Assembly: GCA_009602725.1 (NCBI GenBank)
Contig: WELB01000236.1
Span: forward strand, 106,138-170,137
Direction: 5' to 3'
DNA length: 64,000 bases
From: Spirogloea muscicola
Taxonomy: Eukaryota; Streptophyta; Zygnematophyceae; Spirogloeales; Spirogloeaceae
The position numbers were made by a program, and so were the translations under genes. The notes under the pieces are model-generated. The model had not been told where the DNA came from. It did not search any database and saw only the letters and a list, made by a program, of their open reading frames with translations. Numbering within the stretch: the stretch's first letter is position 1; the number at the start of each line of letters is the position of its first letter. Shown here piece after piece: positions 1 through 64,000 of this stretch.

Positions 1-211
1 TCTTTCGTCAGGGTGATAGCTTCCCGGCAGCTAGTCTGTCGGATCTGAGGCTCCTCACTCGTACTTATTGAGTGATCCATCCTCCCCCTGTTTTACCATT
101 GCCTCCTCAGGCCCCTTTGTAGCTGCTCACCGCTCTTAGGCCCCTCTGAACCTTTGTGAATTCTTTTTGGGCTGGCTTTTCGCAGCCCTTGCCCCCATTG
201 GGAGTGCCACT

Positions 212-243
<32 letters not shown>
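1..243 (+). mobile_element. LINE 3' end (copy L1), cut by window edge
   Basis: The first 75 bases encode the conserved C-terminal end of the non-LTR retrotransposon family that recurs through this window (ending SLSDLRLLTRTY, then stop). A 3' untranslated tail of about 140 bases follows. It carries the family's tail motif (an 'attctttttgggctggc' stretch, a short CCAGCC-type arm, then a TTGGGAGTGCC stretch) and runs into a TC microsatellite. The 5' part lies outside the window. The family match is made by comparison with the other copies here, for example 13,990-14,499 and 57,770-58,200. Confidence 0.75.
210..243. repeat. (TC)n microsatellite at a LINE tail
   Basis: An uninterrupted TC run of about 30 bases immediately follows the LINE tail motif. 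The same tail is followed by a GA tract at 41,853 and by an assembly gap at 14,500, so dinucleotide tracts seem to mark the 3' ends of this family. Confidence 0.9.
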
Positions 244-246
<3 letters not shown>

Positions 247-369
247 GGAGTGCCACTTCTTCTGTGGTTGCCTCCTGCCCCCCTCCTGGGCTGGCCATAT
301 CACAGCCACCGCCCTCTTCTGGAAGCGTCGTCCCCCTTTGCCTTTGGTCATATTTTTTTGGGCTGGCTT

Positions 370-870
370 TCCGCAGCCCTTGGCCCCCGTTGAGAGAAGT
401 GGCACTCCCAATGAAGAAGGCTCGCCCATAAAGAAAGAGGGGCTGGCAAAGCGAGCCCAAAAAGAATGGACAATGTCCAAAGCCGAAGAATGAGAAGCCG
501 AGGAAGGACTCCTCTACTCTACCAATCACGACAACATACTAGGGAAGCTCAGTACCCGCGAGTGAGCAACATCAGGTGGACGGCAAGCACCAGCAGGTGG
601 ACGGCAAGCACCAGCCAGCCCGGGTGCTGGTCCAAGGTTGCACGGACCCCGTGGACGACGGCCTCGCCCCCACTCCGCAGCCCCGCGCCGTACTGGTGTG
701 GCGCCATGTGCACCTGCGCCGGCCCCGCATGCTGCTGCCTGAGTACGCGGCTCACCAGGCGGTACAGGACCTCCCCAATGGCAATGGGTCTGACCCCCCC
801 GCTCGGCTTGTCGAGGGCGAGCAGCGTGCTGGCGCACAGGGGCCTAAGAGCGTTGAGCAGCTACAAAGGG
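370..870 (-). mobile_element. LINE fragment: reverse transcriptase piece joined to 3' tail (copy L2)
   Basis: Read on the minus strand, 860 down to about 575 encodes reverse-transcriptase sequence of the LINE type: GGVRPIAIGEVLYRLV, then VLRQQHAGPAQVHMAP and GGEAVVHGVRATL. This corresponds to the finger/palm region, and the frame changes once near 755. It then passes straight into the family's last residues (MLLTRGY, stop at 549) and a 3' tail reaching about 370. The endonuclease-like and C-terminal modules present in other copies are absent, so this is an internally deleted copy. It meets copy L1 tail to tail. Confidence 0.75.
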
Positions 871-1127
871 GCCTGAGGATGCGATGGCGGGGGGCCGTCC
901 GGGCTGGGCCCCACCCGCCCTGCCGGCCGGGCTGCCCCCGCCGCCCTGCAACTGGAAGGGCCAGCCCAACAAAAAAACGAACAGACATGGTCCGAGTGAG
1001 TGCTGAACCGCAGCATCACACGTGGTTGTGTGGATAAACCCCTGGAAAGGAGCCACTCGGAGCTTTGTCTTCGCTGTCTGCCGCCTCCGGTTGTACGTGG
1101 GCTGGACCTTAATAGCCACCGACTCAC

Positions 1128-1276
1128 CGCGCAAGCGCGGCACTTGCATCCTCGGCGGCGGCGGCAGCGGCGGCACTGGTGGTGGTGGCGCTAGCGACGA
1201 GCCGTCGCGCCTCAATGGGGTCCGGCGGCAGTAGACGTGCCATTGTTGTGGCGCCGTCGGCAGCCACAACGGCCAT
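1128..1276 (-). CDS. Possible first exon of an unidentified gene (Ala-rich N-terminus)
   Basis: On the minus strand an ATG at 1276 opens a frame of 49 codons (MAVVAADGATTMARLLPP, then Ala/Thr/Ser-rich) that ends at a consensus donor, CG|GTGAGT at 1127. The composition would suit a transit peptide or a disordered N-terminus. I do not recognise the protein. Downstream on this strand the sequence soon enters LINE copy L2, so the rest of the gene, if it exists, is either interrupted or separated by a long intron. The call rests only on the frame, the GC-rich composition and the strong donor. Confidence 0.25.
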
Positions 1277-1399
1277 GCTGCTCGTGGCAATCGGTGAGCT
1301 GGCAAAGGGGCTCAGCTTCTTTGTGTCCAAGTGCGTATGGCCTCTGAGGTCCGGCTCCTCGGAAGGCTTCTGAGTATGGCGAGCCGTCCTTGATGTCTA

Positions 1400-3800
1400 C
1401 CTGGAGTCACCATGACGCTTCCTAAAAGCCGAGGCCCTGATATGCATCTCTGACCACTCCGTTTGAGCGAGCTTGCCCACTTTTCACTTCCGGCCGGTTC
1501 CTGACCGGCCTCCACTGACGCCCAGCCTCGTCTCAACGATAACCTGAACACTCTGCAACATACTTCACATTCAAATAATTTTGCGTGACCTTTGCAGCGA
1601 GCATGGTGGCAGCAACTCCTCCCCGTGTTGATTCCTTGGAGATGGTCATCTTCTTGACCTCCTCTTTTCATTGCAAGCAGAGCTTTAGCCAAATCAACTG
1701 CATGACCTTAACCTTTCATAATCTTTCACTGCCTAGCAAGTGTAGTTGAAGGCAAGATACTCAGATCGTGACATGCAGACACTGCAGGACAAATCATAAG
1801 CTACGCCTGCCCTTTGAGGTCAAAGAAGAGCAGCCTCAGATGCATGGAGGGTAAAGCGGTTACCTTCTACTCCCTTGTTCATGCAGATTGCTGATCTTTC
1901 GGTTAGGGTCAAGACAACAAGGAAGCTGCTGGCAACCAGCCCAGATTGTGAGCCCTTGGCTGCTGCTTCGCTTCCTGAATGTCGTTTTGTTGTCATGTAA
2001 ATAAGTGTTGCCCACACGGTCTTGCTCTTAACTCAGTTTCCTACTGTCAGAGGCACTAGTCGATCACCATCTGCACCATATTGCAGTGATGAGCGCTGAA
2101 AAGTAGTAGCAGCTCCACACGTAGTACAGATGCATTGATTGTGAAATAGCACAGAGCCGCTCATGAAATATCAGTATGTGAAATTGTGACCAGATGCTCC
2201 CCATTCAGTACTTTAAGCAATTGCAGTGCAATCCACCACCTCAACTGGCGACTTGATCGGCACGGACCCCTGCATTGAATGCACACCAGAGCAGCACACA
2301 GTTTTAATGGCCAGCCACGAGGTGACAGACTGACAGCTTCTCCCTGTATTCCAAAGCGAACTCTTTGCCTTAAGTACAATACAGCGATTGCTCACAGCAG
2401 CGTCAGATTCTTCAAGTTGCCGATGGAGGTCGGTATAGATCCATTGAGTTTGTTGTTGTCCATATTTCTGAGCGAACATATGTATCCACTGGTCAGAATG
2501 CAGTACCAACTTGGACAAGCATGAATTAAAAAGCACTACAGGATATACTATCCACTGCACACCACGTTCAGGAGCCTCTGGACAAACATAGTAGTCTCCA
2601 ATGAAAGGTGCTGTGTAGGAAGGCGATGACAGGCAACCTTGACATCAGGACCATGGTAATGGTCAACAAGGATACAGGATGTCTTGACATACAGCAAGCT
2701 GAGCTTGAGGCTTCCTATGCTACAGTGGATGGTTCCAAAGAGCTGATTCCCATAGAGATGGCTACAGTAGCAGTAGTCAAGCTTGTGTAAGACCATAATC
2801 AGCTCACTGCCACTTGAGCCTTTTCGCTAACATGGCATGAGCAGCACTGCGGAGCCATCAGTTGCGTAGGCAGCAAGCACAACGTACATGCCGACTAGTA
2901 AAGTAACGAGGGCAGGAATCGGATACCTCACATGGTGTTTAGACGAGGTTTCCAGTATTGGAGGGTAGTGCAGCAGACATGCCAAGGTTGACAAGCTCTC
3001 TGTCATGCTTGCATGAACAAGGTCATACTCTGATTGCCAGGCACATTGACTATGCAGGCAATCCAGCCTGTGCTCACAACGTTGTTCAGATGGTTTGCTG
3101 GAGGAGACTTACAGAGCCGAAACTGCATATAAGTCAGAAAGTTTGTTGTACAACACGCAAGCTTGTGATGCAGGACCTCACATGCTTTGAGGCAGACCTC
3201 ACATGCTTTGAGGCAAATGTGTTTGCTTACTTCTGTCTGCCTCATCCAGGCACGTGGCTTACAACAGGTTGACAGGCCAGATACCATCAGGAATTACTGG
3301 GCTGACAAAGCTTGTCATTTGGTAAGTGACATACACTACACATCAAGCTCAATTGCACAACCGAGCTTGAGCACCGACTAAGTCCTTGAGCTATATACCT
3401 TAAGATGATATTGGTCTTAAGCAGCCTTTTCCTGTAATAGAGTTGTTGAGCAGGTTGAGATGTTGCCATGTAAGTAGAGCTGAGATCCTTAGGAGTTGCT
3501 TATATGGTGCACCTGTGTAGACTGCTACCTTAACTTTGTGCCTGTTGTTGTCACCTTGTTGCCTACTAGTATGTCAATAGCTCCTCAAAGACTTTGCGCT
3601 TGTGAAGCACAATCATTACCAACTCGGTGGACCTCTGCCCAATGGGCTGGAGAAGCTCAAGGTGTCTCTGCGGAGGCTGTGAGCAAGTCTTTGTTGCTGG
3701 TGCGATTTGCTGTAATTTGTTGTAATTATCTGCTGCAGAGCGCCTTGTCAGCTGTTCATGAAGCGCCGACCAATACTGTGAGCATTGGTGTTCCTCCATC
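1400..3800. other. No gene recognised
   Basis: AT-richer sequence with only short overlapping frames and no protein I recognise. It contains a perfect 21-base direct repeat, two units, at 3174-3194 and 3195-3215. Unidentified exons of the leucine-rich-repeat gene further right could lie here, but nothing in the sequence supports them. Confidence 0.4.
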
Positions 3801-4400
3801 CAGTGTATTTTCCTCGGACGAGGCGTGTCGATCTGGTTTGACGTCCCCTTGGGAGGTGGCAAGCGGCTCCTCATGGACGTCGTCCTAACCGACAGCTTCC
3901 GGAAGAAGGGCCCCGTAACTTCTGAGACCGGCTATGCCGTGAGGGTGGCCGAACAGAAGAAGTTGCACAAGTACAAGGACCACCCGGCGGGTGATACCTT
4001 TTACCCCCTCGCCATGGACATCCATGGGTGTTACGGGGGTCGGTGGTCCTCGTTACTTCCGCTGCTGGCCTCCCAAGCTGACCAGCGGCGCCGGGAGCAC
4101 GGTGCAGCCCTTCCCGGTGGCTCGGTGCCTTGAGGTCTCGTGTCCTGCTACCGCATGCGTTTGTCTATGTCCCTACAGCGGTCCCAAGCGCTTGCTTTTG
4201 CACCGCCGCGCTGGTCGCGCCCTTGCAGCAGCCTCTGGCTCGCGCAGCGGGGTTGCTCTTCCTCCCCTCAGCTCATCTGACTTCCTACTGCTGACACGGG
4301 GGTACTAAGAGCGCCCTGTCTGCCTAGCCTGCTGGCTCCGTCATGAACACCTGTATGCATCTGGCTGGCCTCTTACGGCCGCTCCTTCAACATCCAGTGT
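3800..4400 (+). mobile_element. LINE 3' end with PD-(D/E)XK-like motif (copy L3)
   Basis: A 5'-truncated copy. It begins inside the endonuclease-like domain (PLGGGKRLLMDVVLTDSF, the family's GGG...DVV box) and continues through KYKDHPAGDTFYPLAMDIHG. After a frame change it has the C-terminal RAGRALAAASGSRSG module and ends LLTRGY, stop near 4308. A decayed tail follows to about 4400. Several frame changes show it is an old, inactive copy. Confidence 0.8.
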
Positions 4401-4529
4401 AGTTGGTGGCAGTTTCATATCGGCCTTGTCAAGCTCCATTGGGCAGCTTCACAATCTGACAGTCCTGTGAGCATCGTCACTTCATGCATGCTCGATATCT
4501 GCGTATTGCTTTAAATGGTATTAATATTC

Positions 4530-5590
4530 GCCTTACTTGCAGTGGTGAGTGGAAAAAGTTATCTTGTTGTGCAAAATCAGCAAGGTAAGCCTGAGCATCA
4601 TCCCTGAAATACATGGTGGTTCATGGCATTGACTTACGAGGTGGCAAGCCTGTTGAGCTTCATTCTTCACATGACATCATGTTCCTGCATCTCTTGTATC
4701 ACAGTACTTCTGTCATCTGGAGTCGTCTTAACCTACCCGTGGGACCTGTGGTTCCCCTTGAATTGACGATGGATGTATTGTGCATGAAAGGGATATCTCG
4801 CGCAACAACCTTCAAGAGCAACTGTTTCCATCCTACATGACTGGCCTTTCAAATCTGCAGCAGCTGTACTGGCTGTATGACCCAACATATACTCCAGATG
4901 CTGTTGTTTGCAAGTCATTGATTCCTAGCAAAGGTTGTATGCTGCCTCTGTGCTGTTGGATGTGAAACTGCTGGGAGAAAGGGCACCGTGCTTTTCTTTC
5001 AATCTTCATCTGCACAGGTGCCTGGCACTGCAAGATAATGAACGACAACAATTTCAATGGCACAATTCCAGCCAATCTTGGCAAGAATCTGCCAAAGCTG
5101 ACTATTCTATAAGTTTTGGTTCGAGTGGCTCCCATCAAGAACTTCTTGCGCTGTCATTCATGTACAATGAACAGATGCTGCAGAGGCACTGATTGCCGCT
5201 TACTTCCCTGTACACAGCATGGGAACACGTATTTCTGAATGAAAATACAAGGGTACAAATTAACAATACCATAACTTTGCGGTTATGTCATCACTGCAGA
5301 TATCTTGATAAGACCAGATTCCGGGGCAGCTTGCCAGCTTCGCTCCTTCCTCTGGTCAACTCCACAGCAATGAAGAAGCTCAATGTGGCCTCGAATTACC
5401 TGCCTGGCTTGCAGCTCAATATCACGGCCAAGGGGGTCTTTGTCAATATCACCCTCAATTGCTCCGGTTTCACCACCATTGGCCACACGCCCAACTCAGG
5501 CCAGAGGAGCAGTGACGAATGCCAGCTGGTATACATTGCTCAAAAGCAGCCACCACCACCGCCCCCGCAGCATTATCCACCTCCACCTGG
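4530..5590 (+). CDS. Leucine-rich-repeat protein, partial exon set
   Basis: At least three plus-strand exons encode plant-type extracellular leucine-rich repeats. 4796-4870 follows an AG acceptor and reads DISRNNLQEQLF then GLSNLQQLYWL. About 5038-5110 reads NDNNFNGTIPANLG then NLPKLTIL. 5300-5590 follows CTGCAG and reads RFRGSLPASLLPLVNSTAMK and KLNVASNYLPGLQL, then an N-glycosylation-rich stretch with NITLNCSG, and ends in a proline tract (KQPPPPPPQHYPPPPG) before a GT donor. The LxxNxFxGxxPxxL pattern is typical of receptor-like proteins and polygalacturonase inhibitors. The proline tail could be a cell-wall or juxtamembrane spacer. The start and the first repeats were not found. The cysteine-rich exons downstream may belong to the same transcript. 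Confidence 0.55.
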
Positions 5591-5733
5591 TACTTTGCAG
5601 TCCTGTGTGTCCACTGACAGCTGACTCTACATTATGTTGTATTCCTGTGTGTCCATTGGATGCTGACTCTAATGACATGGCGTATCAGAAATGTGAGGCT
5701 TGGCCCACAGTCTGGATTGAGCACTCAGCAAGC

Positions 5734-8445
5734 ATGTGGCTGGTGCTTTGGCAGCTCAGTGCACCACAGAAGGAAGCAAAGACGAGTACCTCTTTTTAGA
5801 CGACGGGTCATACGACGATGACTACTTTTACCATACCTGCAGGTGAAAATGATGACCTCTGGAAAATGCATTTCTGAGTAAACAACATGTGGGTGGCGCA
5901 CGGCAGGCCCAAGGCCCACTGCAAGCCCACCAAAGCCTTCTTGGTAGCTCTGTGGCTTACGTTATGGCATGCGCTTCCACCATGTCTGCAGGAGTGGGAG
6001 GTGCGTGCATGAGTTCCACCCCAAACACTTCCCTTGCAAGACTGTCCTTGGAGACGACACGCCTGTAACGCGCTCCGAGCCAACTTTCTGCGAGCGGGAG
6101 GCTTCTTGAAACGGGTACTTGCATCCCTTGCAAGCCCTGCTTTGCCTCTGCGCCTTTCTATTAGCATCAGTACAATGTGGGAATACTGGAAGCACCTTAA
6201 GCCACTGGTACAGTAGCAAGATGATAGTACAAGTTGTCACGAAGTGTCATGGTGGTAGGCAGCCTGGGACTGGAAGAAGGGCCACAGGGAATTTCACTGT
6301 CCGCCCTTTAGATTGCTGGAAAGACGGAACAGTAGACGAGCTTGCATGCAGAAAGAGGTGCAAATGGACATCTGTGCACTGAGAACTGGCAACCTCACGC
6401 ACCTGGCTGCAGAGACGGTACATGTGTTTACCAGAACAGGGTTGACGGTGCCCTGCTCTCTTTACTCGACCAATGTGCAGACTCCACGTGCAGGTTCGTC
6501 CATGCTGAGGATGCCAGTTACTTAAGCACTTGCTCCATCACTGTGTGCCCGTTGTGTGGGGACCAGCATTTACGATCTCTCTGTGTAGAGCATCTGTAGC
6601 ACAAGACAACAAAAAAGCTCTCACAAACAACACAACTGCTGATTGCTGGTTGTGGGCTTAATGTTGGGAGCAGGAATGGAACTTGCACCATAAGAGTACA
6701 CCTTGGAAGATCTTGCACACATGTGTATCAGTCTAACAGCCCCCGCTAAATACGGGATGGATTTCTGCCTGCTACCACCTTGCGTGCAACAGGTGAAAAA
6801 CTGCCACCCCTCGCCTTCCAAATTTCTCGCACTTGGGTCTCAATCTGCTGTATCACTCTCAAGTGCCACTAATGGCTGGTCTTTCACCCAAGACCTTGGA
6901 CTATGACAATATATCCTGCCGTATCTAAGAGGCAACCCTAGGAAGCGGGTTGCCTCATGTACTTAAGGCACAATCACGGTCTGCACGGCTGTTGCTTGTC
7001 GTCTTCCCTGACAAACATGTGCAGAAAAGAGCGCTCCTCATGCCATGTTCTTTTGCTCGTCAGAGACCTCATTACTTGCTGTATCTTCAATATCGTGCAG
7101 CACTGGAGGCTGCTACAACATTGCTTTTGCTGACCACAAGACCTTGTGTAACTCAACCTCTTTGCCAGATTGCAAGACAACCATTGCAGGTGCATCCAGC
7201 CTCACCCTTCGATACCTCATATCTGCTTGATCTGTTAAGGAGAGGAAGCCTAATATGAAGTAAGGAGAGCCTGACATGAACAGGTGCGCAGGGGTAAGTA
7301 TGCCAACCTCCACAACCCTGTGTATATAATACTTCGTCAGCTTCTCACCATACATATTTGTGATACTTGCAGTGGTAATGGCTTCTGTGAAACTCAACTG
7401 TTCACCAGCCCAGACAACAGGTCGTGCTCAAGCCAGTGCACTGAGAAACTCTGCGAGTCAGTACGAGCTCCAGTCCACTGGCACATCTAAGTTTCATATT
7501 TGCATGGATGTTGTTATCCCTGCAGGCCTTTGAATCATGAGAGATCCCTACTTAACATTTTCTTGCACACACTACCCTTCATGCATTTGGCAGCACGAAC
7601 GAGCTCAAAGTATCCGTGCTTTTCGGGTTCAATCTGCTTTGAGTTTTGCTGAGGTCTCTTTCTTGACGTCTTGTTGATTGACACGACAGGGTAGAAGCCT
7701 GTGTGAAGGTCAAGAACAAGCCAGACGACACTCTTTGTACTTCCTTCGATGCTGGAGCCCCACCTCTTGCAGAACTTGTACATCCAGACTGTGATTACAA
7801 TATAGAGCCCCCGCCTTACTACAGTCCAACCGATAACAATCACAAGTGTATTTCACTTGGATGCTAGTAAGCATGAAAGACTCCCTTTGAGAGGCGGTTC
7901 AAGAATCTGGTCTCATGGCGTGTCCGGTGTCCAATATTGAGTGCACTTACCAGCTGTCTCAGATGACTGGCCAAGTCGAGATTGTGAAGAGGCTGCAATT
8001 TAGGAGGAAGTGAGCATGATATTCACATTAATGTATGTTGGACGACTGCCGGCATAACAATCTGTGGAAAGCTCCTACAATAGGCTGTGCCTCGGCGAAC
8101 CAGACACTTCATCTTCTAAGAACGTGTCTCCCAGCTCCTGCTCATCAATTCTTGCGCACTCACAGCAAATTGCCCGTCTGTCATTGCAGTCAGGGGTATC
8201 GCGTGGGTCGAGGATACTTGCCCAAAGCTCATTCTGCGGGGATAGCTATGCCTGCGAAAGTGATCGTGCAGGTCAATGCTGCCCACGACGTGATATCCAA
8301 GGACACTGTTCCGTTCATGGCAGTGACGGAAACTACTGCGACTTCTATTATACTACCGGCTACCATAACTGTTTTGACGATCATACATGCGAGTCACACC
8401 AGTCGGGTTGTGGATGTGGTAATGGGGTTTGTGAGCCCTTTTAAC
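5734..8445 (+). CDS. Cysteine-rich multi-exon region, possibly one extracellular protein
   Basis: A series of short plus-strand open stretches separated by AT-rich sequence share spaced cysteines. Examples are CTTEGSKDEYLFLDDGSYDD then YFYHTC near 5757-5845, RCVHEFHPKHFPCKTVLGDD near 6000-6050, CHGGRQPGTGRRATGNF then DCWKDGT near 6240-6340, CTENWQPHAPGCRDGTCVYQ near 6385-6445, CSGNGFCETQLF then CSSQCTEKLCES near 7365-7465, PDDTLCTSFDAGAPPLAE near 7725-7780, and FCGDSYACESDRAGQCCP then CSVHGSDGNYCDFYY near 8240-8350, ending CGCGNGVCEPF. Many pieces are flanked by plausible AG and GT sites. I do not recognise the family. The pattern suggests repeated disulfide-bonded modules behind the leucine-rich repeats. 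The exon chain is unproven. Confidence 0.4.
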
Positions 8446-10456
8446 ATCCTTGCCTCAGACTCCCAATGGATACCTGTATGGTGATAAGAATTACCCCTGG
8501 TAACGAAGTGGCAGCCATAAGCCTCCATCAAAAGCAAGAGGTGGTGCTGGTGACAATATAAAACTTAATTGGTGAAGCATATACTTTCACGTGCACTTAA
8601 AACGTTAGCATCAACGGAAGCTCCATCCAATTCGACACGGAGAAACGCGTATCAGAAGTACTCAATATTCTCGCAGATCGTCTTTGCCTTTAGAAGTGGA
8701 CAATATTACTGCCTGCAGAAAGAAGAGCTTGAGCCCCACCACCAGCATGACTTATCTGCCTGATGCCAAAGCTGAAGCTTTCAGAATGTTTTCACTTCAA
8801 TAGACAGGCTCCAACAGAGGTCAACTGTTGAGATGGCCCACACAGCGAGCATGTTTCGAGTCACAAAGAGCATACGCATCAGGGCTGTGCATTGCACTAG
8901 CTACTCAGAAGCTTGTATATGGCAAAAGCAGGTCCTCCAAGCTGTTGTCTATTGCTTGTGAGTCGCATGCAGGTCACTCCATTCACATGCACGTCTTACT
9001 CAGGGGTCTGCATACACCTGCTAATTAGGATGCGATCAGCGTTCGTCAAACAAGCAAGGTGTGCAAAGTGTGATCCATAATGAAGCATGTGCGCATCCTG
9101 CAAACATGCAAGTCATTGCTGGAACAATAGTTCATCTCCTGTCTAGACAATCTGATGCTCACAACATCTCATGCACCAATCCTGGCTTTACTCAATCAAT
9201 ACGAGCTTCTGCCGACTAGCTTGAGCTCGATGCATAAGTGACCAGATTGCACAAGCTGTGTCTGTGCTTCATTGGAAAACATATGTCTAAACTGTAATTG
9301 CTCCTCATCTGCTGCTCATCAAGAACAACAATCAGATGCATAAAGACATACGCAGGATCCAGACATGTTGCTCGGATTGCTGACTGCTGCTACTATTCAT
9401 GAAAAGGGTCTGAGATACATCAAAAGCATTGCTTGCTGCTACTGTAGGTCATTGCAGGAGCTGAGTCGGTGATAGTAGCACATGTTTGCTAACCCGCGGA
9501 CATGCTGCCCAAGTTTGTCAGATCAAGCCTTAAATCGCACATGTTTCTGAGCAGACGACAAGCTTGTGAGCTGAGGCGCCAACTTTGAAATAATTTGAGC
9601 TTCTGACGTGCAACTAGCAGGGAAAAGCAACGAGAGACGCGAGCTCGGCAGACCTGCCAGGTCACAATGACATCGTTAGCCTCCAAGCAGGGCATTAGGC
9701 TGGACTGGACCACTTGCCTAAGATTCGGGAATATCCAACCACGCCTCTGATGTAAGGACCTTGAAGGCTGATAAGAAGCGACAAATTTGTACGGCTGAAT
9801 CTGTGTGACGACCACCAAGATTGCAGCAGTTCATAAAAGGAAATCTTTGCGATCAACCATCGAACCCAGTGCGTCCAGTATTTCGCCCATAGAGGGGCCA
9901 GTCCCCTCAGCCAACGGCCAAAGCCTGGTCTACTAATAGATAGTTTTACTCCTCTTGACCACCATTAGTAGAAAGGCAGCCCGAGGCAAGCAGTCCGCTT
10001 GAAAAATCTGACCCTCTTGCTGAGAGCCACCCTGCACCACCACCGCACTTAAAGAGTGTCGGGCAGGAGGCGCAGCAGCTAGAGGAGCCTCGCCGAGCTG
10101 CATACGATTGCGAGAAATCGTGTGGACTTGCGGTGAGCAGTCTTGAGCCTGGTGCTCTCCTTGTTAGTCATCGCACCCGGAGAACCCATTTTCAGATCCA
10201 GTAAGTCAAGGCTGTGCTTATAGGCCTGGTTGAGTTGCAATTAGTTTGGAAGTCGCACAAGCCATTTTTTGTGGTGAAGGACAGTGCGTCCTTTGCTTGA
10301 TTTGATATTGTGATGCTTCTCTTGCAAAAGCAAGATCGTGTATGCATGCGGGCTTGTCCCGACGGCTCCGTCTTCATAGAGTAGCGGCCTCTCTAGCGGC
10401 CCCTAAACCCTCAGCCTGGCGGATATGATCCATTCTCCATTCGGACTGCTCGTCAT
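8446..10456. other. No gene recognised
   Basis: Mixed-composition sequence with only short frames on both strands. I see no protein family, RNA gene or clear repeat. It may hold the 3' untranslated region of the cysteine-rich gene on its left. Confidence 0.4.
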
Positions 10457-11180
10457 GTGATCCTACACGCCAGCGTTACAGACGGCACTGGCTTATCGGC
10501 GTCAGACGTGTGGTCAAGCAGGGCCACCAGTGCAAGCTTGGCCCCGCTGGGATGCGCCGCCTCTCACCGACGGGCGCGGCGCGGCGGCACCGACCTGCCG
10601 CCCATCGTACGCCACCTCCCCCGCACGCGGCCTGGCCGCGCCGCCGAGGCCCAGCTCGGCCGCGGCGCCGGCCATGGCGGCCCCGCCCGCGCCAACGTGC
10701 CGTGGCGTGCGCAGGCCCGACCCCGCTTCTTGGTGGCAAGCCTGGGGGATGATCATCAGGAAGAAAGACTCTTCCAGAAGAGGGCAATGGCTGCAATCGG
10801 CCAGCCCAGGAAAAGGAATGGGCTGCTTCTTCCTTGGCCTCTTCCTTCTTCCCCCGTCCTTCCTTGGCCTCTTTCAGCCGCTCTTTCACTATCAGCAGCC
10901 GCATTTTATATCCCTGATTATCATCCCCAGCCTTGCACTAGCACTGCCCCAACCAGACTTCGCTCCAGCGCGGGACTCGCGCATCGACTTCCGGAGGCCC
11001 TGCTGGCACCGAGCGCGGTGGCAGCCTTGCAAGTCTGTAAAATTCGCTCCTTCAATGTCAGCAGCCACATCTCCATTGTACCTTATTATTGTGAGCCGAG
11101 CTATTAAGCACGAACTTAGAAGCCAGTCTGTCAAAGCATTACAAGCACACCTTCAGCACAAATGCACAAGCGCCTGATCT
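10457..11180. other. GC-rich block with LINE-tail-like segment, unclassified
   Basis: Two overlapping plus-strand frames of about 215 codons and minus-strand frames of similar length exist because the block is very GC-rich around 10,560-10,740. None matches a protein I know. Read on the minus strand, 10,840-10,760 resembles the LINE tail (a ccattcctttt-type stretch, a ggctggcc arm and a CCAGAAG end). The block may therefore be a decayed retroelement rather than a gene. Confidence 0.3.
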
Positions 11181-11395
11181 GCTAGGACCGATTGACTGCA
11201 ACCGGAAGTTCAAGTTGAGATGAGCTCAGGTGTGGTCTGCCCAGATATTAGTTGCAATTTGAGGTTGAATTGACAACAATAAACACATATGCTTGTTGTA
11301 CACAGAAACAGTGAGGAATCATGTGAACTATAAAGTAAAAAGCCCATGGTATCAAATTACACTACTCTTGACCCGTTGCTGGCGGTGCTTTTTGT

Positions 11396-11445
11396 AGCGT
11401 GCCAACCTGGAGTGCCAGAAGCTGGCACTCCCAAGCTGGCACGCT
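11396..11445. other. Long imperfect hairpin downstream of the root-cap gene
   Basis: Two arms of about 24 bases (left begins tagcgtgcca and ends agtgccag; right begins ctggcactcc and ends ggcacgctg) pair with two or three mismatches around a three-base loop. It lies about 150-200 bases past the stop of the minus-strand root-cap gene, so it would sit in or just after its 3' untranslated region. A role in 3' processing or a small inverted-repeat insertion are both possible. Confidence 0.6.
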
Positions 11446-11594
11446 GCAAAGGTGGTCTATCTGTGGTCGAGAGCTTCACGGCAGAACGGTGTACTGCCTG
11501 TACAGGGGCATTATGATTGATGCAGCCCACCTAAGCTGCGAACGTCCAAGGTGGACGTAACGTCATTCTTCCTTCGAAAGGCAACGTGAGCAGC

Positions 11595-13558
11595 TTAGTG
11601 CTCTTGCCATGGATTAAGGACGCTGTCAGCAACCTCCACTTGATAATCTGGGTATGACGTGGGTAGCTTGCGGTTCCCCCACAAATGACGTTGGGTGCTC
11701 AACCGGCATTTGGTGCACTCGAGTCCACCATCGAGTTTGTCGCTTGAGCAGGAGGTTGCAAAGATCTCTTCATAGTCTGCATCGTCGTCCTCGGCAAGAA
11801 GGGCAAGCCTGTGGGCTGTGGCGCTGGCTTCGATGGCCTCTACTGGCAGGCCCTCAAAACTGGAGGCAGGGCAGTCAGTGGCAAATAGGGACGAGGAGGT
11901 GTAGCTAGCAATGTCGTCGAGGGTGTATGTCGATTGCACAGCACCTCTGGGCCTGTTAGGAGGCATCCAAGCCTGATGATACGACTGGCCAAGCACGCCC
12001 ATTGCAGAACCTGCCCAATGCGTACAAATGCATCAGAGTGGACCAAGAGTAAGTTTGTATCAGTTGCTGTCAATGGTGCGATTTTAGCAGGACGAGCTGA
12101 CTTGATGATAATCACAGATTTCTTGTGTACTGAACCTTCCATTCAGCTCACCAGACAGCTGGGCAAAGTGGATTCGAAGGTCCAAGTGGACGAAGCAGCT
12201 GTCGACAGTCCAGCTGTCCTGGTGACTGGGGCGCGCCTCCACAGTGAGTGTCATCAGATTCTCAATCTCTATCTCGGCGGTGTTGGCCTTGTTGTATCGG
12301 ATCACAGTGACCCTGCCATCTTTGGAGGTGTAGATGGAATCATCGACAGTATTGCTGACTGCCAGTGGCACCTGAGCATGGCATCAACAGACAGCAGAGG
12401 GAAGTCAGTGAGCATGGCCCCCCTCTTCGGCCTTCAGCCTTCAAGCACCTGGGCAGAGTACTGGGGCCTGTCGTCATTGGTAAGGAGCAGAGATCTTCAC
12501 CTCGCCATCGAGCACGAAGAGGAGGTGATCAGCGCTAGCATCCCATGTAGCGACCTGTTGTGCTCCGATGTAGAGGTGCTTATCACCGAACAGGATTCCA
12601 AGAGCTTGCACCCAGGTGTTGTCACTGCCGTTCTCGCCTGTCTTACCGATGAGGTGGCTGTTGATGTGCAGATTACTGTCTGATAGTATGCAGAAGTCCC
12701 CATCCTTCCGGCCTTGGAAACGAACAGGTACTGACGACTCGTTGCACCGCACAACATGCTCACCATGGCAATGAGATGCCTTTGCTTCAGACTTCAGACG
12801 CAACGTTGGCACTGTGTAAATGGCTCGAGAGTGCAACACCTTGCTGCCGCTGGGCGTGAGCACATGTATGGATGACACACTCCTATCCATGGTGCCCCAT
12901 TTGCTGGACTGAGAGTTGGGTATCTCAAGGGTGCAGCCCTTGAATTTTGAGTACTTCATCACCGTTGGCACCCTGCCAAACTCAAAGGACCCATCTGCAG
13001 CCTTCACTTCGGTGCTCACGGAGCTGACAGAGAGCGCGCCCTTGCCAAGGTCACAGGTGAGCGTCACGGTTGTGCCAACTGCGCCACTGTCGTTCTCGTC
13101 CACTCGGCCGTCCCAGCACGCGTCACAGACGACCTGCTGTCCGAAGGAAAGCAAAGAGGGCCGCTTCAGGGGTGCTGCAAGACCAGCCTGCACGGGCGAA
13201 CTCGGCCGACCTTGACCAGGGCTAGCTCCACCGCTCTCGGGAAAAGCGGCAACTCTCATGTGAGGTCAAGTATGCGGCGAATGAGAGTATTGAGCCGCCA
13301 TGGTCTGGGGCTCGGCAACGAGGGGAGACGCGGCGGGGCATCGGTCAGAGGAGTGTGACGACGCTGCGCGCAGCCGCGGGCGCGACGAGCAGCAAGGCGC
13401 GGGGACACAAGCCGCCTGACGCTCGGGGGAGGGTGCCGGGAGTGGCGGGAGCGCGCCTTGCCCCTGATGGTGCAGTGGGAGGCGGCGGCGGGCGCGGCCA
13501 GGCAGGCGGCCAGCAGGGCCGCCAAGGCGGCGGCTGCGAGGCCTTGGGGGAGCGCCAT
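11595..13558 (-). CDS. Root-cap/LEA-like secreted protein (PF06830-type domain)
   Basis: Minus-strand gene with at least four exons. Exon 1 starts at the ATG at 13,558 and encodes a signal peptide (MALPQGLAAAALAALLAACL then APAAASH); its donor is unresolved, about 13,415-13,470. Exon 2 is 13,136-12,501, after the acceptor TTCGGACAG. Exon 3 is 12,371-12,152 and exon 4 is 12,010-11,595; phases agree at both of these junctions. Exon 2 has CDACWDGRVDEND, then the family core FCILSDSNLHINSHLIGK, TWVQALGILFGDKHLYIGA and QQVATWD. Exon 3 has the WTVDSCFVHLDL box. The exon 3-4 junction restores a VLGQSY motif, and exon 4 has SSLFATDC. These are hallmarks of the plant root-cap/late-embryogenesis-like family, whose biochemical role is unknown. 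The predicted location is extracellular. The last about 75 residues, acidic then Cys-containing, are unlike the family. Confidence 0.85.
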
Positions 13559-13639
13559 GGCGGCCGCGGCGGAGCGCAGCGGCGGGCCCTGCTGGCTGAC
13601 TGCCGGGAAAGCGGCTGCTGATATGAAAGCGGAGCTCTC

Positions 13640-13989
13640 GTCCTCGTCGGTACCAGGAGGACCCCTTAGCAGCCCTTGCCCCCATTGGGAGTGCCACTTC
13701 TTCCGTCTTTCTTCTGTGGGAGAGAAGGCGCGCGGTGCGCATGAAATCAAAGCGAGACCAATTCAAGCCATTACATTGTTTAGGCAGAAATTGCAGAAAG
13801 TGCAAAGAATAAAGCTCTGTGGGAGGAGCTGGGGCCCCACCGAGGTCCGGCTGCCCCGGCCCTGCCCGCGGGCGGGGGCCGGCCGGCCGGCCGGCACGCC
13901 ATGGGGGGGGCGGCCGCGCGCGTGGCGTGCTCGCTAACCCCCCTCTTGGTCAAAGCCTGCCGACCACCCGCGGCAGGACGAGATCTTAC
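13640..13989. other. GC-rich spacer with short LINE-tail debris
   Basis: It lies between the presumed upstream region of the root-cap gene and the next LINE. 13,672-13,705 carries a TTGGGAGTGCCACTTCTTC stretch identical in kind to LINE tails. 13,850-13,915 is a GC-rich stretch with a run of GGCC repeats. Any promoter of the root-cap gene should lie here, but I see no diagnostic element. Confidence 0.4.
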
Positions 13990-14499
13990 CGCTCGACACC
14001 GACACTCACGGGGCGCTTGGCCGATCACGCCGACCATCCGCCGGAAGACGAGTTCTTCTCGTTGGCAATTGACATCCATGGGGCACTGGGCGCTCGGTGG
14101 CTTGAGCTACTTAACCAGCTCGCCCGCCACGCAATCGCCCGTCGCTTCCATGGTGCACCGGTAGACTTTCCTGCAGCCGGGTCGCTGGCGCAAGTGTATC
14201 GCATGCGCTTGGCCGTCGCGCTGCAGAGGTCCATGGCCCGTGCGCTGCACCTTCGTGCCGGACGAGCCCTCGCTGCTGCCTCTGGCTCTGTCCAGGGGAC
14301 CCACTTCCAGGACCCTAGCCTCTCTGATTTGCGGCTGCTTAGCAGGGGTTACTGAGTGATTTCTAGCTGCTTTCTTTCTTTGTGTGCTTTGGTTTCTTAG
14401 CGCTTCCTCTGGCTTCCTCTGGCCCCCTTCTCGTTCTTTGTTCATTCTTTTTTGGGCTGGCTTGTCCAGCCCCTATCCTCAATGGGCGAGCCCTTTCTT
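13990..14499 (+). mobile_element. LINE 3' end (copy L4)
   Basis: One of the best-preserved C-terminal copies. It reads DHPPEDEFFSLAIDIHGALG, WLELLNQLARHAIARRF, PAAGSLAQVYRMRLAVALQR, ALHLRAGRALAAASGS and ends LRLLSRGY with a stop at about 14,353. The tail at 14,440-14,499 has the hairpin arms (gggctggc and gtccagccc) and the 'aatgggcgagccctttctt' end. The assembly gap starts at the very end of the tail, where other copies have a TC or GA tract. Confidence 0.85.
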
Positions 14500-15191
14500 N
14501 NNNNNNNNNNNNNNNNNNNNNNNNNNNNNNNNNNNNNNNNNNNNNNNNNNNNNNNNNNNNNNNNNNNNNNNNNNNNNNNNNNNNNNNNNNNNNNNNNNNN
14601 NNNNNNNNNNNNNNNNNNNNNNNNNNNNNNNNNNNNNNNNNNNNNNNNNNNNNNNNNNNNNNNNNNNNNNNNNNNNNNNNNNNNNNNNNNNNNNNNNNNN
14701 NNNNNNNNNNNNNNNNNNNNNNNNNNNNNNNNNNNNNNNNNNNNNNNNNNNNNNNNNNNNNNNNNNNNNNNNNNNNNNNNNNNNNNNNNNNNNNNNNNNN
14801 NNNNNNNNNNNNNNNNNNNNNNNNNNNNNNNNNNNNNNNNNNNNNNNNNNNNNNNNNNNNNNNNNNNNNNNNNNNNNNNNNNNNNNNNNNNNNNNNNNNN
14901 NNNNNNNNNNNNNNNNNNNNNNNNNNNNNNNNNNNNNNNNNNNNNNNNNNNNNNNNNNNNNNNNNNNNNNNNNNNNNNNNNNNNNNNNNNNNNNNNNNNN
15001 NNNNNNNNNNNNNNNNNNNNNNNNNNNNNNNNNNNNNNNNNNNNNNNNNNNNNNNNNNNNNNNNNNNNNNNNNNNNNNNNNNNNNNNNNNNNNNNNNNNN
15101 NNNNNNNNNNNNNNNNNNNNNNNNNNNNNNNNNNNNNNNNNNNNNNNNNNNNNNNNNNNNNNNNNNNNNNNNNNNNNNNNNNNNNNNNNNN
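14500..15191. other. Assembly gap (692 N)
   Basis: A run of N directly after a LINE tail and directly before the acceptor of a UBC13 exon. The first exons of UBC13 probably lie inside, with a dinucleotide repeat on the left edge as the likely cause of the gap. Confidence 0.95.
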
Positions 15192-15201
15192 TGCCTGTCA
15201 G

Positions 15202-15762
15202 CTGGGGCGAATTTGCCTGGACATTCTGAAGGACAAGTGGAGTCCAGCGCTGCAGATACGGACTGTCCTCCTCAGGTGTCCTTCTCCGGAGGCTGGAACC
15301 TTTACCTCAGCTTTCAGCTCCATGCCTATAACTCTTTGCCTTCTTGCCGTTGGCCAGCTGCGGTTGGGCATCTTGTGCTGCGCCCATTGTATCCGCAGGC
15401 CAGGATGAGCTTGAGCTCCATGTCAGCAGCAGCACTGATTCTCGACTACGAGAGTATTCAATGTGTGCAGCATCCAGGCACTTCTGAGTGCGCCAAATCC
15501 AGACGACCCGCTGGCGGACAACATTGCCAAGCATTGGAAGACCAACGAGCCCGAAGCTGTGGCCACAGGTGACCCACCACTTCCTTTCAATGTAACAAAT
15601 GAGCCAGGCAGTCTGAATGTCGCCTCCCGGAAGGGCCGGGATACTGCCTCCAAGCCACCCCATCAGTTTGCACTGCTCTCATTCACGGCCATCTGACACT
15701 TGGCCCCCGTCTTTTCTGTGCCAGCGCGGGAGTGGACTCACTTATACGCGACGGGGGCCTAG
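15202..15762 (+). CDS. UBC13: Ubiquitin-conjugating enzyme E2 N (UBC13), 3' exons
   Basis: Three exons on + give the C-terminal part of UBC13, the E2 that with a UEV partner builds Lys63-linked ubiquitin chains in DNA-damage tolerance and signalling. Exon 15,202-15,275 (after TCAG) reads [20 protein letters not shown]. Exon 15,471-15,568 reads [20 protein letters not shown] and [13 protein letters not shown]. Exon 15,725-15,762 reads [12 protein letters not shown], stop. Splice phases (2, then 1) agree at both junctions, and the match to eukaryotic UBC13 is close along its whole length. The N-terminal half, including the catalytic cysteine just before the first exon, is hidden by the gap, so integrity cannot be judged. 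The final GA replaces the usual MNN-type end. Confidence 0.93.
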
Positions 15763-16663
15763 TTGGCCTCACTCGCTCTGCCGCCACTTCTCCATTGCTG
15801 CCGAAGCTAAAGCTGGCAGTCAATGGCTTGGCTTGCTAGGGTAGCCACAAGGAAGTTGGCAGGTTGTGAGGCGGATTCTGGGGGCAGCCCGAGGAGTGGC
15901 GGTGCTTATGGTGGACATCATGCGCAATCTTGCCCATCGGAGCGATGCTGCTGCAAGGGCGCAGATGCGGTCTTGCAGCGGGCGTCTGCTTCGACCAGAC
16001 CACGTGGTAGTCTGCGCGGGGCAAAAATTGGCTCGCGAGTAGGCAGGCGTTGGACTAAGACTAGGAGATTGGCGTTGTGATCGCAGGATCACCTTTATGG
16101 TTCGAAGCTGCCGATTAGGGGCTCTGAGCGCAACTTTAAGCTACAGATTGGACAGTGGAGATGTTCATCATCGTCGCGGCCAGCCACGCCTGAAGAAAGA
16201 CAGACCATCTGCTGTAGCAGCTCGCACAGCGAGTATACAACCAGAAGGACTGGTCCACACAATACGGGATAACAACAAGTGCTCTGCACCAATGGATCGA
16301 CTGCACGCCGGTGGTCTTTGAAAAATTGAAAGCAAGTTGTGGACAAAGCTGTCATTGGCGCTGTTTCTTCGTTGGCAGCCTCATCCATCCGCACACTGAA
16401 TATGCTCAGGCCAGTCGGCTGGTCAGAGTGGCAGTGGCCTCGGGCGTTGTTGCCATCAGCTTCAGTTAGGCATGACTTGACAATGGCACTGAGTATGAGG
16501 CCGTGGTGGCGTGCACGGTGGGGCAACCTGCCAATGGGCCGCCGGAGCCGTCAGCCATTGCAGCCGGTGCTCATTCGTTCATCACGGGCTTGTTCTCGCT
16601 CGCCTTGGGCTTGTCCTGCTTCGGCCGGTCCTCGCCCTGCTTCTTGCTGCGCGCGCCAAGCGC
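15763..16663. other. Intergenic, no gene recognised
   Basis: Between the UBC13 stop and the first confident exon of the next plus-strand gene. A minus-strand frame (16,526-16,095, about 143 codons) has scattered cysteines near its end but matches nothing I know. The promoter and perhaps a 5' exon of the downstream gene should be here. No clear core element was seen. Confidence 0.4.
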
Positions 16664-19600
16664 ATGCCGCAACGAGGGCTTCAAAAGTGCGCCGCAGCTG
16701 CCTGGGCGGAGCGCATCCTCTCCCGCGCGATGCACGGAGGGCATGTGCCGGGAGATGCGAGCGGCGGCGGCGGCCTCGGCGGCGGCGGCAACGGCGGCGG
16801 CGGCGGCGGCGGAGACGGTGATTGCGTCGGCGTGGAGACGAGGACGCGGACGGTGCTGGCGGCCGCCGAGGCGGCCGAGGAGCCCGTGGAGGCCTCGTCG
16901 CTGCCGTTGCGCGACGGCGGCAGCAGCGTTGCGGCGTGGCTGGGGAAGGTGCGCGACGGCGCGCTGCGGGAGCTGCGGGAGCGGAGCGAGCACCTGGAGG
17001 CGGAGCGCGAGCTCTGGGGGCCCGGCCTCGGCGCGGTCTTCGTCATCCGCCTCGACCGCGACGGCGCCGTGCAGCAGGTGAGGGCGCCCGGCGGCTGACG
17101 GCGGCGGTAACGGCGACGGGGATGCGTCCGTCGGGGCTCCTTCCAGTGCTCAGCCCTGATTTAGGTGTTTGGGGTTTGGGGTTTAGGCCTCTGATTGCAT
17201 CCGTCATAAAACCCCAAACCCCAGAACCTGTACTTCTCGGTCTTGACCTCGAGCTTCACCGATTCGGCTGCTGTGTCTGTATCTACGCTCAGCCTGTTGG
17301 TCGCTGCTGCAGGTGACGGTGGACACGGAGGAGGTGCAGGTGCGGAGCGGGATCCTGCCGCAGCTGGCGGCGCATGCAACCCAGGAGGAGCTCGCGCGCG
17401 CCGCCGATATGGAGGCGCGTGCACTGGCCTATGCCGAGGACATCCGCACTGGCAAGGTTTGCATCGCCCTGGAGTTTGACTGAGCAATTTTCAACATTTA
17501 ATCAGACCATGCTGTGGACTGAAGCCTCCGGCTGCTGCCTGATACGCAGGTGAACCCGCCACGGTGGAGCAGCGTCTGCAAGTTCGTAACGGACGCGCCG
17601 GAGGCGTCGGTGGGCTTCTCCAAGCCTCTGCGTGCTGCCTGGCGAGCCGCCAGGTATGATCTTGCCGAGTTTTCCCATTTTCTAAACCTCAATCCTAAAC
17701 CCTGAAATCGTAAGCCCTAACCCTAAACCCTGGGGGTCTTTGGGCTCGTCAGTAGCCGTTCTTCTTACATTTGTCAGTGTCCAGCATGGCATGCTGTCAC
17801 CTTACTGCAGGCACTCATGCGTAGTATACTACTGAGCGAGGATTGCAGTCGGGCCTGATGCCAGGGGCATGCACCCGTCAGCGAAGCTGCTTGGGCTGGC
17901 GGTCGCCTCGTACGTGGCGGTCGGCGTCGTGCTGGCTCTGCCCATCATCTCTGCCGAAGAGAAGCGGCGGCAGCGAGCACGGCGGGAGGCCGAGGACGAG
18001 GTCCTGCGCATGCGCAAGCTCAAGGCTCTGGCCAGTCGCCGCAAGCAGCATCTAGCGCCTGCAACGATAGCGACCGGCGAAGATGCCGGGGAGGAGCTGG
18101 AGGAGCTCAGCGACGGTGACGATGACGACTATGGGCCGGTGCGCCAGAGGCCCGTGCCGGCGCTCACCTCGGCAGATGGCAGCAGGGTGGTGCCGACGGC
18201 TCTCCAGGGCCGGGGCTCGATGGCAGCGCCGGCAGCAGCCACGACTGATGGGCGTGATGCTGCCTTCCTTCAAAAGGCGGCCCGCATCCGCGCCGTTGCG
18301 GCAGAGGCGCGAGCGAGGGAGGACGCGGCGGCGGCCGCGCGCCGCTCGCAGGAGGAGGAGCAGGACCAGGCCTTCTTGCGCCAGTTGGAGGAACGGCAGC
18401 CGGCAGAGGCCGCGCTCGACGAGGCCGCCAGTGCCGAGGTTGATGATGCTGCTGAGCAGCCGCCGCGTGAGGGCTACGATGAAGATGCCCGGCAGGCTCG
18501 ACGCGAGCACCGTGACAGGCAGCGTGCGGTTGCGCGGTGGCAGAAGCAACAGGAGGCGAGGCTAGCGTCATCGCCGCAGCTCGGACACTCTGCAGTGCAG
18601 TCGCTGGACGCAGGTGACAGTAGAGAGCAGGCAGGCCGCGCGGATAACCTGCGGCAGGAAGCAGGTGCTGAGTCCGGCGCAGCCCGATCGTCATTCGTCC
18701 CCGACGCAAGCACGCGGCAGCGGAGGCGGCCCCGGATCATCAAGGCACTTGGTTGTCGAGCATACCCCTCCTAATACATGCAGCCTAAAGTCTACATTCT
18801 AAGCTTCAGTAGTAAAGGCCTACTGTCCTTATTTTTTCATATTTTTGCAAGTTGCTACACCCCAGATTTGCACTCACCATCTACATTATGAGACTCTTGT
18901 TCCTTGAAAGTCCACCAGATTAGCTGCATGTTGGTGCCTTTCATGTGGGCCTAGGCTTATCATGTATAGCCTCAGCTCCAGTGAACTTCACGGCAATCTA
19001 AATGCTGATTCGTTATCCTGCTGTTGAGGTTCCTGACTGTATGTACACATCTGGTTGCTACAGATGTTGAGCAGAATTCTGCGCGACAGCCAGGGTCCAG
19101 CACGACGCCGTCTGTCAACAGCCGGTCTGACCAACATAGTGGGAGACGGGTCATCAACAGCGAGCGCTCTGCGGACACAGAGGCACAAAGGAGGAGGGGT
19201 GAAGCGGCAGGCAGGAGCTCTGCAGAGGAGGACGAGGGTGCCACAAAGATCGAGAAAGAATCTGTGGAGAAGCAGGATTGGATGGAGGACGACGAGCTGC
19301 GCGAGATTGTGTTTGCTGTGCGGGACAATGAGGCTGCAGGCCAGCCGCCGTTTGACGGCCTGAGTGCCGCCGCAGAGCGCCGCTTCTTCGCAGGGCTGGA
19401 GGCCAAGTACGCTGGCGTTGGCGAGCGCGTGCGGGACTTAGCCAACAGCCACGTCGCGAACCTTGACTACGGGCGAGGTTAGTCTTAGCAGATCCCTCAT
19501 CTGCCACTAGTATTTCTGGTGTAGGCTTCCATGCTCGTTCTTACCTGCTAGGAAGGCTGGGTTGGGTGCATTGCTGGCGAGTCAGTAGATCTCAATGGCC

Positions 19601-21467
19601 TGGCATGCAGCTGGTGTGGCGCTGAACGACTCTCCCCAAGAGTACCGGCCACGGCTGCGGGAGGTCAGTGGGGAGCATGCGGCATCAAGTGAAGCATTTT
19701 CGGGCCAGTTTCGCAAGCACCGGGAGAGCATCATCGATAGATACAAGGAAACGAATCGCAAGGCCAATGGCTCATCAGATGCTGGACATAGCCAGAGCGA
19801 AGCCCGAAGCGCCAAAGTCGACCAATGTCAGAGTCAAGATGTAGGGCCCGCTTCCACCTTGCCTGGTCAAGAAGAAGCGAACGACACTGTCCAAGAATCG
19901 TCGCGCAGCTCGCTCGCACGTGGGCACGAGGGTGTCACAAGCTCGACTGGGCCCCACACTGTGGCAAGCTCATTGGGCAGCAGGCCAGCATGGGAGCACA
20001 CGCGGCGTTGGGCCGCTGGCTTGCAGCAAAAGTACGACCAGGAGATCGATCCTCAGGTCAGAATGCTGGAGATTCTGTCTCAGTTGAGTTCACTGCTTTT
20101 CACAAGGTGTGAGAAGTGTTAGCTTTGACTTTGTTGGATGTGAGGGAAACAGCATATCACGTGAGGAAGACTCAATCATGGCGCACACCTTGCGACTTGT
20201 TGCAGGTTAAGTCGCTGATGGAGGAGGTTGGTAAGGACCTGAAGCGGTGGGTCACGGAGGAGGAAGTTGAGGCATTTGGCAAAGTCCTGGACAGAGGGGA
20301 GGAGGCTACTCACAGGTATATTGATGAGGCCTTTGCCATCGGCAAAGCGAAGCTGCAGGAGCAGGAGGCACGCTTCGGCAGGGATGTGATGGTGGAGAAG
20401 TATCATGAGTACAAGATTGACGAGGTGGAGGACGCCCGTTGGTGGCTCCGGCTGCCCTTTGTTGTTGTGAGTGTAGCTGGACCTGCACATTGTTTTACCA
20501 TTTAGTAATTGTGACAGTTCATGTTGCCCACTGCTGCCTGCCGCGTACATCATACATATGAAGCTCTGAGGATAGTAATAGTTACGTAATTGCCGTGACA
20601 TTGATGAGGCAAGGCTTGAAGTGTGATCTGGTGCTTTGGTGTGCTGCTCATGGGGCTGTGGCAGTGCATCGCACTGCAAATGGAGTCCAATGGGGAGCGA
20701 CGAGACGGGCTCTACTCGCTGGACATGGCCCCCTTGACCGCCATCGATGACAGAGACAGCCCAGCAAGGCTGCATGTAGTAGCCTTCGAGGACCGCCGCG
20801 AGGCCGAGCGTTTTCGCAACCTGCTCAGCATCTCTGATGAGCATCATGAGGACTTCCCAGAGCTGCAGCTGCACAAGCCCCAGGTAGTACAGATGCCCTA
20901 CTTGCACTAAACAGCCCTGGAAAGCTGTACTGTTGTTGCAGACAAGTGCAAAATGTGCTGCATGTAGGCCGCAATTGCAGATCGGCGGTCCCGATGTGTT
21001 CAAACACTACATGCCGGACAATATTCTATATAGAGTTTGGTACTTAATGGAGGTTATCTTTTGCTTGTACTGACAGCTCAGCTGGACAAGGTGCAGGGTA
21101 TTTGCGAAGTCCCTGTTCTTTGTAAACCATTTAGATGCAACATTATTGCTTACGAGTCTGTCAAGATTACCTGATGTCCCATTGACAACGGACCCTTCTG
21201 GTTTGCCCTTCCATGCAGGAGCTTCTTGATGAAGCCAATGACGAGGGCCACGAGGTCACAGTGCTTCGGCAGGGGCAACTGGCGCTTGCGCCCGGGCAAC
21301 TTATTGAGGATGTGGAGAGCCGCATCATTGCCATTGGCGGCGCCCGTTATGTGGACGAGGCCCTTAGGAATCGTGCCATTGATTTGAATGCTGCCATCGA
21401 CCAGGGCTTAGGGTTCACCTCTGATGTGCAAGCCGCTCGTGCCAAGGCGGCAATGTCAGAGCAATAG
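16664..21467 (+). CDS. EMB1703: EMB1703-like plastid-associated protein, nine exons
   Basis: Exons: 16,664-17,077; 17,313-17,456; 17,550-17,653; 17,841-18,751; 19,064-19,477; 19,611-20,056; 20,206-20,466; 20,665-20,883; 21,219-21,467. All phases agree and give about 1053 residues. The first ATG after an in-frame stop is at 16,664; an earlier exon is possible. Order: Gly/Ala-rich N-terminus; charged segment (LRERSEHLEAERELWG); one membrane helix in exon 4 (LLGLAVASYVAVGVVLALP) followed by a basic/acidic coiled region; low-complexity linker; and a conserved C-terminal block across exons 6-9 (ARFGRDVMVEKYHEYKIDEV, WWLRLPFVV, GLYSLDMAPL, LHVVAFEDRREAERFRNLL, GHEVTVLRQGQLALAPGQL). From memory this block matches the plant protein listed as EMBRYO DEFECTIVE 1703, probably plastid-located and of unknown biochemistry. 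Gene structure is strong; the name is moderate. Confidence 0.85.
17158..17225. repeat. Telomere-like GGGGTTTAG / CCCCAAA inverted repeat in intron 1
   Basis: Inside intron 1 of the EMB1703-like gene, 'ggggtttggggtttagg' is followed about 30 bases later by its near complement 'aaaaccccaaacccc'. The units are degenerate forms of the plant-type TTTAGGG telomere repeat, arranged as a potential stem. Confidence 0.6.
17683..17735. repeat. Interstitial CCCTAAA-type repeats in intron 3
   Basis: Intron 3 of the same gene has several CCTAAA/CCCTAA units in about 50 bases ('cctaaaccctg', 'ccctaaccctaaaccctgg'). They match the plant telomere heptamer in register in places. Such blocks are usually scars of double-strand-break repair or telomerase healing. 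Confidence 0.7.
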
Positions 21468-23388
21468 ATGGCGGTGGACAGCTGCAAGTTCTTGCAGAAT
21501 TGTATACAGTAGCATGTCTGATGACTCTCGCTGGTGCCAAGGGAATCAGTGCATATTAGATCACAACCTGGCAGGTAGCAGAATCAATTGCCTCTATGCA
21601 TAGAAGCACATTAAGAAGCAACTATTACAGAGACTTGGTTCATCGGTCTTTCATATTTTTAGGGGTTCATGTACCAACGAGTGCTGCAATACACTATGGG
21701 GCTTGCAAGGGGCTTAGTAGATCACGTAGCACATTTGTCCTGAATGGCATCTGCAAGCACCACCCAGAGCGTGGCAAGTCATGACAATATATGGCAGCAG
21801 TTGCAAGCTGGTTCGCTCAAATGGTTCTGAGAATTACGTTGTCATCAACAATGCTGGTCCCACTGGCAGTTGACGTTCTACGCGGTATTTGGGGCTCGTT
21901 GACATGACCTCCTCCAGCGGCTTGCTAGACGAGCGGTGGCCTCACGGGGCAGCAGGGCGAGCAGCCAGGTGACTATACCGCGGGCTTGCTAGCCCTGTCG
22001 TATTGCGTGCCTCTCTCCGCTTGGCTGCAAAGCTCCCAGGAATTTGCCTTGCATCTGCGTGCTGGCCTTGCCTTCGAGCCGCCAGATCTACGGGGCAAGT
22101 CCTTTCCCATCTGTTTCTCATACTAGCTTGCGGCTGTTGACTGGGAGATACTGCATTGCCATCCATAGTAGCACTTGTTTGGCTGAGTGACCTGCGGTTT
22201 CATATTGCGACTAGCTCTCTGTTGACTATGTTCACACACTTGTCAAGCTGCCTGTCACAGCCACTGACTTGTTCTGGAGGAGCCACTCCTGGAACCGAGG
22301 CCCATATGTTATGGATGAAAGGAATCCTAGGCCTTGAAGCCTACCAGCTTCTGGCATTTGCCATAAGTACTGCTGAGTGACACTCCCATATGCTATGATG
22401 AGTGACGGCTTTAGTCTGTATGGCAACTACTTCAGCAAGGAGCATGCATCTCTTCTCAGCAAGGAGCATGTCTTCTGTACCTTCGAGGTACCCGAATCCA
22501 AGTGCAGCTGCCTGCGCCCTCAGTAAGGAGCTGTAAGAACATAAGTGCCCTACCATTACGCTTCGCAAAAAGGAGGGGGGATGGCAGTACAAGGAAGCTA
22601 ATTTGAAGGCATGCTTGCTAGCTAACAGAGTGCAAGCCAATCTAAGCAACGAGCCCAGGTCCATATACAGTTGTGCAGCTACTTCAGACGGCCCAAGCTG
22701 ACTCAGGCATCTGCAAGCCCCGCATTGAGTACGAAGTCAGATATACCCTCACAAATCAAGATCAAAATCGGAATAGGTTTAAGCCCACAAGATGCAGACT
22801 GTGATGTTGACTCTACAGACATCAGCTCCTCAGTACTGCCTGCAAGAGTTGCTGCTGACATAGCAAGAAGGCTTGATGGTTTGATCCCTTATTGAAGACT
22901 GACTTGACTTATATCAGTCTACAATCTCTATCCAGCCATTTACTTAGAACTTGCAGAAGCACAGCCCTTGCAGATGTTGCAATCTTACTGACACTTGAGC
23001 ACAAGGTCCTCACGCTGGCCATGCGCTGCTCTTACGCGCTATTGATTGTCTTCAGCTGCACAAAGTTCCAATCGAGTGATTCTGATAGAGTGCAACAATG
23101 GTGTGTTGCCATAAGCACACACTCCTGTTAAGGTCCTGGAGCAGAGACCCTAGTCGTCAAAGCTCTGCTGCCGACAACATCGAGGAGGAGCTTTGCGCTC
23201 CAAGCCCTGATGCTGTGTCTACGACGTAGAGCAGGCCACAACAGGGTGCTCTCTTAGTCCACAAGGCGCCATGTTGATGAAGAGTCGCCCTGCCGTCGTG
23301 ACCAGTTATATAGCAGAGCGTGCCAATGACCTTGCATGCCGTATCTGACTCTGCAGAAGCGTCTTGAGCACAGCCATCAGCAGCCCCT
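21468..23388. other. Intergenic between two convergent genes; no gene recognised
   Basis: The EMB1703-like gene ends on + at 21,467 and the RHD3 gene ends on - at 23,389, so both 3' untranslated regions lie here. Short frames exist, for example near 22,671-22,895, without recognisable content. A short direct repeat (cagcaaggagcatg, two units) is at about 22,433-22,471. Confidence 0.5.
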
Positions 23389-26300
23389 TCAAGTTGTGAC
23401 CATGGAGGCCTGCACAGGCGACGCACGGCGCCGCAAAGCTGCATCCAGCGGCCCTTGGCCAGCCGCCAATGGGTTGTCGAGCGCGGCACCCAATGACGAT
23501 GTCGTCTCGCTCGCTGCTACCGGTGCTTCATGAGTGGGGCCATTCAAGTGCAACCTCTCCTCGCTGACCTCAGCCAGGCGCTTGAGCACATTGAGCATGG
23601 CTGGCACCACCTTTGCACTTACTGACAGCAGGCCAGGCACCTGTGCAAACTCCACATCATGCTCAGACATTCGATCAGCAATCCTGGCTTGCAGCTCGAA
23701 CTGAAAGGAGTGACTCACCCATCTCGCTGCTTTTGCAATACATCGGAAACTGGTGCCTGATAAGGTGATCAGAGCCATACAGTTCTGCTTCCCACAGTAT
23801 TGCTAAGCTTAGGTTATAGCACTTGATACATCAGGTCGATGCCAGCGCCAACTGAGTTGCCCATAAGCTGGCCACTTGTGGTTGGCATTTCGCGATGTTC
23901 TCACTGCCAGCGCAGCTCACCAGGCCGTGTCGGAATTCTGCCCTGAGGTCGATCTGCTTCATCAGTGCACGACCGAGGAGGATGACAGCAGCCGCAACGA
24001 ACCACATGATAGGATTGAAAGCAAAATCCCTGCACAGAGTAACACAGCACCAATTATTGAAGTCATCTTGAATGGTAATGACTAATCTCTTGTACATCTG
24101 AAGAATTTAGGTGGTGAGACATGGTAATGACTAATCTCTTGTACATCTGAAGAATTGAGGTGATCAGACAAGGTGGCATACCAAAGGAAGGCAAGTGCAG
24201 CGCAGAATTCGTTGAAGCCAAGCACAAACATTGCGACCATCGCCCACGGTGGTGGAAGCCACATGGCTTTCCGTCGGCTTGCCTCCTGCCATAGCAACAA
24301 CAAATGCTGCAGTCGGAATCTGCAAGCTTTGCCAGCTCATATGTCCTGAAACCTAGCCTAGAGACCTGACAGAGATGTTCCTCCTTCATTTGACACGAAT
24401 CCTAGACCCAGGACTCCAAGGCTGACTGTCAGCCGTCATGCGCCTCACTGGCCAGTGTCTCTGCGCACCTGCGCTGCCATAGCCTGGCTGATGGTGTACT
24501 CCGTCTCGGCCTTGAGCTGCCGCCACAGGATCCGGCACTGGCCAGGGGACAAGAGCACATCCTCCTCCGGTATCTGCACCTTGCCAGCATGCAGTTGCTG
24601 CAAAGTCAGCTGGCAGATCTGAACAGTGACTCTTAAGTCAATATGACATGAATAATCACATTGTCAGACCCTCAGATTCAAATGGAGAGGCAATGACAGA
24701 ACAACAGCAGCCTCTGCATCGCAGACGCACCGCCTCCCACGTGGACGATGTGAGGTACGACGAAGATGGAGCTGCAGCGGCATCGGTGGAGGTGCTGTCG
24801 GGGGAATCCGAGAGCAATGACAGGAGCGCAGGCTCTATGGTATTGGGTTGCTCTTCTTTGAGGCGCACCGCGGCAACAACAGCCAGTAACCGCAGAGCCT
24901 AGAGGCGGCAAACGTCGGTTGTCAGATACATGGTTCCAAATGTGAGCTCTAAATCTTGCCTACTTACACAAATCTGCTCTAAGCTGACCACCTCAAAAGC
25001 TAATGCCTTCACATACTACGGCCTCATTTTGGCAACAGAGTTAGGAACAGTGTCCTGGTAGCCCACCGCTGCGCGTGCATCCCGCGTGATGGCTCGAATG
25101 TCCTCGTCACCTTTCCAAACCCGCGGCATAGACTCCGCATCCCGACTGAAGACCATGTTGAATCTGATCAAAATACCTCAATGAGCACAATGTGTCAGTC
25201 AAAGCAGGCAAGCTCCAACTTTCTAGACGCTAAGATCTGGGGGGTTATGGTGTCCAGAGTGCCCACCTGTCCTTCATACGAATGAGGGCCTGTTTGGCCT
25301 CCTCACGTGCACGCCGCTCGATGCACGTCCGTCCAGCAGCCACCAGCGTCGCCGCCATCTGCGCAGCCTCGCCCTCCTCCACCTTGTACCCCTCCACTGA
25401 CTTCACCAGACTCCTCTCAGCAGCTGGCTCGCCAAGGTTGTCGTCAGTCAGGCTTTGAGCTTCAGAGTTTCATACATCAATTGTGCATGCTGAGCTGAGC
25501 TGTATAGCCATAAAGATGCACACACTTCAATGCACGGTGCAAGCTTGTAAGAGAGCTGCCACAAGGTACACTCGAGCAGTAGCCACCCAAGCTGAAGCTG
25601 TCGCCAATGAAGACTGCCTGCTATTGTTCTGCTCACTCTGCGTCTCTCGTGACAGGAGCTCGCGCAGGGCAGGCCATGTGTCGGACGTCCCAGCATCGAG
25701 CAGAGTTCCAGCGGGCTCCAAGATCGCGCGCTCCAGGTTGACCTGTGGCAGTAGCCAACTGGGTTGTCAGATGCGCCTAAGTTGGAGCATTCCCTCCTGG
25801 TGCCGGCCTTCAGCTGCCAGCTGTTGCGGCGCGCTGCAACCACTCCCACCTCAGCCTCCTTGGTGACGGCGGCGAGCCTTTGCACTCGGAGGGTTGCAAC
25901 ATGCGCCTCCAGGTCGCGCAGGAGCTTCTCGCGCGGCTTTGCCGTATCCCAGCCCAATAGGCTGACATGCGCATCGTCCAGCTTGACGTCAAAGCCTTCA
26001 ACCGCCGCCCTCGTCGTGGCATTTGCAGCCTCGGCAAATGGCACGTCACTTTCCAAAGCGAGCCGACGGTCCAATGCTTCCTTGAAGGCAACAAGCGCAG
26101 CCGTACGGTGGTGCGCCACCAAGGCCGTGTACGCCGGCTGCATGAGCTTGCCAATCTCGGACAGGAGAAGCTCGCGCTTGCTGCTTCGGACTCCCTCATC
26201 AAAATAGGCTGCCTCTGCATCGTACCTACAGAGCAGCAAGAACCGGCTCAACTCCTCAGCGACAGAACCGCAGCCGCAACTTGGGATGGAGCATCGAAGA

Positions 26301-28419
26301 TGGCAGCACGCAAATGCGTACCACTCGATGCAGTGCTCCAACATCAATGACGCCTGGCGCCCGAAGCCATCCACGGCCCTCGCCTTCGCAGCCTCGTCCA
26401 GGTCGCGCCACTCCTGCCAGCGTCGCAGCCGCTCGAAGTATGTGTTTTCAGACTCGAGGTAGTGCAAACTCCATGCATAGCAGACCCAGCCGTTTGTTAA
26501 ACGAAAGTCACCAGCCCTTGGGGCAAACTCTTATCAATCAAAGAGCAAACCATTGGCAGTCACAGACCTGCTGGTTGCGGAGCCCCTGCAGCTGCTCGCG
26601 TGCAATCTCCTCACACCGCACCGTTGCCACCATCACCTGCATAGCAGCAGCTCACATCGTTTGAGAGCCCCGGTCTGTCGTCCTACATTCTTGCTCCAAG
26701 GAGCACAAGTGCCACCTGAGCTGTCCAGCCAGCAAGTGCACCTTGTGGGCTGGCAGGTCAAGGTCACGGTTTTCCCGAATGATGCGCCACATCTCCTGCG
26801 CGCTCAGCGAGAACGCCGATGCCGGCACGACGCCGCGCCGGTCGCCCGCCAGCCCACCTGGTACGACCGAGTTCATGAATCGGTCTCGCAGCTTCATAAC
26901 CTGCTCCTTGAAGAGCTCCTCCTTCTCCTCGAAGTTGGCCAGCGCCGTCACCTCCACCTGCATTCAAGGGCAAAAGCGAAGGTCAGCTGTGTGCAAGGTG
27001 GCAGCAGGCAAAGGATTTCCTGAGCGGCACTTGTGCGGGACTGCTCACGTTGAAGAAGTCGCTGAGCGGCACCGCTGCATATTGTGAAGGCTTGGCAATG
27101 TTGTCCCAAATCTGCAGCATATAAAATTGCAACCGGCATTTCAGCTGTGTGAGGCGGGAACCTACAAGTAGCGAGCAGCGCATGATCAGCTGATGGCACA
27201 GTCAGCCGATGGCCAACGGCGCAGCCAATGACATTTGCCCAGGTGGCGGCCGGGGGCTGACCTTCTGAATATCCTCGCGCAGAACTGGCTCCAGCGTTTC
27301 CATTGGCGTCTGCACCACCGGCGGCAGGGTTGGTATGCGGCTTAGCCACAGGCCAACCATGCACGACGGGCAGCATTGGATAGCAGGACAGGCTCGAGAA
27401 CACGTTGGCAACTGCATTGCAAGTGGCGTACCTTTGTCTTGTCGCGGATGACAAAGAGCAGCGTGGTCTTGCGTGGCGTGAAGAGGCGCAGCATCACCTG
27501 CTCGCCAGCGCCAGAAACAGCTTCAACGCCGCTGGGTTGTGTGGTGAAAGCGGCGGCTGAGCGCGGCAGTCAATTGCTGCACCGCGCACCTGGAAGACGG
27601 TCTTGAGGAGGGGCTTGTTGGCGGCCTGCTCGCGCCCAATGTCGTGGCACCACCTTGCCGCAGCAGCAGGAGCAGTCGCGACAGTGGGGTTTGCCAGCGT
27701 CAGTCCACTTTGACGACATTGGGAGAAGGTGCTGGGTGAGGCCCAGCGAGCGCAAACTCAATTTGCAAATTCCCAACGGAAGTGACGCGTCCAGTGTGTA
27801 GAAAGTGACACCACGGTGGCAGGCAGCACTCACATGTTGACGATGACGATGTCAGAGACGGCGAGCGCAAAGAGCGCGCTCTGCTTCTCGAACGCCGTGT
27901 CGTCCTGCAAGCAGCCGGCCCATCGGTAGCCGCGGCAAGAAGGCGCACATCAGGACCGGCTCGCCATCTGCAGCAGCCCTCGCTCCACCGCCACAGCAGG
28001 CCGAGCTGCCGCACGACGGCGCGGCGCACACCTCGCCGCGCTCGCGGCCGTCGGTGCCCTCGATGTCGCACACGAGCGTGGGCGGCCGGATGCCCGCCGC
28101 CAGGCCCAGCCACACGCCCTGCGTCGTCTGGCTCCTGCTCGCCCGCAGGGCCACGCCGGCCGCCGCGCCGTCAGCTGCGGGCCAGCCGGCTCCATGCCGA
28201 ACCCGGCCAGCGTCGGAGCAGCCAGGGGGGGGGCCGCGGCGCTGGCCTGCCGGCGAAGGCGTCCATCTCGCGGAAGGACGTGCCGAAGAGGTGGTTGAGC
28301 AGCGTGCTCTTGCCTGCGCCACAACCGGCAGCCGCCGCAGCGTCAGCCGGCGGCGGCGGCGGCGGCGGCGGCAGCGCGCGGCGTATCGCTGCTCAGGGGC
28401 CCCATGATGGCGACAANGC
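23389..28419 (-). CDS. RHD3: RHD3/SEY1 dynamin-like GTPase, copy A (near complete)
   Basis: An ER-membrane GTPase that fuses tubules (plant ROOT HAIR DEFECTIVE 3, yeast Sey1, animal atlastin analogue). Exons on -: 28,313-28,247; 28,134-28,032; 27,904-27,834; 27,653-27,590; 27,497-27,432; 27,309-27,262; 27,111-27,049; 26,957-26,742; 26,636-26,568; 26,452-26,322; 26,225-25,850; 25,742-25,637; 25,459-25,267; 25,163-25,067; 24,898-24,731; 24,597-24,469; 24,285-24,182; 24,029-23,921; 23,640-23,389. Every junction agrees in phase. G1 is [20 protein letters not shown], switch RSQTT, G3 [13 protein letters not shown]4 FVIRDK. The helical stalk includes [18 protein letters not shown] and [14 protein letters not shown]. 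The C-terminal hairpin membrane anchor is [19 protein letters not shown] and [18 protein letters not shown], then an amphipathic tail [19 protein letters not shown]. Only the last codons of exon 1 (VAIMGPLSS) remain, cut at a single N (28,417), and its donor reads G|AT instead of G|GT. Confidence 0.93.
24070..24158. repeat. 51-base tandem duplication in an RHD3 copy A intron
   Basis: Inside the intron between exons 24,285-24,182 and 24,029-23,921, a unit beginning 'atggtaatgactaatctc' and ending near 'tctgaagaatt' occurs twice, offset by 51 bases (about 24,070 and 24,121), with few differences. It looks like a recent intron slippage and would make a length marker. Confidence 0.75.
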
Positions 28420-28425
28420 CGCCGC

Positions 28426-28458
<33 letters not shown>

Positions 28459-28480
28459 CGATGCCGGCGATGATACAGGC
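28340..28480. repeat. GGC/GCC trinucleotide tracts around the broken first exon of copy A
   Basis: A (GGC)n run at about 28,340-28,379 lies in intron 1, and a second (GCC)n run at about 28,419-28,460 replaces the coding part of exon 1, with one N at 28,417 between them. Copies B and E have a comparable tract only in intron 1. The second tract and the N together suggest a mis-join. Confidence 0.8.
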
Positions 28481-28778
28481 CGCAGGGCGTCCGACGATAT
28501 GGACGACCGTTGTGTCCGCCGCCTCCTCTGGCCTTGTCCACAGCCCCCGCCCCCTTTTGGATGAGCCACTCTTTCTGGCTTCGATTATTTCAAATACACG
28601 AAAATCCTCTGGCGGCTTTACAGCGGCTCTTTCAGACATCAGCAGCCGCATTCTTTCTATCTTCTAGTCTTCAACGCAGCGACAAAATGGGATGGAACTT
28701 GTGATAGAGGGCCTGAGTACAAGTACAAAGGGCAAGCACTTTGACAGTTGTACCTCACCTGCTGTTAAGCTAACCCGC
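28481..28778. other. Unclassified spacer upstream of copy A with LINE 3' tail debris
   Basis: 28,500-28,680 has short pieces resembling LINE sequence (a gatgagccactctttctgg stretch and a cagcggctctttcagacatc stretch). 28,690-28,778 is the 3' untranslated tail of the minus-strand LINE copy L5. The promoter of copy A would be expected here, but no element can be assigned. Confidence 0.4.
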
Positions 28779-29015
28779 TCAGTAACCACGAGTCAGCACG
28801 CAGAGGTCGCTGACTGATGCCCGAATTCTGGACGGCATTTGACAAGCCCTTGTGCCACCAGCGAAGGCCTGACCAGCTTTCTGGTGCAAAGCATGAGCCT
28901 TCGCTCGCTGCAAACAAGCCAACACACAACGTGCAGTCGCAGTCGCAGTCACACGACGTCGCACTGGGCAGGAGAGAAGGTGCACAGTGCGCTTGAAATG
29001 GATGGGAGGCCACAC
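28760..29015 (-). mobile_element. LINE 3' end (copy L5)
   Basis: A minus-strand C-terminal module reading CLQRAKAHALHQKAGQAF and VSDLCVLTRGY, with the stop at 28,779. It belongs to a subfamily with HQKAGRALVGG in place of HLRAGRALAAA, shared with the copies at 36,040, 36,763 and 40,100. It is 5'-truncated at about 29,015. Confidence 0.75.
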
Positions 29016-29099
29016 CAGACAGTGGACTGTTCAGGCAAATTCTGGTGCTATTTACTTGCAATCACACGAGCATTCATCTGTATCACTCAATTGTAGTCA

Positions 29100-29724
29100 C
29101 CAACATAGAGAAGTAAGCTCATCCTAAGGGCAGGTGGGCTGGGAAAAGCCAGCTTGAAAAGGTATGACAAGGTCCGAAGGGCCCAAAAGTTGCTGAAACA
29201 CACAACGAAGTGATTACTTGCACAGCTGTGCGGCTTTCGACTTCGTGCCTTTCGGCCCTTTGGATGTCCAGTCTACTTCAGCTTTTCACAGCCCTCAAAG
29301 CATTGATAGAGCTTACTTCTTTAAATGCCAGCAACAACATGTGATCAAGATCCAGGGGGGCTAAGGTAGATGAAGAGAAGCTGCTGGTACTGAGCAATTG
29401 TAAGAGCCAGCCAGGTGCATATAGAGGGTGTTCATATAATCTGTTAGCCGAGCCACAGGCGTGCCAAACAGGCGCTCTGAGTACCTTCGCCACTTGCATT
29501 GCTGTGTTGCTTTAGCGCCTTCGGCCTTTGACCTTGTCCATACTTTGTCCATGACCTGCCTTTCCACAGCCCTCACCCCCTTTGGAAGAGCCACTTTCTC
29601 ACCCGTGTCAGCAATATTGAGATGAGCTGAGGGGAGGAAGAGCACTTCCGCTCACAAGCTAGAGGCTGCAACTGGCTCAGCGGTGCAAAGCAAGCGCTTA
29701 AGACTGCTGGAGGAACGTGGATAG
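29100..29724. other. LINE-tail debris, no gene
   Basis: Two or three fragments of the family's 3' tail occur in both orientations (for example 29,131-29,180 with gtgggctgggaaaagccagc and caaggtccgaagggccc, and 29,540-29,600). No coding sequence was recognised. Confidence 0.5.
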
Positions 29725-30110
29725 GCGCATGCACCTTGATAATGTGTTTGGTGGCTGCAGGGATGGCAGGAGTCGCGCAACCTGGACGCAACTGCACCTT
29801 GTGGGCCGGGAGGTCAAGTTCGCACCTGTTGCAAATTTTGCACCAGATTCCTTGCACTCCTCACAGAAGCCGACACTGTACGACTTCGCCCTCGTCGACT
29901 ACCAGCCCCCCTGGCATGGTCAGCTGGACAAACAGTACCCGCAGCTCCGCCACCTGTTCCTTGAAGAGCTCCTCTTCGAAGTTGGCCAGCTCCGTCAACC
30001 TCCTCCTGCTGGGAATGGCGGAGCGCAGGTCAACCTGGGCTGCTCTTCAAGAGGTGGGACAGGCAAAGCTTTTCCTGGCTCGCTTGCTCAGGTACTCTAC
30101 GTTCGTCCTT
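29725..30110 (-). pseudogene. RHD3: RHD3 fragment X1: exon 9 joined to inverted exon 11 piece
   Basis: On the minus strand about 30,010-29,808 matches RHD3 exon 9: [20 protein letters not shown], and after decay CELDLPAHK. It runs without an intron into about 50 bases (29,807-29,757) that are the reverse complement of exon 11 (the WQEW...DLD region). The same exon-9/inverted-exon-11 junction occurs at 59,850-60,110, so this is a duplicated rearrangement rather than an independent event. It is not translatable as RHD3. Confidence 0.8.
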
Positions 30111-30590
30111 TTGCAGAAGTCAGGGGAAGTAGGTATGTACTTTGCACCTTCCGGCCCTTTAAGACCTTGTTCATTTTCATTCTATCAGGCTGGCCTCTCA
30201 CAGTCATCACCTTACTTTGAAAGAGCTGTTCCATCATCAGGCCAGAGGCAGGGCACTGCTGGAAGACCTCGATAATATCATAGGGGCGGGTCTCACTGTG
30301 AGCCGGGGGAAGACGCAGTTCACTCCACTTCACTCCTGGCTCTGTGGATCTTTGGCCTCATTGGCTTGGTTGGCTTGTCACCTTTTGGCCCCAATCAGTG
30401 CCTTGGCCCCACTGCTTGCTTCCGACGCTTTGATGCCTGGTACTTGGGCTTGGCATTCCTCATACACAGTTCATAGCAGATGGCACGTCATGCCGGCGTG
30501 CTGGTTGACTAGCTGGTATTACGATGTCCTTCTGCAGTTGTTGCTCGATCTCCAGGTGTAGGAGTTTGAGGAGCTGCGGCACATACTATT
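30111..30590 (-). repeat. Dispersed repeat R (copy 1), attached to RHD3 exon 9
   Basis: About 480 bases found again in the opposite orientation at 39,430-39,850 and 59,275-59,700. Shared landmarks are the ctgttccatcatcaggcc region near 30,220, the ttcactcctggctctgtgga region near 30,338 and the ttgctcgatctccaggtgta end near 30,540. In all three places it abuts an RHD3 exon-9 fragment. It contains a LINE-tail-like stretch but no recognisable coding sequence. Confidence 0.8.
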
Positions 30591-30779
30591 CGTGTATATC
30601 CTGCATCAAGTACAGGCTACAAGATTGGGGACCTTGCCCCCAACTGCGCCCGCTTGTCAAGATAGCAGTACATAGACAGCTACATTATTTTACACTGCGC
30701 TTGCTGCGGACGCACTTGGAGCTGGCCTAAAGGTGCTCTCAGTACGAAAGTAAAGAAGTAGAGCACACATGCTAACACC

Positions 30780-31225
30780 TGCAAGGTATGCCTTTGCATC
30801 TATGAAGCACCGCTTAGAGCCCCACGTTGAAGTTGGCAGCAAAGCTTCTGTGCAGATCGCAGCGTTTGACGAGTTCGAGCGTGTTACAAAGTAAGGCCCA
30901 CAATCTGGGACGGGCATCGCTTGCCAGGCACAGGTAGTTCTAAATATTGGGCAATATGCCTGCCTACATTTTCTACAAGTCGCGAATGACGACCAGCTGC
31001 CGGCCACATGATGCTTAAAAGGACTACAAGGAATGTCGAGTATGCAGCCATTGGTGTGAGATGAGCCGAGGGGTAGAGGAGGAGCTCCGCTGACGCAAGC
31101 CTGAGGCTGCTGCAAAGCGCACGACCAGCACGGCGGTGCAAGGCAAGGATCTGGCCCACTGGAGCGGCATGGAGGGATGCATTCAGTAGCATGACATCGA
31201 GCCTCTAAGGAGTGGTGCAAATTGC
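30780..31225 (-). mobile_element. LINE 3' fragment fused to the 3' end of RHD3 copy B (copy L12)
   Basis: The minus strand reads VGQILALHRRAGRALCSSLR then a serine/leucine-rich decayed end, recognisable as the family's RMRLSVSLQR...HLRAGRALAAA module. The same fragment with the same neighbour occurs behind copy C (47,170-47,510), so the LINE was already joined to RHD3 before that duplication. Confidence 0.6.
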
Positions 31226-31239
31226 TAGTGCTACCGGTG

Positions 31240-34200
31240 GGCAGCTTGCCAGCTGACGAGAGCGGTGCAAAGAACGTAGACCAACACGCTGAATCCGATG
31301 GTCTTCATGACGATCACGTGGGGCGCAGGAAGTGGGAGTTGCTGTCGCCGGCGTAACTCCTGTCAATGGCATCACGATGGCATGACATCACGCTGCAAAC
31401 CTTGCCAGCTCATGAGCCTGATATCCTACCGCTGCGCCGCTCGTCCAAACTCAACCTTCCAGTTGATATTCGACCCTAGCCCCCTGCTCGGAGAAAACTT
31501 TTACACTAATTTCATGAAGACAGCAGGGCAGTCATTACACCATGTGTGCAACTTGCTCCTTCTGCAACAAGCAAATTTTCTACCTTAGGACCGTTGGAAT
31601 ACTGCCGCCGTCCCTTGGGGCGGGAATTCTAAGCATAACCCCATGCTCACCTGCAACTCCATGGCTTCGGAAATGTCAAATCTAGTCCTGCGGTGGAGCT
31701 GCTGGCAGAGTCTCCAACAATCCCTAGGCGACAGCAGCACACTCGTGTCCTGCAACTTCACTCCCCAGGCCAAGGGCTGGCACGCAGGTGTTGCACGGTC
31801 GACCTCAGTACGAACTAAAGTCAATGAGACTCCAGAACTGAAGGTTGACACTAAGTATTGCTGTCACACCTTCTAAGCTCCTATGCAAGGACAATGAGAT
31901 AGCAGCAGGACGCTCAGGGGTTGCCGATGCGCCTTGTTCCATGATAACATGGCCAAGTAAGTGGCGCCGGTGAAGGGTTTGTTGGGAGGATGCCATGACA
32001 TTAGCACGGCCTCAATTGTGTCCGGCTGCTCCGGCTGCTCTCCGCTGAGACGCACCGCCGCGACGACAGACAGCAAACACAGAGCCTGGGGGATGCAAAC
32101 ATTGACTGTCAGAAAGCTGTACCAGACCTTAGCTGTCTCAATCTTGACTAGCACTGTAAAGCTGCGAGGCTGGTGATTCCCCACCCGACTGCACAGTTAA
32201 GGGCCTTCACATACTGAGGCCTTCGGATTGGCTTAGCGTCCTGTAAACGAGGTCCAGGCAGCCCACCGCTGCACGTGCATCCCTCACGCTTGCCAGCACG
32301 TCCTCCTTACAATTCCAAACCCGCGGCAGGGAGTTTGTATCCCTATAGAACACCGTGTCAAATCTGACACAAAGACCTCAAACGGCAGAGTACTTCAGTC
32401 ATGGCAGACGTCACTCAAAGCAGACAAGCTCCGAAGCTATTTGGGCCTGGGCCCTTATGAAGTCCAGACTGCCCACCTGTGCACCATGCTGTGGAGCGCA
32501 TGGTTGGCTTCCATACGTGCACAGTGCTCAACGCACTCTCGCCCAGCAGCTGCCAGCGCTGCCACCATCTCCTCAGCCTCGCCTCTCTCCAACTTATATC
32601 CCTTTACAGCCTCCAGCAGACTCTCCTCGGCATCTGGATCACCGAGGTTGTCAGTGATCAGGCTTTGAGATTCAGGCTACGGCAAGCTTTGCTGAATCTG
32701 AAACATTGAAAATGCAATTATATGAGTACGGGGTGCCAAGTGTGACTGGGAGCTGCCAAATGGCACACCCCAGCAAGGGGCACCCCTGCAAGTCAAGCTG
32801 TCGCCTCAAAGACGGCCTGCAGGTTTTGTGCTCACTCTGCGTGGTCCGCCGCAGGAGCGTGCGCAAAATCGGCCACGTGTCCGAACTGCCCTTAAGGAGG
32901 CGCCCTCTGCAGGGGCCCGCGGTCGCCTGCACCAGGTTGGCCTGTGGCAAAGCAAAGTGTTCCGTCAGAAGCGCCCAACATGCCTTGGTGCTTTTGCATT
33001 CCAGTGCCAGCCTTTGGCTGCCAACTCATGTGGTGAGCCGCAAGTGCTCCCACCTCGGCCTCCTTGGCGATGGCAGCAAGCCTCTGCGAGCGCACGGCTG
33101 TCACATGTGCGTCCAGGTCACGCAGGAGCCCCCTGCGCGGCTTTGCTGTATCCCAGTGCAACAGGCTGACATGCGCATCATCCATCTTGGCGTCAAAGCG
33201 TACAACCGCGGCCCTCATCTCGGCATTTGCAGCCTCGGCAAATGGCACGTCATTTCCCGTTGCGAGCTGCCGGTCCAATGCCTCCTTGGACGCAACAAGC
33301 GCAGCCGTACGGTGGTGCGCCACCGTGGCCGTGTATGCCGGCTGCATGAGCTTGCCGATTCCGGACTGGAGAAGCTCGCGCTTGCTGCGTCGGACTCCCT
33401 CATCATAATAGGCTGCCTCTGCATCGTACCTGCAGAGCAGCAAGAACCGGCTCAACTCCTTAGCGTCAGAGCTGCAGCCGCAAGTTGCGGTGGAGCACCC
33501 CAGACGGCAGCAAGCAAAAGTGTACCCGTCGAGGCAGTGCTCCAACATCGCTGACGCCTGGCGCCCGAAGCCATCCACGGCCCTTGCCTTCGTGGCCTCG
33601 TCCAGGTCGCGCCACTCCTGCCATCACCGCAGCCGCCCGGACATGTTACATCGAGGTGGTGTGACCTCTATGCCACGGCAGGCCCAACCAGTCCCCAGTG
33701 CAAAACCCAGCTGCCAATGTGGCCAACTTTCAGGTGATCAATGCGCAAGCCATTCACAGGCAGTCACAGGCCTGCTGATTGCGGAGCTCCTGCAGCTGCT
33801 TGCGTGCAATGTCCCCACACCGCACTGTTTTCACCATCACCTGCGTGGCAGCAGCTCAGGCCGGGTCAAGAGGCTGGTTTGTCGTCCTACATGTCCAGTG
33901 CGAGCCTACTGACAGCATGCTCGTAAGTGGACACCAATCTGCTGGACGATACTTTGTCGACGAAGAGAGAGTTAGCCTTAGAGGGGGGAGCACGAGTGCC
34001 ACCTTGGCTGTCTAGCGGCAAAGTGCACCTCGTAGGGGGGCAGGTCTAGGTCGCGGTTGTTGCGAATGTCGCACCACACTTTCTCCACGCTCCCGGCGAA
34101 TGCCGACCCCCGTGCGAGTTTTCGGTGGTCTCCGGCCAGCCCTCCCGGCGCCGTCGCATTGATAAACCGCGCCCGCAATTTCACCACCTGCTCCCTGAAG

Positions 34201-35746
34201 AGCTCCTCCTCCTCCTCGAAGTTGGCCAGCGCCGTCACCTCCACCTGCGGGCAAAGGCCAGAGTGCAGGTCAACCTCAGCTGCTCTGCGCTGGGTGGCAG
34301 CAGGCAAAGGGTCAGGCGGAAGTGGCGAGTACAGGGACTGCTCACATTGAAGAAGTTGCTGAGCGGCGCAGCTGCAAATGGCTCAGGCTTGACGACGCTG
34401 TCCCAGATCTGCGGCGTGGTGGATCGCAGCCGGAAGTCAGGCAGGGCCAAAGGAAAGCCACGAGTGGCGAGCAGCGCAGGCGTGGGCAGCGCTTACAAAA
34501 GCAGCGGCGCAGACAATGACAGGTGTCCAGGTGGCTCCAGGGGGCTGACCTTCTGAACATCGTCACTCAAAATTGTCCTCAACATCTCCAATGGCCTCTG
34601 CACGGGCTGTCAAGCATTGTTAGACTCGGGCCCAAGCATGCACGACAGGCAGCAATGGCACCCGCAGGGCCGGCGCAAGAAGGCATCGGAGGCTGCGGTG
34701 CCGGTGGCGCACTTCCGTCTTGTCGCGGATGACGAAGAGCAGTGTGGTCTTGCGCGGCGTGAAGAGCCGCAGCATCACCTGCTCGCCGGCGCCCGCGCCA
34801 GCATCAACGCCGCTGGCATCTTCAGTCAGAGCAGCAGCTGGGTGCGGCACCTGTCGCTGCAGAGCGCACCTCGAATATGGTCCTGAGAAGGGGCCTGTTG
34901 GCGACCTGCTTGCATACAATACCGGTGCACCACCTTGCTGCAGCAGCGGGAGCAGCGTGGGATTGCCAGTGTCAGCTCAATGCGACGACACTGGGCTCAG
35001 AGCGGGTGAAGGTGAAGCGCAAGTGAGCGCGGCCTGCGGAGACCGGAGGCCCAGACGGCACCAAAGTGTCCGTTGAGGGACACCTGAAGCACAAGAGTGG
35101 GCGGCACTCACATGTTCACAATGACGATGTCAGAGATGGCGATTGCAAAGAGCGCGCTCTGCTTCTCGAACTCCTCGTCATCCTGCAAGGAGCCGGCCAC
35201 GGCGCTCGCGGCCCCGACCGTGCGTCAGGTCCGGGCTGCCACCCACCCTGCAGCAGCCTCGCTCCGCAGCCACAGGGCAAGCTATCTTGCTGGCAGTTGT
35301 TGGCACAACAGCTGTCTGGCGGGACCGGCGTACCTCTCCGCGCCCTCTGTTGTCAGTGCCTTCAATGTCGCACACAAGCGTGGGCGGCGAGATGCCCACC
35401 GCCAGGCCCAGCCACACGCCCACCGTCGTTGGCCCCCTGCGGCGCACGGGGCCCCGCGAGCTGGCACTCCATCAGCCGCCGGTGGCGTCGGCCGGCAGCA
35501 GCTCCGGCAACGGTGCCTCGACGAGAAACGGGCAAGAGGAGAGGAGGAGGGCGGGCAGAAGTAGCGGCTGCTGTTATCAACACTGCGGCTGTAAAGACCA
35601 GCCAGGTGTCTTAGCCAGCGTTGCAGAGGGATGGCGGCGCAGGCCTGCCGGTGGAGGCGTCCATCTCGCGGAAGGACGTGCCGAACAGGTGGTTGAGCAG
35701 CGTGCTCTTGCCTGCGCCGCGGCCGCCGCCGCAGCTCAGCCACCGA

Positions 35747-35779
<33 letters not shown>

Positions 35780-35942
35780 GCGAGCGCGCCGCACCGCTGC
35801 TCTGAGGCCCCACGATAGCAACGACGGCGTAGTCGAGGCCGGCCTCGGGCAGCGCCGCGTCGAGCACGAAGGCCTCCAGCGCCGCGCCGTCCAGGCTCCC
35901 GTCACGGCTAATCACCTGCACCGGCTCCGCCGCCGCCATCAT
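31240..35942 (-). pseudogene. RHD3: RHD3/SEY1 copy B, nearly full-length but broken
   Basis: Exons 1-10: 35,942-35,795; 35,711-35,645; 35,436-35,334; 35,182-35,112; 34,933-34,870; 34,778-34,713; 34,597-34,550; 34,408-34,346; 34,244-34,029; 33,840-33,772. Exon 11 ends at 33,526. Others are 33,429-33,054; 32,941-32,836; about 32,680-32,488; 32,363-32,267; from 32,085; to 31,651; then a decayed anchor near 31,390-31,250. Exon 1 is intact: start MMAAAEPVQVIS, then LDYAVVAIVGPQSSG with donor G|GTGCGG, so splicing rebuilds GPQSSGKST. Lengths and phases equal copy A, but there are an in-frame TGA in exon 11 (RLR*WQEW), a GC instead of GT after exon 10, loss of the AG before exon 14, and G3 changed to DIEGTDNRGRGE. 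The membrane anchor has degenerated. It could still express a GTPase-domain fragment. Confidence 0.88.
35745..35782. repeat. (GGC)n in RHD3 copy B intron 1
   Basis: About twelve GGC units within the roughly 83-base intron between the G codon of the P-loop (exon 1) and its K-S codons (exon 2). Equivalent tracts occur in copy A (28,340) and copy E (62,104). Confidence 0.9.
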
Positions 35943-35959
35943 AAACATTCCGTGTATAA

Positions 35960-36625
35960 GAAACAAATGTAGGCCAAATGGCCAAGTACAAAGGCAAGCA
36001 CATCTAAACATCTACATAACGTACAGCAGATTGACCCGCTCAATAACCACGGGTCAAAACATGAAGGTCACTAATCGATGCATGAATATTAGATGCCAGA
36101 AACGGAGCCCTTCTGCCACCAACTAGAGCTCGCCCAGCTTTCTGGTGCAAGGCACTAGCTTGAGCACGCTGCAAACAGACCGAAACTCGTCGTCGCAAGA
36201 GCGACAGATATGCAGCTGGCAAGCCCATCTTAGCCGGATACACATCTGCATGTCGAGTGTAGCCTAGATTGGCGATGTTTTGAAGGAGCGTGTGGAAGCG
36301 AGGACCCAGACAGCCATAGATGTCGATTGCCGCTGGCAGGAGCTGATCGCATTGGGGGTAATCGGAGTAGTACCGCAAATTTTTTTTCTTCTGCAGCGCC
36401 CACTGCATGCCTAGCGATGTGTGTCGATGCTGGGCCCTTGAATGCCTCCGAAACAACAACGTCGACCAGGGCCCGTGGTCCTCCACCAGGTTGCACGCCC
36501 ACAATGTCAAGTGTGCGGCGATGATGACGTCCCTGGGCGTCCGTGGTGATAGGCATGATATTGTTGACTTCCACGACCGCTCGGTAGCCGGCGTCGCGCA
36601 TCAAGCCCGCCGGCTCCGCCGCCAT
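35960..36625 (-). mobile_element. LINE 3' end with endonuclease-like domain (copy L6)
   Basis: The minus strand runs from about 36,625: GLMRDAGYRAVVEVNNIMPI, RRTLDIVGVQPGGGPRALVD then VVVSEAFKGPAS (a PD-(D/E)XK-like D...DVV box), HAVGAAEEKK, and after frame changes AIDIYGCLGPRFHTLLQNIA and HQKAGRALVGG, ending DLHVLTRGY at 36,040. The tail reaches about 35,960 and adjoins exon 1 of RHD3 copy B. It keeps more of the endonuclease-like part than most copies. Confidence 0.8.
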
Positions 36626-36679
36626 CTCACCGCCGCTGCCGCCGCCGGGGACGGGCGTGGGCCGTGGGGTGACCGTGTA

Positions 36680-36964
36680 TTAGAAAGAAATGTAGGCCAA
36701 ATGGCCAGGTACAAAGGCAAGCACATCTAAAGATCTACATAACCTACAGCAGATTGACCCGCTCAATAACCACGGGTCAAAACATAAAGGTCACTACTCG
36801 ATGCATGAATACTAGATGCCAGGAACGGCGCCCTTCTGCCACCTACTAGAGCTCGCCCAGCTTTCTGGTGCAAGGCACTAGCCTGAGCACGCTGCAAACA
36901 GGCAGAAACTCGTCGTCGCAAGAGCGACAGATATGCAGCTGGCAAGCCCATCTCAGCCGGAAAC
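36680..36964 (-). mobile_element. LINE 3' end (copy L7), cut by gap
   Basis: Nearly the same sequence as L6: MGLPAAYLSLLRRRVSACLQ, HQKAGRALVGGRRAPFLAS and DLYVLTRGY, with the stop at 36,763 and a tail to about 36,680. The 5' side runs into the gap at 36,965. L6 and L7 are in tandem and very similar by eye, so they are young or were duplicated together. Confidence 0.8.
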
Positions 36965-37757
36965 NNNNNNNNNNNNNNNNNNNNNNNNNNNNNNNNNNNN
37001 NNNNNNNNNNNNNNNNNNNNNNNNNNNNNNNNNNNNNNNNNNNNNNNNNNNNNNNNNNNNNNNNNNNNNNNNNNNNNNNNNNNNNNNNNNNNNNNNNNNN
37101 NNNNNNNNNNNNNNNNNNNNNNNNNNNNNNNNNNNNNNNNNNNNNNNNNNNNNNNNNNNNNNNNNNNNNNNNNNNNNNNNNNNNNNNNNNNNNNNNNNNN
37201 NNNNNNNNNNNNNNNNNNNNNNNNNNNNNNNNNNNNNNNNNNNNNNNNNNNNNNNNNNNNNNNNNNNNNNNNNNNNNNNNNNNNNNNNNNNNNNNNNNNN
37301 NNNNNNNNNNNNNNNNNNNNNNNNNNNNNNNNNNNNNNNNNNNNNNNNNNNNNNNNNNNNNNNNNNNNNNNNNNNNNNNNNNNNNNNNNNNNNNNNNNNN
37401 NNNNNNNNNNNNNNNNNNNNNNNNNNNNNNNNNNNNNNNNNNNNNNNNNNNNNNNNNNNNNNNNNNNNNNNNNNNNNNNNNNNNNNNNNNNNNNNNNNNN
37501 NNNNNNNNNNNNNNNNNNNNNNNNNNNNNNNNNNNNNNNNNNNNNNNNNNNNNNNNNNNNNNNNNNNNNNNNNNNNNNNNNNNNNNNNNNNNNNNNNNNN
37601 NNNNNNNNNNNNNNNNNNNNNNNNNNNNNNNNNNNNNNNNNNNNNNNNNNNNNNNNNNNNNNNNNNNNNNNNNNNNNNNNNNNNNNNNNNNNNNNNNNNN
37701 NNNNNNNNNNNNNNNNNNNNNNNNNNNNNNNNNNNNNNNNNNNNNNNNNNNNNNNNN
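36965..37757. other. Assembly gap (793 N)
   Basis: The gap lies between LINE copy L7 (-) and a (GCC)n tract that leads into a plus-strand RHD3 fragment. A repeat-rich inverted structure is the likely cause. Confidence 0.95.
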
Positions 37758-38548
37758 CGCCGCCGCCGCCGCCGCCGCCGTCGCCGCCGGCTGCTGGAGC
37801 TGCGGTGGCGGCGGCGGGCCAGGGCTGTGGATGGTTTCGGGCGTCAGGCGTCTGAGGTTCTGGAGCACTTGCGTCGAGGGATATGCATGCGTGCTGCCGT
37901 CTCTGCTACGTTGCAGGATGCGGCTGCAAGCACTGACGCTGGGAGTTAAGCCGGTTGTGGTTGCTCTACAGGTATGAGGCGGAGGCTGCGTATTTTGATG
38001 AGGGCGTCCGGAGCAGCAAGCGCGAGCTCCTCCTGTTTCGTAACAAAGACCCAGGGCCCAGTTCTCCTAGTGATTGGAGCTCGTCTGCTTTGACTGACGT
38101 ACTGTGCCGTCTGACGTCTTTGTGTCAGGAATGATCTGGCGTTTAGGTTGGATGCCAACCTTGTGCAGCAAGTCTGGCATGGTAACAGGTCTTTTACAAG
38201 GAAAGCGCAAGCAGCGGTGGGCTGCCTGGGCGTGGGCCTTGTTTGCTGGTGATGCGGAGACATAGGGCCTCGGGACACGAAGGCCTTGACTACAGAAAAC
38301 TTGCGCAGCTTCTCAGTGCTAGTCAGGATGGAGACAGTTGGGATCTGGTACATGTATCTGACAGTCAATGATTGCCCTCTTCAGGCTCTGCATGCAATGG
38401 CCGTGACAGCAGTTGTGCGTCTCAGTGGAAATCGGCAGCAGCCGGACACGATTGAGGCCACGCTGCTGTCGTGTGTGCTCCCAACAGCACCCCCGTCGGC
38501 GCCACTGCAGCTCCCTTGGCCTTTGCTGTCAAAAGACAGGGTGCGCTG
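37758..38548 (+). pseudogene. RHD3: RHD3 fragment F1, left arm of palindrome
   Basis: It starts in a (GCC)n tract, then exon 11 sense ([17 protein letters not shown]). The first part of exon 12 follows at 37,971-38,040 ([20 protein letters not shown]), which stops after CTCCTGTTTCGTA. The sequence jumps to the intron 14-exon 15 region and then to exon 16 at about 38,370-38,548 (TVMHLMAV-type core, here LHAMAVTAVVRLSG and DTIEATLLS). It meets its own inverted copy at 38,548. Exon 12 breaks at the same base as in fragment F2, so both descend from one truncated ancestor. Confidence 0.8.
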
Positions 38549-39425
38549 AGCTGCCTGCTGTTACCTATGACAACAAAGGCCACGGGATCCGCAGTGGCGC
38601 CGGCGGGGGCGCTGTTAGGAGCAAGCCACGACAGCAGGGTGGCCTCAAGCCTGTCCGGCTGCTGCTTCTCTCTACTGAGACGCACAGCTGCTGTCACGGC
38701 CAGCGCACTCAGAGCCTAGAGATGGCAATTGATGACTGTCAAGTACAGGTACCAGATCTCGACTGTCTACTCCTGACTAGCACTGCGAAGCCGCGGCAAG
38801 GATCCTGTAGCCAAGGCCTTCGTGCTCTGAGGCCCTATATCGGTACAGCATCTCCAACAAACAAGGTCCAGGCAGCCGCTTGCATGCGCTTCCCCTGTAA
38901 CGAGATAACGTATCTGTTGCCATGCCAAAGTTGCTGCACAATATTGACATCCAACCTAAAGTCCAAATAAGATCTGACACAAAGACACCAAATGGCACAG
39001 TACGTCAGTCAAAGGCATATAAGCTGCAGTGCTTTGGGATTGGGCCCTGGGTCTTTATGGAGTCCAGACTTTCTATCTAAACAACATGCTGGTGAGGCAT
39101 GCTTGGCTCTCATGTGCGCAGTGCCTGATGCATCGCGCCCAGCAGCTGCCAGTGCTGCCACCATCTGCTCAGCCTCGCTCCTCTCCAGCTTGTACTCACT
39201 CACCACACTAACGAGATTCTTCTTAGCCTCTGTTTCACCGAGGTTGTCAGTAGTCAGGCTTTGAGATTCAGGATACGTAAGCTTTTGCTGAATCTGATAC
39301 TTTGAAAGTGCAAATACATGAGTGTGGGGTGCCAAGTGTGACTAGGAGCTGCTGCCACATGACACACCCAGCAACATGCACCCCTGCGAGTCGAGCCGTC
39401 GCCTCAAAGACGGCGTGCAGGTAAA
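38549..39425 (-). pseudogene. RHD3: RHD3 fragment G, right arm of palindrome
   Basis: Minus strand: exon 14 at about 39,265-39,070 (SLTTDNLGETEAKKNLVSVV, then EQMVAALAAAGR), a decayed exon 15 region, and exon 16 at about 38,722-38,549 (TAAVRLSREKQQPDRLEATL). It ends at the palindrome centre and, at its 5' side (39,425), is cut by dispersed repeat R. It differs enough from F1 that the two arms are not an assembly mirror image. Confidence 0.8.
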
Positions 39426-39429
39426 TAGC

Positions 39430-39850
39430 ATTTGCTGCAGCTCCTCGGACTCATACACCTGGATATAGAGCAACTACTGGCAGAAGCACAAAGGTTACAC
39501 CAGCGAGTCAAAAGGACGCTGGTATGGCGTGCCACCTGCAATGTAATGATTGCGGATTGCCAAGTTTCAGTACGAGGCATCAAAGTGTCGACGGTAAACA
39601 GTGGGACCAAGGCCCTGAATAGGGCCAAAACTGAGAAGCCAACCAAGCCAATGAGGGCAAACTTCCACGGAGCCAGGAGTGAAGAATTCCTGCTTCTACC
39701 CCCCGGCCTACAGTGAGATCCGCCCCTTTGATTGTATCGAGGTCCGGCAGTGCCCTGCCTCTGGCCTGATCAGCTTTTCCAAAGTAAGGTGATGGCTTGG
39801 AGAGGCCAGCCTAAAAAGATATAGTCAAGGTCTGAAAGGGCCGGAATGTG
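39430..39850 (+). repeat. Dispersed repeat R (copy 2)
   Basis: Same family as 30,111-30,590 (inverted there) and 59,275-59,700. Shared landmarks: cctcggactcatacacctgg near 39,445, ggtatggcgtgcc near 39,521, ttgtatcgaggtc near 39,731 and a tail-like stretch with gtgatggct near 39,789. It leads into RHD3 exon-9 sequence. Confidence 0.8.
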
Positions 39851-39869
39851 CAGATCATGAGGATTTTAC

Positions 39870-40060
39870 CCTGACTTCTGCAAATGGACGAATATAGAGC
39901 ACCTGGACCAGCGAGCCGGGCTTTGCTGCTCCCACGTTGCGAAGAACAGCCCAAATTGACCTGCGCTCCGCCCATACCCGCGGGCGGAGGTGACGGCGCT
40001 GGCCAGATTCGAGGAGGGACTCTTCAAAGAGCTCTTCAGTGCCCGAGCTGCGAAGAAAAG
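39870..40060 (+). pseudogene. RHD3: RHD3 fragment X2: intron 8 end and start of exon 9
   Basis: Plus strand: the acceptor-like ccatacccgcgggcggag is followed by VTALARFEEGLFKELF, the start of exon 9, and the match is lost at about 40,055. The sequence continues into the tail of a minus-strand LINE. It lines up with X1 and X3 for its whole length and is the shortest of the three. Confidence 0.75.
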
Positions 40061-40069
40061 ATTTCGTGT

Positions 40070-40368
40070 ATTTGAAAAAACCGAAGGCCAACTACAAAGG
40101 CAAGCACATCTGAAGACCTACATAACCTACAGCAGATTGACCCGCTCAGTAACCCACGGGTCAAAACATAGAAGTCGCTAATCGATGCCTGAACACTAGA
40201 TGTCAGATGCGAAGCCCTTCTGCCACCAACTAGAGCTCGTCCAGCTTTCTGGTGCAAGGCATTAGCCTGAGCACGCTGCAAACAGGCCGAAACTCGTCGT
40301 CGCAAGAAAGACAGATAAGCAGCTGGCAAGCCCATCTCAGAAACACATCTGCACGACGTGTGTAGCCT
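40070..40368 (-). mobile_element. LINE 3' end (copy L8)
   Basis: Minus strand: MGLPAAYLSFLRRRVSACLQ, ANALHQKAGRALVGG and ISDFYVLTRG, with the end near 40,145 and a tail to about 40,070. It is close to L6 and L7. Its 5' side is interrupted at 40,369 by LTR sequence. Confidence 0.8.
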
Positions 40369-40646
40369 ATCAGCGCCTCGCCTAGCTGCACACAAAACTG
40401 CCGTGCACACAGCGCCGCCTCGCTGCACACAAAGCTGTCGCGCACCCAGCGCCCCACCTAGCCGCACACAGAGCCGCCGCGCACACAGCGCCGCCTTGCC
40501 GCACACAGAGCCACAAGAGTGTTTGGGCCAATAATGCGCCCTGCCGGGGCCTCCCCTTATCTGTTTCTCATCGGCATAGAAGAATAGGCGTAGTGAATGA
40601 TTCTACCGACCCATTGATTCACCATATTTCTATATTCAACAATATG
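40369..40646 (-). mobile_element. Ty1/copia-type LTR fragment (solo, inverted)
   Basis: The reverse complement begins TGTTGAATATAGAAATATGG and matches the LTR-like sequence at 45,955-46,240 almost throughout, including its internal repeats of a CTGTGTGCGGC type. No internal element sequence is attached on either side. It lies at the edge of LINE copy L8, consistent with an insertion into that LINE followed by loss of the rest. Fossil. Confidence 0.75.
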
Positions 40647-40669
40647 GACAGGCGCATGCAAAACACCTG

Positions 40670-41100
40670 CCCTAGCGAGCCAGCACCGTTGAAAAGTCGG
40701 CCTGCTCGCCTCGCCTGCATGGACACAACCCGTCGCGCAAGCCGGGCCAACAGGTCAAGCCACTGAGACCCGAAAGCGCTGTGCACATCGACGGCCAGTA
40801 CACGAACTCGTCCCCTTCCAGGTGTTTGCCATTCACAGCCATTGCCAAATCGCTGTAGTCACTTGCATAACGAAAGAAGCTGCCAAAAGGAGGGCGATGG
40901 CTGTGAGTGGCCAGCCCACAAGAAAGGGAGATGACGCTTCCAGGAGAGGGCGACGGCTGTGAGAGGCCAACCCAGAAAAGAGAATGAAGTACAAAGGGGC
41001 CAGAGAAAGCGCTGAAGCAACAACAGCTCTTCCAACGTAAGGCAGGGACTCTAGATAGGCACACACATTGACTCGAGTGGCCACGAGCATAGCTTGCATA
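40670..41100 (-). mobile_element. LINE fragment, decayed (copy L9)
   Basis: Minus strand: AMAVNGKHLEGDEFVYWPSM corresponds to the family's DHPAGDEFVPLAVDVHGA box, followed by a decayed LARLARR-like stretch down to 40,672. Upstream (40,880-41,000) two tail-like units with gatggctgtgagtggccagc and gacggctgtgagaggcc lie in tandem. Confidence 0.55.
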
Positions 41101-41159
41101 GCTGTGCGCTTTCGGCGCCTATCGGCCCTTTGCCACAGCGGCCAGTGGCAAGAAGCGAA

Positions 41160-41852
41160 ATTATGCTAATCACCCAGCTGGCAGTGAGTTCGTTGCGCTG
41201 GCGGTAGACTTGCACGGCAATTGGCAGTCGCTGGCTGGACCTTCTGTAGCTGCTTGCCCGGCAGGCCATCGACAGTTGGTAGGGTCAGCAAGGGGAGCTG
41301 CCTGGCGGCTTCAGCGCTGCCGGGTCGCTTGCCCAGGTGTTTCAGATGCGGCTGTCTGTCTCCTTCCAACCTCCCTGGCTCACACAGTGCATTCTTATCT
41401 GTGCTTGCCTTTGTACTTGGCCATGTTGGCCTTCGATTGTTTCCAAATGCAAAATGTTTTCATTGCCTTGCATAGAAGGAGCTGTCTCTTCCCTTTTTCC
41501 GGGTCTATGCCCAGGTATTTCGCATGCGGCTCTCTGTCTCCTTCCAACTCTCCCTGGCTTACGCCTTGGACTTGTGAAGGCCGTGCTATGGTTGCTGCTT
41601 CTGGGTCGCATCAGGGTGCCTCTTTTCCAGCTGCAAGTTACTCCGACTTGCTGCTGCTAAACCCGGGTTTCTAAGCTCCCTCCGCTGTAGACTCGTGCAA
41701 AGTGTTGTGGCTTAGGCGCCTTTCGACTCTTTGGACCTTGTCCGCTATTTTGGGCTGGGTTTCCCTAGCCACCTTTTTAATTGGGCGAGCTTATTCTTTC
41801 TTTCCTTTTCTTTGCCATGAAATTGACGTTCCGGCCGTGCAACTTCGTTACA
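41160..41852 (+). mobile_element. LINE 3' end (copy L10) with complete tail
   Basis: Plus strand: SEFVALAVDLHGNWQSLAG, then two degenerate repeats of the SLAQVFRMRLSVSFQ module (about 41,320 and 41,505), then RAMVAASGSHQGASFPAASY and LLLLNPGF, stop at 41,672. The tail (41,735-41,815) has the ttttgggctggg hairpin arm and the aattgggcgagc end, followed by unique sequence and the GA tract. The internal duplication of the C-terminal module is unusual. Confidence 0.75.
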
Positions 41853-42054
<202 letters not shown>

Positions 42055-42057
<3 letters not shown>

Positions 42058-42652
42058 TTGGAAAGAGTGTCCTTTGTCGTGTCTTATTCTCTAGCTGACT
42101 AGCTGTGTGTTTTTTGTTTTTTTTTTCGGCTTTTGACATTGTCCACTCTTTCTGGGCTGGCTTTGCTGGCCCCCTTTCTCAATGGGCGCGCACTTTCTAT
42201 TTGTAAACTCTTGACTGCTAGCTGCCTATGGTCTAGGCCTAGCTGTTTTGTGTGGAGCTGCGCTTTGGCGCCTTGGAATGCTCATCACGGACAGCGGTAG
42301 GCGAGCCTAGGGTTTTTGACCCAGGAATGGGTGGATGGCATGGGCCCCACCGCTGGCTGCCAGGTCAGGGCTTATCTGTGTTGGCCTTAGGCGAGAAATC
42401 GCTAAGAATAGAAGTCTTGGCTGACTTCGAGTTAGCTAACTAGCTCTAGGCGGTGACAGCCGCGGAGTAGTTTCCTTCCGGCGGTGATAGCCGCGGAGAG
42501 GCTTCTGATTCACCCTCTCTCCAGAATCAGATAGGGGCAGCGAGTGGTTCCGCGAAGGCGGTAACCACCTGCATCACCTGCTTGGTGGAGCGACGTCTAA
42601 CCGCGTTGACCTCACAAGCAGCTCTGTCAGACATTTGAGGCGGCGCCCTCCC
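42055..42652. other. LINE tail unit and unassigned leader
   Basis: 42,125-42,200 is a LINE tail unit (gggctggctttgctggcccc and aatgggcgcgcac). 42,200-42,652 has no recognisable coding sequence. Two near-identical pieces with ggcggtgatagccgcgga-type sequence at about 42,450 and 42,478 form a short tandem repeat. Confidence 0.5.
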
Positions 42653-45600
42653 GCGCGACAGCTCTGTGTGCGACGAGACAGCGCTGTGTGCGCGACGACT
42701 CTGTGTGCGGTCAGGTGAAGCTGGGTGCTCGCCGACTCTTTGTGACCATGTCTGCATCTGCGCTTAGACGAGGACGGTCTGCTGGTCCTCCTACATCACG
42801 ACAAGAAGTGGCTGTGAGACAGCAAGGAGAGGTACAGAACGTAGATCGAGAACAGCAAGTTCAGGCTGCAGAGCAAGATAGGCGACGACAGGTGGAGCAG
42901 GAACACTTTCAGGTTATGGGCCCACCGGGCTCCATTCCTGTCCTTAGTCCCAAGCTTTCGAGAGAGATAAGTTGGCCAGTCTGGAAGGGGAAGATGCTCA
43001 GGTTACTCCAATACCACGAAGTCTGGGATGCAGTTGAAGTCAATCCGGACCGTGGGTTGTGTCGGCCTTCTTCCACAGAGGACAGGGCAGCGCAGCCATC
43101 TTGATGGCCAATATTTCAGATGAAGAGCTAGTGAGTCTAGTCAGATGGCCGTTAGCCAGTCAGATGTAGGACTAGCTGAAGTTCAAGTTTGAGAACAGAG
43201 GCATGGATAGAGCATACTATCTTAGCATGCGTCTCAGAGAGTGTAAGAAGGAAGAGGATGAAGGCATACAGGAGTTTGTAAACAGAGTGGAGGTCTTGGC
43301 TCTACAGCTATATGATATTGGAGCAGAAGTGCCAGTGCAGCATCAAATCCTTGCTATCATGATGGGCCTTCCACCAGAGTATGCTGCACTCAAGGATACA
43401 TTGATGACTAATAGGGACGATCTGACTGTGGAGTTTGTTTTAGTTCGTCTTCTCTACAAGGAGAGAGAGATAGCAGAGCGGAAGCGTGCTGTGCAGGGAA
43501 TGAATGCAGCCTTAATGGTCAGACGAATGGTGGAGCCAGAATCTAGGGACCATTTAGATCAATCTAGGTGGAATGAGAGCAGGCGATACCAGCCAGACAA
43601 CAGGGTACAGGTTAGAAATTCTCCAGATCAGTTCAGGTGGAATGCTGGAAGACGTTACCAGCCAGATAACAGGATTTGTTACTTTTGTCGCCAACCTGGC
43701 CACCTGGTTAACAATTGTCCAGGACGGCAGGCACTGGATGATGCTCCCAGAGGCAGCAGCAACAATAGATACAATGGGGGCCAGGCTCATCTATGTGGAC
43801 AGCAGGCCAAGGCAACCAAGAACAGTTGGCTAATAGACAGCGGCGCCACACATCATTCACAAATCGACGTGATTGGCTGCAGAGATATGAACGTATTGTC
43901 CCTTTCAAAGTATCCTTGGGAGATGCCAGCGTACACCCTGCGATTAAAGTCGGTCAAGTGCGTCTGCAGCTGCCCAGTTTGGGAGGTATCAATGAGCAGG
44001 TGTTGAATGATGTGTTGCATGTGCCTGCGCTGGCAGCCAATTTGTTATCTGTACCCCAGTTGCTGAAACAGGGATATCGTGTCATTTTTGAAGATGATCT
44101 GTGTGTGATTGAGAAAGTAGGGGCTTCTACTCTTAGAAGAATGTGCTCGCCCATAGAGAAGAGTGGCTGGCAAAGCCAGCCCAAAAAGAATGGACAGTAT
44201 CCCAAGCCAAAGAAAGAGGAGCTGAAAAAGAACTAACAGGTCTCTTACAGGTCGGAGGGAGAAAGATCTCTTTGTTTTGAACGAACAGGTCCAGAAACAG
44301 GAACAGATACAGGTCCAGAAACAGGGACAGACAAAGGGGCAGGGTCAAGCAAACCAGACTATGATATCTCAAGACAATCAATGGCATGCACGATTGGGCC
44401 ATCCTAGTGAGAAGAGGATGGAACAGACACAGACCTTAGTGCGCGGTTTGAATGTTGCTCCTATCGCATCTGAGTTTTGTTCAGCCTGTGTGCAAGGTAA
44501 ACTTCATCTTCAACCTCCAGTTGCTGGTGAACATAATAGAGCCTCTGGTCTGTTAGACCTGGTACACTCTGATGTTTGTGGCCCTATGCAAACATCATCT
44601 TTAGGAGGGAGTAGATACATTCTCTCATTCATTGATGATGCCAGCAGGTGGAGTAGAGTATATTTCTTGAAGAACAAGAGTGAAGTGTTTGAGAAGTTCA
44701 GAGTTTTCAAAGCTGCAGTGAAGTTGCAAACAGGGCGAAAAGTCAAGGCTCTTCGGTCTGATAACGGTGGAGAGTTTATCTCTGAAGAGTTTGCAAGCTC
44801 AAGAAACAATTGTATGGACTCAAACAGGCACCCAGAGCTTGGTGCGAACAGATGGACACTTTCCTACTGCATCAAGGTTTCAAGAGATCTGAAGCAGATC
44901 ACAGTGTATATGTGAGAGCACAACCTGCCAAGGTGATTCTAGCAATATATGTTGATGATTTGATCATTCTGGGAGATTCAGCTGTTGAAGTTAAAAAGGT
45001 GAAGGAAGAGCTGAGTGGTAGATTCAAGATGAAGGATTTAGGGTCATTGGAATACTTCTTGGGCATACAAGTGAAGAGAGATAGTGGCAAGAAGCTTCTA
45101 CAGTTGGGGTTATCTAAGTATATTACTGAAGTTCTAGACAGATTTGGTATGCAAGACTGCAATCCTATATCCACTCCCCAGGATTCAAAACCAACTTTGA
45201 GCAAGGATCAGAGACCAAAGAGTGATCATCAAAAGAGGCAAATGGCACAAGTACCTTATAGAGAAGCAGTAGGATGCTTGATGTATGTTGCTGTGGCAGC
45301 GCGTCCAGACATAGCAGCAGCAGTGGGAGTTGTTGCTCAATTTGTGGAAGATCCTGGTCTACCACATTGGCAAGCTGTGAAAAGAATCAGTAAATATCTG
45401 CAGGGAACCAAGAAAGACTGTCTGACATATCGGGCAGTGGGAGACAAGTGTGATGAGTTGGTGGGTTTCTGTATTGCTGACTTGGCATGCAACTTGGATG
45501 ACAGGAAATCAGTAACAATTTATGTTTTTCGGCTAGGAGGAGGTGCAGTAAGCTGGAGTAGTCGAAAACAGCCGACTGTAGCAACTTCGACTGTAGAGGC

Positions 45601-45954
45601 AGAGTACATGGCTTCTACTGCAGCAGCAAAGGAGGCAACCTGGTTGAGAAGACTACTTCAAGAATGTGGGTTTCTTTCTCCATCTGATGCAACTACTCTG
45701 TTCAGTGATAGTCAAGGCAGTATTGCATTGATCAAGAATCCTGTCTACCATGCCCGTACCAAGCATATAGAGATACAACATCATTTTGTTAGAGAGAAAG
45801 TAGGAGTCATCAGAATGCAGTATTGCGGTGATACTAGTATGACTAATATGACTATACTAATATGCAGATATTCTGACCAAGGGGTTGTCTAAGCCCAAGT
45901 TTGATAGATGTAGAGATGTACTAGGTTTAGCTGATTCACATATTTAGTGGGAGT
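42653..45954 (+). mobile_element. Ty1/copia retrotransposon internal region (broken)
   Basis: Parts in copia order: gag-like region (about 42,750-43,740) with a CCHC knuckle (CYFCRQPGHLVNNC); aspartic protease (DSGATHH, near 43,840); GAG-pre-integrase (HARLGHPSEKRME, near 44,390); integrase (LVHSDVCGPMQT and IDDASRWSRVYF); reverse transcriptase (MYGLKQAPRAW and YVDDLIILGDS); RNase H (VEAEYMASTAAAKEATWLRR and ARTKHIEIQHHF). Integrase before reverse transcriptase identifies Ty1/copia. A copy of the dispersed LINE-tail repeat is inserted at about 44,143-44,235. The element is broken, with at least three or four disruptions by eye. Long readable stretches suggest a moderate age. A fossil. Confidence 0.93.
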
Positions 45955-46490
45955 GTTGAAAGTAGAAATATGGTGAATCAGTGGGTCGGTAGAATCATTC
46001 ACTACGCCTATTCTTCTATGCCGATGAGAAACTCCCTAGATAAGGGTAGGCCCCGGCAGGGCGCATTATTGGCCCAAACACTCTTGTGGCTCTGTGTGCG
46101 GCAAGGCGGCGCTGTGTGCGCGGCGGCTCTGTGTGTGGCTAGGTGGGGCGCTGGGTGCGCGACAGCTTTGTGTGCAGCGAGGCGGCGCTGTGTGAACGGC
46201 AGTTCTGTGTGCGGCTAGGCGAGGCGCTGGATGCGCGACAGCTCTGTGTGCGACGAGACAGCGCTGTGTGCGCGACGACTCTGTGTGCGGTCAGGTGAAG
46301 CTGGGTGCTCGCAGACTCTTTGTGACCATGTCTGCATCTGCGCCTAGACGAGGACGGTCTGCTGGTCTTCCTACATCACGACAAGAAGTGGCTGTGAGAC
46401 AGCAAGGAGAGGTACAGAACGTAGATCGAGAACAGCAAGTTCAGGCTGCAGAGCAAGATAGGCGAGGACAGGTGGAGCAGGAACACGTTC
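45955..46490 (+). mobile_element. Copia LTR-like end followed by a second copy of the element's 5' internal sequence
   Basis: A purine-rich stretch (tttagtgggagtg) precedes TGTTGAAAGTAGAAATATGG at 45,955, the usual start of a copia 3' LTR. It matches the inverted solo copy at 40,369-40,646. From about 46,234 to 46,490 the sequence repeats 42,653-42,905 with about four differences in 250 bases, so internal 5' sequence follows the LTR again. This LTR-internal-LTR-internal order is typical of unequal recombination between copies. At 46,491 it is replaced by LINE sequence. Confidence 0.75.
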
Positions 46491-46720
46491 ACATATCACT
46501 CCAGCGGTCCATGGTCCACGCCTTGCATCTGCGTGCTGGCCGTGCGCTAGCTGCAGCCTCTGGCTTACGTCAAGGGCGTTGCTTTCCGGCGGCTAGTCTT
46601 TCCAATTGCGGCTCCTGACTACAGGTTACTGACTGCTTTTCTTGCCGGGAAAGCTCTGGGAAGATGGATGTGGATGGCCAGCCCAGAAATAATTAACAAG
46701 GTCCTAAGGGTCGAAAGGCG
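46491..46720 (+). mobile_element. LINE 3' end (copy L11)
   Basis: Plus strand: SLQRSMVHALHLRAGRALAA then ASGLRQGRCFPAASLS, with the stop at about 46,618. The tail runs to about 46,720 and has a gatgtggatggccagcccag unit. It starts exactly where copia sequence ends. Confidence 0.8.
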
Positions 46721-46759
46721 CGAAAACTACACAGCTATGCGAAAAAACTACAGCAAATC

Positions 46760-47515
46760 ACCTATTTAGCAGAGCTTCCGTGCAGACCACAGCCATTGAC
46801 GAGTTCGAGCGTGTACCAAGAAAGGCTCACGCGTTGAACGGGCATCGCTTGCCAGGCACAGGTGATCCTGAATAGTCATTGCAAGGTCTACAACTTCTAC
46901 AAGTTGTAAACGATGATAAGTTTCCGGCCACGTGACGACTCAATTGGCCACAGGGAATGTCGAGTCTGCAGCCATTGCCAGGAGCTTTCGCTAGATGCTG
47001 CTGATGCAGATCCAAGGCATTCCCTCGGAAGCCTGGACATGGTGTTCTTACTCAACACGGGAAGTTGATGTGGTAAACTTAAGTTGCATAACAGCCAAAG
47101 GGCTTGGCTTTCAGTGGCCTGCCACACTTTGAGATGGCAGAGCAGGTAATGCCACTGCCGCCTGCTTCCCTCACTGAGTATTCATTATACAGGAGAGAAA
47201 AAACCTTCTGATTAAGATGGATGCCAGCTGAGTAGACAAAAACTGAATGCTGGACTGCAACACCACAATGCGGAGCCACAGACTGGGTTGCTCGGGGCTC
47301 ACTAAGTAACCCCATATCAGCAGTAGGAGAAGGCAGATGAGACGAGCGGAGGGGGAGGAGGTCCGCTGACGCAAGCCTGAGGCTGCTGGAAAGTGCACGA
47401 CCAGTACAGAGGTGCAAGGCAAGGATCTGGCCCACTGGAGCGGCTTGGAGAGGTCCGTTCGGTAGCATGACATGGAGCCTCCGAGAAGTGGTGCACATTG
47501 CTATTGTCACCGGTG
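46760..47515 (-). mobile_element. LINE 3' fragments fused behind RHD3 copy C (copy L13)
   Basis: The minus strand reads PNGPLQAAPVGQILALHLC, TGRALSSSLRLASADLL near 47,470-47,350, then decayed tail-like sequence with pieces alike to 30,780-31,000 (for example gcatcgcttgccaggcacag in both). It matches L12 in content and in position behind an RHD3 copy. Confidence 0.55.
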
Positions 47516-47519
47516 GTCA

Positions 47520-50240
47520 GCTTGCCAGCTGACGAGAGCGGTCCAAAGAAAGTAGGCAACCACAATGACTTTGATGGTATTGATGACGGTGACGTGGGGC
47601 GCATGAAGTGGGAGTGCCGAGAGCAACCACACGCCCGCTGCCCACAATCCTGAAGTCCACTTCACTAGCTGCTGGCGTGCCTCCTGCCACACCGCCGTGC
47701 GCAGTGGCAGTGGCCGGCGGAAGTCCTGCCAATGGCATCACGGTGGCATGACAACATTTCGCAAACCTTGCCAGCTCATGGACGCCGGAGCCTTGTACCA
47801 TATATTTGCACAGTTTATTCAGACTCAACCTTCTTACAAACGAACTCAACCTTCTAGTATGTGATATGGACCCTAGACCCCCTGCTGGAGAATACAAAGA
47901 ACACTGTATCCATATTGAGACTGCAGGACAGTCATCACTACCATTTGTGCAGGTTGCTCAATATAGCAGCAAGGACATGAACATTGTTACCTTAGGACAG
48001 TTCGACTTACTGCCGCCGTTCATTTGCACTGGAACTCAAAACAAGTCAGCCATCACCCAATGCTCACCTGCAACTCCATGGCCTGGCAAATGGTGGTTTC
48101 AGTCTCGTGGTGGAGCTGCTGGCAGAGTCTCCAACATTCTGCAGACGAAAGCAGCACACTTGCGTCCTGCAAGTCCCCAGGCCAAGTGTTGAGGCAAGCA
48201 GATGTTGCACAATGATTTGATTGGGAAGGAAAGGCCATGAGATTTCAGAGCGAAGGCTGACAGTAAGTACTGCTGTCAATCCTTTTATGCTGTTATGGAA
48301 GGACAGTGAAGTGATAGCAGGCAGCTCAGGCGTTGCCAGCGCACCTGGTCCCATGACAAAGAGGACAAGGGCTTGGCGCTGGCGAAGGTGCTGTTGGGAG
48401 GGAACCACGACAGTAGCACGGCCTCCATCATGTCTGGCTGCTCTTCATTGAGTTGCACCGCTGCGACGACAGCCAGCAAATGCATAGCCTGGAGGGGGCA
48501 ATCATCGACTGTCAGTCCCAACCTTAGCTGTTTCAATCTTGACTAGCACAGCGAAGCTGCTCAAGGCTGGAACCCAACTCCACCCAACTGCATAGTCAAG
48601 GCCTAGACATACAGAGCCCTCGGATCGGCTTAGCGTCCCGTAAACAAGGTCCAGGCAGCCCACCGTTGCATGTGCGTCCCTTGCGCTTGCCAGGATGTCC
48701 GCGTTGCAATTCCAAACCCGCGGCAGGGAGTTTGTATCCGTATAGAACACCGTGTGAAACCTGACACAAAGACGTCAATCAGCACAGTACGTCAGTCAAA
48801 GGCAGACGAGCTCCAATCGCTATGAGAACTGGGCCCTGGGTCTTCGTGATCTCCAGACTGCCCACCCGAGCAACATGCTGGTGAGGGCATCATCGGCTGC
48901 CTCCCGTGCACATTGCTGGATGCACTCCCGCCCAGCAGCTGCCAGCGCTGCCACCATCTCCGCGGCCTCCCTCCTCTCCAACTCGTACCCCCTCACCACC
49001 TTGAGGAGAGTCCCCTTAGCCTCTGTTCCACCGTGGTTGTCAGAAGTCAGGCTTTGAGATTCAGGATACCGCAAGCTTTTTCTGAGTCTGGTACTTTGAA
49101 AGTGCAAGTACATGGGCGCGGGGTGCCAAGTATGACTGGGAGCTGCTGCCACACGGCACACCCCAGCACAAGGCACCCTGGCAGTTAAGCTGTGGCCACA
49201 AAGATGGCCTGGAGGTTCTCTGCTCACCCTGCGTGTTCCGCAGCAGGAGCTTGCGTAGCATCGGCCACGTCCGCGATGACCCCTCCTTGAGAAGCACTCT
49301 GCAGGGGTCCCTGACCGCCTGCACCAGGTTGGCCTGTGGCAACGCAAGTTGTTCTGTCAGAAGCGCTCAACATGCTATGATGCTTCTTCATTCGGATGCC
49401 AGGCGTTGGCTGCCAGCCAATGTCGTCAGCCGCAGACGCGCCCACCTCGGCCTCCTTGGCGATGGCGGCGAGCCTCTGCGAGCGCACTGCTGTGAGATGC
49501 GCGTCCAGGTCACACGAGAGCTCCTTGCGCGGCTCTGCTGTACCCCAGCCTAACAGGCTGATACGCGCATCATCCATCATGGCGTCAAAGCCTTCAACCG
49601 CCGCCCTCATCGCGGCATTTGCAGCCTTGGCAAATGGCACGTCATTTTCCGTAGCGAGTTCCCGGTCCAATGCTTCTCTGAAAGCACCAAGCGCAGCTGT
49701 ACGGTGGTGCGCCACCGTGGCCGTGTATGCCGGCTGGACGAGCTTGCCAATCCCCTTCAGAAGGAGCTCGCGCTTGTTGCTCCGGACGCCCTCGTCCAGA
49801 TGCGCTGCCTCCACATCGTACCTGCAGAGCAGCCACAACCGGCTCAACTTCCCCAGCGTCAGTGGCTGCAGCCGCACCTTTGGCAATGTAGCATCACCGA
49901 CGGCGGCACGCGTGGCATACCACTCGAGGCAGTGCTCCACCATCGCTGACGCCTGGCGCCCGAAGCCATCCACGGCCCTTGCCCTCGCGGCCTCGTCCAG
50001 GTCGCGCCACTCCTGCCATCGCCGCAGCCGCCAAGACGCGTTACATGGAGGTGGTGTGACCTCTATGCCACAGCAGGCCCAGCCAGTCCCCAAAGCGAGA
50101 CCCAGCGGCCAATGTGGCCCACTTTCACGTGACCAACGCGCAAGCCATCCACAGACAGTCACAGGCCTGCTGATCGCGGAGCTCCTGCAGCTGCTGGCGT
50201 GCAATTTCCTCACACCGCACACTTGCCACCATCACCTGCG
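47520..50240 (-). pseudogene. RHD3: RHD3/SEY1 copy C, 3' half only
   Basis: It lacks all GTPase exons. Exon 10 is 50,236-50,168 ([18 protein letters not shown]), exon 11 ends near 49,926 ([20 protein letters not shown]), exon 12 is about 49,821-49,446 (YDVEAAHLDEGVRSNKRELL), exon 13 is about 49,335-49,230, exon 14 about 49,060-48,870, exon 15 about 48,760-48,660 (PRVWNCNADILASARDAH), exon 16 about 48,490-48,300 (LAVVAAVQLNEEQPDMMEAV), exon 17 about 48,180-48,070 (DASVLLSSAECWRLCQQLH), and a decayed membrane-anchor exon about 47,690-47,520 (INTIKVIVVAYFLWTALVSW). The acceptor AG used before exon 14 in copy A is missing. The 5' side is joined to LINE copy L14 at about 50,260. Long open frames persist, so it may be transcribed, but it cannot make a GTPase. 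Confidence 0.85.
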
Positions 50241-50259
50241 TGGCAGCAGCTCAGGCCGG

Positions 50260-51010
50260 TCAAGGGGCTGGTCTGTCGTCCTGGATGTCCAGTGCGAGCC
50301 TACTGCCACCATGCTCGTAAGTGGGCATCGACATGCTGGACCATGCTTTGACCGGGAAGAGAGGGTTAGCCTTGGAGCAGGAGCACGAGGGCCACCCCGA
50401 GCAGGGCACGAGGGCCACAGCGTGGGCAAGGGATCGCTGGAACGATACCGCCAAGCGCATGCGAAAGACCTGGGCGAGCGACCCGGCGGCGTTGAAGCCG
50501 GGCAGCGCCCCGGGCGGACCCGACCGCCGATCAATAGCCTGACGAGCAAGCCGCTGGAGGAGATCCAGCCAGCGGCTGCCGAAGGCCCCGTGAACATCTA
50601 TCGCCAGGGCCGCGAACTCATCACCGACCGGGTGATCGGCATATTTTTTCTCTTTTGCCCGGGCTGCCAGGCCGACCGCATGCCCTGCAAACGACGCCGA
50701 CCTGGTGGGGTTGCCGGAGTCGTAGCTGTCCGTAGTCACCACATCAGTGATGATGCGGGGACCGCCGCCGGGCGGGATAGCGACCAGGTCGGCGCGCCGG
50801 GTGTGCGACCGGCCGTCCTCGCCCCGCAGGATGGGCATGACTGAGGAGCACTCCACCGCCACCTTGAAGCCCGCCTCTATGAACACCCCCTGCATACCAT
50901 CGCGCAAAAGATCATGGGAAGCGGTCCTCTCGCCTCCGTGGGCGCAACGGAGTTGAGGGGTCTGTGGCTGTAATGGAAGCAGCTCCGATAGAGAAAGAAA
51001 GTGGCTCTCC
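50260..51010 (-). mobile_element. LINE 3' end with endonuclease-like domain (copy L14)
   Basis: The longest open copy. Minus strand: LLRDGMQGVFIEAGFKVAVE, HTRRADLVAIPPGGGPRIIT then DVVTTDSYDSGN, AGHAVGLAARAKEKKYADHP, DEFAALAIDVHGAFGSRWLD, LLQRLARQAI, NAAGSLAQVFRMRLAVSFQR, then a frame change before the end at about 50,260. The R-x-A-D-L...GGG...T-D-V-V pattern resembles the PD-(D/E)XK nuclease fold found at the C-terminus of some LINE reverse transcriptases. The 5' part is missing. It ends inside RHD3 copy C's exon 10-9 border. Confidence 0.85.
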
Positions 51011-51179
51011 CAAGGAAGAAGTGCTCGTCCATAGAGAAGAGTGGCTGGCAAAGCCAGCCCAAAAAGAATGGACAATAGAGCCCAAGGGGGCTCTAAAAGA
51101 GCAGACAAGGTCCAAATAGACAAGGCCCATCCTTTCCGGGCCCTTCGGAAGTGCTGTTTCTGTCCGTCCCCTTCGGACC

Positions 51180-51825
51180 TTATCCATTTTCTCCCGGCTC
51201 CAACTTTTGCTGGACGTCCGCTCGGGCGTCGCGCCGATGTCGACGCCCTGGGCGGGGGTCCCGTCCCGTAGCCAGAGGTTGTCGCCACCGACTCCTCTCA
51301 TTTAAGAAATTCTCCTTCCATAAAGCGGAGGAGGCGGCCATGCGGTCCGCAAGATCGCAAGTAGCAAGGACCGGAAGAACAAGTATTTCACCAATACAAA
51401 GACATTAGCAGACTTGTCACCGGCGACTGCTGTTTCTTTGTCCTCAGGCGGTCCCAACGATCAGCGGAGGAGGCGGGCTATGCAGCCCGCCAAGCGGCAC
51501 TGATAGCCGAGCCCTTTTAGCTGTTATGCACCTTACAATGAAACCGCGCTTGTGCACCCTACAAATCAAATGCGTTGGACTTGTGTTGCATTTCATAGTT
51601 GGTGCAGAGGCTGGCACCAATAAGCAAGAGGTGATGTACTAGCAGCTGGATTACAGTCCCCCTGCCAATAGCCGCAGACGGCAGCCAGGGCACGGCAGCA
51701 AGCACGGCCAGCAGGCACGACCTGCAAGCCACTGAAGAGAAGGAAGGCGTGCGATGCGGATGACATAAAAGGGACGCCAAATCAAGCCATTACACTGCTC
51801 AGGCAAGAATACTTGCGCTACACCG
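51180..51825. repeat. Duplicated segment R3 (copy 1)
   Basis: About 640 bases that recur at 62,828-63,465 in the same orientation: a cgtccgctcgggcgtcgcg block, a ggttgtcgccaccga block, gcggagga..ggccatg, a cgactgctgtttctttg block, ccccctgccaatagcc and a final ctcaggcaagaat. The minus-strand frame GGDNLWLRDGTPAQGV is preserved in both copies, so part of it may once have coded. The family is unrecognised; it may be an unknown part of the LINE. Confidence 0.75.
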
Positions 51826-51879
51826 TTTAGTAAGAAGGGTGGCCTTGAAGAGGTGGCCTCAAGTAGAAACTTCTGGAGG

Positions 51880-52020
51880 CACCGCTTCTAGGAGGCTTCT
51901 AGCCTCTCTGACCTGCGACTGCTTAGCAGGGGTTACTGAGTGTTAGTAGCTGCTTTGTTTCTTCTTGTGTGCTTCTTTCTTAGTGCTTCGCCTTAGTGCT
52001 TCGCGTGGCCCCCTTCTTCT
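51880..52020 (+). mobile_element. LINE 3' terminus only (copy L15)
   Basis: A plus-strand remnant: gcctctctgacctgcgactg, ttagcaggggttactgagtg, then the tail start also seen at 14,325-14,410. It meets the tail of the minus-strand copy L16, another tail-to-tail LINE pair like the one at the window start. Confidence 0.7.
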
Positions 52021-52320
52021 TAGAAGAAGGCTCGCCCATAGAGAAAGAGGGGCTGGCAAAGCCAGCCCAAAAAGAATGGACAATGTCCAAAGCCGAAGAA
52101 TGAGAAGCCGAGGAAGGACTCCTCTACTCTACCAATCACGACAACATACTAGGGAAGCTCAGTACCCGCGAGTGAGCAACATCAGGTCCGAGTAGCTCGA
52201 GGCAGGGAAGGAGGCACTCCGCCGAGACCCGGAGGCCGCGGCCAGAGCGCGTCCTGCGCGCGTGTGGACAGCGTGGGCAAGGGATCGCTGGAACGATACC
52301 GCCANCAGATTAACTGGTGG
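52020..52320 (-). mobile_element. LINE 3' end (copy L16), joined at an N
   Basis: Minus strand: VSFQRSLAHAVHTRAGRALA then ASGSRRSASFPASSYSDLML, ending LLTRGY at about 52,159. The tail to 52,020 is nearly the same as that of copy L2 (400-548). At 52,305 an N joins it to unrelated tail-like sequence, so the 5' side may be a mis-join. Confidence 0.8.
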
Positions 52321-52789
52321 CTGGGAGAGGCCAGCCCAAAAGAATGGACAAGGTCTGAAGGAGTCGGAGCATAACGCACTAACAGCTCTGTCAACCGCCC
52401 CATCGAGACCCATCGAGGACCGGACTCGCGCCCGGAAGGTTCCCGTAGCTGTGACCGATGTGGAGCGTCTCCAGCGCAACGGCTCCTTTCTGGAAAATAC
52501 CAGTCCTCAAGAAGAAGTGGCTCTCCCAATGGGGGCAAGGGCTGTGAGAAGCCAGCCCGAAAAGAATTGACAAGGTTCGAAGGGGCCAAAATACGATCTA
52601 AGCAGCGACTGCGGGGCCTGAAGAGGCAATCAAGAGGAATCACTGGTTTTAGTTGCCGATAAGTGTCGAATATAAGTCACCGCTGGGAGCAACCCTTTCC
52701 ATAAAGGTCAGGACCGCGTCCAGGCCTCCATAGTCACGACCTGTCTCCACAAGGTCGAGCCCTCGCACCGCCGCACCACCACCGCCGCC
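52321..52789. other. LINE-tail debris; no gene
   Basis: Two tail-like units (52,310-52,370 with gagaggccagcccaaaaga, and 52,500-52,590 with ccaatgggggcaagggctgt and gagaagccagcccg), then sequence leading into a (GCC)n tract at about 52,790. Confidence 0.5.
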
Positions 52790-53914
52790 TAGCAGAGCTT
52801 GAACCCCGCCGCCGCCGCCGCCGCCGCCACCGCCGCCGCCGGCAGCTGCTGGAGCTGCAACGGCGGCGGCGGGCCAGGGCTGTGGCTGGCCTCGGGCGTT
52901 AGGCATCCGAGGTTCTGGAGCACTGCATCGAGGGGTATGCATGCGCGCTGCCATCTGTGATGCTACGTTGCAAGATGCGGCTGCAGCCACTGACGCTGGG
53001 CAGGTGAGCCGGTTGTGGTTGCTCTGCAGGTACGATGCGGAGGCAGCACACTGTGACGAGGGCGTCCGGAGCAGCGATCGCGAGCTCCTCCTGTTTCGTA
53101 GAGGCTAGTTGCCATCATCAAGGAGGCCGAGGTAGGGGTGTTTGAGGCTCGCCACATCAGCTGGCAGCCTCCTGGCATCGGAAAGAAAAGAACAAAGGCA
53201 TGTTAAGCACTTCCGACGGAACAGGATGCACTCCCACAGGCCAACCTGGTGCAGGGGATCTCGGACCCTGCAGATTGCAACTTTGGAGGGGAGCATCGGA
53301 CACGCTGCCGATCCTGGGCAAGCTCCTGCCGCGAAGAACGCAGGGTGAGCACAAACCTGCAGCCCATCTCTGCGGCCACAGCTCGACTTGCAGGGGAGCC
53401 TTCTGCTGCGGTGCGCCATGTAGAGGCTGTTTAGTCATTTGGCACCTAAAATTCACGTAATTGGATTTGCATACTTTCGATTCAGCATAAGCTTGCCACA
53501 GCCTGAGTTGCATAGCTTGACTACTGACAACCTTGGAGACCCAGAGGCTGAGGAGAGTCTGCTTAGGCGGTAGACGAGTACAAGTTGGAGATGGGCGAGG
53601 CTGAGCAGATGGTGGCAGCGCTGGAAGCTGCTGGGCGAGAGTGCATCAGGTACAGTGCGCGTGAGAGAGCTAAGGATGCCGTCATCAGCATGATGCACAG
53701 GTGGGCAGTCTGGCATCACCAAGACCCAGGGCCCAATTCTCATAGTGATTGGAGCTCGTCTGCTTTGACTGATGTACTGTGCCGTTTAACGTCTCTGTGT
53801 CAGATCTAATCTGGCCTTTGGGTTAAATGCCAACCTTGTGCAGCGAGTCTGGCATGGTAACAGGTATGTTACAAGGAATGCGCGTGCAGCGGTGGGCTGC
53901 CTGGACCTGCCTGG
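52790..53914 (+). pseudogene. RHD3: RHD3 fragment F2, left arm of the largest palindrome
   Basis: (GCC)n at 52,800-52,845, then exon 11 sense sequence, an exon 12 start at 53,031-53,100 (YDAEAAHCDEGVRSSDRELL) that jumps after CTCCTGTTTCGTA to the exon 12 end (IIKEAEVGV). Exon 13 is near 53,235-53,342, exon 14 at about 53,515-53,702 (EMGEAEQMVAALEAAGRECI) and exon 15 to 53,890. It reaches intron 15 and turns there into copy D on the other strand. About 270 bases of exon 12 are missing, at the same breakpoint as in F1. Confidence 0.85.
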
Positions 53915-53938
53915 CAAACAGGGTCCAGGCAGCCCACC
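53891..53938. repeat. Palindrome centre of the F2/D inverted RHD3 pair
   Basis: ggtgggctgcctggacc (53,891-53,907) and its complement ggtccaggcagcccacc (53,922-53,938) flank a 14-base loop. Outside this the arms stay complementary with mismatches through exon 15 (aatgcgcgtgcagc / gctgtacgcgcatt) and beyond. In copy A this point is just inside the donor of exon 15. Confidence 0.9.
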
Positions 53939-55866
53939 GCTGTACGCGCATTCCTTGTAATGGACCAAATGTATCTGTTGCCATGCCAGACTGGCTGCAC
54001 AAGGTTGGCATCCGACCTAAATGCCAAATGAAATCCATTACAGAGACGTCAAATGGCACAGTACGTCAGTGAAAGCAGACGAGCTCCAATTGCTAAGAGA
54101 ACTGGGCCCTGGGTCTTCGTGATCTCCAGACTGCCCACCTGTGCACCATGCTGATCAGGGCATCATTGGCTGCCTCCCGTGCACATTGCCTGATGCACTC
54201 CCGCCCAGCAGCTGCCATCGCTGCCATCATCTGCTCGGCCTCGTTCCTCTCCAACTTGTACCCCCTCACCACCTTCAGGAGATTCTTCTTAGCCTCTTTT
54301 CAACCGAGGTTGTCAGTAGTCAGGCTTTCAGATTCAGGATACCGTGAGCTTTTGCTGAATCTGATCATTTTTTTGAAAGTGCAAGTACATGAGTGCGGGG
54401 TGCCAAGTGTCACTAGGAGCTGCTGCTACATGGCACACCCCAGCACAAGGCGCCCTGTCAGTCGAGCTGTGGCCACAAAGATGGCTTAGAGGTTTTTTGC
54501 TCACTCTGAGTGTTTTGCAGCAGGAGCTTGCGCAGTGTCTCCGATGTACCCTCCTTGAGAAGCACTCTGCAGGGGTTCATGATTGCCTGCACCAGGTTGC
54601 CTGTGGCGGAGCAAATTCTTTTGTCAGAAGCGCTCAACATGCTATGATGCTTTTGGTTTTTGATGCCAGCCGTTGGCTGCCAGCTGATGTAGTGAGCCGC
54701 TAATACTCGCACCTCGGCCTCCTTGGCGATGGCAGCAAGGCTCTGCGAGCGCATGGCTGTTACAAGCGCGTGCAGGTCGCGCATGAGGCGCCTGCGCAGC
54801 GTTGCTGTATCCCAGCCGAATAGTCTGACATGCACATCATGCATCTTGGCGTCAAAAGTGTTCGACCGCCGCCCTCATTGCAGCGTTTGCAGCCTCGGCA
54901 AATGGCACGTCATTATCCGTGGCGAGCTGCCAGTCCAATGCTTCCTTGAAGGCAACAAGCGCAGCCGTACGGTGGTGCGCCACCGTGGCCGTGTATGCCG
55001 GCTGGACGAGCTTGCCGATCGCCAACAGGAGGAGCTTGCGCTGGCTGCTCCGGACGCCCTCGTCAAAGTACGCTGCCTCCGCATCGTAAATGCAGAGCAG
55101 CCACAAAAGGCTCAACTCCCCAGCGTTAGTAGCTGCAGGCGCACCTTGCAATGTAGCATCACTGACGACAGCATGCATGACATACCCCTGGATGCCATGC
55201 TCCAGGATTTGAGCCCGAAGCCACTTACAACCCTTGCCCTCGCAGCCTCGTCCAGGTCGCGCCACTCATGCCATCGCCTCAGCCGCCCGGACACGTTACG
55301 TCAGGTTGTCTGGCCTCTATGCCACAGCAGGCCCAGCCAGTCCCCAAAGCGGAACCCAGCGGCCATTGTGGCCGATTTTCAGGTATATCAATTTGCAAGT
55401 GATTCACTGTCACAGGGCTGCTGATTGCGGAGCTCCTGCAGCTGCTCGCGTGCAATCTCCTCACACCGCAGTGTTGCCACCATCACCTGCGTGGGAGCAG
55501 CTCAGGCGGGTCGGGAGGCTGGTCTGTCGTCCTGAATCCAGTCCAAGCCTACATACAGTATGCTCGTAAGTGTGAATACCAACATGCCGGACAATACTTT
55601 GTCGATGAAGAGAGAGTTAGCCTTAGGGGAGGAGCACGAGAGCCACCCTAGCTGTCCAACTGCACGTGCTCTTTTTGGGCGGGGAGGTCGAGATCACGGG
55701 AATGTGTGTCAAGTATTGCACCACATTTCCTGCACAACCGTTGCAATGCCGACCACGTTATGCGCTCGTGCTTGTTGTCTGCCAGCCCTCCCGGCGCAAT
55801 CGCAACCGCGCCCGCAGCTCCACCACCTGTTCCTTGAAGAGCTCCTCCTTCTCCTCGTTCTAGCTG
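53915..55866 (-). pseudogene. RHD3: RHD3/SEY1 copy D, exons 9-15
   Basis: Part of exon 9 is at 55,866-55,640 ([18 protein letters not shown]); exon 10 about 55,490-55,420 ([18 protein letters not shown]); exon 11 about 55,290-55,190; exon 12 about 55,089-54,714 ([20 protein letters not shown], then [20 protein letters not shown]); exon 13 about 54,600-54,530; exon 14 about 54,330-54,143; exon 15 about 54,030-53,935, heavily changed. It ends at the palindrome centre, so exons 16-20 are absent. Exon 12 carries a one-base frame change near 54,857. The 5' side abuts a LINE tail at about 55,862. Confidence 0.85.
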
Positions 55867-56120
55867 CAAAGTTCTCGAACTTGCCGATGCTGATACGGGA
55901 TTTCTAAGTTTGTCCATTCTTTGGGCTGGCCTTTCACAGCCACTGCTTCTAATTGGCCCTTCCTTGAATGCCCTGGAGTCCCAGTCGCTGTAGCCACTTG
56001 CATAGCTGTGGCCAGACCAAGGGATTGGACAGGGTCTGAAAGGGCCGGATGGCGCAAAAGCAGGATACAGTCTCCAAGACGTCAGCAAGTGGGTGCTCAA
56101 TAGCCTCTGGTCATTGCTGT
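55862..56120 (+). mobile_element. LINE tail fragments
   Basis: A plus-strand tail start (gctgatacgggatttctaag) followed by tttgggctggcctttcacag and ttctaattggcccttcc. A second, inverted tail-like unit is at about 56,020-56,050. No coding part remains. Confidence 0.6.
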
Positions 56121-56149
56121 AAAAATTTGGAAGAGCTGTTTCTAATGCC

Positions 56150-56720
56150 ACTCGGGGATGTTAGTGTCCCCCCTAGCCAGCTCATTACCCAGTTGACAGG
56201 ACATTTGTCGACTAGATTTGGCCTCCCTTTCGATTTCATGCGCACCGCGCGCCTTCCCCCATGCCAGCCCCCCCTTTATCGCTGCCGGCAGGGTGGTCCG
56301 CGTACATGCGCTCTTTTCCACCAGCAGCCTTGCCAACCGCGTGCCTCGCATACGCCGCCGATTGGTGGAGATGGAGGACTCAACGGAGTAAGTAGTCACG
56401 ACGTCCGCGATGATGCGGGGACCCCTTCAGGCATGATGGCGACGAGGTCAGCATCCCGTGCATGGAGACAACCTCCAGCCCCCATCTGAATGGGCATAAC
56501 GGACTTTTCCAAGGTCGGGGTTGCTTGCTCGGGTGTACATGCCATCTCCTTGCAGCGTTCCTTGGCGTTTGCCATCCACTTGCGGGCACGCCGCGCCTTG
56601 GCTGCTGCCTCCAAGTTCCTGCAGGGCGACGCTTCTCCGCCCTCTTGCTATGCTGATTTTGCACTTGCTACTTTGATATTATTGAGCGTTTACTGCAGAA
56701 GTCAAGGAGAGTAAGTGCGT
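56150..56720. mobile_element. Scrambled LINE copy L17 (both strands)
   Basis: On -, 56,480-56,390 reads HARDADLVAIMPEGV and, after one frame change, a DVVTTYSVE box, i.e. the endonuclease-like domain; 56,620-56,490 reads ARKWMANAKERCKEMACTPE. On +, 56,540-56,670 reads ISLQRSLAFAIHLRARRALA then AASKFLQGDASPP, the C-terminal module. The two parts point towards each other, so an inversion has occurred within or between copies. Confidence 0.65.
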
Positions 56721-57055
56721 ATGCACCTGCCGGCCTCAGACAATCTTCATTTCTTTGGGCTAGCCTCTCACAGCCATTGCCTGACATTGGAGAGCTGTTT
56801 CTTTCTTTGCTTAGGCCACGGTGTGTTCAGAAGAGACGGTGTGTTCAAAAGAGAAGTGCTCGCCCTTCGCCCTCGCCCTGGGAAAGGCCAGCCCAAAAAG
56901 AAGGAAGTGCGCGCCCATAGAGAAGAGGGGCTGGCAGAAGAAGTGGCACTCCCAATGGGGGCAAGGGCTGCAAAGAGCCAGCCCAAAAAGGATTGACAAA
57001 GGTTTGGAGGGGCCTACAAGCGATTAGCAGCTACAAAGGGGCCGGAAGATGCTAT
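56721..57055. other. LINE-tail debris in both orientations
   Basis: Tail units at 56,755-56,800 (+), 56,868-56,905 (-), 56,908-56,995 (-, with tggcactcccaatgggggca and caaagagccagcccaaaaag). Two near-identical 14-base units (gtgttcagaagaga / gtgttcaaaagaga) are at about 56,822 and 56,838. No gene. Confidence 0.55.
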
Positions 57056-57165
57056 GTCAGAACAGGGGGAGGATGGATCACTCAGTAGCTACGAGTGAGT
57101 AGCCTCAGATCCGACAGACTAGCTGCTGGGAAACCATCCCCCTGACGAAAGCAAGGCAGAGGCCA
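57055..57165 (-). mobile_element. LINE 3' terminus (copy L18)
   Basis: Minus-strand remnant: LSDLRLLTRSY with the stop near 57,085, and the start of the tail (gatccatcctccccctgttc when read on -). It closely resembles copy L1 at the window start. Confidence 0.7.
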
Positions 57166-57249
57166 GCCCGAAGAATGGACAATATTCAAAGAGCCAAGAA
57201 GATGCCAACTAGAGAAATGACACAGCTAGACACAAGACGACGCAACGGG

Positions 57250-57560
57250 AAGCTCAGTGACCTCTGCTAAGCAGCCGCAGGTCGGACAAGCTGGGCTCCT
57301 GGTAGCGGGTCCCCAAGCCAGAGCCAGAGGCCGCAGCAAGGGCACGACCGGCACGCAAATGCAATGCGCGAGCCATGGACCGCTGCAGCGAGACGGACAG
57401 GCGCATGCGATACACCCGTGCGAGCAACCCTGCAACATGAAAGTCCACCGGCTCCCCATGATAGCGGCGTGTGACGGCGTGGCGCGCGAGCTTGTCGAGC
57501 AGCTCGAGCCACCGATCGCTCACCGCACCGTGCGTGTCGATAGCAAGCGGGAAGAATGTA
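57250..57560 (-). mobile_element. LINE 3' end (copy L19)
   Basis: An open minus-strand frame: DRWLELLDKLARHAVTRRYH, VYRMRLSVSLQRSMARALHL then RAGRALAAASGSGLGTRYQE, ending LRLLSRGH at 57,254. It is close to copy L4. It faces copy L20 head to head. Confidence 0.85.
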
Positions 57561-57719
57561 CAAAGTTCGAAGGAGCCAAGAGAAGTGACGAAAAGCTGTC
57601 GTACATCCTCACGTCGGTGGTCAATTCGCGTTGGTGCTTACACAAGGATGCGGCGGTGGCTTCACACGTGGATCCTCGAGACAGTCATCCGTCAGCTTGG
57701 TGGCAGCAAGAGAGAAGGG

Positions 57720-58200
57720 CGCGCCCTTAGGGAAGAGGGGCTGGCCAAGCCAGCCAAAATAGAAATGGACAATATAAAAAGCAAGGCGGCCAAACACGCT
57801 GACCACCCGGCTGGAGACGAGTTCGTACCCCTGGCCGTGCATGTGCACGGGGCTCTTGGGTCCCAACGGCTCGACCTGCTAGCCAGGCTTGCGCGACGCG
57901 CTGTGTCCCGCAGGCGAGCTGAGCCGGCTGACTTCAACGCCGCTGGATCGTGGGCCCAGGTTTATCGCATGCGTCTTTCAATGTCCCTCCAGCAGTCCGT
58001 GGCCCACGCCTTGCATCTGCGTGCTGGCCGTGCTCTCGCTGCAGCCTCTGGCTTTCGTCAGGGGGATAGTTCTCCGGCAGCTTTCTGTCGGATTTGAGGC
58101 TCCTCACTCGTAGCTACTGAGTGGTTCATCCTACACCCGTCCTGACATAGCGCTCCAAGGCTCCTCCGTCATTTCGAACCTGTCAATTCTTTTCGGGCTG
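57720..58200 (+). mobile_element. LINE 3' end (copy L20)
   Basis: Plus strand: KHADHPAGDEFVPLAVHVHG, RLDLLARLARRAVSRRR, NAAGSWAQVYRMRLSMSLQQ, ALHLRAGRALAAASGFRQGD, with a one-base change before the last residues and a stop near 58,095. The tail to about 58,200 has ttttcgggctggcttttcac. Together with L4, L14 and L19 it defines the family consensus. Confidence 0.85.
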
Positions 58201-58440
58201 GCTTTTCACAGCCCTTGGCCCGATTGTGAGAGCCACTTTTTTGGGGTGAAGAGGAGTCGCGAGCTCGGGACCTCCAACAGAAGAATGGAAAGACAGAAGG
58301 GCTCGCCCATTGAGGATAGTGGCTGGAAATAGCCAGCCCAAAAAAGAATGAACAAAGGACGAGAAGGGGCCAGGGGAAAGGAAGTGCCGCTCGCTCGAAG
58401 CTCTACGAAAACAAGCACAAATAGAAACTAAGCAGCTACG
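58200..58440. other. Inverted LINE tail unit
   Basis: 58,230-58,400 carries tail-like pieces on the minus strand, including ggctggaaatagccagccca with an 8-base stem and a gctcgcccattgaggatagt stretch. No coding sequence. Confidence 0.5.
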
Positions 58441-58464
58441 GAGAAGAAAGAAGAAGAAAGCGCT

Positions 58465-59160
58465 ATGAAGCAATATCCAACTCACGAAATGTTTAGACGT
58501 CTCGTTCAGCATTATTCAGAAAACAGCATGATGTACAAGCAGGAACTAATAGAATTTACCCGCAAGCCGGACGAGTCAGTCACAGCTTGTCAATATCGGT
58601 TCCTGAAGCTAATCGAAAGGTCTCGTACTTTGATCAGCCAAAAAACTCTGGCCGTTCATTTCTTGCATGTTGTCGCAGGGAAATGGGCATATCGATAACA
58701 GACCCTACTGATGGTGCGTAGGCAGCACCTTAACAAAGAGGAGTACTTCGTGGAAGACACCTTCTGAGTTATGCTAGACAAAGAGACTGATGATTTTACA
58801 TTACAATGTGATGATCACTTTGCAGGCGCTCAAGGTACTCCAGACAAGAAGCCGACTGCTCCATTACAAGACAAGGCAGGAGGTATGAAGAAGGCCTTCA
58901 CAGCTTACCCATGTGTTGCGCGTTCAGCAGAGAATTATGTGCTCGGCCAGTCATAGAATGTCATGGGTGTGGTGAGAAGGCCATCTCAACAAGGTATGCA
59001 CGTCTTTGCATCAGACACTGCTGCTACGTGTGCATATTCTTGTAGACCTAAGCATGTAGCCAGTGTTGGAATAGATTTCCTGAAGCAGCAGTGTACATAT
59101 TGTTCTAGACCTGAGCATGTAGCCAGTGTTGGAAGTGATTTCTTGACAAGATGCCTGTAG
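58465..59160 (+). mobile_element. Retrotransposon gag-like fossil
   Basis: The plus strand reads FRRLVQHYSENSMMYKQELI, EFTRKPDESVTACQYRFLKL and TLAVHFLHVVAGKW, a pattern typical of LTR-retrotransposon gag capsid regions. About 59,030-59,150 has two copies of a short unit (CSRPEHVASVGSDFL-like). No protease, integrase or reverse transcriptase was found nearby and no terminal repeats were seen. It is broken, with a few disruptions, and the lineage (gypsy or copia) is not resolved. Confidence 0.6.
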
Positions 59161-59274
59161 CATTGAGAAACAAGATAGCTTTGAGAAGGGTGTTATCTCT
59201 CAGTAATTCGACTATTTGTCATGACTCCATATATGATCAGATGGCAAGGCAGATTGCAGACCTTGACTAAGGAG

Positions 59275-59700
59275 CTTGTTCTAGTTGCTCCTAGGACTCA
59301 TACACCTGGAGATCGAGCAGCAACAACTGGCAGAAACACAAAGGTAACACCAGCCAGTCAACAAGCAGGCCGGTATGGCGTGCCATCTGCATAACAAATG
59401 CAGATTGCCTGGCCCAAGTGCGAGGTCATCAGAGTGTCGAAAGCCAACAGTGGGGCCTAGGCACTAAATAGGGCCAAAAGCTGACAAGCCAATCAAGCCA
59501 ATGAGGCCAAACTTCCACAGAGCGGGGAGTGAAGATCTCCTGGTTCTCCCCCCGGCCCACAATGAAACCCGCCCCTTCGATTGTATCGAGGTATCCCGGC
59601 ATTTCCCTGCCCCTGGCCTCATTACCTCTTCCAAAGTAAGGTGATGGCTGTGAGAGGCCAGCCTAAAAGGAACAGTCAAGGTCTGAAAGGGCCGGAAGTT
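59275..59700 (+). repeat. Dispersed repeat R (copy 3)
   Basis: Same order as 39,430-39,850: cctaggactcatacacctgg, ggtatggcgtgcc, cacagagcggggagtgaag, cccttcgattgtatcgaggt, then a tail-like gtgatggctgtgagaggcc unit. It leads directly into RHD3 exon-9 sequence, as the other two copies do. Confidence 0.85.
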
Positions 59701-60084
59701 GTAGAAAGACACAATTACTCTTCCTGGCATCTGCAAATGGACGAATATAGAACACCTGAGAAAGCGAGCCACGCAAAGCGTTGCCTGCTCCCACCTCGCC
59801 GAGAGCAGCCCAGGTTGACCTGCGCTCCGCCAATACCCGCAGGCGGAGGTGACGGCGCCGGCCAACTTCGAGGAGGAGCTCTTCAAAGAGCTTTTCGGTG
59901 GCCGAGCTCCGGGTGTCGTTCATTCATCTGAACATGCCAGGCAGCTGGCGCGCGACCAGCGCAGAGTAGTACCAGGGTTGGCATTTGCAACAAGTGTGCA
60001 AATGAAAAAAAAATCTGGTGCAGAAGTTGCAACAGTTGCGATATTGACCTTTCCGCCCACAAGGTGCACTTTGCCGTCCAGGTC
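59700..60084 (+). pseudogene. RHD3: RHD3 fragment X3: exon 9 running into inverted exon 11
   Basis: Plus strand: acceptor-like caatacccgcag then EVTAPANFEEELFKELF. After decay it reads ARDQRRVVPGLAFATS and DLSAHK (exon 9 end, donor-like aag|gtgcac), and at about 60,078 passes into the antisense of exon 11 (gtccaggtcgcaccactcct), which opens copy E. This is the third inverted RHD3 junction. The same junction sequence is found, flipped, at 29,757-29,830. Confidence 0.85.
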
Positions 60085-62222
60085 GCACCACTCCTGCCAT
60101 GGCTGCAGCCGCAGCCGTGTAACCTCTAGGGCATAGCAGGCCCTGCTCTTTCCCTAAACAAAGAAAGTGGCCACTGTGGCGAACCTTCGTGTGATGATAT
60201 TATCCCCAATAACGAGCTGCTGATTATGGAACTCCTGCAGCTACTTGCGTGCAAACACCTCACACTGGTTTGTTACCACCATCACCTGCGTGGTACCAGC
60301 TCAGGTGGGTCAAGAGGCTGGTTTGAAGTCCTACAATCTAGTCCGAGCCTACTGACAGTATGCTCATGAGTGGACATCAACATGTCTGACAAGATCGTGC
60401 CGATGAGGAGCAGTTAGTCTTGGGGCGAGGAGCACGAGTGCCACCCTAGCTGTCCAGCTGCAAGTGCACCTTGTGGGCGGGGAGGTCAGGGTCGCACATG
60501 TGGTGCGCACATTGCACCACATTCTCTGCACACTTTTGGCGAATGCAGACCCCTGTTTGAGTTTGTGCTGGCATCCTGCCAGCCTCCCGGCACCATCGCA
60601 GTATAGAATCGCGCCCGCAATTCCACCAATTGCTCCTGGAAGAGCTCCTCCTCATCCTCGAAGTTGGCAAGCGCCGTCACCTCCACCTGCGGGCAGGGCG
60701 GGAATGCAGGTCAACCTCGGCTGCTCTGCGCTAGGTGGCAGCAGGCAAAGAATCAGGCGGAAGTGGCCCGTGCGGGGACTGCTCACGTTGAAGATGTTGC
60801 TGAGTGGCACAGCTGCATACTGCTCGGGCTTGACGACGCTGTCCCAGATCTGCGGCGTGGTAAATCGCAGCCGGCACTCAAGCAGCGCCAGAGGACAGCC
60901 ATGGGTGGCGAGCAGCGCAGGCGTGGGCAGTGCTTGCAAAAGCAGCGGCGCAGATGATGACAGGTGTCCAGGTGGCTTCTGGGGGCTGACCTTCTGAATG
61001 TCCCCACGCAGGATTGGCTCCAGCATTTCCAAGGGCGTCTGCACAGGCGGCAGGGCTGGCAGGCGTTGTCAGACACGGGCCAAGCATGCACGACAGGCAG
61101 CAACGGCACCCGCAGGGCGGGCGCAAGCAGGCGTCGGAGGCTGCAGTGTCGGTGGCACACTCTCGTCTTGTCGCGGATGGCGAAGAGCAGTGTCATCTTG
61201 CCCGGCGTGCAGAGCCGCAGCATCGCCTGCTCGATGGCGCTCGCACAAAGTCAGCGCGGCTGGCATATGTCGTGAGGACGGCAGCTGGGTGCTGCACCGG
61301 TCGCTGCAGAGCGCACCTGGAAGACGGTCTTCAGCAGGGGCCTGTTGGCGGCCTTCTCGCGTCCAATGTTATGGCACCACCTTGCTGCAGCAGCAAGAGC
61401 GGCGTGGGACTGCTAGCGTCAGCTTATTGGGATGACACTGGGCACAGAGCGGGTGCCCAGTGTCGGCTTGCAGAGACCGGAGGCCCAGACAGCACCCAAA
61501 ATGATTGGAAGACCTGAAGCACAATTGTCGGCAACACTCACATGTTGACAATGACGATGTCAGAAACGGCGACTGCAAAGAGCGCGGTCTGCTTCTCGAA
61601 CGCTTCGTCGTCCTGCAATGAGCCGGCCACGGCAATTGCGGCACCGACCGAGCGTCAGGCCCGGCCCGCCACCACCCAGCAACAGCCTCGCTCCGCAGCA
61701 GCACGGTGACCTCGCTGACGGTTGCTGGCACAACAGCAAACTGAACAGCGGTCTGCCTGGAGCGGCGCACCTCACTGCGCCCGCGCTTGTCGGTGCCTTC
61801 GATGTCGATAACGAGCGTGGGCGAGATGCCCGCCGCCAGGCCCAGCCACACGCCCAACGTCGTCGGCCTACTGTGGCCGCGAGCTGGTGCGCCGTCAGCC
61901 GGCGGTGGCGTCGGCCAGCAGCAGCTCTAGCGGCGGGGGCTCGACGAGGGGACGGGCAAGAGAAGAGGAGGAGGGCGGCGTATAGAGGTAAGGGCGCGGC
62001 GCCGGCCTGCCAGCGGAGGCGTCCATCTCGCGGAAGGACGTGCCAAACAGATGGTTGAGCAGCGTGCTCTTGCCTGCGACGCCGCAGCTCAGCCGCAGCG
62101 TCAGGCGGCGGCGGCGGCGGCGGCAGCGCGGCGGGCGCGCGCGCAGCGCACCGCTGCTTAGGGGCCCCTATGATGGCGACGACGGCGTAGTCGAGGCCGG
62201 CCTCGGGCAGCCGCGCCGCGCT
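60085..62222 (-). pseudogene. RHD3: RHD3/SEY1 copy E, GTPase half
   Basis: Exon 1 remnant at 62,222-62,150 (RLPEAGLDYAVVAIIG, then out of frame), exon 2 62,061-61,995 ([20 protein letters not shown]), exon 3 about 61,866-61,770 ([12 protein letters not shown]3 changed to DIEGTDKRGRSE), exon 4 about 61,613-61,543 (DDEAFEKQTALFAVAVSDIV), exon 5 61,381-61,318 ([20 protein letters not shown]), exon 6 near 61,226-61,161 (G4 AIRDK), exon 7 61,041-60,994, exon 8 60,849-60,787, exon 9 about 60,688-60,472 (frame lost midway), exon 10 about 60,290-60,223, and a piece of exon 11 to the inverted junction. Exons 12-20 are absent. Exon 1 stops at an N (62,224). Confidence 0.87.
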
Positions 62223-62224
62223 AN

Positions 62225-62827
62225 CGGAGCCGGGCGTGGGCCGCGGAGGGGGGGCGGGTCCTGGGGATGTGTCGGCCGCCTCGTCCACCTTGTGCGATTG
62301 GGAAGTAGATGCCTCCTTGATATTAGATAACGGGGGGCAAAAGTTGTGAAGGGGCAGCCCGAAAAAGAGAAAAGGTCAAGGTTCGAAGGGGCCGGAAGCG
62401 CCAGATTATCGAAGTGTTCGAGAGTGGTAGGTAGCTGTCACGGCTTGCCCCCATTAGAAGAAGTGGCACTCCAAAGGAGAAGAAGTGGCACTCCCAAAGG
62501 GGGCAAGGGCTGTGGCTCTCCCCATTGGGAGAGCCACTTCTTGCTTGAATCAAGGGGACTGTAGCTGTAATAGAAGTAGCTCCAAATAAGAAAGAAAGTG
62601 GCTCTCCCAAAGAGGGGGCTCAATGGGCGAGCCCTTTCTTCGAAAGAGCAGACAAGATCAGATTGACAAGGGAAACACACAGCTAAGCAACAAAGTGCTC
62701 GCCCATAGAGAAGAGTGGCTGGCAAAGCCAGCCCAAAAAGATTGGACAATATCCCAAGCTAGACAATTTTAAAAACACGACGAAAATACAGGAAGCTCAA
62801 TATACCCCATGGGTGAGCAACATCAGG
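62225..62827. other. LINE-tail debris upstream of copy E
   Basis: At least four tail units in both orientations (62,340-62,400; 62,455-62,540; 62,600-62,640; 62,695-62,770). Two tandem aagaagtggcactcc units lie at 62,456-62,490, and ctctccccattgggagagcc at 62,518-62,537 is near-palindromic. No gene. Confidence 0.55.
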
Positions 62828-63465
62828 TCTTATCCGATTTCTTTCGGCCGAATTTTGTCGAACGTCCGCTCGGGCGTCGCGCAGACCCCGACGCCATGGG
62901 CGGGGCTCCCGTATTGTAGCCAAAGGTTGTCGCCACCGATTCGTCTCAATTCAGGGTTTCCTCTTCAAATGGCGGAGGAGATGGCCATGCAGTCCGCAAG
63001 GCGGCAGGTAGCAAGCACCAGAAGTACAATACCTCACCAAAAGACATTAGCAGACCTTGTCACCGACGACTGCTGTTTCTTTGACTTCAGGCAGTCCCAA
63101 CGATTGACAGAGCAGCGCACTGATGACCGAGCCCTTGTAGCTGTAATGCACCTTACAGGAAACCGCACCTATGCACCTTACACATCGGCCGCGTTAGTTT
63201 AATGTGTTGCACTTCAAAGTCGGTACAGGGGCTGGCACCAATAAGTGGGAGGTAGATTGAATTAGCAGCTAGATCGCAGTCCCCCTGCCAATAGCCACAG
63301 ACGGCAGCCAGGGCACGACAGCCAGGGATTCCAGCACGCACGGCCAGCAGGCACGGCCCGTAAGCCGCTGGAGAGGAGGAAAGCTTGCACACGCATGACA
63401 TGAAAGGGACGCCAGAAAAATGAAAGGGAAGACAATACACTCCTCAGGCAAGAATGGGCTACACA
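62828..63465. repeat. Duplicated segment R3 (copy 2)
   Basis: Second copy of 51,180-51,825 in the same orientation, with deletions of several short stretches. Both copies adjoin a LINE tail on the left, which suggests they were moved or duplicated together with it. Confidence 0.75.
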
Positions 63466-63879
63466 ATGGGAAGCGCTTGCGAAGGAAATAGCTCTTCCTC
63501 AATTTGGCAATGGCTGTGAGAGGCCAGGCCAAAGGAATGTACAAGGTCTGAAAGGGCCGACAGGCGCAAACAGCATGAAACTACCCTTCGTAAATTCTGC
63601 GCCTAAAACAGAAAAAAGCCCGGCCTAAAAGGGGGGGGCTAAAGTAAGAAATACTTGGATGTACAGCATTCTTGAAGCGCCGTGGCCGTCGATCTCCGGA
63701 GCATTAGGATCCGTCGCCTGCAGGGTAATTCGCATGCCCGGCGCTCGTTGGCGCCTGCAGCCTTTGCGACCCCGTTAATTCTTCTCAATAAATCCACTTG
63801 TATATTCTTGAACTGCCGCGAGGTCCCCGAGGCCCGCCTCCGTCACAACCGGTGGTCACCGCCATGGAGGCCCCCGGAG
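63466..63879. other. Spacer before RHD3 fragment F3
   Basis: A LINE tail unit at 63,500-63,560, then a stretch with no match in the window. 63,778-63,795 contains cttctcaataaatccact, an AATAAA-like polyadenylation motif. An ATG at 63,864 opens a short Ala/Pro-rich frame through the GCC tract that closes before RHD3 sequence is reached. Confidence 0.4.
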
Positions 63880-64000
63880 CTGCGCCGCCGCCGCCGCCGC
63901 CGCCGCCTGCTGGAGCTGCGGCGGTGGCGGCGAGCCATGGTTGTGGATGACTTCGGGCGTCAGGCTTCTGAGGTTCTGGAGCACTGCATCGAGAGGTATG
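63880..64000 (+). pseudogene. RHD3: RHD3 fragment F3, runs off the window
   Basis: (GCC)n at 63,885-63,910, then exon 11 sense sequence ending at the exon 11 donor (ctgcatcgagag|gtatg). It has the same left structure as F1 and F2 (GCC tract, then gctggagctgcggcggtggc), so a third palindrome may lie just beyond the window. Confidence 0.8.

Follow-up and report, generated by a model that had tools for sequence, protein, structure and literature searches.

An apparent sister lineage of decayed, partly palindromic RHD3/SEY1 copies beside a working-looking gene in Spirogloea muscicola

Introduction

RHD3/SEY1 proteins are dynamin-like ER fusogens with a GTPase domain and a long three-helix-bundle domain. 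When genes are duplicated with their introns, clusters of duplicated (unprocessed) pseudogenes can form beside an intact gene and undergo ectopic conversion, and inverted-repeat (fold-back) amplification yields near-spacerless palindromes with truncated copies. In plants, miRNA genes can arise by inverted duplication of pseudogenes, as one published account sets out (PMC3237417). Among the matches listed for RHD3 in algae, RHD3 pseudogenes and palindromic pseudogenes, no title concerns a cluster like the one described below, which is weak evidence of absence.

Here we analyse a 64,000-nucleotide stretch of the Spirogloea muscicola genome (the window), in which one RHD3/SEY1 gene lies among many decayed copies. 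The cluster is of an ordinary kind but is unusually readable.

Results

One working-looking gene among decayed copies

Exon mapping placed 12 RHD3 segments in the window besides the gene that we call A, three of them shorter than 100 bases (Table 1). The segments of greater length reach bit scores of up to 419, far above chance, whereas the shortest, 39986-40032 and 38437-38514 (44 bits), are weaker. An earlier note on this DNA had described many RHD3 copies with the same exon borders, and one intact-looking gene among decayed copies mixed with repeat ends; the mapping bears out this description, including the exon borders common to A and the extra copies. The note had also placed the cluster within 23389-64000, but the mapped copies overrun the window by 4.3 kb and end near C236:174435 (window coordinate 68298; C236 is the contig that carries the window). 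The palindrome of tail T3 and more rearranged pieces lie in this overrun.

Table 1. RHD3/SEY1 features of the window (window coordinates; e, exon; nt, nucleotide of the exon)
Feature	Position	Strand	Basis
Gene A, RHD3/SEY1: e2-e20 complete and 3' end of e1	23389-28416	-	spliced frame, domain matches
Fragment, e9 alone, frame broken	29798-30003	-	70% to A e9
Copy B: part of e1, e2-e17, without membrane-anchor exons	31659-35937	-	exon mapping
Tail T1 module: e11 from nt 30, intron 11, e12 nt 1-65	37817-38036	+	exon mapping, junction comparison
Palindrome, near-spacerless, intron 14 to e16 sequence, arms 77% identical	38045-39056		palindrome and exon mapping
Copy C: remnants of e16 and e14, covering the minus-strand palindrome arm and extending past it	38585-39223	-	exon mapping
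Fragment, e9 start	39986-40032	+	83% over 53 aligned positions, 47 bits
Copy D: e10-e17; e1-e9 missing	48076-50235	-	exon mapping
Copy E = tail T2: e11 (nt 30 on), e12 minus about nt 66-333/340, e13, e14	52872-53700	+	exon mapping
Palindrome, near-spacerless, 1653 bases, joins E to F, arms 76% identical	53096-54748		palindrome search
Copy F: e9-e15, stops, splice sites lost	53938-55857	-	exon mapping
Fragment, e9	59845-60063	+	65% identity
Copy G: e2-e10, stops in e9 and e10, DIEGTD kept	60217-62073	-	exon mapping
Tail T3 start (e11), continues beyond window	63910-63992	+	exon mapping

The spliced frame of gene A is open over 785 amino acids. The claim that A keeps every splice site from exon 2 onwards holds for the acceptors, all of which are AG, and for the other donors, which are GT, but the donor after exon 2 is GC, as it is in all three A genes of the genome (see below). 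A single N at 28417 interrupts exon 1, whose donor reads AT, such that start and donor are not judgeable; the exon is broken by N in each of the three A genes, with GKS visible in all and the preceding GPLSS in the window copy. The RHD3 GTPase domain (PF05879) is matched with 340.1 bits over positions 7-245 of 245 (cut-off 42.4), and the long three-helix-bundle domain of Sey1 (PF20428) with 286.6 bits over positions 2-417 of 419 (cut-off 24). Against the PDB, one read-through ORF gave no match, whereas the spliced protein matched SEY1 (5ca8, E 4.5e-53) and two further entries, the sole sequence matched being SEY1. Exons 18 and 19 read as hydrophobic stretches when the sequence is inspected without a membrane predictor. 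From its sequence, A appears to be functional and to encode a GTPase with putative ER-membrane-fusing activity, and no other gene in the window is likely to be expressed as RHD3.

Three versions of the locus

Searches of the 153-Mb genome with the RHD3 families and with copy DNA found RHD3 sequence on three contigs only, C236, C27 and C81. Each carries one A gene, open wherever assembly gaps spare it, with decayed copies alongside. The open frames of the A genes are 785, 785 and 762 amino acids (the last without exon 2, which is cut by a gap), and all acceptors are AG. Exons of the A genes are 94-95% alike between loci and introns ~85%. Three loci each were likewise found for CDC45, PRP8 and a flanking gene, and this number for each of the four informative genes suggests either three subgenomes or the retention of three haplotypes. 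The DNA primase family PF04104 has no match in this genome and is uninformative on ploidy. Further copies may lie hidden in N gaps of ~10 kb on C27 and C81. Copy F has its counterpart at C27:788020-790244 with 90% identity, which is closer than the A introns are (85%) and implies that, once the loci had split, some copies changed place or underwent homogenisation.

Because similar debris lies at two matching places elsewhere in the genome, the cluster appears to be ancient, and neither a recent burst nor an assembly error. The latter had been named as the refuting scenario: misassembly would have stacked several haplotypes of a single RHD3 locus, or contaminants, in one contig. N gaps do break up the locus, and the genome does hold three versions of it and of three other genes. 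However, copies within the window differ by ~20% and lie in both orientations, and odd junctions recur, at base level, on two other contigs and hence on three in all. The scenario thus fits poorly, and we consider it very improbable.

Capture by a LINE or another mobile element that carries and spreads RHD3 pieces would account for the LINE-like 3' ends that adjoin some copies, one of which has at least 43 matches in the genome, including the query (40 of 2394 first-look candidates scored). Against this, the genome search found no RHD3 pieces beyond the three loci, the copies retain introns, and the breaks of a tail shared among copies (see below) fall within exons. Such capture seems most unlikely.

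The copies form a sister lineage of gene A

The A genes and the extra copies, which we call P, fall into separate clades with support of 100/100 in each of three regions. The branch between A and P measures 0.31, 0.11 and 0.36 changes per site in these regions, whose trees took 8, 8 and 7 of 12 rows, the region with 0.11 containing the proposed conversion tract described below. On these trees, P is a sister clade that would have split from A before the copies multiplied.

The earlier note had instead taken A to be the parent of a local, recent burst, a reading in which repeated tandem copying of A was followed by breakage of the copies. The aligned parts of e2, e6 and e10-e12 are mostly 80-97% like A in the main copies, which favours such a burst. 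Yet the introns of P copies are only 50-70% like those of A in most places, whereas the main copies are ~78-82% alike among themselves, introns included. Together with the separate clades and the presence of such copies at all three loci, this speaks against both parentage and recency, and we give the recent burst very little credence.

Decay of the P copies

Stops in exons were found in 8 of 10 tabulated P copies and missing exons in all 10. The two stop-free copies, B and D, have absent exons and ragged e16-e17, and B has also lost its e3 acceptor (GG); the donor after e10 in B is GC. Diverged e18-e20 persist at C81:160300-160928. The G3 motif had been thought to survive only in A. This is so for a longer 12-residue motif among six copies compared, but the DIEGTD core is also legible in B and G and, on the other contigs, in a single copy on C27 and another on C81.

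Mean P-P distances are 0.13-0.34 in exons (0.05 in e2, which stands apart) and 0.11-0.28 in introns, with copies covering <70% of a segment left out, so that the exons have been kept no better than the introns. Median dN/dS between P copies is 0.54 over 31 pairs; reading introns as codons gives 0.82, and the A genes give 0.12-0.15 among themselves. The P copies now decay with little constraint, being mostly but not wholly relaxed. The value below that of the intron control suggests that some P copies were coding for part of their history; in most P copies, codon positions 1 and 2 are more like A than position 3 in e7-e9 and e13-e17.

Introns are retained in P copies at the same places as in A, which rules out processed retrocopies. 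Decay of the methylation type, for which RIP serves as a comparison, was rejected because transitions at CpG are only about twice as frequent as at other C/G (0.075 versus 0.042 in exons), with no RIP-like burst.

Exons that remain A-like

In intron 11, A and P differ at 10 of 93 sites, compared with 76 of 248 in introns 10 and 12. As this intron is alike too, e11-e12 with intron 11 look like an ordinary gene-conversion tract between A and P. Exon 10 (69 bp) is also A-like, but intron 10, which separates it from e11, is unlike. For e2-e6, where the introns are unlike, constraint is the simpler though unproven attribution, because silent differences among the A genes are scarce there too. Retrotransposition or cDNA-mediated conversion, considered for the A-like e2-e6 and e10 with most introns unlike, was rejected since introns are kept.

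Palindromes and a shared tail

The arrangement of the P copies indicates that they multiplied partly as palindromes. With limits of at least 400 bp and at least 70% identity, six palindromes were found in 104.5 kb of cluster sequence and one in 139.2 kb outside, a small control; at 200 bp and 70%, the contrast is weaker (seven inside, four outside). The arms of the large palindromes are now 73-81% identical. The palindrome next to T1 holds e16 pieces at 38437-38514 (+) and 38585-38715 (-). The same rearranged module, consisting of e11 (from ~nt 30), intron 11 and e12, occurs in six tails over the three contigs, and five of these tails have their e12 break at nt 62-71, where the bases are almost the same.

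A single long hairpin is the predicted fold of the stretch 38070-39040, with z -52.8 relative to 20 shuffled sequences. This fold, and the published route to plant miRNA genes noted above, could suggest that the palindromic copies are hairpin-RNA genes giving small RNAs against RHD3 A. Selection on RNA structure was rejected, however, because the transitions that separate the arms give rise to G-U and A-C mismatches about equally often (p>0.05 in 9 of 10 palindromes; 0.02, uncorrected, in one). Moreover, no 21-mer is common to the A coding sequence and five of the six tails, nor to the palindrome of the sixth taken alone. Hairpin-RNA genes of this kind are therefore highly improbable. Scarcely more probable is an inverted-duplication founder stage of a small-RNA gene, retained at three homoeologous loci, in which long hairpin transcripts of the palindromic P tails would be a source of small RNAs that regulate RHD3 A.

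Discussion

We consider it very likely that the locus reflects the following history. An old duplication would have given two RHD3/SEY1 genes, A and P, of which A was retained as the working gene for the ER-membrane-fusing GTPase, while P probably first evolved as a protein for some time. The 3' part of a P copy may then have folded back into an inverted duplication, with loss of the membrane-anchor exons. The truncated units, along with other pieces, would have multiplied within the locus in direct and inverted orientation by about the time that the C236, C27 and C81 versions parted, and the P copies would have been decaying with little constraint since then. At some point after P diverged, the tract from e11 through intron 11 to e12 was presumably exchanged between A and P copies.

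The cluster can be read as a legible fossil record, since three diverged versions of the locus make it possible to put in order the original duplication, the death of one of the two sisters, its palindromic multiplication and exchange with the survivor. For annotators it is a warning that the majority of RHD3-like exons in this place are debris and that exons 11-12 will distort family trees.

Compared with other RHD3/SEY1 fusogens, gene A itself shows nothing unusual: it shares with them the GTPase domain and the long three-helix bundle, and two of its exons look hydrophobic on inspection, whereas the P copies in the window are without anchor exons. The locus resembles duplicated pseudogene clusters with ectopic conversion in its retained introns, its disabled copies beside an intact gene and its likely conversion tract, but differs in being common to three diverged locus versions and in apparently deriving from a sister lineage, not from the neighbouring gene. 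With fold-back amplification it shares near-spacerless palindromes with truncated copies; the P palindromes differ in age, their arms having diverged, and the shared tail implies one rearranged ancestor.

Gene A and its three versions

Gene A, the RHD3/SEY1 gene of the window, holds a 785-codon open frame in 19 exons (e2-e20) when the minus strand is spliced from 28313 to 23389, with AG acceptors throughout and GT donors save for GC after e2. Both the RHD3 GTPase domain (340 bits) and the Sey1 three-helix bundle (287 bits) are recognised almost end to end in the predicted protein, which also matches one PDB sequence, SEY1 5ca8 (4.5e-53). At 28417 one N interrupts exon 1; contig C81 shows the front half of this exon legibly up to an N, and contig C27 has an N gap there. 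Because N occurs at e1 in all three A genes, the absent start looks like an assembly gap rather than a loss.

Among the best candidates scored in the 153-Mb genome, matches to the RHD3 GTPase and Sey1 bundle families are confined to the contig of the window (C236), C27 and C81, as are the best-scoring matches to DNA queries from A e12 and copy B e14-e15. Each contig carries an A gene without stop or frameshift (785, 785 and 762 amino acids, the last figure leaving out a gap-cut e2). Across loci these genes are 94-95% alike in exons and about 85% in introns, with dN/dS of 0.12-0.15. The stretch 28032-28313 (e2-intron 2-e3) is nearly unchanged between loci, intron included, at a mean distance of 0.04, far below later introns.

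An open frame neighbouring A (17836-18774) has three matches in the genome, 89-90% alike to the other two; the C81 version lies about 78 kb from A, which indicates that the C81 locus is rearranged. CDC45 (best 71 of 115 candidates scored) likewise occupies three loci, 82-90% alike across long pieces, and PRP8, by its PROCN domain, also has three. The genome or its assembly thus holds three diverged versions of everything tested, of which the window is one; these may be three subgenomes or uncollapsed haplotypes.

A sister lineage of decayed copies

Copies were mapped with the exons of all three A genes over 80-95 kb stretches on the three contigs. The same kinds of broken copies as on C236 occur at 788-797 and 800-803 kb on C27, and at 157-161 and 183-192 kb on C81. 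A second, broken A-like piece at C81:155945-157279 (e16-e19 at 92-98%, e20 inverted at 98%) looks as if it sits at an inversion breakpoint.

The earlier note had taken A to be the parent of the copies. However, in introns the copies lie a mean 0.26-0.48 from A (intron 11 excepted, 0.20), and just 0.11-0.28 from one another. Trees of three regions place A genes and copies in separate, fully supported clades, with connecting branches of 0.31 (e2-intron 8), 0.36 (intron 12-e15) and 0.11 (intron 9-e12). By these sequence comparisons A did not give rise to the copies, which belong to a sister lineage, P. In e7-e9 and e13-e17 most copies differ from A more frequently at third positions (copy B, e13-e17: 71, 77 and 60% alike at codon positions 1, 2 and 3), pointing to a coding history of P. 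The stretch C81:160300-160928 holds diverged e18-e20 remnants, each sharing 44-55% of its amino acids with A over 24-34 codons; presumably P's, they suggest that P formerly carried a membrane anchor.

All ten tabulated P copies lack exons and eight have in-exon stops. The exons of copies B and D are free of stops; copy B retains e2-e17, with the e3 acceptor lost and e16-e17 ragged, and exon mapping found none beyond e17. The median P-P dN/dS (31 pairs) is 0.54, compared with 0.82 for introns read as codons and 0.79 and 1.13 for shifted exon frames, which suggests that constraint is mostly gone, with a trace of coding in some copies during a part of their past.

Probable gene conversion between A and P

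When the majority letter of A at each site is set against that of P, intron 11 differs at 10/93 sites and introns 10 and 12 together at 76/248 (Fisher p 0.0001); e11-e12 differ at 44/460 and e13-e17 at 137/527 (p 1e-11). Since A-A residue conservation is lowest in e10-e12 among five exon groups (92-93% vs 95-100%), protein constraint cannot easily explain why this group resembles P; an exchange by gene conversion between A and copies of P can. The likeness of e2-e6 was left as constraint, because silent A-A differences are scarce there too. Exon 10 fits neither account readily, being alike between A and P next to an intron 10 that is not.

Palindromes and repeats

The P copies probably multiplied in part as palindromes, which show up when each of the three contigs is compared against its own reverse strand.

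Coordinates of the gene, copies, palindromes and LINE-like ends (window coordinates unless a contig is named)
Feature	Position	Remark
Gene A	28416-23389	minus strand
Copy B	31659-35937	minus strand
LINE-like 3' end	35950-36241	about 85-95% alike
LINE-like 3' end	36673-36964	about 85-95% alike
Near-spacerless palindrome	38045-39056	
LINE-like 3' end	40065-40340	about 85-95% alike
Copy D	48076-50235	minus strand
Copy E (T2)	52872-53700	plus strand
Near-spacerless palindrome	53096-54748	joins E to F
Copy F	53938-55857	minus strand
Near-spacerless palindrome	64168-65784	past window end
Near-spacerless palindrome	66579-67583	past window end
Near-spacerless palindrome	C27 790038-791122	
Near-spacerless palindrome	C27 795653-796084	
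Short palindrome	C81	257 bp

Palindromes of at least 400 bp and 70% identity number 6 per 104.5 kb of cluster and 1 per 139.2 kb of other sequence, a small control partly from the same neighbourhood, whose sole palindrome lies about 4 kb past the cluster; with a 200-bp limit the counts are 7 and 4. A near-spacerless palindrome of 1857 bp (C236:178392-180248, window coordinates 72255-74111; arms 81% identical) gave no RHD3 exon matches in exon mapping; its C27 relative sits near 785.3-786.2 kb.

Six rearranged copy ends, or tails, share one module; C236 has four of them, and C27 and C81 have one apiece. The module starts within e11, at about nt 21-31, continues through intron 11 and takes in the beginning of e12. 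The e12 break falls at nt 62-71 in five tails, with the sequence spanning it near-identical among them; in the sixth e12 reaches nt 121. The bases preceding e11 also agree in five of the six. The simplest account is one ancestral rearranged unit predating the split of the three locus versions. The versions probably exchanged some sequence later, as copy F and a C27 copy are 90% alike over 2246 bp, exceeding A introns.

The LINE-like 3' ends gave no match in a family search, and one has at least 43 matches over the genome among those listed; by motif, one reading resembles a restriction-like endonuclease LINE. At 43176-45892, separate frames match gag, a zinc knuckle and the RVT_2 reverse transcriptase, marking a Copia-type retroelement remnant.

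Possible function and known ER fusogens

Sequence tests (hairpin folding, arm mismatches, shared 21-mers) found no sign of any activity of the cluster. If transcribed, the palindromes would form strong RNA hairpins; the fold predicted for 38070-39040 is -684 kcal/mol, where 20 shuffled sequences average -364. Among arm mismatches of 10 palindromes, G-U was not favoured over A-C (one p 0.02 before correction). Searched on both strands, five of the six tails have no 21-mer in common with the coding sequence of A. Taken whole, the T2 stretch shares 39 with the C236 A gene, via copy F, and 2 with the C81 A gene, on the other strand; its palindrome alone has none in common with A coding sequence.

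According to PMC9804665, the ER fusogen of eukaryotes is atlastin or Sey1p and that of plants is RHD3, and lineage-specific duplications of atlastin/Sey1p are recorded.
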